From Shimia sp. R10_1 (lineage in GTDB: Bacteria; Pseudomonadota; Alphaproteobacteria; Rhodobacterales; Rhodobacteraceae), in NCBI RefSeq assembly GCF_017744095.1, contig NZ_JAGHQX010000002.1:434001-498000 (forward strand): a DNA stretch of 64,000 nt. Direction: 5' to 3'. The notes beneath the pieces were generated by a model. That model ran no database searches, was not told where the DNA came from, and worked only from the letters and a program-made list of their open reading frames with translations. A program made the translations under genes and the position numbers. This document shows, in pieces, positions 1 to 64,000 of this stretch. Positions within the stretch are counted from its first letter, which is position 1, and every line of letters starts with the position of its first letter.

Positions 1-741
1 GGCATACATCGCAGACAGGATACCATCGACCATCAAGCGGAACTCCGTATCACCGCGTGCCATGGCAAGGCCGTGCTGCTCCACAGTCAGGATTGCGTTG
101 CTGAGTTTGAGATTGCCACGCTGTTCGCTGCTCAGCCACAAAGCGGCCAGAATGGACTGGTCCGCGAAATAGGCATCGAGCTCGCCTCCCTCAAGCGCGG
201 CCATTGCGGCCTCATGATCGGCAAATCGTACGACCTCGGCAAACAGCCCTGACGCAGTCAACGTGTTGTTGAGAGCCGCTTCTGTCGTCGTATCACGCCG
301 CACGCCCAGTTTTTTGCCCGCCAGCTCGGCAAAGTTGTCTGGCGCATTCAGCGGCAACAGGATTGATGTGCCATCAGCAAAGACCGGGATCGAGAAATCC
401 ACAACAGCCCGGCGGCTGAGTGTGATGGTCGCCGCACCGCACAACAGGTCAATCTCTCCTGCAGCCACTTTTTCAAACTGATCCTTTGCATCGACAGCAA
501 CGAACTCAACATCCAGATTGGGGATCTTGATGGTGTTCAAAATACCCTGCGCCAGCTCGGCACACACCAGTGGGGTGTAGCCGCCCGGGTTGCCGTCTTC
601 TGCCTGAAACGACAGCGGCGCCGCGTCGACACGATAGCCCAGCTTAAGCTGCGCGGTTTCCTTGATCCGGTCGATGGTCTGCGCGCTCGCAGCTCCCGCA
701 AAAAGTGCTGTGGCCACAATAAGGCTCAAAAGGGATTTCAT
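1..741 (-). CDS. Amino-acid-type ABC transporter substrate-binding protein, C-terminus missing
   Basis: Reading the minus strand from the ATG at 741 gives 247 uninterrupted codons to the window edge, so the C-terminus lies outside. Residues 1-20 form a Sec signal peptide (MKSLLSLIVATALFAGAASA). The mature start resembles family 3 solute-binding proteins for polar amino acids: a KLGYR-like first strand, then AAPLSF, and later DLLCGAATITLSRRAVVDFSIPVF, the usual second-strand block of these proteins. It should act in the periplasm as the ligand receptor of an amino-acid importer. No permease or ATPase is visible because its downstream side is cut off. It is divergent from radC. The family is clear; the ligand is not. 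Confidence 0.8.
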   Translation of the reverse strand, partial: MKSLLSLIVATALFAGAASAQTIDRIKETAQLKLGYRVDAAPLSFQAEDGNPGGYTPLVCAELAQGILNTIKIPNLDVEFVAVDAKDQFEKVAAGEIDLLCGAATITLSRRAVVDFSIPVFADGTSILLPLNAPDNFAELAGKKLGVRRDTTTEAALNNTLTASGLFAEVVRFADHEAAMAALEGGELDAYFADQSILAALWLSSEQRGNLKLSNAILTVEQHGLAMARGDTEFRLMVDGILSAMYA

Positions 742-848
742 GGGGTATCCTGTCTCAAAAAAATTATACTTGGCGCAACCTTCACAGCTTCTGGTCAGCC
801 CCACAAGCGCGATTTCTGTGCGCAAAGGTTAACAAAATCGGCACTCCC

Positions 849-881
849 GCGTTACAGACGCAATACAGACGCGATACCGAC
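849..881 (-). repeat. Array of three tandem 11-bp units in the divergent radC upstream region
   Basis: Plus-strand units at 849-859, 860-870 and 871-881 read GCGTTACAGAC, GCAATACAGAC and GCGATACCGAC. On the minus strand the consensus is close to GTCKGTAWYGC, repeated with an exact 11-bp period. It lies about 108 bp upstream of the binding-protein start at 741 and 67 bp upstream of radC. The same kind of array, with similar flanks, occurs at 28930-28962. Its function is unknown; phased protein binding or a dispersed repeat are both possible. Confidence 0.7.
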
Positions 882-947
882 GTTCGATTTTGCAGAAAAC
901 CGGCTGCTGTTAACCTTTAATTTACCATGTTTGGACATTGTTAACCT

Positions 948-1709
948 ATGTCCAGAGCGCGCGACTTTGGGGAACGGCCACTCCCGCTTTTTGAAGCGGA
1001 CGAGGCCGTTGGGTCGCCGCTAACGGCCGGTAAACGACCCTCCTATATTGCGGATCACCGCAAACGCCTGCGCAGCCGCTTCATTTCGGGCGGCGCGCAG
1101 GCTCTTCCTGATTATGAGCTTCTGGAGCTTGTCCTGTTCCGCGCCATTCCCCGTCAGGATGTCAAACCTCTAGCGCACAAGCTGTTGCAAACATTCGGAG
1201 ATTTCAACGCCGTGGTGAGTGCCCCAAGCCCGCGCCTGGCGGAGGTCAAAGGGGTGGGCGACGCCGTGATATGCGAGCTCAAGATTGTCGAGGCCGCCGC
1301 GCATCGGCTGGCCCGCGCCCGCGTGATGCATCGCCCCGTACTCTCTGGGTGGGAAACGCTGCTGGATTACTGCCATACCACCATGGCCCACCGCGACACA
1401 GAACAGTTCAGAGTCTTGTTTTTAGACACAAAAAACACGCTGATCGCCGACGAAGCGCAGGCAGAAGGCACCGTCAATCACGTCCCGGTTTATCCACGCG
1501 AAGTGGCCAAACGCGCGCTGGAACTCAACGCCAGTGCGCTGATATTGGTGCACAATCACCCGTCTGGCGACCCCACTCCGTCAGAAGCAGACATCGCCAT
1601 GACTCATCAAATCGACAGGGCTTGCCAGACCCTGTCTCTGATCCTGCATGACCATATAATCATTGGGAAATCTCGTGAATTGAGCTTCCGCGCCGAAGGG
1701 CTGATTTAG
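948..1709 (+). CDS. radC: RadC family protein (JAB/MPN domain)
   Basis: This 253-residue protein has the usual RadC length and layout. An N-terminal helix-hairpin-helix-like region (about residues 25-110, including the block VKGVGDAV) precedes a C-terminal JAB/MPN metalloprotease-like domain. The metal-binding signature is visible as H202-N-H204, PSGDPTPS and D215. RadC proteins are named for DNA repair, but a direct repair role has been disputed and the true biochemical activity remains uncertain. The gene stands alone, convergent with the PstS/OmpA fusion gene only 1 bp away. Confidence 0.92.
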   Translation: MSRARDFGERPLPLFEADEAVGSPLTAGKRPSYIADHRKRLRSRFISGGAQALPDYELLELVLFRAIPRQDVKPLAHKLLQTFGDFNAVVSAPSPRLAEVKGVGDAVICELKIVEAAAHRLARARVMHRPVLSGWETLLDYCHTTMAHRDTEQFRVLFLDTKNTLIADEAQAEGTVNHVPVYPREVAKRALELNASALILVHNHPSGDPTPSEADIAMTHQIDRACQTLSLILHDHIIIGKSRELSFRAEGLI

Positions 1710-1710
1710 G

Positions 1711-3270
1711 TCACTTGACCCAGATCTCCACCCGCCGGTTCACCTGTCGCCCCCAGGCGCTGTCATCACAGGCCATAGGCATCGCCTCGCCAAAGGCATG
1801 CACCTGTAGATCCATGCGATCTGGGTTCGCTGTCTCCGCTGCCGCAAGCACCGCTTTCATCACTGAGTCAGCGCGGCGTTGCGCTATTTTTTGGTTGCCA
1901 GCCGCTGGTCCGTTTCCATCTGAAAACCCAACAAAATAAAGGCTTCTCGCATCATAAACCCCTGCCTCAAAGGCCCGTGCAAGTTGCTGCACATTTGAGC
2001 GCGACTGCGCATCCAGCTTTGAGGACCCGGCCTGAAATCTGAATGAAATCGACAACCGCTTCATACCCGACAGTGTGCTTGTCATGCGTTGCAGATCAGC
2101 AAGCTCTACCTCCTCTCCAGCCGCAGAAATCGCATTGGCAAAACGGTCTCCCTGCAGGTTGATGGACACTTCTTCAGCTGTTTGATCCACAAAACCAGCC
2201 CGGCGTATCACGATCTGTGCCGCTGGGCCTCGGGTGTAGCTGAGAAAGTCTCGCGCAATTTTGGGCAAACGCCGCGCTGGAAAATACAGAAACATCGGGG
2301 CGTTAAGCGGATAGTCTTCGGTTTTGATCGTCCGTCTGGACGCCGCCAGAGAAAATCCGCAAGAGCCTCGCAAGGTCACGAGCTGCGTATTGGAGCGCTC
2401 GGCGTAAGACGCGATTCCAATCGCAAAAGGATCGCGCTCGACAGCCTTTATCAGCGCCTCATTTTGAACGTGCCGCACCGCTGTTTCCGCGGTGGTGGCG
2501 TTGGCCCGTTTCATCAACTGGTCTTCAACCGCCTGCGCAAAACCAGACTCCGCCGCCATCATATGTACCGAGATCGGTGCATCTGGGCCGCCAAGTTCAG
2601 ACCAATTGGCTATTTTTCCTGAAAAAACTTCCGCCAGTTGCTGCAATGACATCGCGGTGACAGGGTTGCCCGGCGCCACAACCGGCACCATCCCATCCAA
2701 CGCCAACACGCGGCTGCGGTTGGCGTCGGTCATATCCCCCAAACCCGCTTCATATCCAAGTTCCGCTTCTTTGGGCCGGATCTCGCGTAGAGACATCGCT
2801 ATGTCAGCCTCATCTGCGAGAAGGTCGGCAAAACCCTCCTCTGCACTGCTGGCATGAAAGCGAAAACGCGCAAGGGTTTCACCACTGTCCGACGCAGCGA
2901 GCACATAAGTAAAACGTTGTTTGTTTTCAGATTTTCGGGAAACCCTATACCCTTCAGCCTGCGCAAACGCTTCCAGCAAGGCAGGCATGAGGATTTCAGC
3001 CATAGTGGCGGAACCAGATATGGCAACATCTGCCACGAAGTTGATCAAATTGGGGCACCCCGGCCCTTCACAGAACACGCCGGAGCCATCCACAGTGAGT
3101 TCGCCGTAGATCGTTTGAACCCGATAGAATTCACCATCAAATCCAAGAAGCGTGCCGGAGATTTCCACATCACCATCGTGGGATTTCAGAAAAACATCCT
3201 GCGAAACCGCTGATGTAACACCCAAAAAAAGAAAAAGTGCGGCGCAAACCGCCGCACGAAAATGCATCAT
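1711..3270 (-). CDS. PstS-like binding domain fused to a C-terminal OmpA domain
   Basis: The 519-residue protein starts with a signal peptide (MMHFRAAVCAALFLFLGVTSAVS). A short beta-rich segment follows (about 25-80). Then comes a phosphate-binding-protein-like module (about 85-345; blocks ISGSATMAEILMP, AESGFAQAVEDQ and GIASYAERS). The C-terminal OmpA/MotB-type domain (about 390-519) has the FVGFSDGNGP block and ends in NRRVEIWVK, which normally binds peptidoglycan. This suggests a periplasmic protein anchored to the cell wall that binds a small ligand, rather than a transport component; no Pst transporter is nearby. The hypothetical gene lies 21 bp upstream, probably in the same transcript. 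Ligand and role are unknown. Confidence 0.8.
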   Translation of the reverse strand: MMHFRAAVCAALFLFLGVTSAVSQDVFLKSHDGDVEISGTLLGFDGEFYRVQTIYGELTVDGSGVFCEGPGCPNLINFVADVAISGSATMAEILMPALLEAFAQAEGYRVSRKSENKQRFTYVLAASDSGETLARFRFHASSAEEGFADLLADEADIAMSLREIRPKEAELGYEAGLGDMTDANRSRVLALDGMVPVVAPGNPVTAMSLQQLAEVFSGKIANWSELGGPDAPISVHMMAAESGFAQAVEDQLMKRANATTAETAVRHVQNEALIKAVERDPFAIGIASYAERSNTQLVTLRGSCGFSLAASRRTIKTEDYPLNAPMFLYFPARRLPKIARDFLSYTRGPAAQIVIRRAGFVDQTAEEVSINLQGDRFANAISAAGEEVELADLQRMTSTLSGMKRLSISFRFQAGSSKLDAQSRSNVQQLARAFEAGVYDARSLYFVGFSDGNGPAAGNQKIAQRRADSVMKAVLAAAETANPDRMDLQVHAFGEAMPMACDDSAWGRQVNRRVEIWVK

Positions 3271-3291
3271 TGTGATGTCCTGACCGCCAGC

Positions 3292-4299
3292 TTAATTTTG
3301 CGCGATTGTCAGGTTTTGCACCAGGTTTTTCAACACCAGAAATTCACCAACTGCGGTGCAATCTGGCATTTGAATTTCCAGCTCATGCCGTACTGACACT
3401 TCGCCTCTCGTCAGCCCAAGACTTGTCAGGCGCACCTCTTGGTCGCAGTTGGCCTCTGTCACCGCAGCTTCAATGCTGATCTGGATCTCACCTTGGCTGC
3501 TGCTGATGCCTGATGGGAAGGTATAGATTTCTGCCTGCGCAGACTGTGGCCCACCCGCGGCTCCCAGGCTCAACAGAAAGCCTGCATTGCCCCCAACCAA
3601 CGCGCTGACATTGCGAGGGGCTTCGCGCCACACATGCCCGCTCTCTCCATAGAACGCGCCAAATTCGCGTGCATGAAGCTCTGGTCCTGCTTCACCGCGC
3701 CATTGCATCACGACCCGATCATAAAGCGGCAAAGCATCAATCCGCGCGGAGGCAACCGCACCGTCTCCATTGGCAAAAGTCGCAGCAAACACAGCCGTTT
3801 CTGACAGCGCAGGCACGATCAGTTCGGCACTGCCTTCGCGTGAAACCTCGGCATGAAAGGCCAGATCCTCATGCTCGATCAGAACGCGCTCATTTGGATG
3901 ACAAGGCGCGATGAGTTGAAGCGACACAAGCGCTGCCGCCGATGGTTCTGCGCGCAGTTCAGGGCCACAGCCAAGCGCTGGGATCTGCTCTTCATTCGGC
4001 AACAGGCCAACTGGCAAATCGTCCGCCACAGCCACCAGCACCTGTTGCTGTGGCAGGCTTGTTGCGTGCCTCACGTCTGCGGGCATGGAGGGCAAGCTTT
4101 GGCGCGTGCCCAAATGTGGCACCGCTACGTCCTTTGGCAGGGTAACAGGCCCATTCAGATCGGCAGATGCGATACCCTCCTGATCTGATGACACAACAGC
4201 GGCTTCGCTGGTTTGCATCACAAAGCCGATGCAAGCCGCAGTGGAGGCTGTCGCAAATGCAAAGGCATAGCGGCGGTAAACATTTTTGAGATTCTGCAT
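3292..4299 (-). CDS. Secreted hypothetical protein
   Basis: The 335-residue start at 4299 is chosen because a GGAG box sits 6 bp before this ATG; the frame is open further up to 4362. An N-terminal hydrophobic segment (about residues 10-30, YAFAFATASTAACIGFVMQT) suggests export or a membrane anchor. The remainder is rich in alanine, glutamate and proline, with a few cysteines and no motif I recognise. I believe similar proteins occur beside secA in other roseobacters, sometimes loosely labelled translocase, but I see no such activity in the sequence. It probably forms an operon with the PstS/OmpA gene downstream. Function unknown. Confidence 0.7.
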   Translation of the reverse strand: MQNLKNVYRRYAFAFATASTAACIGFVMQTSEAAVVSSDQEGIASADLNGPVTLPKDVAVPHLGTRQSLPSMPADVRHATSLPQQQVLVAVADDLPVGLLPNEEQIPALGCGPELRAEPSAAALVSLQLIAPCHPNERVLIEHEDLAFHAEVSREGSAELIVPALSETAVFAATFANGDGAVASARIDALPLYDRVVMQWRGEAGPELHAREFGAFYGESGHVWREAPRNVSALVGGNAGFLLSLGAAGGPQSAQAEIYTFPSGISSSQGEIQISIEAAVTEANCDQEVRLTSLGLTRGEVSVRHELEIQMPDCTAVGEFLVLKNLVQNLTIAQN

Positions 4300-4349
4300 C
4301 GTGGCTCCTTCTGAGATCGCAAATCCCGTCAGGACACTTTCACAACAGA

Positions 4350-4374
4350 AAAGGGCGCTCATAAGGCGCCCTTT
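4350..4374. terminator. Intrinsic terminator downstream of secA
   Basis: A perfect 9-bp inverted repeat, AAAGGGCGC and GCGCCCTTT, surrounds a 7-base loop. Read on the minus strand it follows the secA stop by about 30 bp and ends in four T residues, so it can terminate secA transcription before the hypothetical gene at 4299. Confidence 0.6.
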
Positions 4375-4404
4375 AGATCATTGTCTGTCGTTGGCGCTGA
4401 AAAG

Positions 4405-7128
4405 TCAGGCCAGTTTGCCGTGGCAATGTTTGAATTTCTTGCCCGATCCACAAGGGCAAGCTTCGTTGCGCCCGGGGTTGCCCCATGTCGATGGATCATT
4501 TTCGTCAAAGCCTGCGATGGCTTCTCCGGCGGGCTGACCAGTCGCAGCGGCGTCACTTTGCGCAGGCGCCGTGTTGGTTTGTGCAGCACTCATCATCGCC
4601 TGCTGACGTTGTGCCATCTCCAGTGCGAGTTGTTTTTGCTCGTCTTCGGAAATTGGACGAACGCGCGACAACATGGTTGTCACATCAATCCGCAGGCTGT
4701 CGAGCATGCTTTCAAACAGCTGGAACGCTTCGTTTTTATATTCGTTCAGCGGATCACGCTGCGCATAACCGCGGAAGCCAACAACAGAGCGCAGGTGCTC
4801 CAACGTCAGAAGGTGCTCACGCCACTTGCTGTCAATGGTCTGCAGCAACACCTGCTTTTCGATCATGCGCATGGCATCTGGACCAAAGCTGGTGGCCTTG
4901 GCAGCCATCATCTCATCAGCGGCTTTCTCAAGGCGTTCACGCATGCTGTCATCATCCACGCCTTCTTCATCGGCCCAGTCAATCACGGGCACGTCAACAC
5001 CCAGATGTTCAATGGAAGCCGCATAAAGCCCTTCTGTGTCCCATTGATCGGCATAGGTTTTGGGCGGCAGGTGACGCTCCACCAGATCGTCAATCACTTC
5101 ATGGCGCATGTCCTGCACGATCTCAGACAGATCGGCGGCTTCCATAATTTCCCGACGCTGGGAGAAGACCACTTTACGTTGGTCGTTCATTACATCGTCG
5201 AATTTCAGAAGCTGCTTACGGATGTCAAAGTTGCGGCCCTCGACCTTTGCCTGCGCACGCTCTAGGGATTTGTTGACCCAAGGGTGCACGATCGCCTCAC
5301 CTTCTTTCATGCCCAGCGACGACAGCACTTTGTCCAGACGGTCAGAGCCGAAGATACGCATCAGATCGTCTTCGAGGCTCAGGAAGAAAGAGGACCGACC
5401 CGGATCGCCCTGACGGCCAGAGCGGCCGCGCAGCTGGTTGTCGATGCGGCGGCTTTCATGGCGCTCTGTGGCCAGAACAAAAAGTCCACCAGCCTTTTTC
5501 ACGGCCTCTTCATCATCCACATGCTTGGTTTCAATCTCAGCACGTAGCGCTGAGTGATCCCCATCCGGATCTGCCGCGATGGCTTCAAGCACCTTAAATT
5601 CAACGTTCCCGCCAAGTTTAATGTCGGTGCCGCGACCGGCCATGTTGGTGGCGATTGTGACTGCACCCAGCTTGCCAGCATCGGCAACAATCTGGGCTTC
5701 CTGCTCGTGCTGGCGGGCGTTCAGAACGTTGTGCTTCACGCCTGCCTTTTCCAGCAGACCGGACAGGAACTCTGATTTTTCAATCGAGGTGGTGCCCACA
5801 AGGATCGGCTGACCCTTTGCATGTGCTTCCTTGATGGTTTCAACGATGGCGTCGAATTTCTCGCGCGCTGTGCGGTAAACCGCGTCGTCTTCATCAATCC
5901 GCGCCACACCTCGGTTGGTCGGCACTTCCACCACACCCAAACCATAGATTTCATGGAATTCTTCAGCTTCGGTTGCCGCGGTGCCTGTCATGCCGCCAAG
6001 TTTGTCATAAAGGCGGAAGTAGTTCTGGAAAGTCACCTGCGCCAATGTCACGTTCTCTGGCTGGATCTGACAACCCTCTTTGGCCTCGATCGCCTGGTGC
6101 AGACCGTCAGACAGACGACGCCCAGCCATCATGCGGCCAGTGAATTCGTCGATCAGCACAACCTGACTGTCGCGCACAATGTAGTCTTTGTCTTTGACGA
6201 ACAGCTTGTGTGCCCGCAGGCCCTGGTTCACATGGTGCACCAGCGTTGTGCTTTCCGGATCATAAAGGCTTTGCCCCTCAGGAAGGAGCCCCCGCGCGTG
6301 CAGATGCTCTTCCAGAAATTCGTTGCCCTCATCCGTGAAGGTCACGTTTTTCGCTTTTTCGTCGAGCGTGTAGTGGTCGTCTTGCACATCCGGAATGAGC
6401 TTATCGATCGCAACGTACATCTCGGTACGGTCTTGTGCCGGGCCAGAAATAATCAGCGGCGTCCGCGCTTCGTCGATCAGGATGCTGTCGACCTCGTCCA
6501 CGATGGCGAAGTGATGATCGCGTTGCGACATCTCCGCGAGCTCGCTCTTCATGTTGTCGCGCAGATAGTCAAAACCAAGTTCGTTGTTGGTGGCGTAGGT
6601 AATGTCGCAAGCGTAGGCGGCGCGTTTTTCATCTTCAGGCTGCTGCGGATACACAACACCAGTGGTCATCCCAAGCGCCGCAAAAACGTTGCTCATCCAA
6701 TCCGCGTCGCGACGAGCGAGATAGTCGTTCACCGTCACCACATGCACACCCTTGCCGGTCAGCGCATTCAGATAGGCCGGGAAAGTCGCCACAAGGGTTT
6801 TGCCCTCACCCGTCTTCATTTCAGAGATATTGCCCTGATGCAGGAAGATGCCGCCCATCAGCTGCACGTCAAAGGCGCGCAGGCCAAGGGCACGTTTCGC
6901 AGCTTCGCGGCAGTTGGCGAAGGCTTCCGGCAGAAGGGCATCCAGCGACTCGCCACCTTTGGCGCGCTCCGCCAGCTCTTGAGTTTTGGCCTTCAGATCA
7001 TCGTCAGACAGTTTTTCAAAGTCGGGCTCAAGTGCGTTGATCTTTTCGACAAGTGGCCGGGTCGCTTTGACTTTGCGGTCATTTGGCGTGCCAAACACTT
7101 TTTTGGCGATTTTTCCGAAACCGAGCAT
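4405..7128 (-). CDS. secA: Preprotein translocase ATPase SecA
   Basis: The 907-residue protein has the full SecA layout. The Walker A region is near residues 102-110 (MKTGEGKTL). The [14 protein letters not shown] block of the first nucleotide-binding domain, the second helicase domain ([15 protein letters not shown] and [11 protein letters not shown]) and the C-terminal zinc-binding tail with C891, C893, C902 and H903 are all visible. It drives post-translational export through SecYEG and carries SecB-bound clients. It is divergent from the periplasmic parvulin gene, so an export motor and an export-folding factor share a promoter region. Length and motifs are complete, with no sign of damage. 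Confidence 0.98.
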
Positions 7129-7297
7129 ATAACTTGTCCTTCGTTGCGCTTTCGTGCGTGGCTAATTCTTGCTGTCCCGGCCCTGTGCTCCTAGAAACGG
7201 GAAACAGCCTGTTTGCCTTGACCTCAGAGCGATGTAAGGGTCGTCAGGAACAGTGTCAACGCCGCCAAGTGGTGCGGCACCAGCCAAGGACGAAACG

Positions 7298-8167
7298 ATG
7301 TCAAAACACCTCAATTTCTTGCGCGCCACTGCGGTTGCCGCCTGCTTTGCTCTCCCTGCGTTTGCACAGGAAGATCCATCGCTGGACACCGTCGTCGCAA
7401 CCGTCAACGGCGAGGCGATCACATTGGGTGACATGATCTCGATCCGCGCCGGTTTGCAGCCGCAATATCAGCAGCTTCCGGCAGAAACGCTTTTTGCCAG
7501 CATTCTGGAGCAGCTTGTGCAGCAAACCGCGCTGGCGCAGTCCCTGAACGAAAATGTCCCGCAGTATATCGAAATTGCACTCAACAATGAACGTCGCACC
7601 TTGATGGCAGGCGAAGCGCTGGAAGCTTTTGTGGCGCAAAACGAAATCAGTGACGAAGAATTGAAGAGCGCCTATCAAGATCGCTATGCGAACTATGAAG
7701 GGGCGGAAGAATACAACGCCAGCCACATCCTTGTTGCAAGCGAAGAAGAGGCTGTTGCGATCCGCCAAGACCTGCAAGACGGCGCAGACTTTGCAGAAAC
7801 CGCAAAAGAGAAATCCACCGGCCCGTCCGGTGCATCTGGTGGCAGCCTCGGCTGGTTTGGCGCAGGCCAAATGGTCAAGCCTTTCGAGGATGCGGTTGCA
7901 GAGCTGGCTGTTGGGGAAATCTCGCAGCCAGTGCAGACGCAATTTGGCTGGCACCTGATCATCCTGAACGACGCCCGCAAATCCGAAGCGCCTTCTTTTG
8001 AAGAGGCGCGTCAGGAGTTGCTGAATGATGCACAGCGCACCGCAGTGCAGGCTTATATCGCCAAACAGTCGTCTGAAGCGGTTGTGGATCAATCCCCAGC
8101 TGACAGCATTGACCCCTCTGTTCTGCAGCGCATCGACCTGCTGAACCCAGTGCGCGTTCAGGAATAA
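7298..8167 (+). CDS. Periplasmic parvulin-type peptidyl-prolyl isomerase
   Basis: The ATG at 7298 is preceded by AAGGA at 7-bp spacing and gives 289 residues with a signal peptide ending near FALPAFA. An N-terminal SurA/PrsA-like helical region follows (VNGEAITLGDM, with QLVQQTALAQ). The parvulin domain (about residues 130-235) shows YNASHILVASEEEA, GGSLGWFGAGQMVKPFEDAV and TQFGWHLIIL, all typical of the rotamase fold. It probably helps exported or outer-membrane proteins fold. It is the first gene of a short run with argJ (3 bp away) and mutT, and is divergent from secA. Confidence 0.88.
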   Translation: MSKHLNFLRATAVAACFALPAFAQEDPSLDTVVATVNGEAITLGDMISIRAGLQPQYQQLPAETLFASILEQLVQQTALAQSLNENVPQYIEIALNNERRTLMAGEALEAFVAQNEISDEELKSAYQDRYANYEGAEEYNASHILVASEEEAVAIRQDLQDGADFAETAKEKSTGPSGASGGSLGWFGAGQMVKPFEDAVAELAVGEISQPVQTQFGWHLIILNDARKSEAPSFEEARQELLNDAQRTAVQAYIAKQSSEAVVDQSPADSIDPSVLQRIDLLNPVRVQE

Positions 8168-8170
8168 TTC

Positions 8171-9400
8171 ATGGCAGAGATCACCACTGTGTCACCATTG
8201 GCTCCGGAACATTTTCCGGAGCTTCCCTTGATCGAAGGCGTCAAGTTTGCGGCGGTTGAAGCCGGTATCAAATACGCAGGGCGCAAAGACGTGATGCTGG
8301 CCGAGCTGGTGCCCGGCACGACAATGGCCGGCGTGTTCACCAAATCGGCCACCCGCTCTGCCGCCGTGCTCGATTGTCAGGACAAGATCGGACAAGACAG
8401 TGATGCGGGCGCTGCTATCCTTGTGAACGCGGGCAATGCCAATGCGTTCACCGGCAAGAATGGAGTCAGTTCTGTCAAAGCCGTCACCGAAGCGGTTTCG
8501 GCCTGTGTCGGGCTGCCCGAGGCGCGCGTGTTCACCTCCTCCACCGGTGTGATTGGCGAACCGCTTCCGCATGATCGGATCACAGGAAAACTTGAGGAGC
8601 TGAAAGGCAAACTCTCCGCCAATGCGATTGGTGATGCCGCAGAGGCCATTCGCACCACAGATACCTTCGCCAAGGGCGCCATGCGGTCTGTCAGCATCGG
8701 CGGCCAGACGGTGAAAATTGCTGGGATCGCAAAAGGTTCTGGCATGATTGCGCCTGATATGGCGACCATGCTGGTCTATATTTTCACGGATGCAAAAATC
8801 GCGCGCGCCGATTTGCAAGAGCTGGTCTCTTCTCTCAACGAAGTCACGTTCAATGCCATCACGGTGGACAGCGACACGTCTACGTCTGACACACTGCTGA
8901 TGGCCGCAACTGGCGCGTCAGGCGTCGCGGTGGATCGGGACGAAACGGCCTTCAAAGGGGCCTTGCATGAAGTGATGCGGGAGCTCGCACATCTCGTGGT
9001 GCGCGACGGCGAAGGCGCGACCAAGTTTGTTGAGATCAACATCAGTGGCGCAGCCAGCGCAGAGGACGCGCGTGCGCATGCCATGGCGATCGCCAATTCA
9101 CCGTTGGTGAAAACCGCGATCGCCGGGGAAGATCCAAACTGGGGCCGTATCGTCATGGCGATCGGAAAATCCGGCGCGCGTGCGGACCGTGACCTTTTGA
9201 GCATTCGATTTGGGGATACGCTGGTTGCCGAAAATGGCTGGGTTGCGCCGTCCTACAAAGAAGAAGACGGGGCCACCTACATGCAAGGCCAAGAGATCGC
9301 GATCAACGTGGATCTCGGACTGGGCACTGCCACGGATACGGTTTGGACCTGCGATCTGACCCACGGATACATCACGATCAACGCGGATTATCGGTCATGA
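8171..9400 (+). CDS. argJ: Bifunctional glutamate N-acetyltransferase / amino-acid N-acetyltransferase
   Basis: The 409-residue protein is ArgJ of the arginine pathway, which moves the acetyl group from N-acetylornithine to glutamate. The self-cleavage site that yields the alpha and beta chains is visible in the block MIAPDMATML, with T199 as the new N-terminal nucleophile. Other family blocks are VNAGNANAFTG, STGVIGEPL, SDTSTSDT and GEDPNWGRIVMAIG. Whether it also uses acetyl-CoA cannot be read from sequence. It starts 3 bp after the parvulin gene, and its stop overlaps the mutT start (ATGA), so translation is probably coupled. Confidence 0.96.
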   Translation: MAEITTVSPLAPEHFPELPLIEGVKFAAVEAGIKYAGRKDVMLAELVPGTTMAGVFTKSATRSAAVLDCQDKIGQDSDAGAAILVNAGNANAFTGKNGVSSVKAVTEAVSACVGLPEARVFTSSTGVIGEPLPHDRITGKLEELKGKLSANAIGDAAEAIRTTDTFAKGAMRSVSIGGQTVKIAGIAKGSGMIAPDMATMLVYIFTDAKIARADLQELVSSLNEVTFNAITVDSDTSTSDTLLMAATGASGVAVDRDETAFKGALHEVMRELAHLVVRDGEGATKFVEINISGAASAEDARAHAMAIANSPLVKTAIAGEDPNWGRIVMAIGKSGARADRDLLSIRFGDTLVAENGWVAPSYKEEDGATYMQGQEIAINVDLGLGTATDTVWTCDLTHGYITINADYRS

Positions 9401-9795
9401 AAACAGTTTTGGTCGCCGCCGTTGTGCTGATTGATGCCGACGGGCGCATCCTTTTGGCACAGCGCCCTGAAGGAAAATCTATGGCTGGGCTCTGGGAGTT
9501 TCCCGGCGGCAAGGTGGAAGTCGGTGAAACACCCGAAGCCGCTTTGATCCGGGAACTGCAGGAAGAGCTGGGAATCGACACCTGGGAAAGCTGTCTGGCA
9601 CCGTTAACGTTTGCGTCTCACAGCTATGAGGATTTCCACCTTCTGATGCCCCTCTTTGCCTGCCGTAAATGGGAGGGCATTCCTCAGGCCAGAGAGGGAC
9701 AAACACTTAAGTGGGTGGCAACAAAAGACCTCAGAGACTATGATATGCCGCCCGCTGACATCCCGTTGATTCCTATGATCCGGGACTGGGTATAG
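9397..9795 (+). CDS. mutT: MutT-type Nudix (deoxy)nucleoside triphosphate pyrophosphohydrolase
   Basis: The start ATG at 9397 overlaps the argJ stop. The 132-residue protein has a complete Nudix box at about residues 37-59 (GGKVEVGETPEAAL, RELQEELGI) and the MutT-like opening VLIDADGRILLAQRPEGKSMAGLWEFPGG. MutT enzymes remove oxidised nucleotides such as 8-oxo-dGTP. The length matches the small MutT subfamily. The argJ-mutT order is, to my knowledge, common in this group. Substrate assignment is by family only. Confidence 0.85.
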   Translation: MKTVLVAAVVLIDADGRILLAQRPEGKSMAGLWEFPGGKVEVGETPEAALIRELQEELGIDTWESCLAPLTFASHSYEDFHLLMPLFACRKWEGIPQAREGQTLKWVATKDLRDYDMPPADIPLIPMIRDWV

Positions 9796-9820
9796 GCGCG
9801 AGATTGAGCAAAAGCCCTAA

Positions 9821-9847
9821 ATTTCCGCCATTTTTCATGGCGGAAAT
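9821..9847. repeat. Perfect 11-bp inverted repeat after mutT
   Basis: ATTTCCGCCAT and ATGGCGGAAAT flank a 5-base loop, 26 bp after the mutT stop. It could stop or protect the mutT transcript, but there is no T run on the plus strand, so it is called only as a hairpin. Confidence 0.45.
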
Positions 9848-9973
9848 GAAACCTCAGCGCTTTCGTCATGCCTAAAAAAAGATTACTATGACACTTAAGT
9901 GACCAATTGGTCGCTAAGACTAAATTAACTAATCTCGTGTGAAGTAGGCGTCAATCAAGTGGGGATTTTTGAC

Positions 9974-10099
9974 ATGCTGAAGACAATCACTGTGGGTAGT
10001 TGTGTTTCGATACAAGGCCCAGTTGTTAAGAAACTGCCGGACGGGCGCGTGTCCATTCGTGTAGGCGACAAAGTGTATTCAGGTAAGCCGATCTCCTGA
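9974..10099 (+). CDS. Small protein of 41 residues, unknown function
   Basis: An ATG at 9974 opens a 41-codon frame (MLKTITVGSCVSIQGPVVKK, then a PDGRVSIRVGDKVYSG segment). It ends 22 bp before a very strong terminator. The alternating beta-type composition and the terminator support a real transcript. I have an impression that similar short proteins occur in other roseobacters, but I cannot verify this. A purine-rich GTGGGGA lies about 8 bp upstream as a weak ribosome site. It could also be read as the 3' part of a small RNA. Confidence 0.5.
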   Translation: MLKTITVGSCVSIQGPVVKKLPDGRVSIRVGDKVYSGKPIS

Positions 10100-10121
10100 T
10101 CATCTTATCTGAAAGCGAAGA

Positions 10122-10154
10122 AAAAAGGCCGCTCCAAACTGGAGCGGCCTTTTT
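10122..10154. terminator. Strong bidirectional intrinsic terminator
   Basis: A perfect 15-bp stem (AAAAAGGCCGCTCCA against TGGAGCGGCCTTTTT) with a 3-base loop is followed by T residues on either strand. It separates the small plus-strand ORF from the 3' end of infB on the minus strand and can serve both. Confidence 0.9.
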
Positions 10155-10193
10155 CATTGTCCGATTGATCACCGCGTGGCGGCATACGCTGGA

Positions 10194-12695
10194 TTAATCC
10201 AGCGTACGCGTAACCTCTTCACGCTCAAAGATCTCGATCACGTCGCCTGCGCGGATATCATCGTAGTTCTCAAATGCCATACCGCATTCCTGACCAGACT
10301 GAACTTCCGCCACTTCGTCCTTGAAGCGCTTCAGGGTCTTCAGCGTGCCTTCGTGGATCACCACGTTGTCGCGCAGCAGACGCACGCCAGCGGAGCGACG
10401 CGCCACACCTTCGGTCACGATACAGCCAGCCACTTTGCCCACACCGGTCACTTTGAACACCTCTTTGATGTTCGCATAGCCGATGAAGTTTTCGCGGATC
10501 TCTGCAGACAGCAGACCGGAGGCCGCAGCTTTCACGTCGTCCACAAGGTCATAGATCACCGAGTAATAGCGGATCTCCACGCCTTTCTGGTTGGCGGTGT
10601 TGCGGGCAGAGGCATTGGCACGAACGTTAAAGCCCATAACCGGTGCTCCGGACGCTTCTGCAAGACCAACGTCGGTCTCGGTGATCGCGCCCACACCGGA
10701 GTGCAGCACACGCACGCGCACCTCGTTGTTGCCGATCTTTTCCATCGCTTGAACGATGGCTTCGGCAGAGCCCTGCACGTCAGCTTTAACGAGGATTGGC
10801 AGCTCGGCCATATTCTCGTCGTCCTTGGCCTTCTGCATCAGCTGTTCAAGCGTGGTCGCCGCACCTGCCGCCGCACGTTTGTCTTTGGCAACTTGAGCAC
10901 GGTATTCCGCAATCTCACGCGCCTGCGCTTCGGTTTCGGTGACGTTCAGAACGTCGCCCGCTTCCGGTGTGCCATTCAGGCCCAGGACCTCAACTGGCAC
11001 AGATGGGCCAGCTTCTTTGACGCGCTCACCCTTGTCGTTGATCAGCGCACGAACCTTACCGTACTGCTCACCCACAACGAAGATATCACCTTGGCGCAGT
11101 GTGCCTTTCTGAACCAGTACGGTCGCCACTGGGCCACGGCCCACATCCAGCTGCGCTTCGATCACAGCACCCTGTGCCGCGCGGTCTGGGTTGGCTTTCA
11201 GCTCAAGGATCTCTGCCTGCAGCGCAATGGCTTCCAGCAACGCATCCAGACCTTGGCCGGTGTGCGCAGAAACTTCTACGTCCTGCACTTCACCAGACAT
11301 CGCTTCCACGATCACTTCGTGCTGCAGAAGCTCTGCGCGCACTTTGTTTGGATCTGCAGCCGGTTTGTCGATCTTGTTGATCGCCACGATCATCGGCACT
11401 TCGGCCGCCTTCGCGTGGTTGATCGCCTCGATCGTCTGCGGCATCACAGAGTCATCAGCGGCCACAACCAGAACTACAATATCGGTCACCTGTGCACCAC
11501 GGGAGCGCATGGAGGTAAACGCCGCGTGGCCCGGAGTATCGAGGAACGACAGCGTCACGCCATCATCGGTTTTCACCTGATAGGCGCCGATGTGCTGCGT
11601 GATGCCGCCAGCCTCACCAGACACAACTTTCGCATCGCGAATCGCATCCAGAAGCGAGGTCTTACCGTGGTCCACGTGGCCCATGATGGTGATCACCGGC
11701 GGACGGGACTGCAGATCGCCTTCATCGTCCTCAACATCAGAAATCACATCTTCCACGTCGGCGTCAGACACGCGCACAACTTTGTGGCCGAACTCTTCGA
11801 TAATCAGCTCTGCTGTGTCCGCGTCGATGGTCTGGTTCTGTGTCACCATCATGCCCATTTTCATGAGCTCTTTCACAACATCAGCCACACGCTCGGCCAT
11901 ACGGTTGGCCAGCTCAGACACCATGATGGCTTCTGGCAGCTGCACGTCACGTACAACCTTTTCGCGCTCAACCGCACCCCCCATAGCCTTCTGACGCGCA
12001 CGCTCTTGCTTACGCTTCATGGACGCCATGGACCGATGACGGCTGTTTTCGCCACCTGTTGCCTGACCCAGTGTCAGCTTGCCGGAACGACGGCCATCAT
12101 CACGGCCTTTGCCGCGACCACCGCGCTGCTCACGCTCACGGTCTGCTTTGCGCTGGGTTGGCTGCGCCGCAGGCTTGTTGGCTGGTGCACCGCGCCCTTG
12201 TGGCGAAGATGTCGTAGAAGGTGCAGGCGCAGCTGCAGCACGCTTGGCGGCTTCTGCGGCTTCGGCCGCTTCTTTTTTCTTGCGCTCTTCTTCTTCGGCC
12301 TTTTTGCGTGCACGCTCTTCAGCTTCACGCTGCTCACGCTCTTTGGCTTCCGCTTCTTGGCGACGACGCTCACGCTCTTCGGCGCGGGCCTTTTCTTCGG
12401 CTTCGCGCTTTGCGGCGTCTTCAGCTTCGCGGGCTTTCGCAGCCTGAAGTGCCTTCAGGCGGCGTTCCATTTCCGCATCAGAAATGCCAGCGGGGCGGCG
12501 ATTGGGATCGCCACCAGATTTGGAGCCACCACCGCCACCGGTTTTGGTTGCACCAGGCTTGGGCACCACAACGCGTTTGCGCTTCGTTTCCACCACGACA
12601 TTTTTCTTGCGTCCGTGGCTAAAGCTTTGCGTCACATTGCCAGGGCGGTTCCCACCGCGCAGACCCAAGGTTTTTTTACCGTCGTTATCGCTCAT
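10194..12695 (-). CDS. infB: Translation initiation factor IF-2
   Basis: The 833-residue protein has the long, charged alphaproteobacterial N-terminus (about residues 50-250, lysine/arginine/glutamate/alanine-rich and probably coiled-coil). The GTPase domain follows, with GHVDHGKTS at about 339-347, DTPGHAAF and NKIDKP, then the C-terminal domains II-IV. It places initiator tRNA on the 30S subunit. It is the last gene of the rimP-nusA-ylxR-infB operon: its ATG overlaps the ylxR stop, and the terminator at 10122-10154 ends the unit. Confidence 0.98.
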
Positions 12696-13324
12696 CTGGC
12701 TGTCTTGTCCTTCCCGGAGGCCGCTGCCGCCGTTTCTTCGCGTACGCCTTTTAATCTTAGGGCTTCCTCTACAACACGATTTGTGAGTCCGCCAGACGCA
12801 AGCGCTCCATGTATCACAGTTTGTCGCCCAAAAGCCAAACCCAATTCGTTAGCTGTGAGCCAGTCTATGTGGTGACCACCATATGGCGGCCTCAGTTTCG
12901 TTTTCCCGCGCTCCGATCCGTCGCTGGCCTGAAGCAGCACTTCTGCCTCATCTTTGACCAGCCAGTCCTTGACCTTCTCAAAGCCTGTCACCGCAGATCC
13001 GGAGCGACGCGCCAGACTGATCAACTCAATCACGCGCTGCCCCAATTGGCGGGACACCTCTTCAACCAGATCCTCAGGCACTTTGACCTGCTGTTTGGCG
13101 GCACGGGCAAAGACACCCTTCTTTACCGCCTTATGCAGCGCCGAGGCCGTTGCAGTTACCCACATGCCGCGACCTGGCAATTTGCCCCTGACGTCGGGCA
13201 CAACCTGCTGGTCAGGCCCGACAACAAATCGGATCAACCCCTCCTTAGGAGTGGTCGCGCCCGTGGCAATGCACTTGCGCTCTGGTTCCTCAGCCCGTTT
13301 GCCCGGACGGCCACCGCGGCTCAT
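12692..13324 (-). CDS. ylxR: YlxR-like RNA-binding protein with a C-terminal L7Ae-type region
   Basis: The 210-residue protein has an N-terminal YlxR (DUF448) domain, about residues 10-95, with [20 protein letters not shown] and [11 protein letters not shown]-terminal region (about 100-190) resembles L7Ae/ribosomal L30e-like RNA-binding folds ([22 protein letters not shown]). This fusion is usual for alphaproteobacteria, where YlxR and the neighbouring L7Ae-like protein of Firmicutes are joined. Its place between nusA and infB agrees. The precise RNA partner is unknown. Its stop overlaps infB by 4 bp. Confidence 0.88.
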
Positions 13325-13347
13325 CTATCGCCCTCTGAGGCCTGCAA

Positions 13348-14964
13348 TCAGGCCTCAGCCTCCTCAGATGTGTCTTCTTCGCCCTCTTCGGCGTCTGCTT
13401 CAAGCTCCGCAGGGTCTACCCAACCCAGCACAACGCGCGCGGTCATCACCATGTCTTGCGCTTCTTCAAGGGACACGTCGAATGGCTCAAGGATGCCATC
13501 GTCTTTGACGCGCTCGCCATTCACAGAGGTCCAGCCACCGGCCAGTTCCCAATCTGCACAGGTTGCGAAATCTTCGAGGTTCAGCACGCCATCTTTGGCC
13601 AGTGCTTCGATCATTTGGGGTGTCAGACCCTCAAATGCAACCAGGCTGTCCTGAACGCCCAGTTCACGGGCATTGTCGAGCGCGGCTTTGTTCTGTGCGT
13701 CGATGTAATCACGCGCACGGGCCTGAAGCTCGTTTGCCGTGCCATCATCTACGCCATCAATGACCAGCAGCTCATCAACTTCAACGTAAGCAACCTCTTC
13801 CAGGTTGGTGAAGCCTTCAGACACCAGCAACTGCGCGAAGAATTCATCCAGATCCAGCGTGTCCATGAACAGCTTGGTGCGCTCTTCGAACTCTTTCTGG
13901 CGACGCTCGGATTCTTCTGCTTCGGTCATGATGTCGATATCAAGTGCGGTCAGCTGGGACGCCAGACGCACGTTCTGACCACGACGGCCAATTGCCAGAG
14001 ACAGTTGCTCGTCAGGCACGACCACTTCGATCTTGCCTGCCTCGTCATCCAGAACCACTTTAGACACTTCTGCAGGTTGCAGCGCGTTCACAAGGAAGGT
14101 TGGCTGATCTTCGTTCCAAGGGATGATGTCGATTTTCTCGCCCTGCAGCTCATTCACAACTGCCTGCACACGAGAGCCCCGCATACCGACACAGGCACCG
14201 ACTGGATCAATGGAGCCATCGTGAGAGATCACAGCGATCTTCGCACGGGAGCCCGGATCACGGGCCACGGCTTTGATGTCAATGATGCCATCATAGATTT
14301 CGGGGACTTCCATTTTGAACAGCTCAGCCATGAATTCTGGCGCGGTGCGGCTCAAGAAAATCTGGTGGCCACGTGGCTCACGACGCACTTCTTTGATGTA
14401 AGCGCGCAGACGGTCACCGGAGCGATAGCTTTCGCGGCCAATCTTGTCGTTGCGACGCAGCACGGCTTCAGCACCGCCGAGGTCCACGATCACGTTGCCA
14501 AATTCTTCGCGCTTTACAGCACCGTTGATGATGGTGCCCGCACGATCTTTGAATTCTTCGTACTGACGGTCGCGCTCTGCTTCACGCACTTTTTGCAGAA
14601 TCACCTGCTTGGCAGATTGGGCCGCGATTCGGCCCATTTCTACCGGGGGCACTTCCTCTACAAACACGTCGCCCACTTCTGGGTTCGCCATGTATTGTTT
14701 GGCCTGCTCGACAGTGAACTCTGCCTGATAGTTTTCCAGCAGGTCATCTTCGACAACGGTGCGTACCCGGGTGAAGGTGGCCTTACCCGTCTTGCGGTCG
14801 ATGGACACGCGGATGTCCATTTCTGCGCCATAGCGGCTCTTGGCGGCACGAGCGAGGGATTCTTCCATCGCTTCAACCACCAGACCGGGGTCGATCATCT
14901 TTTCGCGCGCAACGGCTTCGGCAGTCTGAAGCAGCTCAAGTTGGTTTGCAGAAGTGATAGCCAT
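13348..14964 (-). CDS. nusA: Transcription termination/antitermination factor NusA
   Basis: The start at 14964 (538 residues) is set by GAGGAG about 8 bp upstream; the frame could extend to 15003, but that would overlap rimP. The N-terminal RNA polymerase-binding domain is followed by the S1 domain (VKREEFGNVIVDLGGAEAVL) and two KH domains (CVGMRGSRVQAVVNEL and AIGRRGQNVRLASQL). C-terminal acidic repeats and a Glu/Asp-rich tail complete it. It modulates pausing, termination and rRNA antitermination. It starts 4 bp after rimP and ends 23 bp before ylxR. Confidence 0.97.
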   Translation of the reverse strand: MAITSANQLELLQTAEAVAREKMIDPGLVVEAMEESLARAAKSRYGAEMDIRVSIDRKTGKATFTRVRTVVEDDLLENYQAEFTVEQAKQYMANPEVGDVFVEEVPPVEMGRIAAQSAKQVILQKVREAERDRQYEEFKDRAGTIINGAVKREEFGNVIVDLGGAEAVLRRNDKIGRESYRSGDRLRAYIKEVRREPRGHQIFLSRTAPEFMAELFKMEVPEIYDGIIDIKAVARDPGSRAKIAVISHDGSIDPVGACVGMRGSRVQAVVNELQGEKIDIIPWNEDQPTFLVNALQPAEVSKVVLDDEAGKIEVVVPDEQLSLAIGRRGQNVRLASQLTALDIDIMTEAEESERRQKEFEERTKLFMDTLDLDEFFAQLLVSEGFTNLEEVAYVEVDELLVIDGVDDGTANELQARARDYIDAQNKAALDNARELGVQDSLVAFEGLTPQMIEALAKDGVLNLEDFATCADWELAGGWTSVNGERVKDDGILEPFDVSLEEAQDMVMTARVVLGWVDPAELEADAEEGEEDTSEEAEA

Positions 14965-14968
14965 TGTC

Positions 14969-15547
14969 TTACTCCTCGGACTCTTCGGTCTCGACGTCGT
15001 CAAAATCGTCTTCGTTCAAGATGCCCGCCTCTTTGCGGGCTTTCAGCATTTCTTTGATCAAATCATCGGTCAGCATCAGTTTTGCATCTGACAGCCAATC
15101 AAAGTTGAGACCAACAGTCACAGTCTCACCCTGATTCTCGATGTTGATGAGAACATCTTCGCCTTCGATGCCAGCCAGCGTGCCTCTGAAGCGCTTGCGC
15201 CCATCAATCAGCTCGCTGGTTTCGATCTTCGCTTCATAGCCTTCATAGGCTTCAAAATCTTTCAGGCGCGTCAGCGGACGGTCCACACCGGGGCTGCCCA
15301 CTTCCAGCGTGTAGGAGTCCGCCAGCGGGTCTTCCACGTCCAGCACCGCGCTGACCGCATTGGAAATCTGCGCGCATTCATCCACTTCGATGCCGCCACC
15401 CGGGCGTTCCGCCATAATCTGCAGGGTGTGGGTTTTCCCCCCCATCAGACGCAGGCGCACCAGCTCAAACCCCATGTCTTCAATCACAGGGCCAACAATT
15501 TCTGCCAGCTTGCGGTCAATCGCTGCTTTGGCAATCAGGTCACTCAT
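14969..15547 (-). CDS. rimP: Ribosome maturation factor RimP
   Basis: The 192-residue protein carries the RimP N-terminal domain ([20 protein letters not shown] and [21 protein letters not shown]) and the SH3-like C-terminal domain, with an acidic tail that makes it slightly longer than the E. coli protein. The block [14 protein letters not shown] is a family signature. It assists 30S maturation. It heads the nusA-infB operon. Just upstream is an unusual terminator-like hairpin, and a short frame overlaps its start codon (see those entries). Confidence 0.96.
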
Positions 15548-15645
15548 AGGCGAGCTCCAAACACAAAAAAACGGGCCCGCGGCCCGTCGATCTTTCTCGG
15601 TGGTGCTTTCGGTGTCAGCCGATCGCGCCGCTGTTGAAAAGCCAT
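15544..15645 (-). CDS. Possible 33-residue leader peptide overlapping the rimP start
   Basis: A frame beginning at ATG 15645 ([18 protein letters not shown]...) runs through the hairpin at 15571-15587. It stops with TGA at 15544-15546, so its stop overlaps the rimP ATG in a 4-bp ATGA arrangement. It has no convincing ribosome-binding site and is very basic. It could be a translated leader controlling read-through into rimP, or chance. Confidence is low. Confidence 0.25.
15565..15587 (-). terminator. Terminator-like hairpin immediately upstream of rimP (attenuator candidate)
   Basis: On the minus strand a perfect 7-bp G+C-rich stem (ACGGGCC and GGCCCGT, loop GCG) is followed by seven T residues and then, 17 bp later, the rimP ATG. 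There is too little space between the T run and the start codon for a normal promoter. Either it ends the upstream binding-protein transcript while a rimP promoter overlaps it, or it works as an attenuator in the rimP operon leader. Confidence 0.65.
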
Positions 15646-15683
15646 ATACGTGTCAGAACGTGAGTCTGCAAGGCTGAATGTGA

Positions 15684-15704
15684 AAGCGCGCGCAGCGCGC
15701 GCTT
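15684..15704. repeat. GC-rich hairpin at the stop codon of the peptide-binding protein gene
   Basis: AAGCGCGCG and CGCGCGCTT form a perfect 9-bp stem around a CAG loop, overlapping the stop codon at 15703-15705. On the minus strand it ends in TTT. It may be a weak terminator or an RNA-stabilising hairpin. Confidence 0.45.
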
Positions 15705-17211
15705 ATGCCCGCCACCAGCGCTCAGCAAAACGCGCATTGTCCATCGCGTAGTGCGCGCCGGTGCTGGGCGGCGTGGCTATCGATTTGGAGGTGGCCTGAA
15801 GGTGATCGGCAAAGGCCGGAACAATCAGATTGCCCGAATGCGCAACAAGCTGCTGTAACTCACCATAAAGCGCCCGACGCTTGGTGCTGTCCATCTCAGA
15901 GCGGGCGGCACTCAGGAGACTGTCAAACAGAGGATTCTCCCAACCACCCCGGTTCCATGTCGCGCCCGGTGCAAGATAGGTGGCCATCGCCCAGTCCTCG
16001 GTGGCACGGCCCGCAGAAGTGGAAAGAGACAGCTGGCTGGAGTGCGCAGAGACGGTGATATCTACGCCAACTTGCTTAAGTTGCTTGCCAAAAACAGCGG
16101 CCGCAGCTTGGCCCTGCCCGCCCGACCCGCCGATGAGTCGCAACGACAGCTGATCAACACCTGCAGCGCGCAGAAGGTGCGTCGCCTGTTCTGGATCATG
16201 CGGCAGCGCCCCAAGGGTGCCCGCGTAGAATGGGTTTGAGGGGCCAACCGGGGTATCCCCACCCACAGCGCCATATCCGAGCAACAGATCATCGACAAAG
16301 GCCTGACGCTCTACCGCATGTTTGAGCGCCCGCTGCACCGCATCCGCTTCAGCCAGGTTGTAACGCCCATCCAGTGCAAAGCTATAATGCTGGTTGCCGC
16401 GCAACTGTTGCAGCGCAATGCCCTCAGCCTCTGCGATCTGGGCCGCATAAACTGGCGCGATTTGCGCTACCGCATCCGCCTGCCCTTCCAAGAGAAGGTT
16501 CAAACGTTCCGAAGGCGCATCGACGTTCACAAAATCTAGCTCTTCAAAGAAACCGGCGCGTCCATCCTTGTAGTGAGACGTCACGCGCGTCGCCTGCAGG
16601 CGCTGTCCCGGCTCAAAGGTTTGTACGCGATAAAGCCCCGTACCGATCCCGTTGAGCATTGCCAATTCGACATAGCCAGCTGGATAGATCACCAGATGGT
16701 AATCGGCGAGAAGATAGGGGAAATCCGCGTTGGACGCCGCCAAAGTGAACTGAACCTGATGATCGCCCAGCGCATGGATGCCGGTCACATCCCGCAACAA
16801 AGGCTGCGCAGGTGATGGGTGCGCAGGATCAAAATGCAGCGCAAAGCTTTCCAGCACATCCTCGGCCACAAAGGGTTTGCCATTGTGGAAGGTCACGTCC
16901 TTGCGCAGATCAAAAGTCCAGACACGTGCATCTGTGCTCGCGCTCCAGCTTTCGGCAAGTTCGCCCTTCAACGCGCCATCGGCACCGATTTCTGTGAGAC
17001 AATCAAACACCGCACCATGCGCGGCAGCCATCATAAACAGGCTATCATGATCCCTTGCGTCCCAAGTGTCTTGGGCTGTGCCACCGGTCAAAACACCACG
17101 CAGCGTGCCACCTGTTTTTGGCGTGCCCGCCATCAACGCAAGACCGGAAGCCGCCAGCGCACCGGCTGCGGCACCAGAGGTCAGAAGGCTGCGTCGACTG
17201 ATACGAGACAA
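15703..17211 (-). CDS. Tat-exported ABC transporter substrate-binding protein, oligopeptide/nickel type (family 5)
   Basis: The 502-residue protein begins with a twin-arginine signal (SRRSLLTSGAAAGALAASGLAL). The start is a TTG at 17211 with GGAG 7 bp upstream; no ATG lies in a better place. The mature protein matches family 5 binding proteins: SWSASTDARVWTFDLRKDVTFHNGKPF, ALHFDPAHPSP, and a second lobe with RALKHAVERQAF and NPFYAGTLGALPHDPEQA. These proteins bind peptides, opines, sugars or metal chelates. No permease or ATPase lies beside it, so it would depend on a transporter elsewhere. The ligand is unknown. Confidence 0.85.
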   Translation of the reverse strand: MSRISRRSLLTSGAAAGALAASGLALMAGTPKTGGTLRGVLTGGTAQDTWDARDHDSLFMMAAAHGAVFDCLTEIGADGALKGELAESWSASTDARVWTFDLRKDVTFHNGKPFVAEDVLESFALHFDPAHPSPAQPLLRDVTGIHALGDHQVQFTLAASNADFPYLLADYHLVIYPAGYVELAMLNGIGTGLYRVQTFEPGQRLQATRVTSHYKDGRAGFFEELDFVNVDAPSERLNLLLEGQADAVAQIAPVYAAQIAEAEGIALQQLRGNQHYSFALDGRYNLAEADAVQRALKHAVERQAFVDDLLLGYGAVGGDTPVGPSNPFYAGTLGALPHDPEQATHLLRAAGVDQLSLRLIGGSGGQGQAAAAVFGKQLKQVGVDITVSAHSSQLSLSTSAGRATEDWAMATYLAPGATWNRGGWENPLFDSLLSAARSEMDSTKRRALYGELQQLVAHSGNLIVPAFADHLQATSKSIATPPSTGAHYAMDNARFAERWWRA

Positions 17212-17275
17212 GAAAGATCTCCAATTTGCGGACTTTGATCAGACGCGCACGCCCGCACTTTGTCCAGCGGTTTTG

Positions 17276-18250
17276 TCAGATGCGCGCCAATTGATCCATA
17301 ATGCGCACCAATTCTGCGCTTATGCCCGGCTCTGACAAGGCATGCCCGGCATTCCTGATCATGCGCAGATCCACCATGCCGCCCCAAGCCTGCGCAAGTT
17401 CATATGCAGACTTCGGCGGACAAATCATATCATATCGTCCCTGCACGATGTAGCCGGGGATATCTTCGAGACGCGCCATATTTTTCAGAATATGTCCATC
17501 GCTTTCAAGAAACCCATGATTGCGGAAGTAGTGATTCTCCAGTCGCGAAAAAGCCCGCGCATATTCCGCAGGCGCATCGCCTCCAGAGCCGTTTGAGTAC
17601 ACCGACGCCAATGCGTTTTCCCAGCTTGCCCAAGCGCGCGCATATTTGATCTCCGTCGCGCGATCTCCGCAGAAGAGCCTGCGATGGTAAGCCTCGATGA
17701 AATCGGCTTGTTCGTCCTCAGGCACCAGTGATGTAAACCGTGCCCATGGCTCCGGCCAAAAATTCCCAGCACCGCCACCGTAGAACCAGTCGAGCTCCGC
17801 TTGTGTCATTAGGAACACGCCCCGCAGCACAAGACACACCGTGGTTTCAGGATGAGATTGCGCATAAAGCAGGGACAGCGTTGCGCCCCAGCTTCCTCCA
17901 AAAACAATCCACTCCGCGATGCCAAGCGTAGTGCGGATATGTTCCATATCTGCAATCAAATGCCAGGTCGTGTTGTGCGCCACTTCTGCGTGAGGGCGCG
18001 AATGGCCGCAGCCGCGCTGATCAAACAGAATGATACGGTAGACCTTGGGGTCGAAGTAGCGCCGCATCGCAGGGCTGCTGCCGCCACCGGGGCCGCCATG
18101 CACAACGATCACCGGCAGCCCTTGCGGATTGCCGGATTGTTCCACATAGATCGTGTGACCATCGCCCACGTCCAGCATCCTCTGGTCGAAGGGTTCGACC
18201 GGAGGGTAGAGGTAGTGCACTGCGCCCTTTTGGCCCGAGTTTTTGTCCAT
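17276..18250 (-). CDS. pip: Proline iminopeptidase
   Basis: The 324-residue alpha/beta hydrolase fits the S33 proline iminopeptidase family in length and motifs. It has [17 protein letters not shown] (oxyanion HGGPG block), [13 protein letters not shown], the nucleophile elbow [12 protein letters not shown] (serine near residue 118), the acid GRYDMICPP and the histidine block [10 protein letters not shown]. It removes N-terminal proline from peptides, probably in the cytoplasm, since no signal peptide is seen. It is divergent from ubiG. Confidence 0.93.
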
Positions 18251-18299
18251 GTCCTACCTATATCGGTTGCGACGCCCAAATGAGCACGGAGAGAATAAA

Positions 18300-19043
18300 A
18301 TGCAAGCCACGAATACCACGGTAGATCCAGCCGAAGTGGCCAAATTCGAAGCGATGGCGGCAGAGTGGTGGGATCCGAACGGTAAGTTCAAACCGTTGCA
18401 TATGCTCAACCCCTGCCGACTTGACTATATTACGTCTCAGATCGCCGCAGAGTTCAATCGCGACTTATCCGATACATTGCCTTTTGCAGGACTTCGTATC
18501 CTGGACATTGGCTGTGGCGGCGGATTGTTGTCAGAGCCTATGGCCCGTTTGGGCGCAGAAGTGGTGGGGGCGGATGCAGCGGAAGGCAACCTGCCAGTTG
18601 CGCGCGTCCACGCCGAGCAATCAGGGCTGACCATAGACTATCGCCACACCACAGCTGAGACGCTTGCAGAAGCTGGCGAACAGTTTGACGTGGTTCTGAA
18701 CATGGAAGTGGTCGAGCACGTCGCCGACCCGCTCAGCTATTTGACAGCCTGCCAGCAGCTTCTGAAATCGGGTGGTTTGCATATCTGCTCGACCATCAAC
18801 CGCAATCCGAAGAGCTTCGCCATGGCGATTATAGGCGCCGAGTATGTCATGCGCTGGCTGCCAAAGGGCACCCATGAGTGGAACAAATTCATCACCCCGG
18901 ACGAGTTGTTTGCATTGATTGAACAGGCTGGGCTAGCCCCAGTGGATCGGAAAGGATTCGTGTTCAACCCGATCAGCTGGCAGTGGTCGCTCTCGGACCG
19001 AGACTTGAGTGTGAACTACGTCACCGCAAGCACAAAAGGGTGA
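18300..19043 (+). CDS. ubiG: Bifunctional ubiquinone biosynthesis O-methyltransferase UbiG
   Basis: The ATG at 18300 with a GGAGAG box gives 247 residues, the normal UbiG length; an upstream ATG at 18243 would overlap pip and is less likely. The SAM-binding motif [19 protein letters not shown] and the UbiG blocks [20 protein letters not shown] and [14 protein letters not shown] are all present. It performs both O-methylation steps of ubiquinone synthesis. It is convergent with the marR-type gene 4 bp downstream. Confidence 0.97.
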
Positions 19044-19047
19044 CCCC

Positions 19048-19488
19048 TTAGCTGCTGTCTTCGAGCTTGAGACGCAACTCACGCAAGATCGGGAGCGCGG
19101 CGCGCACCCGGTCATCGCCCAGCTTGCTCACCATTTCATTGATAATCGGCGCCATACTGGCAAGCGCGGCATCTCGCGCTTGTCGCCCCGCGGGGCTGAT
19201 TGCCACAAACTTGCGGCGCGCATCGTCCCAATCTGGACGGATATGCACGTAGCCTGCCACCTCAAGTTTGTGGAGCGTATTTGTCATCGCGCCGCGGGTC
19301 AGGTGAAAGGTTTTGGCCAACTGTGCCGGGCTGCGCTCCGCATTGGAGCGATCAAGATGATTCAACACGGAAAAATGCGACAACTCCATGCCTTTCGGCA
19401 GGACCTTAGACAAACGCGAGCGGGCCAGCTGGTCCACCATTAGAATTTCACCAAACAAGGTGATCGCCAATCCGCTTTTGTCGTTCAT
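19048..19488 (-). CDS. MarR family transcriptional regulator
   Basis: The 146-residue protein has the winged-helix core of MarR proteins: LSKVLPKGMELSHFSVLNHL, then RSPAQLAKTFHLTRGAMTNTLHKLEVAGYV (helix-turn-helix) and the wing HIRPDWDDARRKFVAISPAG. It starts directly after the stop of the amidohydrolase gene with no gap, so they share a transcript and it may control the group. The effector is unknown. Confidence 0.9.
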   Translation of the reverse strand: MNDKSGLAITLFGEILMVDQLARSRLSKVLPKGMELSHFSVLNHLDRSNAERSPAQLAKTFHLTRGAMTNTLHKLEVAGYVHIRPDWDDARRKFVAISPAGRQARDAALASMAPIINEMVSKLGDDRVRAALPILRELRLKLEDSS

Positions 19489-20319
19489 TTAAGGACCGTT
19501 GAACTCTCGATCATGCTGAAGTGCAGGCACCTGCCTGCGGGCTTTTTGAACCAAAGACAGATCAACATCAACAACCGTCACACCTGTTTCAACGCCCGCG
19601 TCCACAAGAACCTCTCCCCAAGGCGCTACAACCATAGAGTGCCCATGAGTTCGTCGTGAATGCCCTTGGCCTGACGGGTGGGTGCCGGTTTGCGCGGGGG
19701 CAATGACAAAACAACCGGTTTCGATTGCCCGTGCCCGCAAGAGCGTTTCCCAATGTGCGGCCCCTGTCACATGCGAAAACGCGGCAGGAACAGTCAGTAT
19801 TTGCGCGCCAGCCTGTGCAAGTGCGCGGTGCAATGCGCCAAATCGCACATCATAACAGATCGTCATGCCAATCTTGCCAAAGGGGGTCTCGGCAACAACA
19901 GCTGTTTCACCGGGGCGATACCCCTCTGACTCTCGGTAAGTTTCTTCCGGTGACACATCCACATCAAACATGTGAATCTTGTCATAGCGCGCGACGATTT
20001 CACCTGCGTCAGAAATCACAAATGAGCGATTGGCAAACCGCCCATCTGGATCGTTTGTTTTCAGACCCAGACTGCCAATCAGCAGCCAAATGCCCAGCTC
20101 AGCACACAGCGCGGCAAGCGCAGGCAGAGTCTCGTCGTCCTCCTCCAGCTGCAACACCTCCTTCTGGTGGCGACGACTGGTGGACAAGCAATTCATCACC
20201 TCCGGCAGAAAGGCGAATTCCGCCCCCTCAGACTTGGCCTGCCGCAGCATCGCTGAGGCCACGGCCAAATTGTCTGAGGGTATGTCAGACGATGTCATCT
20301 GCAAGAGAGCGACACGCAT
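19489..20319 (-). CDS. Carbon-nitrogen hydrolase (nitrilase superfamily, Nit/omega-amidase-like)
   Basis: The ATG at 20319 gives 276 residues; a TTG at 20325 is also in frame. The Glu-Lys-Cys triad is visible in FLPEVMNCL, YDKIHMFDVDV and MTICYDVRFGALHRAL. The blocks around it (SPEETYRESEGYRPG and GHSMVVAPWGEVL) match the Nit1/Nit2 branch, which hydrolyses deaminated glutathione or omega-amides. It lies 6 bp after grxC and directly before the MarR gene; grxC-nitrilase adjacency suits a glutathione-repair role, which is inference. Confidence 0.88.
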   Translation of the reverse strand: MRVALLQMTSSDIPSDNLAVASAMLRQAKSEGAEFAFLPEVMNCLSTSRRHQKEVLQLEEDDETLPALAALCAELGIWLLIGSLGLKTNDPDGRFANRSFVISDAGEIVARYDKIHMFDVDVSPEETYRESEGYRPGETAVVAETPFGKIGMTICYDVRFGALHRALAQAGAQILTVPAAFSHVTGAAHWETLLRARAIETGCFVIAPAQTGTHPSGQGHSRRTHGHSMVVAPWGEVLVDAGVETGVTVVDVDLSLVQKARRQVPALQHDREFNGP

Positions 20320-20325
20320 GTTCAA

Positions 20326-20583
20326 TCAGGCCGACAGCAGTGGATCAAGTTTGCCTGCACGCTCCAGCGCCATCAGATCATCACAGCCCCCCACATGGAT
20401 TTCCCCGATGAAGATCTGCGGCACTGTGCGGCCACCATTGGCGCGTGTCACCATCTCTTGCTTGCGACCAGGGCTGGTGAGAACGTCGATTTCGGTAAAG
20501 GCGACATTTTTCTGCGTGAGCAAACGTTTGGCGGCATGGCAATAGCCACAGAGCGGGCTGGTGTAGATTTCGACAGGCTTCAT
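20326..20583 (-). CDS. grxC: Glutaredoxin 3
   Basis: Starting at 20583 (AAGGA 7 bp upstream) gives 85 residues. The dithiol active site is C12-G-Y-C15, and the glutathione-binding TVPQIFIGEIHVGGCDDL block is intact. It reduces disulfides and glutathionylated proteins with glutathione in the cytoplasm. It follows comF by 37 bp and precedes the Nit-type hydrolase by 6 bp. Confidence 0.95.
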   Translation of the reverse strand: MKPVEIYTSPLCGYCHAAKRLLTQKNVAFTEIDVLTSPGRKQEMVTRANGGRTVPQIFIGEIHVGGCDDLMALERAGKLDPLLSA

Positions 20584-20620
20584 CGTGTTTCCTTTGTGCA
20601 CTCATGTGTTTGTCAGGCAT

Positions 20621-21385
20621 TTAGGAAAGCTTTGCAACGCGCGCCAGTACCAGAACGCTGACATCTTTGGCATTTGCAGCGAAACAGGCTTCTGTTGCTG
20701 ACTTTAATGTCGCACCGCTGGTCAAAACATCATCCACCAACAGCACCGACGCACCGTCTAGCCGATCTGTCCGTTTCGGGTTCGGCACGATTGCCCCACT
20801 AAGTTTTTCCTGTCGCTCTTTTGCGCTGAGCCCTTCCAGACTGCCGGCCCCGCGATTTCGGATCAAAAGATCTGGGCAGAAGGCTACGTGGACTTCTTTT
20901 GCAAAAGCCTCCGCCAGTAAAGCCGCCTGATTGTATCTGCGCTTCAACAAGCGCATTCGGTGGAGTGGTACAGGCGCAACCAGAGTATTGGCCGCGAGCA
21001 AGGGGTCTGCGACGCGCGCAAGCCATTTCGCTGCCGGTTTCACAACGTCAGTCCGATCGCTGTGCTTAAGACCCAAGATAAGCTGTCTGCCTGTTCCAGA
21101 ATAAAGCAACGCCGCTCGCCCTCGCTGCCAAGGGGGCCGGGTATTCAGGCAAGTGTCACACACCACGTTCTCCTCACCAGCCAGCCGCGTGACAGGGGCT
21201 GCGCAGACGTCGCACGCATCGTCGCCGAGAAACACCATATCTGCCCAACACGTCGGACAGAGACCGAAATCACTCTCGACCATCTCTCCACACCCCACGC
21301 AGCGCGGCGGAAACAAAAGATGCAGCGCTGTTTGAAACTTGTGGGCGAGATGATTATTTCTGGCGCTATGCAAAACCGACCTCAC
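20621..21385 (-). CDS. comF: ComF family phosphoribosyltransferase-like protein
   Basis: The 254-residue protein has an N-terminal zinc-ribbon pair (FPPRCVGCG, GLCPTCW, ACDVCAAP, VCDTCL) and a C-terminal phosphoribosyltransferase-type domain with VLLVDDVLTSGATLKSA. ComF proteins are linked to DNA uptake; roseobacters often keep comF without obvious natural competence. No ATG lies before the zinc ribbon: the frame is open from a GTG at 21385, which overlaps the divergent methyltransferase start at 21368, so the true start may lie a few codons further in. Confidence 0.87.
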   Translation of the reverse strand: MRSVLHSARNNHLAHKFQTALHLLFPPRCVGCGEMVESDFGLCPTCWADMVFLGDDACDVCAAPVTRLAGEENVVCDTCLNTRPPWQRGRAALLYSGTGRQLILGLKHSDRTDVVKPAAKWLARVADPLLAANTLVAPVPLHRMRLLKRRYNQAALLAEAFAKEVHVAFCPDLLIRNRGAGSLEGLSAKERQEKLSGAIVPNPKRTDRLDGASVLLVDDVLTSGATLKSATEACFAANAKDVSVLVLARVAKLS

Positions 21386-22186
21386 CTCACTGACAGACCA
21401 ATGCTGACCCGCAATCGCGCGCGCGCTGATCTGAAAGACGCGATGTTCCTACACGATATGGCGATAGATGAGGTTCAGGATCGGCTCAGCATGGTTAACA
21501 AAGGGTTTACATCCCCAGCCATCGTGACCGGATTTCCCAGCATCTGGCAGCGATGTGTCCCAAACGCAAAGATCGTCGAAGACACAGAGGTGCTCGCTCT
21601 GGAACAGGGTGCGCATGACCTCCTGATACACGCGATGGGGCTGCATTGGGCGGACGACCCTGTCGGGCAAATCATTCAGAGCCGTCGTGCTTTGAAAAAT
21701 GATGGGTTGTTTCTAGCGGTGTGTTTTGGCGGCCAAACACTGCATCAATTGCGCGCAGCCCTTGGGCAGGCGGAGGTAGAACTCTCTGGCGGACTGTCGC
21801 CACGCGTCGCGCCGATGGCGGAAATCAGAGATCTCGGAAGCCTCTTGCAGCGTGCTGACCTGGCACTGCCTGTGGCTGACACTGCCCCCATAACTGTGAC
21901 CTATGAAACGCCTTGGGCTTTGATGAGCGAGCTGCGAAAAATGGGCGAAGGCAATGCGCTACAGGGGCGCATTCGCACGCCAACGAAGCGGTCCATTATG
22001 ATCCGCGCTTGCGAAATTTACGTAGATAGCTTCATGAAAAATGGTCGCATACCCGCAACTTTTGAATTGATCTATCTGACAGGGTGGGCCCCTGACGCCA
22101 GCCAGCCCAATCCGCTCAGGCCGGGATCGGCCACAACCCGACTTGCCGACGCGCTCGGCGCTTCTGAAATCAAACTGCCCAAGTGA
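21368..22186 (+). CDS. Methyltransferase-fold protein with a degenerate SAM motif
   Basis: From the ATG at 21368 the protein has 272 residues. The C-terminal half resembles the BioC/NDUFAF5-like methyltransferase group (HDLLIHAMGLHWADDPVGQI, RRALKNDGLFLAVCFGGQTL). Where a glycine-rich SAM motif I is expected, the sequence reads AIVTGFPSIWQRC, with no GxGxG. It may bind SAM weakly, act on a protein, or be inactive. It overlaps the possible GTG start of hemH. Cellular role unknown. Confidence 0.75.
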   Translation: MQNRPHLTDRPMLTRNRARADLKDAMFLHDMAIDEVQDRLSMVNKGFTSPAIVTGFPSIWQRCVPNAKIVEDTEVLALEQGAHDLLIHAMGLHWADDPVGQIIQSRRALKNDGLFLAVCFGGQTLHQLRAALGQAEVELSGGLSPRVAPMAEIRDLGSLLQRADLALPVADTAPITVTYETPWALMSELRKMGEGNALQGRIRTPTKRSIMIRACEIYVDSFMKNGRIPATFELIYLTGWAPDASQPNPLRPGSATTRLADALGASEIKLPK

Positions 22187-22212
22187 CTGCACACGGAACG
22201 GACCCTATTTTT

Positions 22213-23265
22213 ATGACTCACGCCACTTGCCCAGCCCACGCCCCTGCGGATCACCCGAAGGTCGCGCGAGGCAAAACCGGCATTCTGCTCGCCAACCTTG
22301 GCACCCCTGACGATTATAGTTACTGGCCGATGCGTCGGTATTTGAACGAATTTCTCTCCGACAAACGTGTGATCGATTACCCAGCATGGAAATGGCAACC
22401 CATTCTGCAGCTCATCATTCTCACCAAACGTCCGTTCTCAAGCGGCGAAGCTTACGAATCGATTTGGGACAAAGAGCGCGGCGAAAGCCCACTGATGGTG
22501 ATCACCAAGGAGCAGACCGCCAAAATTGCGGAGACTATGAAAGACCGCCATGGCGAGGACGTGATGGTGGATTTCTGTATGCGCTACGGCAATCCCTCAA
22601 CGATTTCAAAAGTACGCGAGATGGTGGCCGCAGGCTGCGAGCGCATTCTGTTCTTCCCACTCTATCCCCAATACGCGGGCGCAACGACTGCCACGGCAAA
22701 CGATCAGTTCTTCCGCGCGCTGATGAAAGAAAAATGGCAGCCCGCGGCGCGCACGGTCTCCGCCTATTTTGAACACCCAGCCTATATTGAAGCCTTGGCA
22801 CAATCGGTCGAAAAAGCCTACGCGGCTCAAGACAAACGACCAGAGTTGCTGGTTGTGTCATATCACGGCATGCCAAAGCGCTACTTGCAGGAGGGGGATC
22901 CCTACCATTGCCAATGCCAAAAAACCACGCGTCTGCTGAAAGAGCGTCTTGGCTGGCAGGACACTGATTTGCGGACCACTTTCCAATCACAGTTTGGCCC
23001 AGAGGATTGGTTGCGCCCCTACACGGTCGAAGAAGTTGCGCGTATCGCCAAGGAAGAAGGCAAGAAAAGCATCGCCGTGATTGCGCCAGCTTTCTCTGCT
23101 GACTGCATCGAAACGCTGGAAGAGATCAATGAAGAGATCAAAGAAAGCTTCGAGCACGCAGGGGGCGAAGAGTTTCTCTATATTCCGTGCCTGAACTCGG
23201 ATGCCGGCCACATCAACGCGCTGTGCGAGATCATCGACGAAAACCTAGGTGGTTGGGTGCGATAG
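22213..23265 (+). CDS. hemH: Ferrochelatase
   Basis: The 350-residue protein from the ATG at 22213 (a GTG at 22183 overlapping the previous stop is an alternative) is a typical ferrochelatase: TGILLANLGTPDDYSYWPM, SPLMVITKEQT, FPLYPQYAGATTAT, SYHGMPKRYLQEGDPY, TFQSQFGPEDWLRPYT and SDAGHINALCEII. It inserts iron into protoporphyrin IX, the last step of haem synthesis. It ends before a bidirectional terminator shared with a small membrane protein gene. Confidence 0.97.
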   Translation: MTHATCPAHAPADHPKVARGKTGILLANLGTPDDYSYWPMRRYLNEFLSDKRVIDYPAWKWQPILQLIILTKRPFSSGEAYESIWDKERGESPLMVITKEQTAKIAETMKDRHGEDVMVDFCMRYGNPSTISKVREMVAAGCERILFFPLYPQYAGATTATANDQFFRALMKEKWQPAARTVSAYFEHPAYIEALAQSVEKAYAAQDKRPELLVVSYHGMPKRYLQEGDPYHCQCQKTTRLLKERLGWQDTDLRTTFQSQFGPEDWLRPYTVEEVARIAKEEGKKSIAVIAPAFSADCIETLEEINEEIKESFEHAGGEEFLYIPCLNSDAGHINALCEIIDENLGGWVR

Positions 23266-23347
23266 CACCCAATTGCGGACTAACCGATCTGCGCCAGATT
23301 CAGCCCCTGATCCAAATTTTGCGGATCAGGGACCTCAAATTCCAAAG

Positions 23348-23377
23348 AAAAAGGCGGGGCCAAAACCCCGCCTTTTT
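23348..23377. terminator. Bidirectional terminator between hemH and the small membrane protein gene
   Basis: AAAAAGGCGGGG and CCCCGCCTTTTT pair perfectly over 12 bp around a 6-base loop, with T or A runs on both ends. It can end hemH on the plus strand and the 61-residue gene on the minus strand. Confidence 0.9.
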
Positions 23378-23400
23378 CAATTTCGACAAGCTTAAAAAGC

Positions 23401-23586
23401 TTAGCTGCCAGCAGCTACAGCTGCAGCAACAACTGCGAGCAGAAGCAGTGGAACCCAAACGCCAGTGCCGGAACCGTTTGCGACTTCTTCAATCACAACA
23501 GGCTCAACAACTGGGTCGGCCAGGCCGCCAGCCATTGCGGTGGTTGCAGCAGCAGTCAGAGCAGCAGCGATAACGAGTTTTTTCAT
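23401..23586 (-). CDS. Small exported or membrane protein, 61 residues
   Basis: The start at 23586 has GGAGG 5 bp upstream. Residues 1-19 are a signal peptide (MKKLVIAAALTAAATTAMA). A short acidic proline/valine segment (DPVVEPVVIEEV) and one C-terminal hydrophobic helix (VWVPLLLLAVVAAAVAAG) follow. I believe very similar proteins occur after hemH in other roseobacters, sometimes labelled ferrochelatase by proximity, but nothing in it suggests that activity. Function unknown. Confidence 0.75.
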   Translation of the reverse strand: MKKLVIAAALTAAATTAMAGGLADPVVEPVVIEEVANGSGTGVWVPLLLLAVVAAAVAAGS

Positions 23587-23642
23587 AGTATCCTCCAGAA
23601 TTCGCGTGTCACCAATAGGAATGGGCGATGACAAGCACCCAA

Positions 23643-23659
23643 GACTTACCTCGTAAGTC
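23643..23659. promoter_or_regulatory. Short inverted repeat upstream of the small membrane protein gene
   Basis: GACTTAC and GTAAGTC flank a CTC loop, 57 bp before the small gene's start. It may be an operator or an mRNA leader hairpin; nothing else supports a function. Confidence 0.3.
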
Positions 23660-23732
23660 ACCTCTAAACAGTAATTTTTCCGAATTGCAAACCGAAGATT
23701 ACCTTAGACGCGACTCCTTCGAGCAAATGTCG

Positions 23733-24329
23733 TCAAATTAGCAACACCTGCGTTCCCACTTTCGTCAATGAAAACAGCTCCGCGATGTGCTCGTTGTAAA
23801 GACCGATACAACCATTGGACGATCTACGCCCAATTTTACGAGTGTCGTGGGTTCCGTGAATGCGATAATAGGTCCAACTCAAATAAAGCGCATGAGTCCC
23901 CAAGGGGTTATCTGGGCCAGGGCCCACAAAATCGGGCCATTCAGGATTGCGTTTTTTCATCGAGGGCGTCGGACGCCAGCTCGGTCCCTCGACTTTGCGC
24001 ACAACTTTGGTACGCCCAAGGCGCGTCAACTCTTCGCTCAGAGGAACGGACGTGGGGTATAGCTTGTAGGTCGATTCGTCTTCTGACCAATAATGCAGCG
24101 CACGGGAGGTCACATCGACCAGCACTGCCCCATTGTTCAAATTGTCAAAGTAAGGCCGCCAATCCAAAGAGCGGAAGCTCGAGATATTGCGGACCACACG
24201 TTCATCGAGGTCGCGCTCTACCTCGGTTGTACTATCTTCGGTTTGCGCAAGTGCCGGGGTACTCAGAAACGCGGCGCTGCCTGCCAAAAACGTTCGCCGA
24301 CCAAATTTATTCGACCGCTCTACAGTCAT
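23733..24329 (-). CDS. L,D-transpeptidase (YkuD domain), secreted
   Basis: Starting at 24329 (GGAG, 7-bp spacing) gives 198 residues. The N-terminus is a twin-arginine-like signal (GRRTFLAGSAAFLSTPALA). The YkuD catalytic block contains H158 and C174 in IHGTHDTRKIGRRSSNGCIG. These enzymes make 3-3 cross-links in peptidoglycan or attach proteins to it. A second such enzyme lies 1.3 kb away, with a CAP-domain lipoprotein between them. Confidence 0.9.
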   Translation of the reverse strand: MTVERSNKFGRRTFLAGSAAFLSTPALAQTEDSTTEVERDLDERVVRNISSFRSLDWRPYFDNLNNGAVLVDVTSRALHYWSEDESTYKLYPTSVPLSEELTRLGRTKVVRKVEGPSWRPTPSMKKRNPEWPDFVGPGPDNPLGTHALYLSWTYYRIHGTHDTRKIGRRSSNGCIGLYNEHIAELFSLTKVGTQVLLI

Positions 24330-24498
24330 TATTTTTCTCCAGAAACCAATCTCACGGGCCTGTGAGATCATATGGCTGTAATGCCGCAGTCGCAAATCAA
24401 TCAATCGTCAGGGTAGCAATGTCACGCCTATGTGGGTTTTCATGGACACGCTGTGCGGTTAGGAGTGCCGCAATTAACTAGGTGGGACAGAGATTAAG

Positions 24499-25065
24499 AT
24501 GCGCGTTATTGCTCTTTTGCTGGCAGCAGCGGTGGGATTGGCCGCTTGCGGAACAAGTGGCGGCGGAAGCGCCAAACAGTACAGAATCGATTCGGGCAAC
24601 ACGTCTCGTGTGCAATTCAGGGTCCTGGACTCAGTGAATGCGCTACGTCAGGCCTCCGGTGCGCCAGCAGTTACACTTAACGCCCAGCTGAATGCAGCCG
24701 CGGCAACCCATGCGCGCGATATGTCCCGACAAAACCGGCCATGGCACTTTGGCTCTGATGGCTCTTCCCCTCTCGATCGCGTCGCACGCGTCGGCTACCC
24801 GGGCACGCTAAGCGGTGAAACCATCAGCGAGAGCTATGAATCCGAAGTGGAGACCCTCGCAGCATGGATGGAGCAGGACGATACACGTTCGGTCATCTTG
24901 GACCGTGCGGCTCGCGATATGGGATTTGCCTGGTTTCAGGAAGACAACGGAAAAATCTGGTGGACGCTTGTGATGGGTGAACCCACCACAGCTCAGTTTA
25001 CCACGGTCGCTGACACGCAGACCTCCGAAGCAAGCGACACGAACCCCTTCTCATCGATAAATTGA
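24499..25065 (+). CDS. CAP (SCP/PR1) domain lipoprotein
   Basis: The 188-residue protein has a lipobox (GLAAC, C17) for lipid attachment. A CAP domain spans about residues 40-165: LDSVNALRQASGAPAVTLNAQL, AAATHARDMSRQNRPWHFGSDG, GETISESYES, AARDMGFAWF and WWTLVMGEP. Bacterial CAP proteins are poorly understood, and some associate with the cell envelope. Its 3' end overlaps the convergent L,D-transpeptidase gene by 15 bp. Confidence 0.85.
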   Translation: MRVIALLLAAAVGLAACGTSGGGSAKQYRIDSGNTSRVQFRVLDSVNALRQASGAPAVTLNAQLNAAAATHARDMSRQNRPWHFGSDGSSPLDRVARVGYPGTLSGETISESYESEVETLAAWMEQDDTRSVILDRAARDMGFAWFQEDNGKIWWTLVMGEPTTAQFTTVADTQTSEASDTNPFSSIN

Positions 25066-25545
25066 GACCGGAGTTCCGGTTCTCACCATCGCGTAGACAT
25101 CACGCATTTCAGCATCGGTCACCGCAACGCATCCAGCGGTCCAGTCTTCGACACCGTTCTGGAAGGCTTTCGGGCGGCCATGAATGAAAATATCACCGCC
25201 CGGCGATTTGCCGATGGACGCGGCATATGCACGGTCGGCTGCGTTGGGGTATGAGATGCCAAGCGAAAGATAGAAGCGGCTGTTGGGGTTGCGACGGTCA
25301 ATGTAATAGTCGCCTTCAGGCGTCCGCCCGTCACCTTCGATCTGCTTGTGTCCGGTCGGTGAGAACCCGAGCCCAACCTCATAAGCCTGTAGCACCTGAT
25401 CATGATGCATCAGATACATCCGGCGGCTTTCTTTATAAATCAAAACCCGCGTCACTTCTGGACCCGTATAGGTTTTGAATTTCTCGGCGCAGCCTGCCAG
25501 TCCGAATGCCAAAACAGCAATCATCAATGCGGAGATCCAACGCAT
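25051..25545 (-). CDS. L,D-transpeptidase lipoprotein (YkuD domain)
   Basis: The 164-residue protein has a lipoprotein signal (GLAGC, C19). The YkuD domain has H122 in IHGRPK and C139 in WTAGCVAVTDAEM, the catalytic pair, and the substrate-side block GDGRTPEGDYYIDRRNP. It should act on peptidoglycan peptides from a membrane anchor. It is convergent with and overlaps the CAP gene. Confidence 0.9.
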   Translation of the reverse strand: MRWISALMIAVLAFGLAGCAEKFKTYTGPEVTRVLIYKESRRMYLMHHDQVLQAYEVGLGFSPTGHKQIEGDGRTPEGDYYIDRRNPNSRFYLSLGISYPNAADRAYAASIGKSPGGDIFIHGRPKAFQNGVEDWTAGCVAVTDAEMRDVYAMVRTGTPVSIYR

Positions 25546-25636
25546 TAACCAGTTCCTCTTTATATGTCTTCACTGCCTCTGAGCGTTTCTTAGCAGACCG
25601 GCTAGCCTTATGCCGCTCACGCCTGCGTGATACGCT

Positions 25637-26851
25637 TTATTTCCGAACAAATCTTGAAGCCAATTCCACGTGGGAAGACCAGCGAAATTGATCAACTGTT
25701 TGCACCCACTCAAGCGTATATCCCGCGTGCACCAGCACCGCGGCATCACGTGCAAATGTCACCGGGTTGCAGGAAACATAAGCGATTTCAGAGATTTGTG
25801 ACTTGGCGAGTTCCGCCACCTGCGCCTCAGCTCCGGCGCGTGGAGGGTCAATGACTGCAAAGTCATAGCGCAAATCCTCAGCGATCACCGGATTGCGGAA
25901 CAGATCGCGGGTCTCTGCTGTCACTTTTTTCAGCCCTTTGGCCATGCGCCATCCGACGTCCATGGCTTTGACCATGGATTTCTCACCTTCGATGCCATGC
26001 ATCCTGTAGCTTTCTGCCAGCGGCAGGGTGAAGGTGCCACTGCCTGCAAACAGATCAATCCCAGTATCCCCCTGCGTGATGGCTGCGCGTACAGCGGACA
26101 GCAAAGCCTCCTCGCCCTCTTTGGTGGCTTGCAAGAATGCACCGGGAGGCGGAATAACCTGCGCCGTTCCAAAGGTTTGGTAAGGTGCAAACCGGGTCGC
26201 GATGACTTCGCCATCCCAGCTCAGACGGGCCAGTTTATGGCGCTCAGCCTCTTGGGCCATACGCGCGAGCAGTTGGCCATCCAGCGGCTTGCCGCCTTTC
26301 ACAGACAGATCAAGCCCCGCGTCTGACAGGGTAACCGTAGCACTGAGTTCGCCTTTGCGCGATCCAGCGATTTGGGACAAAGCGCCCACAATGTCCAAGG
26401 CGGGCATCAGATCTGGGTGCAGAAGCTGGCAGTCGCTGATGTCGGCGATCACATCCGAGGCGCGGGCATGAAAGCCAACAAGCGCGCCTTTTTTGGTGCG
26501 GCGAGCTGAGATCACCGCGCGGCGGCGCGATCTGGCGGGGGAGGTCACGATCGGGCGTAAGTCAGTTTCCAAACCCTGCGCAGCCAACGCCTGACGCACC
26601 ACATCGACTTTCCAATCGGCGACAAATTCATCCGCTGCGTGCTGCAACTGGCAGCCACCACAGGTCTTGAAATGCCGACACGGTGCCTTCACCCGCTGAT
26701 CTGACGGAGTCAAAACACGCATATTTTTCAGTCGGTTGCCCTCAATCTCCCCTTCGACGGTTTCACCGGGCAGGGTAAGCGGGGCAAAGATTGGACCCTC
26801 GGCAATTCCATCGCCGTGCAGGCCCAGTCGCTGGATGTCGATCTGGCTCAT
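25637..26851 (-). CDS. Class I SAM-dependent RNA 5-methyluridine methyltransferase (RlmD/TrmA family)
   Basis: The ATG at 26851 gives 404 residues; the frame is open up to 26887. The N-terminal cysteine cluster CRHFKTCGGCQLQH, with a further Cys, indicates a [4Fe-4S] centre. The SAM-binding block is GIDLFAGSGTFTLPLA, and the catalytic region has IDPPRAGAE and YVSCNPVTFARD. It methylates uridine in rRNA or tRNA; which site cannot be told. It lies 40 bp after the ABC exporter gene, so they may be co-transcribed. Confidence 0.9.
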   Translation of the reverse strand: MSQIDIQRLGLHGDGIAEGPIFAPLTLPGETVEGEIEGNRLKNMRVLTPSDQRVKAPCRHFKTCGGCQLQHAADEFVADWKVDVVRQALAAQGLETDLRPIVTSPARSRRRAVISARRTKKGALVGFHARASDVIADISDCQLLHPDLMPALDIVGALSQIAGSRKGELSATVTLSDAGLDLSVKGGKPLDGQLLARMAQEAERHKLARLSWDGEVIATRFAPYQTFGTAQVIPPPGAFLQATKEGEEALLSAVRAAITQGDTGIDLFAGSGTFTLPLAESYRMHGIEGEKSMVKAMDVGWRMAKGLKKVTAETRDLFRNPVIAEDLRYDFAVIDPPRAGAEAQVAELAKSQISEIAYVSCNPVTFARDAAVLVHAGYTLEWVQTVDQFRWSSHVELASRFVRK

Positions 26852-26890
26852 GCCTGTCCCCCTAACGAGGGACAGGCGCGAGGTCAAATG

Positions 26891-28732
26891 TTACTCAGCC
26901 GCCTCATCGGCATTGAGAAAGCCGCCGGACTGACGCGCCCAGAAACCGGCATAAAGACCATTCTGCGCGAGAAGCTCTGCATGGCTGCCCTGCTCTACGA
27001 TACGGCCTTGATCCATAACCAAAATTCGATCCATCTCGGCAATCGTGGACAGGCGGTGCGCGATGGCGATCACGGTTTTGCCCGCCATCATACCGTACAA
27101 CGTGCGTTGAATGGCGGCCTCGACCTCACTGTCCAGAGCGCTGGTCGCTTCGTCCAAGAGCAGAATCGGCGCGTCCTTCAGGATCACCCGAGCCAGCGTG
27201 ATCCGCTGACGCTGACCGCCGGAGAGTTTCACGCCACGCTCGCCCACATGAGCATCATAGCCTTTACGCCCCTCCGGATCCTCCAAATCCAGAATAAAAT
27301 CATGGGCTTCGGCTTTTTTGGCGGCGGCGATCATCTCCGCCTCAGAGGCATTAGGACGACCGTATAACAGGTTGTCCCGAACAGACCGGTGCAGCAGCGA
27401 ACTGTCCTGTTGCACCATACCGATGGCATCGCGCAGGCTGTTTTGCGTGACCTTGGAGATGTCCTGACCGTCGATCAAGATCCGACCGCTTTCCGCATCA
27501 TAGAACCGTAGAAGAAGCTTCACCAAAGTCGATTTGCCCGCACCCGAACGGCCAATCAGGCCAACCTTTTCGCCCGGCGCAATGGACAGGGCGATCTGAT
27601 CCAGCCCACCAGAGCCGCGACCGTAGTGGTGCGAAAGATGATCAATCTCGATCTGCCCTTGGCCAAAATCAAGCGAAGGTGCTGACTTTTCATCTACCAA
27701 ATCAATGGGTTGGGCAATTGTCTCCATACCTTCAGCCACCACACCAAGTTGGCGGAAAAACGAGGTGAGCGCCCACATGATCCAGCCGGTCATCGCATTC
27801 AGGCGCAGGCTGAGCGCGGTGGCGGCGGCAACCGCCCCAACCGAAGCTTGTCCCAAAGACCAGAGCCAGATCGCCCAGCCGACAACGCTGACGATCAGCA
27901 CACCATTGAGCACCACCAGCGCCACGTCCATGATGGTGAAAATCCGCATCTCCGCCTGAAAGGTTTCCCGTGAATATTCAATGGCTTCCTTGGCATATTC
28001 CAGCTCGCGCTGATTGTGGGCAAAAAGCTTGACCGAGTGGATGTTAGTATAAGCATCCACCACGCGGCCAGTGACTTTGGAGCGCGCATCAGAGGCGGCC
28101 TGAGAGGCCGGACCGACCCGTTTGACTGTCCATTTCACAAGGAAGCCATAGAGCACCAGCCAGCCGAGCATGGGCAGCACCAGACGGGGGTCTGCCTCGG
28201 CCAAAAGGATAGCAGCACCAATGACATAGGCGATGGAGAAGGTGATGGCATCAAAGACCTGAAACACCGCCTCGCCGGCGGCGGGTGGGGTCTGCATAAT
28301 GCGGTTCGCGATGCGGCCGGCGAAGTCATTTTCAAACCAGCCAACCGATTGACGCAAAACATGTTTATGGGCCCGCCAGCGGATCAGTGTGCCAAAATTG
28401 GGCAGCACCGTGTTGTTCAACAACAGCACATCCAGCGCCTGAAGCGCGGGGCGCAGGAACAAAACGAAGAGCACCACGATGATAAACTCGGTGCCATGTT
28501 CAGCCCAAACGGTGGACGGATCGCCGGTCAGAAGGTCCACGACACGGCCCATATAGGCGATCAGACCGACCTCCACCGCCGCCACAATGATGGACATTAT
28601 CGTCGCAAAAACAAAGACTTGGCGGAATGGTTGCGCATAGTCGCGCAGGAAGGGCCAAAGCTTGGTCGGCGGCGCGTCTACTTCATCGTAGTCGCAATAG
28701 GGGTCAACGAGAGTCTCGAAAAACTTGAACAT
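26891..28732 (-). CDS. ABC exporter, fused membrane and ATPase domains
   Basis: Starting at ATG 28732 (613 residues; frame open to 28789) the protein has six predicted membrane helices in residues 30-330. A nucleotide-binding domain follows, with Walker A GRSGAGKST, signature LSGGQRQR, Walker B ILLLDEATSALD and the switch histidine AHRLST. It is a half-transporter that must dimerise. MsbA/multidrug-type exporters have this form; the substrate is unknown. The start has no strong ribosome site. Confidence 0.9.
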   Translation of the reverse strand: MFKFFETLVDPYCDYDEVDAPPTKLWPFLRDYAQPFRQVFVFATIMSIIVAAVEVGLIAYMGRVVDLLTGDPSTVWAEHGTEFIIVVLFVLFLRPALQALDVLLLNNTVLPNFGTLIRWRAHKHVLRQSVGWFENDFAGRIANRIMQTPPAAGEAVFQVFDAITFSIAYVIGAAILLAEADPRLVLPMLGWLVLYGFLVKWTVKRVGPASQAASDARSKVTGRVVDAYTNIHSVKLFAHNQRELEYAKEAIEYSRETFQAEMRIFTIMDVALVVLNGVLIVSVVGWAIWLWSLGQASVGAVAAATALSLRLNAMTGWIMWALTSFFRQLGVVAEGMETIAQPIDLVDEKSAPSLDFGQGQIEIDHLSHHYGRGSGGLDQIALSIAPGEKVGLIGRSGAGKSTLVKLLLRFYDAESGRILIDGQDISKVTQNSLRDAIGMVQQDSSLLHRSVRDNLLYGRPNASEAEMIAAAKKAEAHDFILDLEDPEGRKGYDAHVGERGVKLSGGQRQRITLARVILKDAPILLLDEATSALDSEVEAAIQRTLYGMMAGKTVIAIAHRLSTIAEMDRILVMDQGRIVEQGSHAELLAQNGLYAGFWARQSGGFLNADEAAE

Positions 28733-29021
28733 GAGAAAGCCTGAAAAACAGATAGGAAAAATAAGTGCATAGATGAAATGACATGCCAAACCTGGCCGTC
28801 ATTGCGGTCAGATTGGCTTATGAAAACCAGATCCCACGATACATCCTGCACTCCTTCTCATGGTTGAGTGCGGCGATGCTGCGCGAGCGTTGCGCCAAAG
28901 TCAACCGGCATTAACCAAGTTTTTGCAACGTCGGTATTGCGTCGGTATCCCAACGGTATCGCGGAGGTGGATTTTTTGTGGCGGCGCCAAAGGTAAGCAC
29001 AAGGTGCGCTGGTGTTGCGGA
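28733..29021. other. Intergenic region between the ABC exporter and cca
   Basis: About 290 bp without a convincing gene. It must hold the exporter promoter on the minus strand, and it contains the 11-bp repeat array at 28930-28962. An open frame on the minus strand (28858-29160) overlaps cca out of frame and has no family features. Confidence 0.6.
28930..28962 (+). repeat. Second array of three tandem 11-bp units
   Basis: Units at 28930-28940, 28941-28951 and 28952-28962 read GTCGGTATTGC, GTCGGTATCCC and AACGGTATCGC. The period, orientation pattern and flanks (TTTTTGCAA before, CGCGGAGGTG after) match the minus strand of the array at 849-881. It lies about 200 bp upstream of the ABC exporter start and 60 bp after the cca stop. 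It is probably a dispersed element or phased binding site; function unknown. Confidence 0.75.
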
Positions 29022-30179
29022 TCAGTCCAAACTGCCAAGCAAATCCGCCTTGGTGAGCGTGAACTGCGAATCGATCCAGCGCGTCTCGAGCTGTTTGAGC
29101 GTCTGGCCGAGTGCGGCGCCCTGAAATCGGCCGATCAGATCGGAAGGGCGGATCGGGCACTCTGCCTCTGCCCCGGCCACAACAGCGTCGAGCGCATCTG
29201 GCATGAGTGGCATTTCCAGCAGAGCGGCGCGTAAAAGCACGATCGAACGGCCCAAATCAGCACCATGGTGATAGCCCAGCGCATTGGGGCTTTCTGTGCT
29301 TTCCACGCCGTTGCGCAAGGTTTCGAGCTGACGCGCGCTTTTCTTGGAGAGGCGCAACGCGTCCACGACCTGTTGCCCACCCAAGGCCGCGAGGCGGCGC
29401 ATGGGATCGGGGGACAGGCCCGCCAGAGCTTCCAGATGAACAAGCGGCGCAAGGGCACGATCATCGGAACCTTCGATCACAGCGGTGAGCGCACCAGTGC
29501 TGCGCATCGCCGCCACCGCGGGGGCCGGATCTGGCGCGCCCATAAGTTTCACCATCTCTGTGCCGATGCGCTCTTTGGACAGGCTGGCAATGCCCTCGAT
29601 ATTGGCAGCGATGGCGGCGAGCGCTTCTGGGTCCATGCCCTCGTCCGGGTCGCCGTAGTAAGCGTGAAAGCGGAAGTAGCGCAGGATGCGCAGGTAATCT
29701 TCGCGGATGCGCTCTTCGGCCACGTCGATAAACCGCAGACGGCGGGCCTCAAGATCCGCAAGACCGCCAAGTGGATCAACCACGGTGCCATCGGAGCGGG
29801 CATAAAGCGCATTCATGGTGAAGTCGCGGCGGTGGGCGTCATCCTCCACGTGATCGGAGAAGGCCACCACAGCGCGGCGGCCGTCGGTTTCCACATCGCG
29901 CCGGAAGGTGGTGATTTCATGGGGGATGCCACCCGACACCACGGTGATGGTGCCATGTTCGATCCCTGTGGGGATCGCCTTGAGCCCGGCGGCCTTGGCC
30001 AGCGCAATGACCTGCTCTGGTCGGGCGTCGGTGGAGATGTCGATGTCGTTCACCGGCGCGCCCAAAAGCGCGTTTCGTACACAGCCGCCCACAAAGAGCG
30101 CCTGATGATTATCAGTCTCTAACATAGCGCAAACCGCCTGTGTGGCGAGTGCTGTGAGCCAATCCCCCGTGACTTTCAT
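29022..30179 (-). CDS. cca: CCA tRNA nucleotidyltransferase / poly(A) polymerase family protein
   Basis: The 385-residue protein has the class II nucleotidyltransferase signature: FVGGCVRNALLG, then DIDISTDARPEQV with the catalytic aspartates. The arginine block DAHRRDFTMNALYARSDG and the neck region EERIREDYLRILRYFRFHAYYG follow. It adds or repairs the 3' CCA of tRNAs. Its ATG overlaps the stop of the CoA-pyrophosphatase-type gene (ATGA), so hslO, the Nudix gene and cca read as one unit. Confidence 0.95.
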   Translation of the reverse strand: MKVTGDWLTALATQAVCAMLETDNHQALFVGGCVRNALLGAPVNDIDISTDARPEQVIALAKAAGLKAIPTGIEHGTITVVSGGIPHEITTFRRDVETDGRRAVVAFSDHVEDDAHRRDFTMNALYARSDGTVVDPLGGLADLEARRLRFIDVAEERIREDYLRILRYFRFHAYYGDPDEGMDPEALAAIAANIEGIASLSKERIGTEMVKLMGAPDPAPAVAAMRSTGALTAVIEGSDDRALAPLVHLEALAGLSPDPMRRLAALGGQQVVDALRLSKKSARQLETLRNGVESTESPNALGYHHGADLGRSIVLLRAALLEMPLMPDALDAVVAGAEAECPIRPSDLIGRFQGAALGQTLKQLETRWIDSQFTLTKADLLGSLD

Positions 30180-30784
30180 AGGCGCTCCACCCGGTCTGCC
30201 AAGCCACGCAGAATGCGCGCGGTTGCGCCCCAGATGTAATAGGGACCAAAAGGAACAGTAAAGTAGTGGCGGCGCTTGCCCTGCCAGCGGCGGGACTGCA
30301 CCGAAAACCGCGCCGGATCGGTGACATGGGCCAGCGGCACAGAGAAGACTTCCTCTACTTCGCCGGGCTCTGGGATCACCTCAAAAGCGTCTCTAACATG
30401 GCCCAAAACCGGTGTGACTGAGAAGCTTGTCACAGTTTCATGGGTGGGCAGCGTGCCGAGCACCTCGACGTTTTCAGGTGGCAGACCGATCTCTTCGCGC
30501 GCCTCTCGCAATGCAGCGGCAATCACATCCGCGTCGGATTCATCCTGTTTGCCGCCGGGAAAGGCGATCTGGCCCGGATGATGTTTGAGATGGCTCGCGC
30601 GTTTGGTGAGGATGACATGAGGAATGCCGGATTTGATCTCGATCGGGACCAGCACGCCGGCGGGGCGCAGCTTACGGCCCTTGGGCAAGATCACATCAGG
30701 ATTGAGATCAAAATCAGAAGAGGCCGCGCTGTCCAGCGACAGCGCGGCCCGAACGTGTTCGAGTGGATCAGGCGCCAGCAGCAT
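30176..30784 (-). CDS. Nudix hydrolase, CoA pyrophosphatase type
   Basis: The 202-residue protein carries the CoA-specific upstream block VLTKRASHLKHHPGQIAFPGG and a complete Nudix box (GGKQDESDADVIAAALREAR, then EEIGL). It probably cleaves coenzyme A or its derivatives. The start overlaps the hslO 3' end by 17 bp and the stop overlaps cca by 4 bp, so translation is coupled on both sides. Confidence 0.9.
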   Translation of the reverse strand: MLLAPDPLEHVRAALSLDSAASSDFDLNPDVILPKGRKLRPAGVLVPIEIKSGIPHVILTKRASHLKHHPGQIAFPGGKQDESDADVIAAALREAREEIGLPPENVEVLGTLPTHETVTSFSVTPVLGHVRDAFEVIPEPGEVEEVFSVPLAHVTDPARFSVQSRRWQGKRRHYFTVPFGPYYIWGATARILRGLADRVERL

Positions 30785-31772
30785 CAGCGCTGCGGTCCTT
30801 GGGTGGCATGCCCACGCTGGCCGGATCCATGTCGTAATGCGCGCCGCAGAACTGGCAATCGGCGGTCACGCGGCCTTCCGGCGTGGTCATCTTTTCGATG
30901 TCACGCGCGGAGTAGATCGACAGGGACTGGCGCACACGTTCCTCTGAGCAGGTGCAGCCAAATTTCACCGACTGCGCATCATAGACGCGCGGCTCTTCCT
31001 CGTGGAACAGACGCACCAACAGATCGGTTGGCGGCACGGAGGGCCCGATCATTTCCAGATCTTCCACCGTGTCGAGCAAGATGTTGGCGCGGTTCCAGTT
31101 CTCTGCGTCGTCTTCGTTGACCACATCTTTGGCCAGAAGATAGCCGCTTTCACCGCTGCCGCCTTCACCGGAGATCTCTGGGCTCGCCTTTGGCATATGC
31201 TGCAGCATGATGCCGCCCGCGCGCCAATGCTCGCCCACGCCCGGCTCGATGGATTTGCCAAACTTCAGGGAGAAGCGCGTTGCCAGCTGTTCTGACTGGG
31301 CAAAATAGGCCTCAGCAGAGGCCTGAAGCGACCCGCCAACAAGGCCGGAAATGCCCTGATAGGGCTTCATGCCATCCCCTTGATCGATCAGCACCGCGAA
31401 ATAGCCATTGCCGAGCTGTTCAAACGGCGTGCCATCGGTCAGGCGCTCTTCGTCAAAGCTTGCGTAAGCGCGGATGCGGGCAATCTCACCCTCATTTTGG
31501 GGCGCGTAGTAATCGGTGGCGATCATGCGCACGGGGCCGTTGGTCTGCACCTGCAGCGACAGCTTCCAGCGCAGGCTGATGGTTTGCCCGATCAGCGCGG
31601 TTAGCAGGGCCATTTCGGCCACCAGCGCCTCGACCGTTTCCGGGTAGGCATGTTGTTTCAGCACGCCCGAGAGCACGCCGTCCAGGCGCGCAACACGCCC
31701 GCGAATATCAGATTTGTCCAACTGGAACGGCAGCACTGTGTCGTCCCAGGCAATTTTACTTGCAGCTTTCAT
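30768..31772 (-). CDS. hslO: Redox-regulated chaperone Hsp33
   Basis: The 334-residue protein has the Hsp33 zinc motif C273-T-C275 ... C306-Q-F-C309, whose oxidation switches on chaperone activity. The N-terminal part carries VSG/GGSLQASAEAYFAQSEQL and other family blocks. The ribosome site AAGGAA lies just before the ATG. It protects proteins during oxidative stress and heads the hslO-Nudix-cca unit. Confidence 0.95.
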   Translation of the reverse strand: MKAASKIAWDDTVLPFQLDKSDIRGRVARLDGVLSGVLKQHAYPETVEALVAEMALLTALIGQTISLRWKLSLQVQTNGPVRMIATDYYAPQNEGEIARIRAYASFDEERLTDGTPFEQLGNGYFAVLIDQGDGMKPYQGISGLVGGSLQASAEAYFAQSEQLATRFSLKFGKSIEPGVGEHWRAGGIMLQHMPKASPEISGEGGSGESGYLLAKDVVNEDDAENWNRANILLDTVEDLEMIGPSVPPTDLLVRLFHEEEPRVYDAQSVKFGCTCSEERVRQSLSIYSARDIEKMTTPEGRVTADCQFCGAHYDMDPASVGMPPKDRSADAAGA

Positions 31773-31850
31773 GGGGTTTCCTTATCGGCCTTCCCTTGCC
31801 ATACCGCGACTATATAGGGCCAGCAAGGGCAGGAAAAAGGGGTTTCACCG

Positions 31851-32288
31851 ATGATACCACGATTTGGCACACCGCCACGCGCGGATATCTCCTATCGGTT
31901 GCGACCCGGGGCCTATGCGGTGCTGCTGCGGGGAGACCAGATGCTGGTGACGCATCAGAGCCGTCCGATCCCCGAGTTTCAGCTGCCCGGAGGCGGGATT
32001 GATCCCGGAGAAAGCCCACTGGTCGCGCTGAGCCGGGAGGTGTTTGAAGAGACCGGATACCGGATTGCCAAGCCCCGCAGGCTGGGGGCGTTTCGCCGCT
32101 TCACCTTTATGCCGGATTATGACCTTTGGGCGGAGAAACTCTGCACGGTGTATGTCGCCACACCCACGTTGCGGATCGGGCCACCGAGTGAACCGGGGCA
32201 TGAGGCAGTGTGGATGCACGCCGCTGATGCAATCGCAAAGCTGGGCAATGACGGTGACCGCCACTTCGCCTCACTGCTGTTGGGCTGA
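31851..32288 (+). CDS. Nudix hydrolase
   Basis: The 145-residue protein has a full Nudix box (GGGIDPGESPLVALSREVFE, then ETGYR) in a short single-domain frame beginning LRPGAYAVLLRGDQMLVTHQ. The substrate cannot be told. It is divergent from hslO, with about 78 bp between the starts, and convergent with the receiver/PP2C gene. Confidence 0.88.
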   Translation: MIPRFGTPPRADISYRLRPGAYAVLLRGDQMLVTHQSRPIPEFQLPGGGIDPGESPLVALSREVFEETGYRIAKPRRLGAFRRFTFMPDYDLWAEKLCTVYVATPTLRIGPPSEPGHEAVWMHAADAIAKLGNDGDRHFASLLLG

Positions 32289-32303
32289 CGCGGGACGGCG
32301 GGG

Positions 32304-33593
32304 TTAACTGCCCTGATACTCCAGAAGAATACCGGACACATCATCGGGGAACCCCTTGCCACCGGAGAATTCATCCAGCTTCCAGACCAGCGCTTGCAGG
32401 GTGTTCTCCAGATCGTGATCCTTAAGATCGGCCATCATGGCCTCAAGCCCTTCTTCGCCCAGCATACCGGAACTGGTGTCAGGGCATTCAGTCACGCCAT
32501 CTGACAACAGGAACAACCGGTCGCCCGGAGCCAGTTGAATGTCGAACTGCGAAAATTCCGCGCCGGGAATCAGGCCAACGGGCAGACCGCCAGGGCCTTC
32601 CTGTTCAATGGCACCATCCGCACGCTGCACCAAAGGATGCGGGTGACCGGCCTGCGCCATGATGACCTTGCCGGTTTTGAGATCCACATCCGCCAGCAGC
32701 ATGGTGAAATAATGCTCTGTCTCCATCTCATCGAGAATGATCTCGTTCAAACGGGCAACAACCTCTGCCGGGGGCAGTGGCTGATGGGATCCGTCCGGCA
32801 ACACCTGCATGGCGACATTATGCTCTGGTGAAGTGGCGGAAAGATGCCCAGCAAGACGCGCGGTGATCAGGGCAGAGCTGATTCCATGCCCAGAAACATC
32901 AATCGCATAAAGACCGATTCGCGTTTCGCTGATCTTGTAGTGCCCCACGAGATCACCGCCCACATGGCCAGACGACTGCAACAGCAAAGACACCGCCGCC
33001 CCGTCAAAGGTGCGGAACCGTTCCGGCACCAAGGACTGCTGAAGCTTTTTGGCGGCCAGCAAGTCATTGTCCAGACTGTCATAAAGACGACGCAACTCAT
33101 CCAGCGTATCGGTGATGACCCGGTTTTTGTCTTTGAGCTCGCGCTGCATGCGCAGAATACGCTCCGCCGCGGAGATCCGTGCACGCAGCTCATAGCCGTT
33201 CACAGGTTTGGTCAGAAAATCATCCGCCCCTGCATCAAACCCTTGTGCCACCTCAGTTTTTTCGCTCTTGGAGGTCAGGAGAATGAAGTATCCATAGGTC
33301 TCTGTCTGCAGCTCACGAAAGGCCACACAAAACTCAAGGCCAGTCATTCCCGGCATCATCCAGTCAGACAGAATCAGATCCGGCGGATCGTTGCGGCAGA
33401 TTTCCAGCGCTTCGGAGCCTGAAGCCGCTTCAATCACATCATAGCCATCCCGCTTGAGCGAGAGGCTGAGGATACGGCGCTGCACACGGCTGTCGTCCAC
33501 CAACAGAACACGTTTGATGACCCCGACACCCGGGGCATTTTTCTCAGCAGATTGAACAGAGGTCGTCGACAAAACGCTGGGGCCTTTGCACAA
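32304..33593 (-). CDS. Response regulator fused to a PP2C/SpoIIE-type phosphatase
   Basis: The 429-residue protein has an N-terminal receiver domain (about residues 27-145; acidic pair LLVDDSRV, phospho-acceptor D77 in ILSDWMMPG, conserved KP in FLTKPVNGYE). A linker coiled coil and a PP2C/SpoIIE phosphatase domain (about 190-425) with GGDLVGHYKI, IDVSGHGISSALIT and DRLFLLSDGVTE follow. It resembles RsbU-type proteins that dephosphorylate anti-anti-sigma factors. No ATG is in frame; TTG at 33593 or 33572 must serve. It is divergent from an Hpt protein that could feed it phosphoryl groups. Confidence 0.88.
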   Translation of the reverse strand: MCKGPSVLSTTSVQSAEKNAPGVGVIKRVLLVDDSRVQRRILSLSLKRDGYDVIEAASGSEALEICRNDPPDLILSDWMMPGMTGLEFCVAFRELQTETYGYFILLTSKSEKTEVAQGFDAGADDFLTKPVNGYELRARISAAERILRMQRELKDKNRVITDTLDELRRLYDSLDNDLLAAKKLQQSLVPERFRTFDGAAVSLLLQSSGHVGGDLVGHYKISETRIGLYAIDVSGHGISSALITARLAGHLSATSPEHNVAMQVLPDGSHQPLPPAEVVARLNEIILDEMETEHYFTMLLADVDLKTGKVIMAQAGHPHPLVQRADGAIEQEGPGGLPVGLIPGAEFSQFDIQLAPGDRLFLLSDGVTECPDTSSGMLGEEGLEAMMADLKDHDLENTLQALVWKLDEFSGGKGFPDDVSGILLEYQGS

Positions 33594-33739
33594 ATTATAA
33601 AGTTCGTTAGACAGACATCTATGCTTGCGCTGCTTAACATGCCGTCAAAACTAAAAATGAGATAGTTCAAAATTTACCGGTTAGGAATTGTTAATACTTT
33701 TTTGTCACTCTTACGGAAGGAATTGATGAGGAAATGCCC
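33594..33739. promoter_or_regulatory. Divergent promoter region of the phosphatase and Hpt genes
   Basis: An A+T-rich stretch of about 145 bp. On the minus strand a perfect TATAAT lies at 33594-33599, right next to the most upstream possible phosphatase start, which would favour the TTG at 33572 and a very short leader. I could not assign a clear -35 box. Confidence 0.35.
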
Positions 33740-34063
33740 ATGATTGACTGGGAACGTGTAGATGAGCTGCGCCAAGAGATTGGAGCAGAAGACTTCGATG
33801 AAGTTGTGGATCTCTTTCTCGATGAAGTCGAGGAAGTGATTGGTCGTCTGCAAGATGGACCTGACATGGCCAATCTTGAGGCGGATCTCCATTTCCTGAA
33901 AGGCGGCGCGCTGAACCTTGGGTTTCAGACATTTTCGCAACTGTGCCAAGCTGGGGAAGCGGCGGCGGCCGCTGGAAAAGGCGAGACCGTCGATCTGGCA
34001 GCGATCCTCACCGCGTTCGAAGACAGCAAAAACATCTTTGCGCAAACCCTGGCAGCAGCCTGA
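33740..34063 (+). CDS. Hpt (histidine phosphotransfer) domain protein
   Basis: The ATG at 33740 is preferred because GAGG lies 8 bp upstream; an ATG at 33734 is also in frame. The 107-residue protein is one Hpt domain: FDEVVDLFLDEVEEVIGRL, then H51 in LHFLKGGALNLGF, the phosphorylated histidine. It should shuttle phosphoryl groups between a hybrid kinase and a response regulator such as the divergently encoded receiver/phosphatase. A strong terminator follows. Confidence 0.92.
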   Translation: MIDWERVDELRQEIGAEDFDEVVDLFLDEVEEVIGRLQDGPDMANLEADLHFLKGGALNLGFQTFSQLCQAGEAAAAAGKGETVDLAAILTAFEDSKNIFAQTLAAA

Positions 34064-34104
34064 GCAATTCCTGACGCGTCACCGTCTGACAAGATGACCC
34101 TCCA

Positions 34105-34143
34105 AAAAAGCGCGGCGCCATACTCTCTGGCGCGGCGCTTTTT
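34105..34143. terminator. Terminator between the Hpt gene and ilvA
   Basis: A 16-bp stem with one central mismatch (AAAAAGCGCGGCGCCA against TGGCGCGGCGCTTTTT) and a 7-base loop lies 41 bp after the Hpt stop. It has T or A runs on both sides, so it can also serve ilvA on the minus strand. Confidence 0.88.
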
Positions 34144-34188
34144 CATATGTGGCCCTACACCCGCACCCAACGCGCAGATCACGTGCTG

Positions 34189-35427
34189 CTAGAGCACGTA
34201 TTGAGCAAGCGTTTCATCGTTGGTGATGTCTGTGAAGGTCATGCCAGCGGCCTTGATTCGTGCAAACAGCGCGTCAAAGTTCTCAGATCGCGTGGTTTCG
34301 ATGCCAATGAGCACAGACCCGAAATTGCGCGCCGATTTCTTCAGATACTCAAAGCGCGCGATGTCGTCTTCGGGGCCAAGCGTTTCCAGAAAATCACGCA
34401 GCGCACCGGGACGCTGAGGCATGCGCAGAATGAAGTACTTCTTCACCCCTGAGAATCTTTGCGCGCGTTCTTTCACCTCTGGCAGGCGCTCAAAATCAAA
34501 GTTGCCGCCAGAGGTGACACAGACAACGGTTTTGCCACGGATCTGATCCGCGACATCGCTGAGCGCATCAACTGCCAAGGCCCCAGCTGGTTCCAGCACG
34601 ATGCCTTCGACATTCAGCATTTCAATCATTGTCGCGCAGATCCGATCTTCGGGCGCGGCCAGCACATTTTCAGGGGCGAGTGTTGCCAGCCGTGCGAAGG
34701 TTTTGTCACCGATCCGCGCCACAGCTGCGCCATCCACAAACCCGTCAAGATTGGCGAGCGTGACCGGTTGACCGGCATCCAGCGCCGCCGCAAGGCTCAT
34801 CCCACCCTCTGGCTCCACCAATGTGTAGTTGGTTTGATCGGCGAAATAGCTGTAAACGCCGGAGGACAGCCCACCACCGCCAACCGGCAGAATGATGTGG
34901 TCTGGCACTTGGCCAAGCTGCGCTTCGATCTCTACAGCGACGGTGGCCTGACCTTCGATCACATCTTCATCATCAAATGGGGACAGGAAGGCGGCACCGG
35001 CCTCTGCGCAATAGGTTTTGGCCGCCGCCAGCGTATCGTCGAAATAATCGCCCACGAGGCGGATCTCTACATTTTCGCCGCCAAACACTTTGGTTTTGAA
35101 AATCTTCTGCTGTGGCGTGGTGACCGGCATGAAAATCACGCCCTGCACATCAAAATGCTTGCACATATAGGCCATGCCCTGTGCGTGATTTCCGGCACTG
35201 GCGCAAACAAAGATGCGCTGATCCGGGTTGTCCACCCGACGCTTGCGCATGGCATTAAACGCGCCGCGCAGCTTGTAGGAGCGCACGGGCGTCAGGTCTT
35301 CGCGCTTGAGCCAGATGTTGGCGTCAAAGCGGGCGGAAAGGTGGGCATTCAGCTGCAGAGGCGTGGCGGGAAAAACGCTGCGCATGGCGGCTTCGGCAGT
35401 GCGGGCACAAATACGAAAATCGCTCAT
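34189..35427 (-). CDS. ilvA: Threonine ammonia-lyase (threonine dehydratase)
   Basis: The 412-residue PLP enzyme has the lysine K52 in VRSYKLRGAFN, the glycine-rich phosphate site GGGGLSSGVYSYF and the EPEGG block. A single C-terminal ACT-like regulatory region (about residues 325-412, RPGALRDFLETLGPEDDIARFEY) follows. It deaminates threonine to 2-oxobutanoate at the entry to isoleucine synthesis. The length fits the single-ACT form rather than the long E. coli form with two. Confidence 0.93.
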   Translation of the reverse strand: MSDFRICARTAEAAMRSVFPATPLQLNAHLSARFDANIWLKREDLTPVRSYKLRGAFNAMRKRRVDNPDQRIFVCASAGNHAQGMAYMCKHFDVQGVIFMPVTTPQQKIFKTKVFGGENVEIRLVGDYFDDTLAAAKTYCAEAGAAFLSPFDDEDVIEGQATVAVEIEAQLGQVPDHIILPVGGGGLSSGVYSYFADQTNYTLVEPEGGMSLAAALDAGQPVTLANLDGFVDGAAVARIGDKTFARLATLAPENVLAAPEDRICATMIEMLNVEGIVLEPAGALAVDALSDVADQIRGKTVVCVTSGGNFDFERLPEVKERAQRFSGVKKYFILRMPQRPGALRDFLETLGPEDDIARFEYLKKSARNFGSVLIGIETTRSENFDALFARIKAAGMTFTDITNDETLAQYVL

Positions 35428-35493
35428 GTGCCCTCAGTGACTTAAGCCGCCCCGTTTGGCAAGGCCCAGTCGAGCCGGGCCCGCAGATCAGGG

Positions 35494-36243
35494 TCAGTCG
35501 ATCGACCGACCCTCAACATAGTGACCATACAATGTGGTCAGGATGCTGATGTTGAGGAGGGACACAAAAATCGTGGTCGCCAAATTGAGCACAACGGACA
35601 GTGGAGGAGAGACAAGCGCGAGACCAGCCGCCGCGCTTTGCGTCAAAATCTGAAGCCCTGCCAGCAGCAAAATCATCAACAGCAGCGCACCCCAGGATTT
35701 CGTGGTGGCCTCAAACGCCTGACTGAAGGTCACAGGTTTGCCGACCGCCGCTGCGGGCAATGTGACTGACAAACGCATCAAGGCGAGCACCGCAATGAAA
35801 TAGGCAGGAATGCCGATCAGAACGCCAAGCACCGGAGAAGCCTTCACAATCAACATCAGGACAAACCCGGCAGGCGCAACCACAAGAAGAGCCGCCAGCG
35901 AGAGTTTAAAGATTTGCCCCCAATAGGCAAAAATCTGGGCTTTGTGGAAGGGCGGAATCCAACCCTGCGGCATCTCTTCGAGCATGACAAACCGATGCCA
36001 GGCGACAACGCACCATGTGGCAAGCAGGGCCGTCACAACAAACACACCCAAAAACATAAGTATTCGAGTAAGCTGGGGCGTCGCCGCCATGCCTGCGTGG
36101 GACATACTGGTAAACATCAGGGCAACAAACAGCCCAAGCACCACAACACCAATCAGCGATAGCACCAGGAATATACGCGCGGCTTCCCGCCAGTTGCGCA
36201 CGATCATGCCAATGGCATGTTTGAACAGTTTCCAGCCCTGCAT
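35494..36243 (-). CDS. Membrane protein of unknown function
   Basis: The 249-residue protein has about six hydrophobic helices: near residues 20-45, 55-75, 95-120, 130-155, 180-205 and 215-240. It has no motif I recognise. It starts MQGWKLFKHAIGMIVRNWREAARIF, a basic cytosolic opening. A perfect 8-bp inverted repeat (36258-36277) lies 15 bp upstream of its start and may be a leader hairpin or operator. No functional hint comes from its neighbours. Confidence 0.75.
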   Translation of the reverse strand: MQGWKLFKHAIGMIVRNWREAARIFLVLSLIGVVVLGLFVALMFTSMSHAGMAATPQLTRILMFLGVFVVTALLATWCVVAWHRFVMLEEMPQGWIPPFHKAQIFAYWGQIFKLSLAALLVVAPAGFVLMLIVKASPVLGVLIGIPAYFIAVLALMRLSVTLPAAAVGKPVTFSQAFEATTKSWGALLLMILLLAGLQILTQSAAAGLALVSPPLSVVLNLATTIFVSLLNISILTTLYGHYVEGRSID

Positions 36244-36257
36244 TGTCTCACCTCTAA

Positions 36258-36277
36258 GTAGCTGAAACCTCAGCTAC
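36258..36277. promoter_or_regulatory. Inverted repeat in the leader of the membrane protein gene
   Basis: GTAGCTGA and TCAGCTAC flank an AACC loop, just upstream of the start at 36243. It may act as an operator or mRNA hairpin. Confidence 0.35.
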
Positions 36278-36384
36278 AGTCGCGCAAAAGCGATCTCAAG
36301 GCAGAAACGGCTGTAACCCGCTGCGCCACCCGGCATGATGCAAAATCTGCACAGGCCGGGCGCCCGGAGGGGTTGGTTTCGGCG

Positions 36385-37005
36385 TCAGGCCTGCAACATG
36401 TCTGTCTCTGCAGCTGCGGGCAGGCCCATGGCAACCAAAGTTGGCTCGTTCAGACGGGCCGGATTGATCCCACTGAGGGTGACCCCCTCGCCGCCTGGAA
36501 AGATCAGCACAGCATTGCCATAGGTATCAGCACGCACGGCGACGTCCCTGACAGTGATCGGCTTGCCATGCGCATCGGTGAGCTGAGACACATCAAGCTG
36601 GTCACGATCTGCGCCCTCGATGCGGAAATCTTCCACCAGCTGAAAATCATAGGCCTCGGCAAACGCGAAGGTTTCGCTGTCACACATCCATTCGACCAAC
36701 GCCTCTGTCACCTCGGCGGGGGCGGGTTGGGTTGGATCTGCGCCCTGCTCCCAAGGTTCCACAAAACTCAGCACACGCCCGCGCGCTGTGGTTGGAAACC
36801 CTCGCGGGTTATCAGGCGCAAAATAGGTGGCGCCGTGATGTTCAAAAAACGCGCCCTCCACAATGCCCAAGGCAGTGTCATACACAACGCTGCCACGCCC
36901 GAGAGGCGGATTGTCCTCTGGACAGATCTCTATTTCGAAACCGGCCTCCGCAGGTGTCGGTGTTGTCAAAGTGTCAAAAAGCCAATGGGCCCTTACATGT
37001 GCCAT
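36385..37005 (-). CDS. Hypothetical cytoplasmic protein
   Basis: A GGGGGA box 8 bp before the ATG at 37005 sets the start and gives 206 residues; the frame extends to 37050. It has no signal peptide or membrane segment and is rich in acidic residues. Visible blocks are FEIEICPEDNPPLGRGSVVYDTALG, FFEHHGATYFAPDNPRGFP and the C-terminal INPARLNEPTLVAMGLP. I do not recognise the family. A perfect 12-bp palindrome CCGGGCGCCCGG lies at 36356-36367, after its stop. Confidence 0.7.
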   Translation of the reverse strand: MAHVRAHWLFDTLTTPTPAEAGFEIEICPEDNPPLGRGSVVYDTALGIVEGAFFEHHGATYFAPDNPRGFPTTARGRVLSFVEPWEQGADPTQPAPAEVTEALVEWMCDSETFAFAEAYDFQLVEDFRIEGADRDQLDVSQLTDAHGKPITVRDVAVRADTYGNAVLIFPGGEGVTLSGINPARLNEPTLVAMGLPAAAETDMLQA

Positions 37006-37138
37006 CAGTCTTCCCCCAAAATAATCCCAAGGACAACTACGGCGCAGCAAAGTTAAGAAAGGCTAAATGAGCGCTGGCGAACTGGTTCGAGTTTTAGGCG
37101 CAGTTGCATCGATTTTTTGGAGCCCGCGACCAAAAGGC

Positions 37139-38935
37139 TCAGGCCACGCCCGCCTGTGTGTTCCAGATCTGTGCGCCCAGCGCGGATTGATAGACATGGG
37201 CCAGCTGGGTGAGCGCCTCTGTGGTCATGGTCTCGGTCTGCCACGCCTTGGCGCTCACCCCGAGCATGCGCGGCATGAGCATCGGCCAGATCTGCGCATC
37301 TTCTGTGGTGAACTCAGACCAGAAGGTGCCCTGTACCCCTTTGATGCGGTCTGCAAGGTTTGGGTCGGGCACCGGCTCCCAGGCGATGGTGTCCGCCAGA
37401 GAGACATAGGCCGCCCAATTGGCGCCCCAGTCATCAGGATCATCGGTATGCGCCATATCAAGGTAGACATGCTGTGCCGGGCTCATCACCACATCATAGC
37501 CTGCGCGGGCGGCGGCGAGGCCGGGCCCCTGCCCTGTCCAGCTGAACAGCAGTGCGCCATTGCCAATGCCGCCGTTGTTGCCCTTTGCGGCCTCTTCCCA
37601 CGCACAGGGGCGGAAGCCGTGCGCGGTGGCTTTGGCAGCGAGCCGCGCAATGGTCCAGCCTTGCAGATCATCGGTGGTTTTCAGCCCTTCGCGGGCCATC
37701 AGATCACGGGCCAGCGGGCTGCCCATCCACGTGCCTTCCGGCAGTTCGTCACACCCCAGATGAACATGACCAAAGGGGAAGAGCGCGCCAACCTCCGCCA
37801 TAATAGGCTCTAACACAGCCCAAGTCTGGTCAATTGCAGGGTTCACCACATTGCCTTTGTAGCCCTGAACGCTGGTTTCTGTGCCGCTGTCATCGGGATC
37901 GCGCAAATCCGGAAACACATGAGTGAGAGCGATGGCATGGGCGGGCACCTCGATCTCTGGCATCACCTCAATATTGAGCGCCTTAGCATGGGCGAGGATG
38001 GCGCGGGCGGTGTCTTTGGAATAGCTGCCCCCGGAGGTCAGCGCGCCGGCGAACAGGCCGGGCAGCAGATGGCCCTCACCACAGAAGGCGGTTTGCTGCC
38101 AAAGTTCCGGAAAACAGTCGATCTCCAGACGGAAGGCCTCATCATCGGCAAAATGCCAGTGAAAACGGTTCATCTTGAGCAAGGCCATCAGGTCGAGCAG
38201 CTCAAAGATGGTTTCGGGCGCATAGTAATGGCGTGCGGTGTCCAGATGTTGCCCCCGCCAACCAAAACGCGGCGCGTCTTTGAGGGTGCCACAGGGCAAA
38301 GGCCCCTGCTGCATGAGCGTCAGAAGCGTGATGCCCGCATAAAACACCCCGCCGTAATCCCCAGCGCGGATGGTGATACCTTGCGGCGTGATGTCGATTT
38401 CATAGGCATCCTCGGGAAGATCTACGAGGTCAACATGTGTCTCTATACAACCTTGATATTCCCATTTCTTACGATCCGCCAGATCGGCAACCGCCTGTAG
38501 CGCGGGATGTGCACATTGGATGCCATCCAGCGACAGCGTGCCGCCGGACGGTACCCAGCTTTGCGGCTGCGGCACCAGTGGCAGACCGGGGAACGGCCCC
38601 AGATCCGGCAGCGGTTGCGGGCGGCATCCCGAAGGTGGTTTGGGCAGAGGGATCGCCACGCCAGCCACCCGCAGAAAAGGTCCCAAAGGGAGCCAGGCGC
38701 GGTTGGCTGCGTGAAAGCCGCCGGCGTAGCGAATGGTCACTTCATACGGCGCATTGTCTGCCAAATCGGGAAGCTGAATTTCGGTGTAACTTCCCAGCTG
38801 TTTCGTCACTGTTCCGCCAGAAACCACCTCAAATGGGGCCATGCCGGAAAAGCAAAACACCGGAGCCGCCAGTGCGTGATCCGGTGTGAAAGTGCATAGG
38901 ATTTCTTTGCCAATGAGGCGACTTTCATACTGCAT
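37139..38935 (-). CDS. Beta-N-acetylhexosaminidase, GH20 family
   Basis: From ATG 38935, one base after the GntR-type gene's stop, the protein has 598 residues. An N-terminal domain (about 1-130) precedes the GH20 TIM barrel with RGQHLDTARHYYAP, MNRFHWHFADDEAFRLEI, EIEVPAHAIALTHVFPDL and the catalytic pair D396-E397 in HLGCDELPEGTW. It removes terminal GlcNAc or GalNAc from glycans or chitooligosaccharides. No signal peptide is seen at the chosen start, so it probably works on imported oligosaccharides inside the cell. That fits the adjacent ABC importer and amino-sugar genes. Confidence 0.92.
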   Translation of the reverse strand: MQYESRLIGKEILCTFTPDHALAAPVFCFSGMAPFEVVSGGTVTKQLGSYTEIQLPDLADNAPYEVTIRYAGGFHAANRAWLPLGPFLRVAGVAIPLPKPPSGCRPQPLPDLGPFPGLPLVPQPQSWVPSGGTLSLDGIQCAHPALQAVADLADRKKWEYQGCIETHVDLVDLPEDAYEIDITPQGITIRAGDYGGVFYAGITLLTLMQQGPLPCGTLKDAPRFGWRGQHLDTARHYYAPETIFELLDLMALLKMNRFHWHFADDEAFRLEIDCFPELWQQTAFCGEGHLLPGLFAGALTSGGSYSKDTARAILAHAKALNIEVMPEIEVPAHAIALTHVFPDLRDPDDSGTETSVQGYKGNVVNPAIDQTWAVLEPIMAEVGALFPFGHVHLGCDELPEGTWMGSPLARDLMAREGLKTTDDLQGWTIARLAAKATAHGFRPCAWEEAAKGNNGGIGNGALLFSWTGQGPGLAAARAGYDVVMSPAQHVYLDMAHTDDPDDWGANWAAYVSLADTIAWEPVPDPNLADRIKGVQGTFWSEFTTEDAQIWPMLMPRMLGVSAKAWQTETMTTEALTQLAHVYQSALGAQIWNTQAGVA

Positions 38936-38936
38936 A

Positions 38937-39692
38937 TCAATCCAACCTGAGTTCTGAAACGAAGTCATAAATATCTGAGCGGTACAGGCCGCGCGTGAGC
39001 TCTATCGGGCGCCCCGAGGCGAGATAGCCCGTGCGCACGATCTGCAACACCGCGCTGCCTTCAGGCAGTTTCATGAGATCGGCGTCAGAGGGCGACAGGT
39101 TGAGTGCGGTCACTCGTTGGATGGCGCGGGTTGGCGCGCTGCCATCTTTGCGCAGCAGCGTATACAGCGAGGTTTCAATTTTTTCAGGGTCGCGCAAAAT
39201 ATCGCGCGGCAGGGAAGAGTATTCGAGCGCGATCGGCGTCCCCCCGGCGCTGCGCAGACGGTTGATGCGCGCAACCTTTTCATGGGCTGCAAGCCCCAAC
39301 GTGACCATTTCATCGGGGTTTGGCGAAAACAGCCCACGCGAGAGCACTTCGCTGGTGGCCTGCATGCCGCGCGCGCGCATGGTTTCGGTGAAGGACACAA
39401 GAGAGGACAGGGATTGTTCCAGCCGCGGAGAGGGCATGGCCACAAAGGACCCAGCACCGCGGCGCTGTTCAATCAGCCCCTCCTCCACCAGCAGAGACAC
39501 GGCCTTGCGCACGGTGACACGGCTGATGTCTGCGGTGTCTGCCAGATCCCGTTCCGGCGGGAGCTGATCGCCTGGTTGCAGACCACCACTGCGGATCTCT
39601 GCGGCGATGTGGCGGTAGAGCTGCTGATAACGTGGACCCCGCCCTGCGCGATGCCAGACAGTGGGATCATATAGCGACGTTTCGATATCCAT
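38937..39692 (-). CDS. GntR family regulator with UTRA ligand domain
   Basis: The ATG at 39692 with GAGG 8 bp upstream gives 251 residues. The winged helix (about residues 15-80) has GDQLPPERDLADTADISRVTVRKAVSLLVEEGLIEQRRGAGSFV. The UTRA domain follows (RGLFSPNPDEMVTLGL, RINRLRSAGGTPIALEYSSLP, QIVRTGYLASGRPIELTRGLYRSDIYDF). HutC-subfamily members such as NagR and DasR bind amino-sugar phosphates. It is divergent from the sugar operon and overlaps no gene; it most likely represses both transcripts through the TTGGTA-rich region. Confidence 0.93.
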   Translation of the reverse strand: MDIETSLYDPTVWHRAGRGPRYQQLYRHIAAEIRSGGLQPGDQLPPERDLADTADISRVTVRKAVSLLVEEGLIEQRRGAGSFVAMPSPRLEQSLSSLVSFTETMRARGMQATSEVLSRGLFSPNPDEMVTLGLAAHEKVARINRLRSAGGTPIALEYSSLPRDILRDPEKIETSLYTLLRKDGSAPTRAIQRVTALNLSPSDADLMKLPEGSAVLQIVRTGYLASGRPIELTRGLYRSDIYDFVSELRLD

Positions 39693-39720
39693 CCGGGGGC
39701 CCTCGTGTGGTTTCAAAAAC

Positions 39721-39730
39721 AATACCAATT
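39721..39730 (-). promoter_or_regulatory. Isolated AATTGGTATT motif, candidate regulator half-site
   Basis: The plus strand reads AATACCAATT, i.e. AATTGGTATT on the minus strand, 29 bp before the regulator start. It shares TTGGTA with the array at 39810-39842 in the same region, as expected for a site used by the divergent GntR-type protein. Confidence 0.4.
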
Positions 39731-39809
39731 CGCAAGACAGGCGCAAAAGGGCAGACTAAACACCTATCGAAATGCCTGTTTTTCATGGGTTATTCAAGGG
39801 AATTCTTTT

Positions 39810-39842
39810 TTGGTATTGTATTGGTAGTATTTTGGTTTGATT
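39810..39842 (+). promoter_or_regulatory. Three 11-bp-spaced TTGGTA motifs, candidate operator of the amino-sugar operon
   Basis: TTGGTA at 39810-39815, TTGGTA at 39821-39826 and TTGGTT at 39832-39837 recur at exactly 11 bp, one helical turn, about 74 bp before the first permease gene. The unit TTGGTATTGTA differs only by transitions from TCGGTATTGCG in the array at 28930-28962. It may be the GntR-family operator or a relative of those arrays. Confidence 0.55.
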
Positions 39843-39910
39843 GAGTTAACATATTTGTCATGAACTGATTCGACTTCCTGCTGAGCCGAAGAACACCATG
39901 GGGGATATGG

Positions 39911-40843
39911 ATGGCCGAACTCTCCGCACAGGCGCCACAAGACAGCGCCAGCCTGCGCAGCCGCACTTTGCCAGAGGGGCTCTTTGGCTGGCTGCTGGTT
40001 GGGCCCGCCATGCTCTTCATCGCGGTGATTGTGGCGTGGCCGCTCGCGGAAACCATTCGGCTTTCTTTCATGGACGCGGGCCTTGGCGGCGAAAGCTATG
40101 TCGGCCTTGAGAACTATCAGGATCTCGCCGACAGCCGCCGCTTTCATCAGACCATTGTGCGCACGTTTTACTGGATGTTCCTCAGTGTGGGACTGAAACT
40201 GATGCTCGGGCTGATTGGTGCGACCCTGCTGAACGCCGCGATACCGGGACGGGCGCTGTTTCGGGTGCTGGTCATGCCACCCTGGGTGATCCCGATTGCG
40301 ATTGGCTGTATTGGCTGGTTGTGGCTCTATAACGGCTACTTTGGTGTTTTGTCCGGGGTTTTGATGAAGCTCGGCATCACCGACGGACCCTTTGAATTCC
40401 TTGCTTACAAAACTTCGGCTTTCTACTCTGCGGTTGTGACCGATGTCTGGGTGGGCACGCCCATGGTGACGCTGTTCTTTCTGGCGGCGATGCAGGGGGT
40501 GAGCCGGGATCTGTATGAGGCGGCTTGGGTGGATGGCGCCGGGCGCTGGTATCGCTTCCGCCGGATCACCATTCCGCAAATTTTCCCGGTGATCGTTTCT
40601 ATGGCGCTGCTGTCGGCGATTTTCACCTTCAACAGCTTCGAGATCATCTGGATTTTGACCGAAGGCGGGCCGCGCGGGGCCACCACCACCATGATCGTGG
40701 ACACCTATAAGGTTGCGATTGGCAATTACAAATTTGGCGAAGGCGCGGCACGGGCGGTCATCATCGTGATCCTGCTTGGCCTTTTCTCTCTCATCTATTT
40801 GTTCTTCCTGAACAAAGTGAACAAACGCTACGGGGTGAAGTGA
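39911..40843 (+). CDS. ABC sugar transporter permease (MalF/UgpA type)
   Basis: The 310-residue protein has six membrane helices beginning at FGWLLVGPAMLFIAVIVAWPLAE. The permease loop EAAWVDGAGRWYRFRRITIPQI is the EAA motif that contacts the ATPase. It is the first gene of the amino-sugar operon and pairs with the permease 1 bp downstream. The substrate is probably an amino-sugar oligosaccharide, from its neighbours. Confidence 0.93.
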   Translation: MAELSAQAPQDSASLRSRTLPEGLFGWLLVGPAMLFIAVIVAWPLAETIRLSFMDAGLGGESYVGLENYQDLADSRRFHQTIVRTFYWMFLSVGLKLMLGLIGATLLNAAIPGRALFRVLVMPPWVIPIAIGCIGWLWLYNGYFGVLSGVLMKLGITDGPFEFLAYKTSAFYSAVVTDVWVGTPMVTLFFLAAMQGVSRDLYEAAWVDGAGRWYRFRRITIPQIFPVIVSMALLSAIFTFNSFEIIWILTEGGPRGATTTMIVDTYKVAIGNYKFGEGAARAVIIVILLGLFSLIYLFFLNKVNKRYGVK

Positions 40844-40844
40844 C

Positions 40845-41687
40845 ATGATGGATCGCTACACAAAGCTGCAACTGGTGGGCATTTACGCCGCTCTGGCCGT
40901 GTTCCTCACCTTTATGCTGTTGCCGTTTTTTGAGATGTTCATGGCCAGCCTGCGCCCGCTCGAGCACCTGTTCCGCAGCCCGTATCAGTTCTGGTCGGAT
41001 GACTTCAGCTTTCAAGCCTATCGCGACATGTGGGTCACGGTGCCGCTGCTGGGGCGCTATATCTTCAACTCGATTTTCATTGCCAGCTCTGTCACCTTGA
41101 TCACCATGGTGTTTGTCGTGCCTGCGGCCTATGCCTATGCGCGGCTGAATTTTCCGTTCAAAAACATCAGCCTCGGTATTTTTCTCGGGGTGAATATGTT
41201 CACCGGTGCGGTGCTGCTCATTCCGCTTTATCGCGTGTTGCGCACCATGGGGCTGCTGAATTCCTACTGGGCGATGATCATTCCCGGCGTCGCCTTCCTG
41301 ATCCCCACGGGTATCTGGCTGCTGCGCTCTTATCTGGAGAAGATCCCGCGCGAGCTGGAGGAAGCGGCCTTTGTCGATGGCGCCAGCCGTCTTTACACCC
41401 TGCGCCGGGTGGTGCTGCCGCTGGCGGTGCCCGGGCTGATCGTGGTGGGCGTGGCCGTGTTTATCGGCGCATACGCACAGCAATTTTTGTTCGCAATCAC
41501 ATTCAACCAGACCCGCGAGCTGCAGCCGCTGCCTGCCGGTCTTTACGAATTCATCGGGTATCAAACGGTGACCTGGAATGAGATGATGGCCGCTGCCTTG
41601 GTGGGCGTTCTGCCTGTCATGGTCATCTTCCTGTTCCTGCAAAAGTATCTCGTCGCCGGCCTCACCGCTGGCGCCGTGAAAGAATAA
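40845..41687 (+). CDS. ABC sugar transporter permease (MalG/UgpE type)
   Basis: The 280-residue protein has six helices (first FLTFMLLPFFEMFMASL) and the EAA motif EEAAFVDGASRLYTLRRVVLPLAVPG. It starts 1 bp after the previous permease's stop and forms the membrane channel with it. Length and motifs are normal for MalG-type permeases. Confidence 0.93.
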   Translation: MMDRYTKLQLVGIYAALAVFLTFMLLPFFEMFMASLRPLEHLFRSPYQFWSDDFSFQAYRDMWVTVPLLGRYIFNSIFIASSVTLITMVFVVPAAYAYARLNFPFKNISLGIFLGVNMFTGAVLLIPLYRVLRTMGLLNSYWAMIIPGVAFLIPTGIWLLRSYLEKIPRELEEAAFVDGASRLYTLRRVVLPLAVPGLIVVGVAVFIGAYAQQFLFAITFNQTRELQPLPAGLYEFIGYQTVTWNEMMAAALVGVLPVMVIFLFLQKYLVAGLTAGAVKE

Positions 41688-41707
41688 GCCAACAAGGGAG
41701 ACTAATT

Positions 41708-42913
41708 ATGAAAAGCGTAAAACTGACATTGGGCGCAGCCCTTTTGTCTGGCGTGGCCAGCACGGCCATGGCGGCAGACAAAGAAGTTCATTTCATCATG
41801 TGCGGCGGCGAAGTGCGCGCGGCAGACCAAGCGGTGGTTGATCAGTTTGAGGCCGATTACGAAGGCGTAAAAGTCAATCTGGAAGCGGTGCCATGGGGCA
41901 CATGTCAGGACAAATCCCTGACGCTGGCCGCAGCAGGTGACCCGCCCTCCATCGCCTATATGGGCAGCCGGACCCTGCGCCAGCTGGCGAAGAACGATCT
42001 GATCGTTCCGGCAGAAATCGACCCGAGCACACCTTATCAGCCCGGCGTTCTGAACACTGTGACCGTGGAAGGCACCGCCTGGGGCTATCCGCATGCGTTC
42101 TCCACCAAGGCGCTCTATCTGAACTGTGACATCATCGAAGCCTCCGGTCAGGCCTGTGAAGCGCCGGCCACCTGGGACGCGATGTATGATCTTGCCAAAG
42201 GCGTGGTGGACAACACCGATGCGGCGGGCGTGGGCCTTGCGGGCAAAGACTTTGACAACACCATGCACCAGTTCCTGAACTACCTCTATTCCAATGGTGG
42301 TGCGGTGATTGACAGCGCGTCGGGTAAAAACATGCTCGACAGCAAAGAGACCCGCGAGACGCTGGAATTCTACGGCAAGCTGGTGGATGTGGCGCAGGAC
42401 GGCCCGACCGCATGGGAACGTGACCAGCTGCGTGACCTGTTCAACGACGGCCAGATCGCCATGTATGTCTCTGGCCCATGGGGTCACAACCAGCACAACG
42501 AAGGCATCAACCAGAAGGTTGTGCCTGTGCCTGCTGGCCCCTCCGGCACCTCTGGCTCTATCCTGATCACCGACTCCATCGTGGTGTTCAAAGGGTCTGG
42601 CCATGAAGATCTGGCACAGGAGCTGGCCAAGCGCATCACCTCTGGTGACAGCCAGTATGATCTGGACAGCAGCTGGGGCCTGACCCCGATTTTGGACTAC
42701 TCCAAGCTTGGCAAAGAAGATCTCTACTACGCAGATGGCATCTGGCCGACTTTCACAGCCTCCATCGCGACCGGTGGCCCGGAGCCGCTTGTGGAAGATT
42801 TCAAATCGCTGCAGTCGGTCTTCACCAACATGGTGCAGGGCATCATCCTGAAGGATGACACGGTCGACAACCTGGTGACAATCGCCGCCGAAGAGCTCGA
42901 CGACGCGCTCTAA
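41708..42913 (+). CDS. Extracellular sugar-binding protein of the amino-sugar ABC transporter
   Basis: The 401-residue protein has a signal peptide (MKSVKLTLGAALLSGVASTAMA) and family 1 solute-binding-protein blocks: PSIAYMGSRTLRQLAKNDLI, TAWGYPHAFSTKALYLNC and DGQIAMYVSGPWGHNQH. It captures the sugar in the periplasm. It lies 20 bp after the permeases. A stable hairpin separates it from the ATPase gene, as expected if its message is kept at a higher level. Confidence 0.92.
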   Translation: MKSVKLTLGAALLSGVASTAMAADKEVHFIMCGGEVRAADQAVVDQFEADYEGVKVNLEAVPWGTCQDKSLTLAAAGDPPSIAYMGSRTLRQLAKNDLIVPAEIDPSTPYQPGVLNTVTVEGTAWGYPHAFSTKALYLNCDIIEASGQACEAPATWDAMYDLAKGVVDNTDAAGVGLAGKDFDNTMHQFLNYLYSNGGAVIDSASGKNMLDSKETRETLEFYGKLVDVAQDGPTAWERDQLRDLFNDGQIAMYVSGPWGHNQHNEGINQKVVPVPAGPSGTSGSILITDSIVVFKGSGHEDLAQELAKRITSGDSQYDLDSSWGLTPILDYSKLGKEDLYYADGIWPTFTASIATGGPEPLVEDFKSLQSVFTNMVQGIILKDDTVDNLVTIAAEELDDAL

Positions 42914-42927
42914 GCGGTCTCCCTGCT

Positions 42928-42955
42928 CCGGGCGCGCCGTCGATGGTGCGCCCGG
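42928..42955. repeat. Hairpin between the binding-protein and ATPase genes
   Basis: An 11-bp stem with one wobble pair (CCGGGCGCGCC against GGTGCGCCCGG) and a 6-base loop lies 15 bp after the binding-protein stop. It has no T run. Such hairpins commonly protect the upstream binding-protein mRNA and lower expression of the genes after it. Confidence 0.6.
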
Positions 42956-43004
42956 GGTGTGATCCTCCTCACTTTCAAAAATTTTCAGACAGACGGACAG
43001 TGCC

Positions 43005-44102
43005 ATGGCGACGCTCAACCTCAATGCAATCACCAAATCCTTTGGCACAGCCAAAGTGTTGCATGACATCAGCCTCGCCATTGAGGACAAGGAATTTGTG
43101 GTGTTTGTCGGCCCTTCAGGCTGTGGCAAATCCACGTTGCTGCGCATCATTGCCGGGCTGGAGGAAGCCACATCCGGCTCCATCGTGATTGGTGGCGAGG
43201 ATGTGAGTCACGCCGCCCCGGTGGATCGCGGCATTTCCATGGTGTTCCAATCCTATGCGCTCTATCCGCATCTGACGGTTTATGAAAACATCGCCTTCCC
43301 GCTGCGGGTGCAGAAGATGGCGAAAGATCAATTGGATGCGCGTGTGCAACACGCCGCCAAAGTGCTCCAACTCACGGACAAACTGCAACTGAAGCCCGGA
43401 CAGCTTTCGGGTGGTCAGCGCCAGCGGGTGGCCATTGGCCGTTCGATTGTGCGCGAACCGAAGGTGTTCCTGTTTGATGAGCCGCTCTCCAACCTTGACG
43501 CCGCACTTCGTGGGGATATGCGCGTCGAGCTGAGCCAGCTGCATCGTCAACTGGACGCCACCATGGTCTATGTGACCCATGATCAGGTCGAAGCCATGAC
43601 AATGGCCGACCGGATTGTGGTGCTGAACGGCGGTCAGGTGGAACAATTTGGCACGCCTATGGAACTCTATCACCACCCGGCCACCAAATTTGTGGCAAGC
43701 TTCATCGGCCAGCCCAATATGAACTTTGTGCCCGCCAAGGTGCTGGACACAGGCGGCGCGCTGACTGTGGAGCTTGAAGGCGGCCATAAGATGTCGCTGC
43801 CGGTGGACACAACCGGTGTCAGCCTTGGGGATAGTGTAGAGGTTGGCATTCGTCCCGAACATGTGGCTTTGGGCCAGAATGGTCTCGATATTACGGTGAA
43901 TGTGCTGGAACGTCTGGGCGGTGTGGCGATCACCTATGGCACCATTGGCAATGGCACGCGGTTCTGCGCCTCCCTGCCTGGTGACGCGCCAGTGCGTGAG
44001 GGGGAAATCCTCAAGCTCACGGTCGCGCCAGAAGACTGCCACGTGTTCCAAAGCAACGGTCAGGTGCTGCGCCGCAAATCCGCGCCGGCGCTGGTGGCCT
44101 GA
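43005..44102 (+). CDS. ABC transporter ATPase (UgpC/MalK type)
   Basis: The 365-residue protein has Walker A GPSGCGKSTLLR, signature LSGGQRQRVAIGRSIVREP, Walker B VFLFDEPLSNLD and switch YVTHDQVEAMT. A C-terminal TOBE/MalK regulatory region begins near residue 240. It powers the preceding permease pair. Confidence 0.95.
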   Translation: MATLNLNAITKSFGTAKVLHDISLAIEDKEFVVFVGPSGCGKSTLLRIIAGLEEATSGSIVIGGEDVSHAAPVDRGISMVFQSYALYPHLTVYENIAFPLRVQKMAKDQLDARVQHAAKVLQLTDKLQLKPGQLSGGQRQRVAIGRSIVREPKVFLFDEPLSNLDAALRGDMRVELSQLHRQLDATMVYVTHDQVEAMTMADRIVVLNGGQVEQFGTPMELYHHPATKFVASFIGQPNMNFVPAKVLDTGGALTVELEGGHKMSLPVDTTGVSLGDSVEVGIRPEHVALGQNGLDITVNVLERLGGVAITYGTIGNGTRFCASLPGDAPVREGEILKLTVAPEDCHVFQSNGQVLRRKSAPALVA

Positions 44103-44111
44103 GGATAAGTC

Positions 44112-45248
44112 ATGCGTGTTGTCACAGCAGGGATCGGGCTTCGGGCGGGGCATGTGCTCTCCATCCTGAAAGAGGCCATGCCCGAGGTGGAATTTATTGG
44201 ATTTTATGATCCACAGCCCACCCATCTGGAAATGATTGGCACCGATGTGCCGCGGTTTGACGATGTGGAGTCCATGCTCGCCGACACATCGCCAGACCTC
44301 TTCTTTGTCGGCTCACCGAACAGTTTCCATCTGGAGCATATCAAGGCGGGGCTGGCCGCCGGGGTGCGGATTTTCACGGAAAAGCCCGTGGTCACCACCA
44401 AAGAGGAGACCATGGAGCTGGCCGCGCTTTTGGCAGAGCACGGCACGGACCGTGTGATGGTGGGGCTGGTGCTGCGCTATTCGCAACATATGGTGGATCT
44501 GCGCCGGGTTCTGGATCAGATCGGGCCGATCACCTCGATTGAAGCGAGTGAACATATCGCGCCGTATCACGGGGCGTTTTTCATGCGGGATTGGCGGCGG
44601 ATGGTGCGCTGGTCTGGCGGCTTCATGCTGGAAAAATGCTGTCACGATCTGGACATCTACAACATGGTGACCGGCTCAAGGCCCAGCCGCGTGGCGAGCT
44701 TTGGCGGGCGGCGATCTTTTGTGCCGGAATTTGCGCCCACGTCAAACGCCGAAAACGAGATCATGCACCGCAAGAAAAGCGTGTGGCAGAGCGTAGATGA
44801 CCCGTTTCACAGCGATGGGGATATCATCGACCACCAGACGGCGATCCTGCACTATGAAAGCGGCGCGTCGATGAGTTTTCACACCAATATCAACGTGCCC
44901 GATGAGCACCGCCGCTTCTGTGTGATGGGCGCGCTGGGCATGATTGAGGGCGATTTTATGCGCGGCTTTGTGCGGGCCACGGCGCGGGATGGCAGCGTGA
45001 TTGCCGATCACGATTACACCCAGATGGAGGCGGCGCGCGCCTCTGCCCACTACGGCGCGGATCACATGATGGTGGATGACATCGTGGCCTTTTTGAAAGG
45101 CGAGAGCGACAGCCTACCGGTGGGCGTGGTGGACGCGCTTGAGGCCGGGCTGGTGGCGATGGCGCTAGACGAGGCGCGCATCAACGGCAGCATGATTGAT
45201 ATGGGCCCGATCTGGGCGGAATTTGACAAGTTTGGATTGCGGAAATGA
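44112..45248 (+). CDS. Gfo/Idh/MocA family oxidoreductase
   Basis: The 378-residue protein has an N-terminal Rossmann domain (MRVVTAGIGLRAGHVLSIL, GFYDPQPTHLEM), the EKPVVTTKEE block typical of the family and a C-terminal alpha/beta domain. The nucleotide loop GIGLRAGH differs slightly from the usual GxGxxG. It probably works on a sugar or amino-sugar derivative. Oxidation/epimerisation or a GH109-like NAD-dependent hydrolysis are possible, but no decisive motif is seen. Its stop overlaps the next gene (ATGA). Confidence 0.85.
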   Translation: MRVVTAGIGLRAGHVLSILKEAMPEVEFIGFYDPQPTHLEMIGTDVPRFDDVESMLADTSPDLFFVGSPNSFHLEHIKAGLAAGVRIFTEKPVVTTKEETMELAALLAEHGTDRVMVGLVLRYSQHMVDLRRVLDQIGPITSIEASEHIAPYHGAFFMRDWRRMVRWSGGFMLEKCCHDLDIYNMVTGSRPSRVASFGGRRSFVPEFAPTSNAENEIMHRKKSVWQSVDDPFHSDGDIIDHQTAILHYESGASMSFHTNINVPDEHRRFCVMGALGMIEGDFMRGFVRATARDGSVIADHDYTQMEAARASAHYGADHMMVDDIVAFLKGESDSLPVGVVDALEAGLVAMALDEARINGSMIDMGPIWAEFDKFGLRK

Positions 45249-46243
45249 CGATGAAAGCGGATGTTCCGGGCGCCTGGATGGCGCAGGAAAGTGGCGACGC
45301 GCTGGGTGTTTTTGCGCGGGCGGCGACACAGGCGGTGGCCCTGCCCGACATGGGGGATGTGCGGGCGTTTTACACCATTGCACGCGGCTCCTCTGATGCG
45401 GCGGCCAATATTCTCTCCTATGAGTTCATGCGGGTGCTGGGCGTGCCGGTCACATCGCTGCCCCCATCGGTGTTTTCGATCGGCGATGGTGTGCAGATGG
45501 CAGGCACCGCCGCGCTGGTGGTGAGCCAGTCTGGCGCGAGTGAGGATCTGGTGCGCAGTGCCAAAGGCGCAGGGGCACGGGGTGCCAAAGTGCTGGCGAT
45601 CACCAACCAACCAAACAGCCCGGTGGAACAGGTTTCAGAAGTCACCGTCCCTATCAGCGCTGGCCCTGAAAACGCAGTACCCGCAACCAAAACCGTAGTG
45701 GGCTCTATCGCGGCTGGGATGGCACTTTTGGCTGGATTAGAGACAAAATATGACGCCAAGAGCTCTGCGCAAACACTGGCAGGCGCGCCCGCTGCCTTGC
45801 CAAATGCAGCGGCGATCCGCGCGGCTTTCCTGCGGGCGCGCAGCGTCTATGTGATCGGGCGGGATACCGGCTTTGGGGCAGCCCATGAGGTGGCGTTGAA
45901 GCTGAAGGAATGCTGCGCCGTTCACGCCGAAGCCTACTCCTCCTCCGAGGTTCTGCATGGCCCTCTGCAACTGGCCACCAACCCGCTCATGGTGCTGATC
46001 CTCGACACCGGGCGGGCCGACATTCAGGACAGCCTCGATCAGGCAGAAGCGCGGTTTCAGGCAGAAGGCTGTGACGTGCATCGCCTGCGGGTGAGCGCAC
46101 TTTGTGAGGGGCCGCTGACCCCGGCGGCGGCGGCGGCTTATCTGCTCGCGCTGATCTACCCTGTGATCCTTGAAACTGCGCTGGCTTTGGGATTGAACCC
46201 AGATGCGCCGGAAACGCTCTCGAAAGTGACCCAAACCACATGA
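45245..46243 (+). CDS. SIS-domain protein, glucosamine-6-phosphate deaminase (NagB-II) candidate
   Basis: The 332-residue protein is made of two SIS domains: IARGSSDAAANILSYEFM with SQSGASEDLVRSAKGAGARG, then VIGRDTGFGAAHEVALKLKE with AYSSSEVLHGPLQLATNP. This resembles the isomerase half of GlmS and the SIS-type deaminase NagB-II. No classic NagB lies in the cluster. It probably converts GlcN-6-P to fructose-6-P. It overlaps its neighbours on both sides by 4 bp. Confidence 0.8.
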   Translation: MTMKADVPGAWMAQESGDALGVFARAATQAVALPDMGDVRAFYTIARGSSDAAANILSYEFMRVLGVPVTSLPPSVFSIGDGVQMAGTAALVVSQSGASEDLVRSAKGAGARGAKVLAITNQPNSPVEQVSEVTVPISAGPENAVPATKTVVGSIAAGMALLAGLETKYDAKSSAQTLAGAPAALPNAAAIRAAFLRARSVYVIGRDTGFGAAHEVALKLKECCAVHAEAYSSSEVLHGPLQLATNPLMVLILDTGRADIQDSLDQAEARFQAEGCDVHRLRVSALCEGPLTPAAAAAYLLALIYPVILETALALGLNPDAPETLSKVTQTT

Positions 46244-47301
46244 CCGACTCTTTGAACAGCTGGGCCACCTGGCGCGAAATTCATCAACAACCTGCGGTTT
46301 GGCGCGCCTGGGGCGCGGCGTTTGACGTGGCTGGCTTGCGCGCCTGGATTGCCGATCAGAACGCGGACGAGGTGTGGTTCTGTGGCGCGGGCACCAGCGC
46401 CTATATCGGCGACATCATCGCCACCGCTGTGCCGGGCACCCGCTCTGTGCCCTCCACCGATCTGGTGGCCAATCCGCGCGCCTTTCTGACGGGCAACCGC
46501 CCGCTGGTGGTGAGCTTTGGCCGCTCAGGCAATTCCACCGAAAGCCTTGGCACGCTCGATGCGCTGGACGCTTTGGCGCCGGATGCGCCGCGTTTGCACA
46601 TCACCTGCAACCCCGAGGGCGCACTGGCAACCCGCGCAGCGCCCGGCCCGCTGAAGGTGATCAACCTGCCCGAAGTGACCCATGATGCGGGCTTTGCCAT
46701 GACCAGCAGCTTTTCCACCATGCTGCTGACCGCGCTGGCCCTGTTTGATGCGCCCTGTGATGTGCCTGCGCGCTTTGCTGCGCTGGCCGATCAGCTCGAC
46801 GCCCTGTTGCCGCAGTTTGGCACGCCGCGCCCGGAGCGTGCGGTTTATGTCGGCTCTGGCCCGCTGACCTATGCGGCGCGGGAGGCAGCGCTGAAGGTGA
46901 TGGAACTAACCGCCGGGCAGACACCTGCGCTGTGGGACAGCAGCCTTGGCTTCCGTCACGGCCCGAAATCCTTTGTGCGCGGCGAGACCGCGATCACCGT
47001 CTTCTCCAGCCCGCAATCGCCCACCCGCGCCTATGACACCGATCTGGTGGCCGAGCTGCGCGCGCAGTTCCCCGACGCGCGGGTGACAGAGATTGGCCCC
47101 GGCGGAGATATCGACATCGCCATGCCCTTTGGCACCGCCTGGGCGGCACCGCTGTGCATCGCTGCGGCGCAGATCGACGGCGTTAAATGGGCCGCAGATC
47201 TGGGTCTGAATGTGGATGATCCTTTCACCGGCCAAGGCACGCTCAGCCGTGTGGTGGCAGGGGTGACCCTGCATGGTGTTGGCGACGGAGCAGGCGCATG
47301 A
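46240..47301 (+). CDS. agaS: AgaS-like SIS-domain protein, galactosamine-6-phosphate deaminase candidate
   Basis: The 353-residue protein has two SIS domains: VWFCGAGTSAYIGDII with SFGRSGNSTESLGTL, then YVGSGPLTYAAREAALKVME with DSSLGFRHGPKSFVRGET. The length and order agree with AgaS, which deaminates galactosamine-6-phosphate to tagatose-6-phosphate. It is distinct from the preceding SIS protein, so the operon may handle both GlcN-6-P and GalN-6-P. Confidence 0.8.
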   Translation: MTDSLNSWATWREIHQQPAVWRAWGAAFDVAGLRAWIADQNADEVWFCGAGTSAYIGDIIATAVPGTRSVPSTDLVANPRAFLTGNRPLVVSFGRSGNSTESLGTLDALDALAPDAPRLHITCNPEGALATRAAPGPLKVINLPEVTHDAGFAMTSSFSTMLLTALALFDAPCDVPARFAALADQLDALLPQFGTPRPERAVYVGSGPLTYAAREAALKVMELTAGQTPALWDSSLGFRHGPKSFVRGETAITVFSSPQSPTRAYDTDLVAELRAQFPDARVTEIGPGGDIDIAMPFGTAWAAPLCIAAAQIDGVKWAADLGLNVDDPFTGQGTLSRVVAGVTLHGVGDGAGA

Positions 47302-48206
47302 CAGTCGCCGGCATCGATCTGGGAGGCACCAAATGTGAGGTGCGCCTGTTTGATGAAGACTGGCGCGAAGTGACGCGCCACCGCGCGCCAACGCCAAAAA
47401 CCTACAAAGAGCTGGTCACAACTGTGGTGGATCAGGTCCGATGGGCCGAAGCGGAAGCCGGGATGGCGCTGCCGGTGGGTGTGGGAGCGGCCGGGCTGGT
47501 GAACCCGAAAACCGGCCTCGCGCTGACCGCCAATCTGCCCGCCACCGACCATCCGTTTCCCGCCCATCTGAACACCGCTTTGGGACGCCCGATCACCTAT
47601 GTGAATGACTGCCGCGCACTGGGGCTGTCAGAGGCGATTTTTGGCGCAGGGCGCGGCCACAACACCGTGATGTCCCTGATCATCGGCACAGGCATTGGTG
47701 GCGGAATTGTGGTGAATCAGTCTCTTTTACAGGGACCAACCCTGACGGGCGGTGAGTTTGGCCACATCGCTGCGCCCGCGCATATTGTGAGCCGTTACAG
47801 GCTGCCAATCCATCGCTGTGGCTGTGGCCGATTGGGCTGTATTGAAACCTATGTGGCGGGGCCCGGACTGACCGCGCTGGCGCAACATCTGAGCGGGCTC
47901 GCGCTCTCTCCGCCAGAAATAGCTGAACGTCGCAAAGGCGATATGGCGCGGGTCTGGAAAGTCTGGACCAACCTTGCCGCCGAGATGATCCACGGGCTGA
48001 CCCTGACGGTGGACCCGGATGTGATCGTGCTGGGCGGTGGTCTGAGCCAGATCGACGGTGTGATCGAGGACATCTCAACCGCCGCGCAAGACGCACAGAT
48101 CGGGGATTTCTTGGCCGCAAAGCTGGTACTGGCTGAGGGCGGCGACGCCAGCGGCGCACGAGGGGCTGCCTATGCAGCCTGGCAGGAGACACAACATGAC
48201 GGATGA
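47298..48206 (+). CDS. ROK family kinase, N-acetylhexosamine kinase candidate
   Basis: The 302-residue protein has the ROK ATP-binding block GIDLGGTKCEV, the catalytic region TYVNDCRALGLSEAIFGAGRG, GTGIGGGIVVN and the zinc site HRCGCGRLGCIETYVAGP. In this operon it probably phosphorylates GlcNAc or GalNAc after import (NagK/AgaK role). It overlaps agaS by 4 bp and the KbaZ-like gene by 11 bp. Confidence 0.88.
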   Translation: MTVAGIDLGGTKCEVRLFDEDWREVTRHRAPTPKTYKELVTTVVDQVRWAEAEAGMALPVGVGAAGLVNPKTGLALTANLPATDHPFPAHLNTALGRPITYVNDCRALGLSEAIFGAGRGHNTVMSLIIGTGIGGGIVVNQSLLQGPTLTGGEFGHIAAPAHIVSRYRLPIHRCGCGRLGCIETYVAGPGLTALAQHLSGLALSPPEIAERRKGDMARVWKVWTNLAAEMIHGLTLTVDPDVIVLGGGLSQIDGVIEDISTAAQDAQIGDFLAAKLVLAEGGDASGARGAAYAAWQETQHDG

Positions 48207-49425
48207 ACTCCGCAAGATCATCACCCAGAACCGCAACGGAGCGCCCGTGGCCATTCCCTCGGTCTGCACCGCGCATCCCGATGTGTTGCGGGCCGCGCTC
48301 GCGCTTGCAGAGCGAAAGGATCAGCGGGTGGTGATTGAGGCCACCTCCAATCAAGTCAATCAGGACGGCGGCTACACTGGGATCACGCCGGAAGGTTTCA
48401 TCCGCTATGTGCACGACATTGCCGATGATGCCGGCGTGGATCGCGGGCGCATCATCTTTGGCGGCGACCACCTCGGCCCGCAGGCCTGGCGCGCAATGCC
48501 GGCCAAGGCGGCGATGGAAAAGGCGCGCGTTCTGGTGCGTGATTATGTGAAAGCCGGGTTTGGCAAGATCCACCTTGATTGCTCCGAAGGTTGTGCGGGC
48601 GAAGCAGCGCAACTGAATGACGATCAAACCGCCAGCCGCTCTGCCGATCTGGCGCGGGTTTGTGCAGAAGCGGGCGAAGATCTGCTTTTTGTCGTTGGCA
48701 CCGAAGTGCCCCCACCAGGTGGCGCGCGCATGGATGAGGACGGAGATATCCCCCCCACCAACGCAACTGACGCGGCCAAAACCCTCGCCATGCACATCGA
48801 GACCTTTGGCGATCTGGCCCCCGCGATCGGCGGATTGGTGGTGCAGCCCGGCGTGGAATTCAGCCCGACCGAAGTGCATCACATGCCGCTGGCGCGCGAT
48901 CCGGGCTTTGTTGCCGCACTCGCAGACACGCCAAATGTCTGTCTTGAGGCGCATTCGACGGATTATCAGCACCCGGAGGTGTTTCATCGGCTTGCAGAGC
49001 TGGGCTTTGCGTTCCAAAAGGTCGGCCCGGCGCTGACCTTTGCCTACCGCGAGGCGCTTTATGCGCTGGACACTCTGCGCGGCTCCAAAGGCGCGCTGCA
49101 GGCGGCAATGGAAGAAGTGATGTTGGAAACACCAAAACACTGGCAGGGGCACTATCATGGGGCCGAGGATGCGCTGTATCAGCAGCGTCATTTCGGGCTG
49201 GCGGATCGTATCCGCTATTACTGGCCTCAGCCCAAGGCGGTTGCTGCTGTGAAGGCGCTGTTTGATGATCTGCCCGCTGTTTCGCCCGACGCAGCACTGC
49301 AAACCGCCTTTGATGAGGCCACGCTGACCCGTGCCGAGATGCTGGACGGTGCGCAAGCGCAGCGGCTGGTGGATGCGCAGATCGAATTGGCGCTGGAGCC
49401 CTATTTTCTTGAGGTGACATCATGA
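48196..49425 (+). CDS. KbaZ/GatZ-like protein (tagatose pathway)
   Basis: The ATG at 48196, with AGGAGA 6 bp upstream, gives 409 residues. Family blocks include IPSVCTAHPDVLRAALALA, ATSNQVNQDGGYTGITPEGF, FGGDHLGPQAWRA and VQPGVEF. KbaZ/GatZ are the non-catalytic partners of tagatose-bisphosphate aldolase, but related AgaZ proteins have been reported to act as tagatose-6-phosphate kinases. The catalytic KbaY partner is not in the window, so the kinase role is more attractive here. This is inference. Confidence 0.85.
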   Translation: MTDELRKIITQNRNGAPVAIPSVCTAHPDVLRAALALAERKDQRVVIEATSNQVNQDGGYTGITPEGFIRYVHDIADDAGVDRGRIIFGGDHLGPQAWRAMPAKAAMEKARVLVRDYVKAGFGKIHLDCSEGCAGEAAQLNDDQTASRSADLARVCAEAGEDLLFVVGTEVPPPGGARMDEDGDIPPTNATDAAKTLAMHIETFGDLAPAIGGLVVQPGVEFSPTEVHHMPLARDPGFVAALADTPNVCLEAHSTDYQHPEVFHRLAELGFAFQKVGPALTFAYREALYALDTLRGSKGALQAAMEEVMLETPKHWQGHYHGAEDALYQQRHFGLADRIRYYWPQPKAVAAVKALFDDLPAVSPDAALQTAFDEATLTRAEMLDGAQAQRLVDAQIELALEPYFLEVTS

Positions 49426-50561
49426 GCACGCAGTGGCTGGCCCCCGATCAGCTGTTTGACGGCAAGGACCTGCGCACAGGGATGGCTCTGCGGGTGGAAA
49501 ACGGGAGTGTCGCCGAGATCGCAGAGGCCCCCGCTGGCGCGACCCCTGTGACAGGCACGCTGACGCCCGGCTATGTGGATTTGCAGGTCAATGGTGGTGG
49601 CGGCGTGCTGTTGAACACCAGCCCAACGCGGGAGGGCATCGCCACCATCGCCGCCGCGCACCGGCGGTTTGGCACGGTGGCGCTGTTGCCCACTGTGATC
49701 ACAGATAGGCCAGAAGTGCTGGAAGAAGCCGCCAATGCAATCGTCGCCGCCAAAGGGCTGCCGGGCATTATTGGGTTGCACATTGAGGGGCCGCATATCT
49801 CTGAGCCACGCAAAGGCACCCATGATGGTGCCTATGTGCGCCCGCTGGATGCGCGCACAATGAATGTGGTGCAGCATCTGCGCGAAACGGATGTGCCTGT
49901 GATGATCACTTTGGCACCAGAGGCGGTCACGCTGGAGCAGATCACAGAATTGGCGAGTTGGGGTGCAATAGTCTCTGTTGGACATTCAGATGCCACCGCC
50001 GCGCAGGTGGAGGCCGCGATTGCCGCTGGGGTGCGCTGTGCCACCCATCTTTACAACGCGATGTCGCCGATGACGAGCCGAGAGCCAGGCGTTGTGGGCG
50101 CGGTGATCAACTCATCGCTTTATGCTGGGATCATCTGCGACGGATTTCATGTGGCTGACAGCATGGTGGGGCTGGCGCTGCGCGCGCGCCCAGTGCCGGA
50201 TCGCATGATGCTGGTATCAGATTCCATGGCCACGGTTGGCGGGCCGGATCGGTTTGACCTTTATGGCCATGAGGTTGCGCTGCGCGACGGGCGTCTGATC
50301 AACCGCCAGGGCGGTTTGGCCGGTGCGCATATCACGCAGGCACAGGGCGTGCAGCGCCTGATTTCCAAGATTGGGCTTTCGCCAGAAGCGGCTTTGCGCA
50401 TGGCGATCACCACCCCTGCGGCCTGCATGGGATTGCCTGCGCTCGCAAGCCCGCTCAACCGCCCTGTCGAAGATCTGATCCTGTTGGATGAAGACCACAC
50501 CGTGACGGGCACGCTTGCAGAGGTTATCACTGCGCCAAAAGCCCCCGATGCAGCGGAATAG
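49422..50561 (+). CDS. nagA: N-acetylglucosamine-6-phosphate (or GalNAc-6-phosphate) deacetylase
   Basis: The 379-residue amidohydrolase has LTPGYVDLQVNGGGGV, GLHIEGPHISEPRKGTHD, SVGHSDATAAQ, THLYNAMSPM and the catalytic aspartate in VSDSMATVGG. It removes acetate from N-acetylhexosamine-6-phosphate. The window cannot tell whether GlcNAc-6-P, GalNAc-6-P or both are used. It overlaps the KbaZ-like gene (ATGA) and cutC (14 bp). Confidence 0.93.
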   Translation: MSTQWLAPDQLFDGKDLRTGMALRVENGSVAEIAEAPAGATPVTGTLTPGYVDLQVNGGGGVLLNTSPTREGIATIAAAHRRFGTVALLPTVITDRPEVLEEAANAIVAAKGLPGIIGLHIEGPHISEPRKGTHDGAYVRPLDARTMNVVQHLRETDVPVMITLAPEAVTLEQITELASWGAIVSVGHSDATAAQVEAAIAAGVRCATHLYNAMSPMTSREPGVVGAVINSSLYAGIICDGFHVADSMVGLALRARPVPDRMMLVSDSMATVGGPDRFDLYGHEVALRDGRLINRQGGLAGAHITQAQGVQRLISKIGLSPEAALRMAITTPAACMGLPALASPLNRPVEDLILLDEDHTVTGTLAEVITAPKAPDAAE

Positions 50562-51276
50562 GCTCACATTCGAGGTCTGCATCGACACTCCTGCCGGGTT
50601 GAATGCCTGTGCCGGGTTGGTGGATCGGATCGAGCTGTGCAGCGCGCTGGATCTCGGTGGGCTCACACCCGATCCCGGGCTGATTGCACTGGCGGCGCAA
50701 AGTGGCCTTCCAAGCCACGCCATGATCCGGCCACGCGCCGGGGATTTCTGCTATGACGCAGCAGAAACAACAGCCATGTGTGCCAGCATCGCAGCGGTAA
50801 AAGAGGCGGGTTTGGCAGGGGTGGTCATCGGTGCACGCAAGGCGGATGCGCTGGATCTGAAAACGCTCACCACTTTGATGCGCGCCGCCGAAGGGCTGGA
50901 GGTCACACTGCATCGGGTGATCGACCTGCTGCCGGATCCCATCGCGGTGATGGAGCAGGCCATCACACTAGGCATAGACCGTATCCTGACATCCGGCGGA
51001 GCGCCCAAAGCGGTTGACGGATTGGCGCAGATTGCACGCCTCCACAGCGCGGCAAACGGGCGGATCGAGATCATGGTGGGCAGCGGCGTTTCAGTCTCTA
51101 ACTTGGCTGAAACTGCAGAAATGACAGGCGTTACATCCTTTCACAGCTCCTGTGCGAAAGACATGCCTGTGGCCGCTGATTTGCAGCAATTTGGCTTTGC
51201 CAAAACCCAGCGCGTGACAGACCGTGCGACCGTGCAGGCCTTTCGCGCCGCGTTAGACCAACTCGCACAGACCTAG
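50548..51276 (+). CDS. cutC: CutC family protein
   Basis: Starting at 50548 (242 residues) the protein matches CutC: RLTFEVCIDTPAGLNACAGLVDRIELCSAL, MIRPRAGDFCYDAAE, VTLHRVIDLLPDP, ILTSGGAPKAVDGL and FHSSC near the C-terminus. CutC is a TIM barrel named for copper tolerance, but its copper role has been questioned. It is the last gene of the amino-sugar operon, which suggests a sugar-related function. Its TAG stop shares the palindrome CTAG with the convergent beta-glucosidase. Confidence 0.88.
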   Translation: MQRNRLTFEVCIDTPAGLNACAGLVDRIELCSALDLGGLTPDPGLIALAAQSGLPSHAMIRPRAGDFCYDAAETTAMCASIAAVKEAGLAGVVIGARKADALDLKTLTTLMRAAEGLEVTLHRVIDLLPDPIAVMEQAITLGIDRILTSGGAPKAVDGLAQIARLHSAANGRIEIMVGSGVSVSNLAETAEMTGVTSFHSSCAKDMPVAADLQQFGFAKTQRVTDRATVQAFRAALDQLAQT

Positions 51277-52598
51277 CTGCGCAAAGCCTGCGCCAATGCG
51301 TGATAAGAGGCTTTGGGCGTGCGCGCAAAACTCTCAAAATCCACATGGATCAGGCCAAAGCGCTTCTCATAGCCCAGCGCCCATTCGTAATTGTCCATCA
51401 AAGACCAGATATAGTAGCCCTTCAGAGGCACATCTGCGGCCAGCGCCTGTTTGACGGCATCGAGATGGACGTTCAGGTAGGATATTCTGTGTGGATCATC
51501 AACCGCGCCACCCGTGATCTGGTCAGGCGCTGACATGCCATTCTCTGTGACATAAATCGGCAGATCGCCGGTGTATTCCCGCGCCATGCGGATCAGGAAA
51601 TCACGCAGCCCATCAGGATAGATCTCCCAGCCCATAGAGGTCAGCGGCAATTCACCAGTGTGCTCGCTGTAACTGGGCCATGGCGTCGCGGCCGGACCGA
51701 TGAGGTTGCGGGTGTAATAGTTCAGCCCGCTCCAATCCACCGGCGTGGTGATGACGTCAAAATCATCCTGCCAACCTTTGGGCAGATGCGGGTCAAGCCC
51801 TTCGAGCACCAGATCGGGGTATTCCCCTTTGAACAGCCCGCCCAGAAAGAACCGGTTGTAAATCGCATCATAGCGCGCGGCGGCGGCGGCGGCCTCTGCA
51901 CTGTCATCAACCGGCGCGGCCCACTCAAAATTGCACACCGCGCCGAGGTTTTTCATGCCATGGCCGCGCATCACCTGAATGGCCGTGCCGTGGGCCAGAA
52001 GCACATGGTGCATGGCGCGCGCGGTGGCGCGGATGTCGCGCAGCCCCGGCGCATGGGCGCCAACAAAATGGCTCAGCCAGCCAACACACCAAGGCTCGTT
52101 GATCGGCGCGACGGACCAGACACGATCCCCGATCCGACGCATGAGCGTGTCGGTATAGTCGCCAAACCAGCCCGCAATATCGCGATTGCGCCACCCGCCC
52201 AGATCGGCCAGGGCGGAGGGCAGCTCCCAGTGATAGAGCGTAAGTGCCGGATTGATGCCACGTGCAAGCAGCCCATCCACCAGACGGTCATAAAAATCGA
52301 GCCCTTCTTGATTGGGAGTGCCGCGCCCTTCCGGCAGCACACGCGCCCAGCTGGTGGAAAAACGATAGGTGTCCACACCCAGTCCGGCGATGAGGTCGAG
52401 ATCTTCTTCCAGACGGTTGTAGTGATCACAGCCCAGCGCGCCATTTTCAGCCCGCACCACATTGCCCGGGGTGGCTGCGAAATCATCCCAATGGGTGCGC
52501 CCGGCGCCGCCGAAGCTGTGGCCCTCAATCTGGTAGCTTGAGGTCGCAACGCCAAACTGAAAGTCTTGCGGAAAGTCGGAGCGTTTGTGGGTGATCAT
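51273..52598 (-). CDS. Beta-glucosidase, GH1 family
   Basis: The 441-residue protein has the GH1 layout with acid/base E168 in PINEPWCVGW and nucleophile E352 in YVTENGMSA. The N-terminal FQFGVATSSYQIEG and C-terminal WSLMDNYEWALGYEKRFGLI blocks also match. It lacks a signal peptide, so it hydrolyses imported beta-glucosides. It starts 1 bp after the lacI-type stop, so it is under the same regulator as the alpha-glucoside genes. Confidence 0.95.
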   Translation of the reverse strand: MITHKRSDFPQDFQFGVATSSYQIEGHSFGGAGRTHWDDFAATPGNVVRAENGALGCDHYNRLEEDLDLIAGLGVDTYRFSTSWARVLPEGRGTPNQEGLDFYDRLVDGLLARGINPALTLYHWELPSALADLGGWRNRDIAGWFGDYTDTLMRRIGDRVWSVAPINEPWCVGWLSHFVGAHAPGLRDIRATARAMHHVLLAHGTAIQVMRGHGMKNLGAVCNFEWAAPVDDSAEAAAAAARYDAIYNRFFLGGLFKGEYPDLVLEGLDPHLPKGWQDDFDVITTPVDWSGLNYYTRNLIGPAATPWPSYSEHTGELPLTSMGWEIYPDGLRDFLIRMAREYTGDLPIYVTENGMSAPDQITGGAVDDPHRISYLNVHLDAVKQALAADVPLKGYYIWSLMDNYEWALGYEKRFGLIHVDFESFARTPKASYHALAQALRS

Positions 52599-52599
52599 G

Positions 52600-53652
52600 T
52601 CAGGCTTCCTGCTCTAATGCCTGCCGCAACGCAGGGGCAGGACCGGTGGATTGGCCCACCGTCAGCGTTGCCTCCAGCATCACCTGTGGCAGATCGGTGC
52701 CGGGATTGGTGATCATGTCAATCAGCGCATGCGCCACTTTGCGTCCGGCTTCGCGCACGGACGAGCGCACAGAGGTAAAGGCGGGAATATCGCCATCATT
52801 GCTAAAGTAGCTGAGCGCATCATCATGGATGACCACAGACACATCGCGGCCCATCGTCAGCCCAGCCTCTGAAAGTGCGCGACGCAGACCAATGGCCGGA
52901 ATGATCGAGGACACCACAAAGGCGGTTGGTGGCTTCTCCATCGCCAGCGCTTTGCGGCAGGTTTCATAGCCGTAGTTTTCGGTCATCTCGTCATGAAACA
53001 CCAAATCAGGTCGCAGAGGCGCATCACGCCCCTCTAACGCCGCCAGATAGCCCGCGCCCCGTCGGGTGGCAAAATCCATATCCGCCAATCCGTTCAGCAA
53101 AGCAATGCGGCGATGCCCGAGATCCAGCAAGAATTCCGTGGCCCGTTGAAAGGCACGCTTGTTGTTCACATCCACCCAGCTGTAACGCTCTCTCACTTCA
53201 GTAGAGCGACCATGCACCACGAAAGGCACGCCAAGCTCCTGCAACAGCGCGATGCGACGGTCATCCACCTTGGGGCCATGCACGATCAGCCCGTCCACAG
53301 CACCACGAGACACAAGTTTGCGATAGCTGGCTTCTTCGTCTTCGTCATTCACCACAGAGAGCAGCAGATCATATCCGTTGTCTGAATAGATCTCCCCCGC
53401 CCCGGCAATAAAATCGGCAAAGATCGGGTTCACCATCTCATGCTTTTTGGAAACGGGCAGCACGTGGCCGATGGTCATCGCCCGTCCGGTCGCCAATGTC
53501 TTGGCACGCGTGTTGGGCGCATAGTTATGGGCGCGCGCCGCCTCCAGCACTTTCTGGCGCGTTGATTCGCGTACCTCCGGGTAGCCATTGAGTGCGCGCG
53601 ACACTGTGGTCTGCGACAGACCCAGTTTCTCTGAGAGCTCTTTCAGGTTCAT
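52600..53652 (-). CDS. aglR: LacI family repressor, AglR-type regulator of glucoside genes
   Basis: The 350-residue protein has the LacI helix-turn-helix (LKELSEKLGLSQTTVSRALNGYPEVRESTRQKVLEAA) and hinge, then a periplasmic-binding-protein-like effector domain. It is divergent from aglEFGAK and followed by the GH1 gene. Palindromic operator candidates lie before its own start and before aglE, so it probably represses both. The ATG has no clear ribosome site close by, so the transcript may be near-leaderless. Confidence 0.9.
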   Translation of the reverse strand: MNLKELSEKLGLSQTTVSRALNGYPEVRESTRQKVLEAARAHNYAPNTRAKTLATGRAMTIGHVLPVSKKHEMVNPIFADFIAGAGEIYSDNGYDLLLSVVNDEDEEASYRKLVSRGAVDGLIVHGPKVDDRRIALLQELGVPFVVHGRSTEVRERYSWVDVNNKRAFQRATEFLLDLGHRRIALLNGLADMDFATRRGAGYLAALEGRDAPLRPDLVFHDEMTENYGYETCRKALAMEKPPTAFVVSSIIPAIGLRRALSEAGLTMGRDVSVVIHDDALSYFSNDGDIPAFTSVRSSVREAGRKVAHALIDMITNPGTDLPQVMLEATLTVGQSTGPAPALRQALEQEA

Positions 53653-53671
53653 GATTTTTGGCGATTATTCC

Positions 53672-53685
53672 TCAAAGCGCTTTGA
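53672..53685. promoter_or_regulatory. AglR operator candidate upstream of aglR
   Basis: A perfect 14-bp palindrome TCAAAGCGCTTTGA lies 20 bp upstream of the aglR start. Its centre CG and flanks match typical LacI-family sites. The same core lies upstream of aglE at 53806-53817. Confidence 0.75.
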
Positions 53686-53795
53686 TTGCTGGCAAAAACA
53701 CAGACCGTTTCTGACAACAGAACCAAAGGTATTCCTCCTGAAATCACTCATAAATCATATATTTCTCTGGCACAAGTCGGTGGATTTCTTGCGGA

Positions 53796-53824
53796 TTGCA
53801 AAATTCAAAGCGCTTTGGTAACCT
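53796..53824 (+). promoter_or_regulatory. Predicted aglE promoter with operator in the spacer
   Basis: TTGCAA (53796-53801) and TAACCT (53819-53824) are 17 bp apart and may be -35 and -10 boxes. The 12-bp palindrome CAAAGCGCTTTG (53806-53817) fills the spacer, so a bound AglR would block RNA polymerase. The boxes match the consensus only partly. Confidence 0.55.
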
Positions 53825-53855
53825 ATCCACAGGAATGGAAACTGGGAGGACATCC

Positions 53856-55214
53856 ATGACACCGAAACTTTATGCGAGCGCCGCTGCGCTGGCGCTGATG
53901 GCAAGCGCCGCATTGGCCGATGGCCACCTGAAATTTGCGCCGGGGGAGGGTGCATTCAGTTGGGACAGCTACAAGACATGGGCCGAAAACGCGCCGGATC
54001 TGAGCGGACAGACCGTGACGGTCGCCGGTCCATGGCTGCAGCCTGAAGATGAGGTGTTCCGTTCGGTGCTGGCGTATTTCACCCATGCGACGGGGGCAGA
54101 GGCGATCTACACCGGCTCTGACAGCTTTGAGCAGCAGATCGTGATTGATGCCGAAGCGGGCTCCGCCCCCAATATTGCCGTGTTCCCACAGCCCGGCCTT
54201 GCAGCAGATATGGCCGCGCGCGGCCTGCTTTCGCCGCTGCCTGCGAGCATGGCGCCTTGGACCGTTGAAAACTACGGCGCGGGCCAAAGCTGGGTTGATC
54301 TTGGCACCTATGCCGACAAAGACGGCGCGGATCAGCACTATGGCTTCTTTTACAATGTGAACGTGAAATCGCTGGTCTGGTACATCCCGGAGAACTTTGA
54401 GGACGCCGAATATGAGGTGCCGGAAACTATGGAAGATCTGCGCGCGCTGACCGAGCAGATCGTGGCCGATGGCGAAACCCCTTGGTGCATCGGTCTGGGA
54501 TCCGGCGCGGCAACCGGCTGGCCCGCCACCGACTGGGTCGAAGACATCATGCTGCGCACCCAGCCAGCCGATGTTTATGACGCCTGGACCACCAACGACA
54601 TTCCGTTCAACGACGAACGTGTGGTGGCGGCCATCGAAGAGTTCGGCTGGTTTGTGGGCGATGATGCCAAAGTCTCCGGTGGTGCGGGCGCTGTGGCCAC
54701 CACCGACTTCCGCGACAGCCCGAAAGGCATGTTTGCCGCCCCGGCAGAGTGCTACATGCACCGTCAGGCTTCCTTCGTGCCGGCCTTCTTCCCGGAAGGC
54801 ATTGAGTTTGGCGAAGATGTGGATTTCTTCTACTTCCCCTCTTACGCGGGCAAAGACCTCGGCAATCCGGTTCTGGGCGGCGGCACATTGATGGCGATCA
54901 CCGATCCGTCTGATGCGACCAGCGCGCTGATGGAATTTTTCCAGCTGCCACTGGCGCATGAAGTCTTTGGCGCGCAGTCGGGCTTCCTGACACCGCTGAA
55001 AAGCGTGAATCCGGAGACCTACCTCAATGACGCGCTGCGCGGTCAGGCGGATATTCTGGTGAATGCGACCACCTTCCGCTTTGACGGCTCTGACCTGATG
55101 CCGGGTGGCGTGGGCGCGGGCTCCTTCTGGACCGGCATGGTCGATTTCACCAGCGGCAAGGACGCCGCCACTGTGGCGACCGAAATTCAGGACAGCTGGG
55201 ACGCGCTGAAATAA
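53856..55214 (+). CDS. aglE: Alpha-glucoside ABC transporter substrate-binding protein
   Basis: GGGAGGA five bases before the ATG at 53856 sets the start; the protein has 452 residues and a signal peptide (MTPKLYASAAALALMASAALA). It matches AglE-type binding proteins in size, order (before aglFGAK) and blocks such as NIAVFPQPGLAADMAARGLL and ATGWPATDWVEDIMLR. It collects alpha-glucosides such as trehalose, maltose or sucrose in the periplasm. Confidence 0.93.
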   Translation: MTPKLYASAAALALMASAALADGHLKFAPGEGAFSWDSYKTWAENAPDLSGQTVTVAGPWLQPEDEVFRSVLAYFTHATGAEAIYTGSDSFEQQIVIDAEAGSAPNIAVFPQPGLAADMAARGLLSPLPASMAPWTVENYGAGQSWVDLGTYADKDGADQHYGFFYNVNVKSLVWYIPENFEDAEYEVPETMEDLRALTEQIVADGETPWCIGLGSGAATGWPATDWVEDIMLRTQPADVYDAWTTNDIPFNDERVVAAIEEFGWFVGDDAKVSGGAGAVATTDFRDSPKGMFAAPAECYMHRQASFVPAFFPEGIEFGEDVDFFYFPSYAGKDLGNPVLGGGTLMAITDPSDATSALMEFFQLPLAHEVFGAQSGFLTPLKSVNPETYLNDALRGQADILVNATTFRFDGSDLMPGGVGAGSFWTGMVDFTSGKDAATVATEIQDSWDALK

Positions 55215-55235
55215 GCGCGCTCTGACGCCAAACCC

Positions 55236-55261
55236 GTGTCGCCCCACATACGGGGCGGCAC
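55236..55261. repeat. Hairpin between aglE and aglF
   Basis: A 10-bp stem with one wobble (GTGTCGCCCC against GGGGCGGCAC) and a 6-base loop lies 21 bp after the aglE stop. As at 42928-42955, it sits just after a binding-protein gene and probably sets unequal mRNA levels. Confidence 0.6.
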
Positions 55262-55282
55262 AGTTCAAAAAAGGGGTGCGCC

Positions 55283-56509
55283 ATGTCTCCGGCCCTGCTT
55301 GGTCTTGTGACCATTGCGATTGGTGTGAGTGGCTGTCTTGGCTATTTCTACCTGTCCAATCTCTTTCTGGATAAAGTCCTGTTTCCGCCGGTGGGCCCCA
55401 ATGCGGGGCGCAATATCAACCGCGCAAACATGATCCGCCCGTGGCTGTTTCTCGGCCCTGCGATCCTCGCGCTGGGGCTGTACCTCGGCTATCCGGTGAT
55501 TGAGACGCTGCGGCTGTCTCTCACGGACCGCACGCAGGATGAGGCCTTTGTGGGCCTTGCCAACTACAGCCAGATGTTTGCCGAACCCAAATTCTGGGAG
55601 GCGATGCGCAACAACATGCTGTGGCTGATTGTGGTGCCTGCCGCCTCCACCGCCTTTGGCCTGTTGGCAGCGCAGCTGACCGACCGCATCAAATGGGGCA
55701 ACATCGCCAAATCCCTGATCTTCATGCCGATGGCGATCTCTTTTGTGGGCGCGTCGGTGATCTTCAAACTGGTCTATGATGCGCGCCCTGCAGGCAACGA
55801 GCAGATTGGCATCTTGAACGCGGTCTGGTTGCAGTTTGAAGGTGGAATAGGCTCTTTTCTGATCCTGAAACTGATGCCTGCGGTGCTTCTGCTGAGCTTT
55901 GCCGCGATTGTGACTTATGTCGCCTATCTGCTGCTGCGCCCCCTGCTTGAAAGCGCGGGCACCGTGCTGATCAAAGCCCTGCGCGTGTTCGGCGCGGCTA
56001 TTGGCCTGTGGTTTGCCTATACCGCGCTCAGCAATGCGGTGACAGTCTTTGTCACCGAACTGGAATATGGCGCGCCACAAACGTGGCTGACCCTGCCGTT
56101 TTACAACAACTTCTTCCTGATGGTGGTGCTGATCTGGATCCAGACCGGCTTTGCCATGGTGATCCTCTCCGCCGCGCTGCGTGGCATTCCGGAGGAAACC
56201 ATCGAGGCCGCCATTCTGGATGGGGCCAACCCGTTTCAGATCTTCTTCAAGATCAAAGTGCCGCAGATCATGCCCACGATTGTCGTGGTCTGGACCACCA
56301 TCACGCTGGTCGTGCTCAAGGTCTTTGACATCGTGTTTGCCATGACCAACGGCCAGTGGGAAACGCAGGTCTTGGCCAACTACATGTATGACAAGCTGTT
56401 CCGCGCCAATGACTGGGGCGTGGGCTCTGCCAGCGCCATCATCATCATGCTGCTCGTCTCCCCGATCCTGATCTGGAACGTGGTGCAGGCCCGCAAAGAA
56501 CTGCGCTGA
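55283..56509 (+). CDS. aglF: Alpha-glucoside ABC transporter permease
   Basis: The 408-residue permease is longer than usual. It has two extra N-terminal hydrophobic stretches (LGLVTIAIGVSGCLGYFYLS and IRPWLFLGPAILALGLYLGY) and an inserted membrane pair near residues 190-260. The EAA motif is ETIEAAILDGANPFQIFFKIKVPQI. AglF proteins are typically of this long form. It works with AglG. Confidence 0.92.
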   Translation: MSPALLGLVTIAIGVSGCLGYFYLSNLFLDKVLFPPVGPNAGRNINRANMIRPWLFLGPAILALGLYLGYPVIETLRLSLTDRTQDEAFVGLANYSQMFAEPKFWEAMRNNMLWLIVVPAASTAFGLLAAQLTDRIKWGNIAKSLIFMPMAISFVGASVIFKLVYDARPAGNEQIGILNAVWLQFEGGIGSFLILKLMPAVLLLSFAAIVTYVAYLLLRPLLESAGTVLIKALRVFGAAIGLWFAYTALSNAVTVFVTELEYGAPQTWLTLPFYNNFFLMVVLIWIQTGFAMVILSAALRGIPEETIEAAILDGANPFQIFFKIKVPQIMPTIVVVWTTITLVVLKVFDIVFAMTNGQWETQVLANYMYDKLFRANDWGVGSASAIIIMLLVSPILIWNVVQARKELR

Positions 56510-56520
56510 GGAGAGAGACC

Positions 56521-57684
56521 ATGGACAATATCGCAGGACGCAAATCCGCTCTCAGCTGGGCCGTGAATATCTCGGTCGTGCTGCTTGTGGCGCTGTGGCT
56601 CTTCCCCACCGTTGGTTTGCTGGTGTCCTCCTTCCGCACCGCAGACCAGATCTCTGCCTCGGGATGGTGGAAATCCCTGTTTTCGGCAGAGCAGGTCGTG
56701 CAACTGCGCACCGGTGGGGCGGAGGCCGCAATGCAGGAGGGTGACCTCTGGGTGGTTGAGGGCAATCTGCTTGAGGAGGCTGAAGATGGCCCCGCACCGG
56801 GCATCACCATCACGCGCTTTGGCGTCTCCTCCAAAGCGGTGGACGCCTTTGCGGTGGGTGACACAGCGACGTTTTCCAAAGATGAGAAGACCTTCACCAT
56901 GGACGCGGCGGGGACCTATCGCTTCACCTCCACTGAGAAGCTGCGCAAACGCGGCCAACGGGTGTTCATCACCGCGACCCTGCCGCCAGACTTTACGCTT
57001 GAGAACTATGATCAGGTGCTCTTTTCCGGCAACAGCAATGACAGCATGGCCAAAGCGTTTTTCAACACGCTGACAGTCACGATTCCGGCCACAATCATCC
57101 CAATCCTGATCGCCGCCTTCGCCGCCTATGCGCTGGCATGGATGGAGTTTCCGGGCCGTGTGCTGTTGATTGCGACGGTTGTGGGCCTCTTGGTGGTGCC
57201 CTTGCAGCTGGCGCTGATCCCGCTGTTGAAGCTGCACCTCAACATCGGCATCGGCAAAGGCTATCTTGGCGTCTGGCTGGCTCACACGGGGTTTGGCCTA
57301 CCGCTCGCGATCTACCTACTGCGCAACTACATGGCAGGGCTGCCCAAAGACATCATCGAGAACGCCAAAGTGGATGGCGCCACGGATTTTCAGATCTTCA
57401 CCAAGATCATCCTGCCCCTGTCTTTCCCTGCGTTGGCCTCTTTCGCGATCCTGCAATTCCTCTGGACTTGGAATGACCTGCTGGTGGCCAAAGTCTTCCT
57501 GATTGATGCCACCGGCAACACCACCGTGATGACCAATCAGATTGTCGAGCTGCTGGGCACCCGTGGCGGCAATTGGGAGATCCTCGCAACCGCAGCCTTT
57601 GTCTCCATCGTGGCACCGCTCTGCGTGTTCTTTGCCATGCAACGCTATCTCGTGCGCGGCCTGCTGGCCGGCTCCGTGAAATAA
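56521..57684 (+). CDS. aglG: Alpha-glucoside ABC transporter permease
   Basis: The 387-residue permease has one helix at residues 15-35, then a long periplasmic segment (about 40-170), then five helices. The EAA motif is KDIIENAKVDGATDFQIFTKIILPLSFPA. The periplasmic insert is normal in AglG. It follows aglF by 11 bp. Confidence 0.92.
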   Translation: MDNIAGRKSALSWAVNISVVLLVALWLFPTVGLLVSSFRTADQISASGWWKSLFSAEQVVQLRTGGAEAAMQEGDLWVVEGNLLEEAEDGPAPGITITRFGVSSKAVDAFAVGDTATFSKDEKTFTMDAAGTYRFTSTEKLRKRGQRVFITATLPPDFTLENYDQVLFSGNSNDSMAKAFFNTLTVTIPATIIPILIAAFAAYALAWMEFPGRVLLIATVVGLLVVPLQLALIPLLKLHLNIGIGKGYLGVWLAHTGFGLPLAIYLLRNYMAGLPKDIIENAKVDGATDFQIFTKIILPLSFPALASFAILQFLWTWNDLLVAKVFLIDATGNTTVMTNQIVELLGTRGGNWEILATAAFVSIVAPLCVFFAMQRYLVRGLLAGSVK

Positions 57685-57734
57685 CAAACAGACCCTAACA
57701 CGGCAGAAATGCCGCCAATATCTAGGACGACCCG

Positions 57735-59432
57735 ATGACATATCAGGACCCGAACATGACCCAAGACACCGCTCTCATCACAGACCCAGATTGGTGGCGC
57801 GGTGCGGTGATCTATCAGATTTATCCGCGCTCCTATCAGGACAGCAACGGCGACGGCATTGGCGATTTGGCTGGCATCATCCAGCGCCTGCCCCATGTGG
57901 CCAGCCTTGGTGTGGATGCCATCTGGCTCTCACCGTTCTTCACCTCACCGATGCTGGATTTTGGCTATGACGTCTCTGACTATCGCGATGTCGACCCGAT
58001 GTTTGGCACGCTCGCGGATTTTGACGCGCTGATCGCCAAGGCCCATGAGCTGGGCATCAAGATCATCATCGATCTCGTACTCAGCCACACCTCCGATCAG
58101 CACCCGTGGTTTGTGGAAAGCCGCGCCGATCGCAGCAATGACAAAGCCGACTGGTATGTCTGGGCTGACGCAAAGCCGGATGGCACGCCGCCCAACAACT
58201 GGTTGTCGATCTTTGGTGGTCCGGCCTGGCAGTGGGACACCGCGCGGATGCAGTATTACCTGCACAACTTCCTCAAGGAACAGCCGGACCTCAACTTCCA
58301 CAACGCGGAGGTGCGGCAAGAGCTTTTGGATGTGGCCCGCTTCTGGCTGGAGCGTGGGGTGGATGGCTTCCGTCTGGACACGGTGAACTTCTACTATTGT
58401 GACGCCCAGCTGCGCGACAACCCGCCCCTGCCCGAGGATCAGCGCAACGACAATATCGCGCCAGCGGTGAACCCCTATAACCATCAGGATCACCTGCACG
58501 ACAAAAACCAGCCGGAAAACCTCGACTTCCTGCGCGATCTGCGGGATTTGCTAAATGAATATGACGCGATCACCACCGTGGGTGAGGTGGGAGATTCCCA
58601 CCGCGGCAGCGAAATTCAGGCGGAATACACCGGCGGCGGGGACAAGTTGCATATGGCCTATGATTTTGCCCTGCTTGGCCATGTGCATCCCACCGGCACC
58701 CGCATCGCCGAAGTGATGGCAAAGGCGGAAAGCTTCTCTCAGGACAGCTGGGGCTGCTGGGCCTATTCCAACCATGACGTGGAACGCCACGGCTCCCGTT
58801 GGTCGCTGTCAGATGCGGCCCAGCGCACCTATGCGGCGCTTTTGATGTCGCTGCGCGGATCGGCCTGTATCTATCAAGGTGAAGAGCTGGGCCTGCCGGA
58901 GGCGGATGTGGCGTTTGACGATCTGCAAGATCCCTATGGCATCCGTTTCTGGCCAAAGTTCAAAGGGCGCGATGGCTGTCGCACGCCCATGGTGTGGAAA
59001 TCTGACAATCAGAATGGCGGGTTCTCAGAGAGCAAGCCATGGCTGCCGGTGGCCTCTGAGCATCTGGCGCTGTCGGTTGATGCGCAGGAAGAGGCTTCCG
59101 GCTCCATGCTGAATTTCTACCGCCGCCTGATCGCCTTCCGCAAAACCGTGCCTGCGCTGGCCAAGGGGGATTTCACCCTGATCCACGCCGATGACACCCA
59201 CATCCGGTTTGAGCGCAGCCACAATGGCACCCGCGCGATCTGTGCCTTCAACCTGTCTGAAAAAGACCAGAGCTTCGATCTGCCCAGCGGCGCCTGGAAA
59301 GTAGAGGCCAAAGCCCCCTTCACCGTCAGCCGTGATGGCAACAGCGTCACCTTGCCTGGATGGCAAGCGGTCTTTGCGGTCACATCAGGCTCTAACACAG
59401 CGCAAAACAGCGAGGAAAGCGGACATGGCTGA
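57735..59432 (+). CDS. aglA: Alpha-glucosidase, GH13 family
   Basis: The 565-residue enzyme has the GH13 regions: IIIDLVLSHTSDQHPWF, nucleophile D215 in GFRLDTVNFYY, acid/base E284 in TTVGEVGDS, and SNHDVERH. AGGA lies 8 bp before the ATG at 57735; a second ATG at 57756 is in frame. No signal peptide is present, so imported alpha-glucosides are cut in the cytoplasm. It overlaps aglK by 8 bp. Confidence 0.95.
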   Translation: MTYQDPNMTQDTALITDPDWWRGAVIYQIYPRSYQDSNGDGIGDLAGIIQRLPHVASLGVDAIWLSPFFTSPMLDFGYDVSDYRDVDPMFGTLADFDALIAKAHELGIKIIIDLVLSHTSDQHPWFVESRADRSNDKADWYVWADAKPDGTPPNNWLSIFGGPAWQWDTARMQYYLHNFLKEQPDLNFHNAEVRQELLDVARFWLERGVDGFRLDTVNFYYCDAQLRDNPPLPEDQRNDNIAPAVNPYNHQDHLHDKNQPENLDFLRDLRDLLNEYDAITTVGEVGDSHRGSEIQAEYTGGGDKLHMAYDFALLGHVHPTGTRIAEVMAKAESFSQDSWGCWAYSNHDVERHGSRWSLSDAAQRTYAALLMSLRGSACIYQGEELGLPEADVAFDDLQDPYGIRFWPKFKGRDGCRTPMVWKSDNQNGGFSESKPWLPVASEHLALSVDAQEEASGSMLNFYRRLIAFRKTVPALAKGDFTLIHADDTHIRFERSHNGTRAICAFNLSEKDQSFDLPSGAWKVEAKAPFTVSRDGNSVTLPGWQAVFAVTSGSNTAQNSEESGHG

Positions 59433-60546
59433 TCTGGTTCTCAAAGATGTGGCCAAGTCTTATGGCCAGGTGAATGTATTGAGCAACATCGATCTGGAGA
59501 TCGAGAAAGGCGAATTGATTGTCTTTGTCGGCCCATCGGGATGCGGCAAATCCACCTTGCTGAGGATGATTGCGGGGCTCGAACATATCACCGGTGGCAC
59601 GCTGGAAATTGACGGCACATTGGTCAACGACGTGCCGCCCAGCCAGCGCGGCATCGCCATGGTGTTCCAATCCTACGCGCTTTATCCGCATCTCACCGTG
59701 CGCGAGAACATGTCTTTTGCGCTCAAGATCGCGAAGATGAGCACGGCGGAGATCAACGAGCGCGTGGAGAAGGCCGCCAAGACCCTGCAGCTGCACAATC
59801 TGCTGGATCGCTTGCCCAAAGAGCTCTCTGGTGGGCAACGCCAGCGTGTGGCCATTGGCCGCTCGATTGTGCGCGATCCAAAGGTCTATCTGTTTGATGA
59901 GCCGCTCTCCAACCTTGATGCCGCGCTGCGCGTGGCCACCCGCATTGAGATTGCACAGCTCAAGGAAAGCATGCCTGACAGCACCATGGTCTATGTGACC
60001 CACGATCAAGTGGAGGCGATGACGCTTGCCTCGCGCATTGTGGTGCTGGCCGGTGGCGGTATTGCGCAGGTTGGCACGCCGCTTGAGCTCTATGAGCGTC
60101 CGGAAAATGAGTTTGTCGCGCAGTTTATCGGCTCTCCAGCCATGAACCTGCTGCCCGGCAAAATCACCGGCACGGGCGAGACAACCACCGTGGCATTGGA
60201 TGCAGGTGGCACCGCCACATCGACGGTGCCGTCGCGCGCTGAAGACATGGGGCGTGCCGTGAACATCGGCGTGCGCCCCGAAGACCTGATGACAACCGAC
60301 GGCCCCGCAATCTTTACCGGTACGGTCAATATCACCGAAGCTCTGGGAGAGGTCACCCTGCTCTATTTTCAGCCACAAGGGGGTGCGGATCCGATCATTG
60401 GGAAACTGCAGGGCATTCACCCAGATCTCAAGGGTCAGCAAGTGGCCTTGACGGCGGATCCAAGCAAGGTTCATGTTTTCGCAGATACGCAATCCCTGCT
60501 GTATCGCGACCGTCCCATCAAAGAAATCGCAACGAAAGCGCATTGA
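59425..60546 (+). CDS. aglK: Alpha-glucoside ABC transporter ATPase
   Basis: The ATG at 59425 gives 373 residues with GPSGCGKSTLLRMIAGLEHI, LSGGQRQRVAIGRSIVRDPK, VYLFDEPLSNLD and YVTHDQVEAMT, then a MalK-type C-terminal domain. It powers AglFG. The preferred start overlaps aglA. An open frame exists further upstream from 59332 but runs inside aglA. Confidence 0.94.
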   Translation: MADLVLKDVAKSYGQVNVLSNIDLEIEKGELIVFVGPSGCGKSTLLRMIAGLEHITGGTLEIDGTLVNDVPPSQRGIAMVFQSYALYPHLTVRENMSFALKIAKMSTAEINERVEKAAKTLQLHNLLDRLPKELSGGQRQRVAIGRSIVRDPKVYLFDEPLSNLDAALRVATRIEIAQLKESMPDSTMVYVTHDQVEAMTLASRIVVLAGGGIAQVGTPLELYERPENEFVAQFIGSPAMNLLPGKITGTGETTTVALDAGGTATSTVPSRAEDMGRAVNIGVRPEDLMTTDGPAIFTGTVNITEALGEVTLLYFQPQGGADPIIGKLQGIHPDLKGQQVALTADPSKVHVFADTQSLLYRDRPIKEIATKAH

Positions 60547-60816
60547 ACCGCAAACGGTTGCCATTACGGAACGTGAGCAACACAGCAAAACTGTGGTGCG
60601 GTGGACAATTTCATTGCAGACTTTGCCAATGAAACGCACCGATTTAGAATCACATCGGCACGACCTGTCTGAAACCGCTGTTAATTCGGGCCAAACCGCC
60701 CAAATTGGCTTGTTTTGCTGTGGCGCAGCAAAGGTTTCAACACTATCTTTACCTCTGCTACATACCCCTAAGCCATTGTGTTCATCCGGCTCTTTTTTGT
60801 CATGGGTCCTCTTGTC
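60547..60816. other. Intergenic region between aglK and the PhnD-like gene
   Basis: About 270 bp without a clear gene. A perfect 7-bp hairpin TTTGCTG/CAGCAAA (loop TGGCG) lies at 60714-60732 with no T run. It probably contains the promoter of the binding-protein/kinase pair, which I could not place. Confidence 0.5.
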
Positions 60817-61722
60817 ATGTCTCGTCTCGCCCGCCTGATATTACGTGTTGCCACCATGTTGGCATGTTTGGCGCCGATCAAACTGGTGGCTGAGACCCTG
60901 ACAATTGGCACCATGAATCAGGGCATCCGCACCCAAATGAAAATCTATGAACCCTTTGCGGCGCATATCGAGAGAGAAATGCGGGGCACAGAGATCAAGA
61001 GTGTGCGCCTGATGGTGGTGCCAAACGCCGATCAGATGGCTGACGCGATCAGGCGCAATGAAGTGGATATTTTTATCGACAGCCCGCTCGTGGCGGGCAA
61101 AGTGGCCAGAATGTCCGGTGCGCAGCCATTTCTGCGCCGTCTGCAGCAAGGATCGCGCGCGCACTACTCCGTCATTATCGCCCGCAAAGACAGCGGCATA
61201 TCAACAGTCGCAGATCTTGAGGGCAAAACGATTGCCTTCACGGAGCCCGACTCCTGTGTTGGCTATTTGCTGCCAGCCCATATCATCGTCAAAAATGGGC
61301 TTGGTCTCAGAGAAATTATGAGCCGTGAACAGCTGGCGCGACCTGGTGAGGTGAACTTCAGGTTTTCGTCACATGAAAAGAACACAATCTACCAAATTGC
61401 CACAGATCGTGTTGATGCCGCGGCGGTGAGCCTTGACTCCCTGCTGAGCTTGCGCGAAGCGCGGCCCGGAGAATATCGCATCGTGGCGAGCTCTTCTCAA
61501 TTTCCGCGACAGGTTTTGCTGTATCGCGACAATATGGACGCCAATATTTTGTCCGATCTACGTGCCATACTGCTGGCCATGCCGGAAACTGAAGAAGGTC
61601 GAAACGTGCTGCGCAAGCTTGAAAATACAAGCGGATTTGAGGATTTTCCAAAGGGACCCAATCCGCTTTTTGCGCGGATCAATATGATTTTGGATGATCT
61701 GTCCGCTGCGGGGATCAAGTAA
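60817..61722 (+). CDS. PhnD-like periplasmic binding protein without a transporter
   Basis: The ATG at 60817 gives 301 residues (an ATG at 60802 and a GTG at 60778 are also in frame). A signal peptide ends near APIKLVAE. The mature protein resembles phosphate/phosphite/phosphonate binding proteins: LTIGTMNQGIRTQMKIYEPFAAHIE, VVPNADQMADAIRRNEVDIFIDSPL, DLEGKTIAFTEPDSCVGYLLPAHII and RVDAAAVSLDSLLSL. No permease or ATPase is nearby. The sensor kinase starts 1 bp after its stop, so it most likely presents a ligand to that kinase. The ligand is unknown. Confidence 0.85.
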   Translation: MSRLARLILRVATMLACLAPIKLVAETLTIGTMNQGIRTQMKIYEPFAAHIEREMRGTEIKSVRLMVVPNADQMADAIRRNEVDIFIDSPLVAGKVARMSGAQPFLRRLQQGSRAHYSVIIARKDSGISTVADLEGKTIAFTEPDSCVGYLLPAHIIVKNGLGLREIMSREQLARPGEVNFRFSSHEKNTIYQIATDRVDAAAVSLDSLLSLREARPGEYRIVASSSQFPRQVLLYRDNMDANILSDLRAILLAMPETEEGRNVLRKLENTSGFEDFPKGPNPLFARINMILDDLSAAGIK

Positions 61723-61723
61723 G

Positions 61724-64000
61724 GTGTCCGCGCCTAAGAATCCGCTTCTGCGACCTTTGTCAAAGACATGGCAATCGCTGACCTACGGCCTTGGCCGTCG
61801 GATGACGCTGTATTTTGGGATCATGATCGGCGCGTTTGTGACAACGCTGATTTACCTGAACACGCTGACGCAGCTGGAACTTGTGCGCACACGATTTGCC
61901 GAACGCTCTGATGCACTCGGCATTCTTATACAGGAAGTCACCCTGCCCTATCTCTTTGAGGGGCGTCCGGCAGAGCTGGACATCATCTATCAGGAATTGT
62001 TGCGCCAGCCAGACATTTTGAGCCTGAAGTTTGTCGATCCCAACGGATATCTTCTGGTGAACGGCGAAGAGGACGCGAATGCGCTGTTTCTGAGCCGCGT
62101 CGACGATCCGATCATTGCGGAGACCTCGGAATCAAAAGTCAAAAAAATCGTGTCAGAGAACAGCGTCATTCAGGTCGCGGTCCCCGTGATCTATGGGAAC
62201 GTGAACTATGGCACCATTCGGTTTGATTTGGACGGCGCACCTGCCAACAATGAAGTGAGCCTGGTGCTGCGCCGCAACATGTTGTTTGGCGTGTTCTTTA
62301 CCTTGACCGGTGTCTTGCTCAGCATCTGGGTGTCCCGACGGTTGACCGAACCTTTGGCGCGACTCAATAGCGCGACCAAACGCGCCGCAAAGGGCAACCT
62401 GAACCAATCCATTGTCATTCGCACGAATGATGAGGTGGAAGGACTCGCCAACAGCTTCAACTTGATGCTTGGCAATCTCCGGGCCTGGGTGCAGTCGCTT
62501 GAAGATACGCAGACCAAACTGGAGCTTTCCGGACGCGACTTGAATGCCAAGAACAAAGAGCTCCAAGTCGCTGCGGAGCAGGCCCAAGCCGCAGAGAAAG
62601 CAAAGTCGCAGTTTTTGGCGCGGATGAGCCACGAAATCCGCACCCCGATGAACGGTGTACTTGGCATGGCCGAACTGTTGGCGGACACGGATTTATCCAA
62701 TGATCAGAAAGACCTGCTGGAATCGATACACAGTTCCGGCTCTACACTTCTGACCATCATCAACGACATTTTGGATTTCTCCAAGATTGACGGCAAGCAT
62801 ATGGTCCTGCGCGAAGAGGTCTTTCGTCCAAGCGAGGTCATTGAAAACACGGCGCAAATGCTCGCATTTCAAGCCGCTTCTGCGGGCGTGGACCTGATCA
62901 CCCGCATCGAACCAACATTGCCAAAATCGCTGGTGGGTGACGATGCCCGCCTACAGCAGATTATTATCAACCTGGTTGGCAACGCCTTGAAGTTCACCGA
63001 AGAAGGCTATGTGCTGATCAACGCCACGCTGAAGACAGAGGATGGGCGCGACGTGATGCAGGTGGACGTTTGCGACACCGGTATTGGCATTCCCCAAAGT
63101 CAACTTGAAACGGTCTTTGATCAGTTCACGCAGGTGGATGGATCCTACAGTCGCCGCCATCAGGGCACGGGATTGGGCCTGGCCATCGCCAAGGGCTTTA
63201 TCGAATTGTTGGGGGGGCGCATTTGGGCAAAGTCCGAGATTGGAACCGGCACCACTTTCAGCTTTACTGTCCCAATTGTCTCACCAGAGGCGCCACCTCC
63301 GCTGCAATCTGAAGACAGCGTCGATCTGGAAGGGCTCAAGGTTCTGGTGATGCAGTCCGAACCAACAGCCCTGTTTGTCGTGAAAGAAACCCTGAAGCAA
63401 TGGGGTGCGGAGCCACATACGTTCGAGACAGCCAATGCGGCGCTTACGAGCCTAAGCGATGCAGCGCAATCAGATGCCCCCTACGATGTGATCATCACAG
63501 AAACCACCATGCCGGACATGGAACAGAGCAAGCTTTTCACAGAAATCAAAGCTGCACAGGGCCGCAAAACAGCACAGCTCATTGTGGTAAAACCGATCAA
63601 CGAAGGGGTGTCGCCCGAAATCGAGGCGATCATGCAGGCGGATGCAGAACTCTTGAAACCTGTGAACACCCGCAAATTGCTGCTAGCGCTGCTGCCTGAC
63701 GAAATGGAAGTCGAAGACACTGTCGCAACCTCATCTTTTGAACAGCCCCGCGTCGCGCCCAAACCCGTCGCACAAGAGCTTTCTAACGAGCCGGACCGCA
63801 AGACCATTCTGATTGTGGATGACAACAAAACCAACCGGAAGCTCATCGAAGTGTACCTCACCCGGTTGGGAGTCAGTCATTTTTCCGCAAACGATGGTGA
63901 GGAGGCGATCAACCGGTTCCAGAAACACAAACCGGATCTGGTGTTGATGGATGTGAGCATGCCCGTGATGAACGGGTTGGAAGCAACGCGCGAAATCCGT
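61724..64000 (+). CDS. Hybrid sensor histidine kinase, cut at the window edge
   Basis: A GTG at 61724 opens 759 codons to the window end. Membrane helices lie at about residues 27-45 and 185-205, with a periplasmic sensing region between them and a HAMP domain at about 206-258. The histidine kinase core has H303 in FLARMSHEIRTPMNG, NLVGNALKFTEEG, DTGIGIP and GTGLGLAIAKGF. A first receiver (about 535-660) has glutamate E593 where the phosphorylated aspartate should be and lacks the acidic pair. A second receiver from about 690 is intact (ILIVDDNKTN, D743 in LVLMDVSMPVMNG) but unfinished. It is coupled to the binding protein upstream. Confidence 0.93.
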   Translation, partial: MSAPKNPLLRPLSKTWQSLTYGLGRRMTLYFGIMIGAFVTTLIYLNTLTQLELVRTRFAERSDALGILIQEVTLPYLFEGRPAELDIIYQELLRQPDILSLKFVDPNGYLLVNGEEDANALFLSRVDDPIIAETSESKVKKIVSENSVIQVAVPVIYGNVNYGTIRFDLDGAPANNEVSLVLRRNMLFGVFFTLTGVLLSIWVSRRLTEPLARLNSATKRAAKGNLNQSIVIRTNDEVEGLANSFNLMLGNLRAWVQSLEDTQTKLELSGRDLNAKNKELQVAAEQAQAAEKAKSQFLARMSHEIRTPMNGVLGMAELLADTDLSNDQKDLLESIHSSGSTLLTIINDILDFSKIDGKHMVLREEVFRPSEVIENTAQMLAFQAASAGVDLITRIEPTLPKSLVGDDARLQQIIINLVGNALKFTEEGYVLINATLKTEDGRDVMQVDVCDTGIGIPQSQLETVFDQFTQVDGSYSRRHQGTGLGLAIAKGFIELLGGRIWAKSEIGTGTTFSFTVPIVSPEAPPPLQSEDSVDLEGLKVLVMQSEPTALFVVKETLKQWGAEPHTFETANAALTSLSDAAQSDAPYDVIITETTMPDMEQSKLFTEIKAAQGRKTAQLIVVKPINEGVSPEIEAIMQADAELLKPVNTRKLLLALLPDEMEVEDTVATSSFEQPRVAPKPVAQELSNEPDRKTILIVDDNKTNRKLIEVYLTRLGVSHFSANDGEEAINRFQKHKPDLVLMDVSMPVMNGLEATREIR

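Follow-up and report, generated by a model that had tools for sequence, protein, structure and literature searches.

CdbA of Myxococcus xanthus is a small ribbon-helix-helix (RHH) nucleoid protein that has direct-repeat sites at more than 500 positions over the chromosome (PMC7156744). The same source describes it as no classical transcription regulator, gives the site as a two-copy direct repeat, places approximately 65% of the peaks inside genes and reports the binding of c-di-GMP (PMC7156744). In the ParR/parC system, an RHH protein acts on tandem direct repeats, which are 11 bp long in plasmid R1; the array adjoins the operon, the repeat sequence varies between families and the partner is ParM (PMC9426499). 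SegB is an RHH protein that participates in chromosome organisation via dispersed sites, which are 13-bp palindromes and of which 83.7% are located inside genes (PMC12284271).

In this study, these systems are compared with a locus of Shimia sp. R10_1, a member of the Rhodobacteraceae. The window, i.e., the whole stretch of DNA that was analysed, comprises 64,000 nucleotides (contig NZ_JAGHQX010000002.1 of assembly GCF_017744095.1, positions 434,001 to 498,000, forward strand) and carries two arrays of tandem 11-bp units. We consider it reasonably likely that a solitary BrnA-type protein, which would mark or organise the chromosome, binds these two arrays among approximately 65 dispersed candidate sites.

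The Arrays and Their Family

Two arrays of three 11-bp units had been claimed in a preliminary description, and both were found at the coordinates and on the strands that it gave. Their features, with the matches to a sequence model of the family in coordinates of contig C22, are as follows:

849..881, minus strand: array 1, three tandem 11-bp units, in order from 881 to 849 GTCGGTATCGC, GTCTGTATTGC and GTCTGTAACGC (model match C22:434833-434892, 53.1 bits)
841..848, minus strand: array 1, truncated fourth unit, GGGAGTGC (family consensus GDMGGTGC)
834..839, minus strand: array 1, AT tract on the right, GATTTT (family consensus)
887..891, minus strand: array 1, AT tract on the left, AAAAT, at -10 to -6 (family consensus AAAT at -9 to -6)
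28930..28962, plus strand: array 2, three tandem 11-bp units, in order GTCGGTATTGC, GTCGGTATCCC and AACGGTATCGC (model match C22:462922-462979, 61.2 bits)
28963..28970, plus strand: array 2, truncated fourth unit, GGAGGTGG (family consensus)
28971..28977, plus strand: array 2, AT tract on the right, ATTTTTT (family consensus)
28920..28924, plus strand: array 2, AT tract on the left, TTTTT (family AT-tract position, with T replacing A)

A two-unit pattern with up to three mismatches matched the window solely at these two arrays (four overlapping matches), and an Rfam search of the window at the gathering score returned no match. The likeness of the right flanks, which had also been claimed, is real; they agree because each is made up of the truncated fourth unit (GDMGGTG) and, after it, an AT tract, an arrangement that was kept over 60 arrays. 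The likeness of the left flanks is weaker than claimed. The spacing between the TTTYTGCAA stretch and the first unit differs from one site to the other, and the features kept across the family are an AT tract at positions -9 to -6, where A or T predominates, and AC or GT directly before the first unit.

The genome of strain R10_1 (4.37 Mb, 39 contigs) contained 116 matches to the two-unit pattern compared to 2 for the reversed control pattern. The further copies that the preliminary description proposed searching for were thus found: a sequence model that was built from 51 arrays gave 70 rows with E values up to 1. These correspond to 66 separate places, of which 65 scored E 0.001 or better and one was weak (E 0.05), and the family numbers approximately 65 loci. 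The element measures 41 bp: its three 11-bp units are close to GTCGGTATYGC and are followed by a truncated fourth, and AT tracts lie on both sides. The consensus of 60 arrays reads, in order, AAAT-N3-AC, GTCGGTATTGC, GTCKGTATCGC, GDCKGTATYGC, GDMGGTGC and AATTTT, and in the same arrays the information content dropped off within approximately 15 bp beyond the array on either side. The units are direct repeats with no palindromic unit, and the symmetric flanks are the short AT tracts alone. The counts of context and skew given below refer to 60 of the approximately 65 loci; 8 of 68 regular-expression rows were left out as having two units only, and so was the duplicate locus L023.

The tandem structure, together with unit numbers that range from two (L131) to about seven (L057), could be attributed to repeat slippage or to chance. 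We consider this explanation refuted, as exactly three units and a fixed truncated end were found in 51 of the 60 arrays (four units in the other nine), the pattern was far more frequent than its control and no match with up to three mismatches occurred in 100 shuffled windows. An RNA hairpin between the units, which had been prompted by an alternating T/C pattern, was also dropped upon reading the aligned columns, because the partner columns were invariant where their mates varied and because there was no strand preference in the tandem gaps.

Placement Along the Chromosome

The intergenic bias anticipated in the preliminary description was observed: none of the 60 arrays overlapped a gene predicted by a custom-made gene finder. 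Four arrays had no neighbour on one side, and the remaining 56 were located in 23 convergent, 4 divergent and 29 tandem gaps compared to the expected 5.0, 19.4 and 31.6, the expectation being derived from a 204-kb sample of the same genome with 90 gaps, just 7 of which were convergent. The arrays are thus enriched in convergent gaps and depleted in divergent ones, and at many loci they lie 3-30 bp from stop codons.

This placement is what would be observed if the BrnA-type protein were a global transcription regulator whose arrays serve as operators or roadblocks, where it would halt read-through or convergent transcription at gene ends and repress near start codons. Such a regulator also suits the genomes G125, G055, G072 and G158, in which arrays lie 18-30 bp upstream of predicted start codons, some of them of amino-acid genes as judged by eye, and these positions count against a chromosomal role. 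However, the neighbour genes in the R10_1 genome were functionally mixed (by eye), array direction relative to the genes showed no preference in tandem gaps (13 vs. 16) and some arrays come after a terminator-like hairpin (L011 and L062, by eye). Moreover, a regulon does not predict the even spacing or the skew alignment that are described below, and we regard it as an unlikely main explanation.

The spacing of the arrays was over-dispersed. Among 59 arrays on nine contigs, the smallest gap was 9.8 kb, whereas its median under the null was 0.8 kb and not one of 5000 random sets had a smallest gap as wide as that observed, and the coefficient of variation was 0.63 compared to 0.91 for the null (p = 0.001). 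Arrays were present on all nine contigs of at least 246 kb, and in genome G035 they were spread along C1 between positions 1.6 kb and 3.73 Mb.

Additionally, GC skew on the array strand was positive at 51 of the 60 loci, at 25 of 26 loci from the genus and, in other genera, at 32 of 39, a set in which at least one array was counted twice (L109 and L145). At the R10_1 loci, the skew was alike out to 2.5 kb, the direction of the arrays did not track that of the genes (the array strand carried 45% of the coding bases, p = 0.43) and positive skew on the array strand was also seen in genes that lie on the other strand; the alignment with the local skew is not explained by gene direction. Contigs such as C22 hold arrays in both directions with a local skew that switches sign, and in G035, the one genome that was mapped, 22 of 33 arrays agreed with the skew of the chromosome arm, which was not significant (p = 0.08). 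For these reasons, our claim is an alignment with the local skew and not an origin-to-terminus polarity.

A Candidate Protein Partner

In two other genera, an array was found directly upstream of a gene whose product has a BrnA_antitoxin (PF14384) domain. The gene for this protein in R10_1 is located outside the window at G000:C37:104620-105033. PF14384 scored above the cut-off in all seven proteins that were scanned (E 4e-12 to 2e-14), which are approximately 110-175 aa long and have an N-terminal part of their own. BrnA has an RHH fold, and from the Pfam match, the protein is predicted to have this fold; it is referred to as the RHH protein below. A comparison of its profile with solved structures gave four matches at E 0.5-0.7, all of them to unrelated proteins, and an NCBIfam scan gave nothing above the cut-off. 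Relatives were found in 43 of 198 genomes of the Rhodobacteraceae using a single sequence and in at least 75 of the 198 using a profile, which scored the best 20 candidates per genome and may therefore have missed RHH genes. The Pfam scan of neighbours covered 20 of the 33 ORFs of at least 60 aa within 300 bp of the RHH gene at six loci, and among these 20 there was no match to a BrnT toxin, to a ParM-like protein or to another NTPase. A 4HBT thioesterase gene lies upstream of the RHH gene at L230 and L239.

In the genus, 22 of 25 genomes had 49-97 array matches, and the same 22 had the RHH gene. The gene was not found in G201, G220 and G221, which are exactly the genus genomes with 1, 1 and 0 array matches. 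Since these three genomes may form one clade, the loss of arrays and gene may have been one event.

The region upstream of the RHH gene had a best period of 11 in 45 of 52 loci, one of which (L245) contained no convincing array. By inspection, 18 of the 22 genus RHH genes had an array upstream, and no convincing one was seen in the R10_1 genome or at L231, L239 and L245. A period-11 score of at least 10 was reached upstream of 57 of 79 full-length and 3 of 17 weak RHH loci and in none of 94 downstream control regions; these 96 loci include 22 genus members and count the R10_1 gene twice (L204 and L230). In many genomes, the upstream array lies about 55-100 bp before the RHH start codon.

Conservation and Diversification of the Arrays

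Of 27 arrays from other genomes of the genus, 15 were at the orthologous place and in the direction of the R10_1 array with both flanks matching, while one flank matched in 6 and neither in 6; the 27 were the best-scoring loci rather than a random sample, and L063 and L131 gave no array by the regular expression in this comparison. In 16 orthologous pairs, some with coding left flanks, the core was conserved above both flanks in 7 and above the flank mean in 11, and in 9 it was not better conserved than both flanks. The clearest case was L114/L024, with 0.95 in the core compared to 0.00 and 0.37 in the flanks; in L074/L021 the values were 0.80 compared to 0.89 and 0.79, and the core was not better conserved in the pairs with an altered unit number (L009 and L031). 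G201 has a decayed array (0.66) at the place of an intact R10_1 array (L132/L019).

Some positions recur between genera, where the gene names were assigned by eye. The gap between the chorismate mutase and GNAT genes holds an array in G119, G125, G151 and G158, the 3' end of GatB holds one in R10_1 and G080, and the 3' end of RegA does so in R10_1 and G055. By eye, some arrays near start codons in other genera precede amino-acid genes (chorismate mutase, serA and leuD). A function based on neighbour genes was considered and rejected, as amino-acid genes seemed frequent in other genera and not in the R10_1 genome (by eye).

A non-autonomous mobile or repair-copied repeat (REP/MITE-like), which is tolerated between genes with the RHH protein as its regulator or a bystander, would explain why a 40-bp core is identical across L012, L029 and L036 in flanks that look unrelated and why the pattern used found no array in the orthologous gap of Cognatishimia maritima. 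It would also fit the gene-end placement, where tolerated repeats typically sit, and the integrase-like genes near L039 and L188 (by eye). We nevertheless consider it quite improbable. Conservation fades within approximately 15 bp of the array, place and direction were kept in 15 of the 27 genus arrays, some positions are shared between genera and the genus genomes without the RHH gene are also those without arrays. Moreover, the units are direct repeats with no palindromic unit or long terminal repeats, and among the neighbours of the arrays inspected in R10_1 and in other genera, none was recognisable by eye as a transposase. One array queried against a plasmid and a phage collection gave no match in either, and one strict pattern had no match in viral contigs.

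The unit found upstream of the RHH gene varies by genus and includes GTCGGTAT, TCGGACTT, TCGGCAT, GTATGG, TGCAC, GTCTT and others. In pattern scans of the whole family, dispersed arrays of the GTATGG class had at least 4 matches in 12 genomes (maximum 159), those of the TCGG class at least 5 in 15 genomes (maximum 132, with the 9 matches in G132 being longer simple tandem repeats) and those of the TGCAC class at least 4 in 13 genomes (maximum 48, with some counts doubled because GTGCAC reads alike on both strands), while the reversed controls gave 0-3 per genome, except for 11 in G105. At least 4 dispersed matches of the own class were found in 8 of 9 genomes with GTATGG/GTCTGG upstream of the RHH gene, in 8 of 9 with TCGG (the genus left out) and in 7 of 13 with TGCAC; in some genomes, these matches include the upstream array. 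G130 has another class as well and a second RHH gene. Over 198 genera, an RHH profile match among the best 20 candidates per genome was present in 31 of 39 with arrays compared to 44 of 159 without (Fisher p = 4e-9), an association that is biased upward because the three scanned classes were chosen for their occurrence upstream of RHH genes. The eight array-bearing genera in which no RHH gene was detected are G055, G080, G126, G133, G139, G147, G176 and G180. The GTCGGTAT arrays of G055 and G080 score low, as if decaying.

The array class also covaried with the strand of the RHH protein, which is presumed to be DNA-facing. This analysis used 44 rows, i.e., RHH loci with a score of at least 10 and a readable strand, with the genus counted once; the classes were assigned by our own rule and grouped after viewing the data, and the statistics ignore kinship. 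Lys at strand position 2 was found in 18 of 19 rows with GG-containing units compared to 2 of 25 otherwise (p = 3e-9), Arg at this position in 13 of 13 with TGCAC units, and Tyr at position 6 in 4 of 4 with GTCGGTAT and in no other class. The mutual information between class and strand position 6 had p = 0.0005 by label shuffling.

A change of class in place is suggested by the lpd-MAPEG gap (named by eye), where the array is of the GTCGGTAT class in one genus and of the GTATGG/GTCTGG class in another (L262 and L192), the two pointing the same way and lying almost equally far from the start codon. The serC-serA position likewise holds different classes in different genera (L259 and L140), in opposite direction relative to the genes.

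Proposed Function

The preliminary description had suggested cooperative binding on helically phased units and a role in nucleoid organisation, and this inferred reading survived our tests best. It is supported by the fixed architecture, the even spacing, the avoidance of genes and of divergent gaps, the joint loss, within the genus, of the arrays and a predicted DNA-binding protein and the covariation of strand residues with the array class. On these sequence comparisons, the BrnA-type RHH protein very probably binds the arrays. One dimer would occupy each unit across the three and a half units, and the 11-bp step would place the dimers all on one face of the DNA, which would permit cooperative head-to-tail binding, as for ParR on parC, with the AT tracts assisting bending. 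The protein is likely to autoregulate, and it would do so via the upstream array in the genomes that have one, which R10_1 does not. The other arrays, which mostly lie off promoters and are often found where convergent genes end, would form evenly spaced, polar nucleoprotein marks that help to organise or segregate the chromosome. Such a role is favoured over a regulon because of the even spacing, the convergent placement and the skew alignment; whether chromosome organisation is the main function of the system appears evenly balanced.

As the specificity of the protein drifts, the array sequences of a lineage may drift along with it. We tentatively suggest, while leaning to the doubtful side, that the Rhodobacteraceae have a drifting lock-and-key chromosome address system in which the RHH protein and tens of arrays change class together, partly in place while the positions persist. 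If true, it would amount to concerted co-evolution, in bacteria, between a DNA mark that extends over the chromosome and the protein that reads it. If the proposed explanation is right, it would signify an undescribed dispersed protein-DNA marking system in a large marine bacterial family, the recruitment of a protein of a toxin-antitoxin family as a chromosomal factor and a natural series of matched protein/site pairs for reading the evolution of RHH specificity. It would additionally offer natural losses inside one genus and a handle on the selection for evenly spaced gene-end marks.

Comparison With Known Systems

Among the literature matches listed from open-access PMC, no title or abstract opening described the array element. 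The system resembles CdbA in having a small predicted RHH protein and many candidate direct-repeat sites on the chromosome, and differs in its intergenic arrays of three and a half units, its BrnA-type domain and its lineage-specific unit sequence. As with ParR/parC, tandem direct repeats whose sequence varies between lineages lie beside the RHH gene at most full-length loci (57/79), with R10_1 not among them; unlike a plasmid centromere, the sites are chromosomal and number in the dozens, and none of the 20 neighbouring ORFs scanned was ParM-like. Compared with SegB, the arrays are direct repeats, none of the 60 overlaps a gene and the protein belongs to a different family.

MatP/matS also comprises an RHH protein, of a different family, which organises the chromosome through dispersed sites. 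The matS sites are short palindromes that are restricted to the terminus region, whereas the arrays occur on all the large R10_1 contigs and all along C1 of G035. KOPS/SRS-like polar guide sequences have a strand polarity from the origin to the terminus; here, 51 of the 60 arrays agree with the local GC skew, and agreement with the chromosome arms in G035 was 22 of 33 (p = 0.08). The protein shares the BrnA_antitoxin domain (PF14384) with BrnA of the BrnT/BrnA toxin-antitoxin system, but it has an N-terminal part of its own and dispersed sites, and none of the 20 neighbouring ORFs scanned matched BrnT. REP/BIME elements are also dispersed extragenic repeats; the arrays differ in being direct repeats instead of palindromes and in co-occurring with an RHH protein. 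Precedents exist for every part of the mechanism; the combination of these parts, with a site class that changes from genus to genus, did not appear among the literature matches listed. The best reading is, in our opinion, a cooperative and co-diversifying RHH/array system that would work like ParR/parC and CdbA and belongs to neither.

Variation among the arrays

Position 9 of the 11-bp unit was found to be variable (T or C), and neighbouring units alternate at this position. Over the three corresponding columns (21, 32 and 43) of the alignment of 51 arrays, the pattern was TCT in 23 arrays and CTC in nine. One array in the genome of Shimia sp. R10_1 is unusually long:

C38:247086-247185, imperfect array L057 of approximately seven units

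By eye, a gene near this array resembles acyl carrier protein.

In the genomes G055 and G080, GTCGGTAT arrays with low scores were found (L138-L140, L147, L162, L163, L169, L182, L183 and L186-L197), which are possibly decaying. The proposed binder of the arrays, the solitary BrnA-type RHH protein, was not detected in either genome by a profile search in which no more than 20 candidates per genome were scored.

Surroundings of the arrays

Among the 27 arrays from other genomes of the genus, six (L124, L125, L126, L128, L129 and L130) matched on one flank only, as if gene content frequently changed at the arrays. Integrase- or XerC-like genes were seen by eye adjoining L188 (G055) and L039 (R10_1). 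Three R10_1 arrays at contig ends, L054 (C34 end), L058 (C1 start) and L059 (C3 end), have a common upstream sequence; they perhaps follow rRNA operons at which the assembly is interrupted. Beside both window arrays, a TTAACC or GTTAAC stretch was observed by eye:

827-832, minus strand, TTAACC or GTTAAC stretch
28911-28916, plus strand, TTAACC or GTTAAC stretch

Judged by eye, such stretches also occur in the flanks of many other R10_1 arrays and seem frequent near arrays; they are similar to CtrA half-sites.
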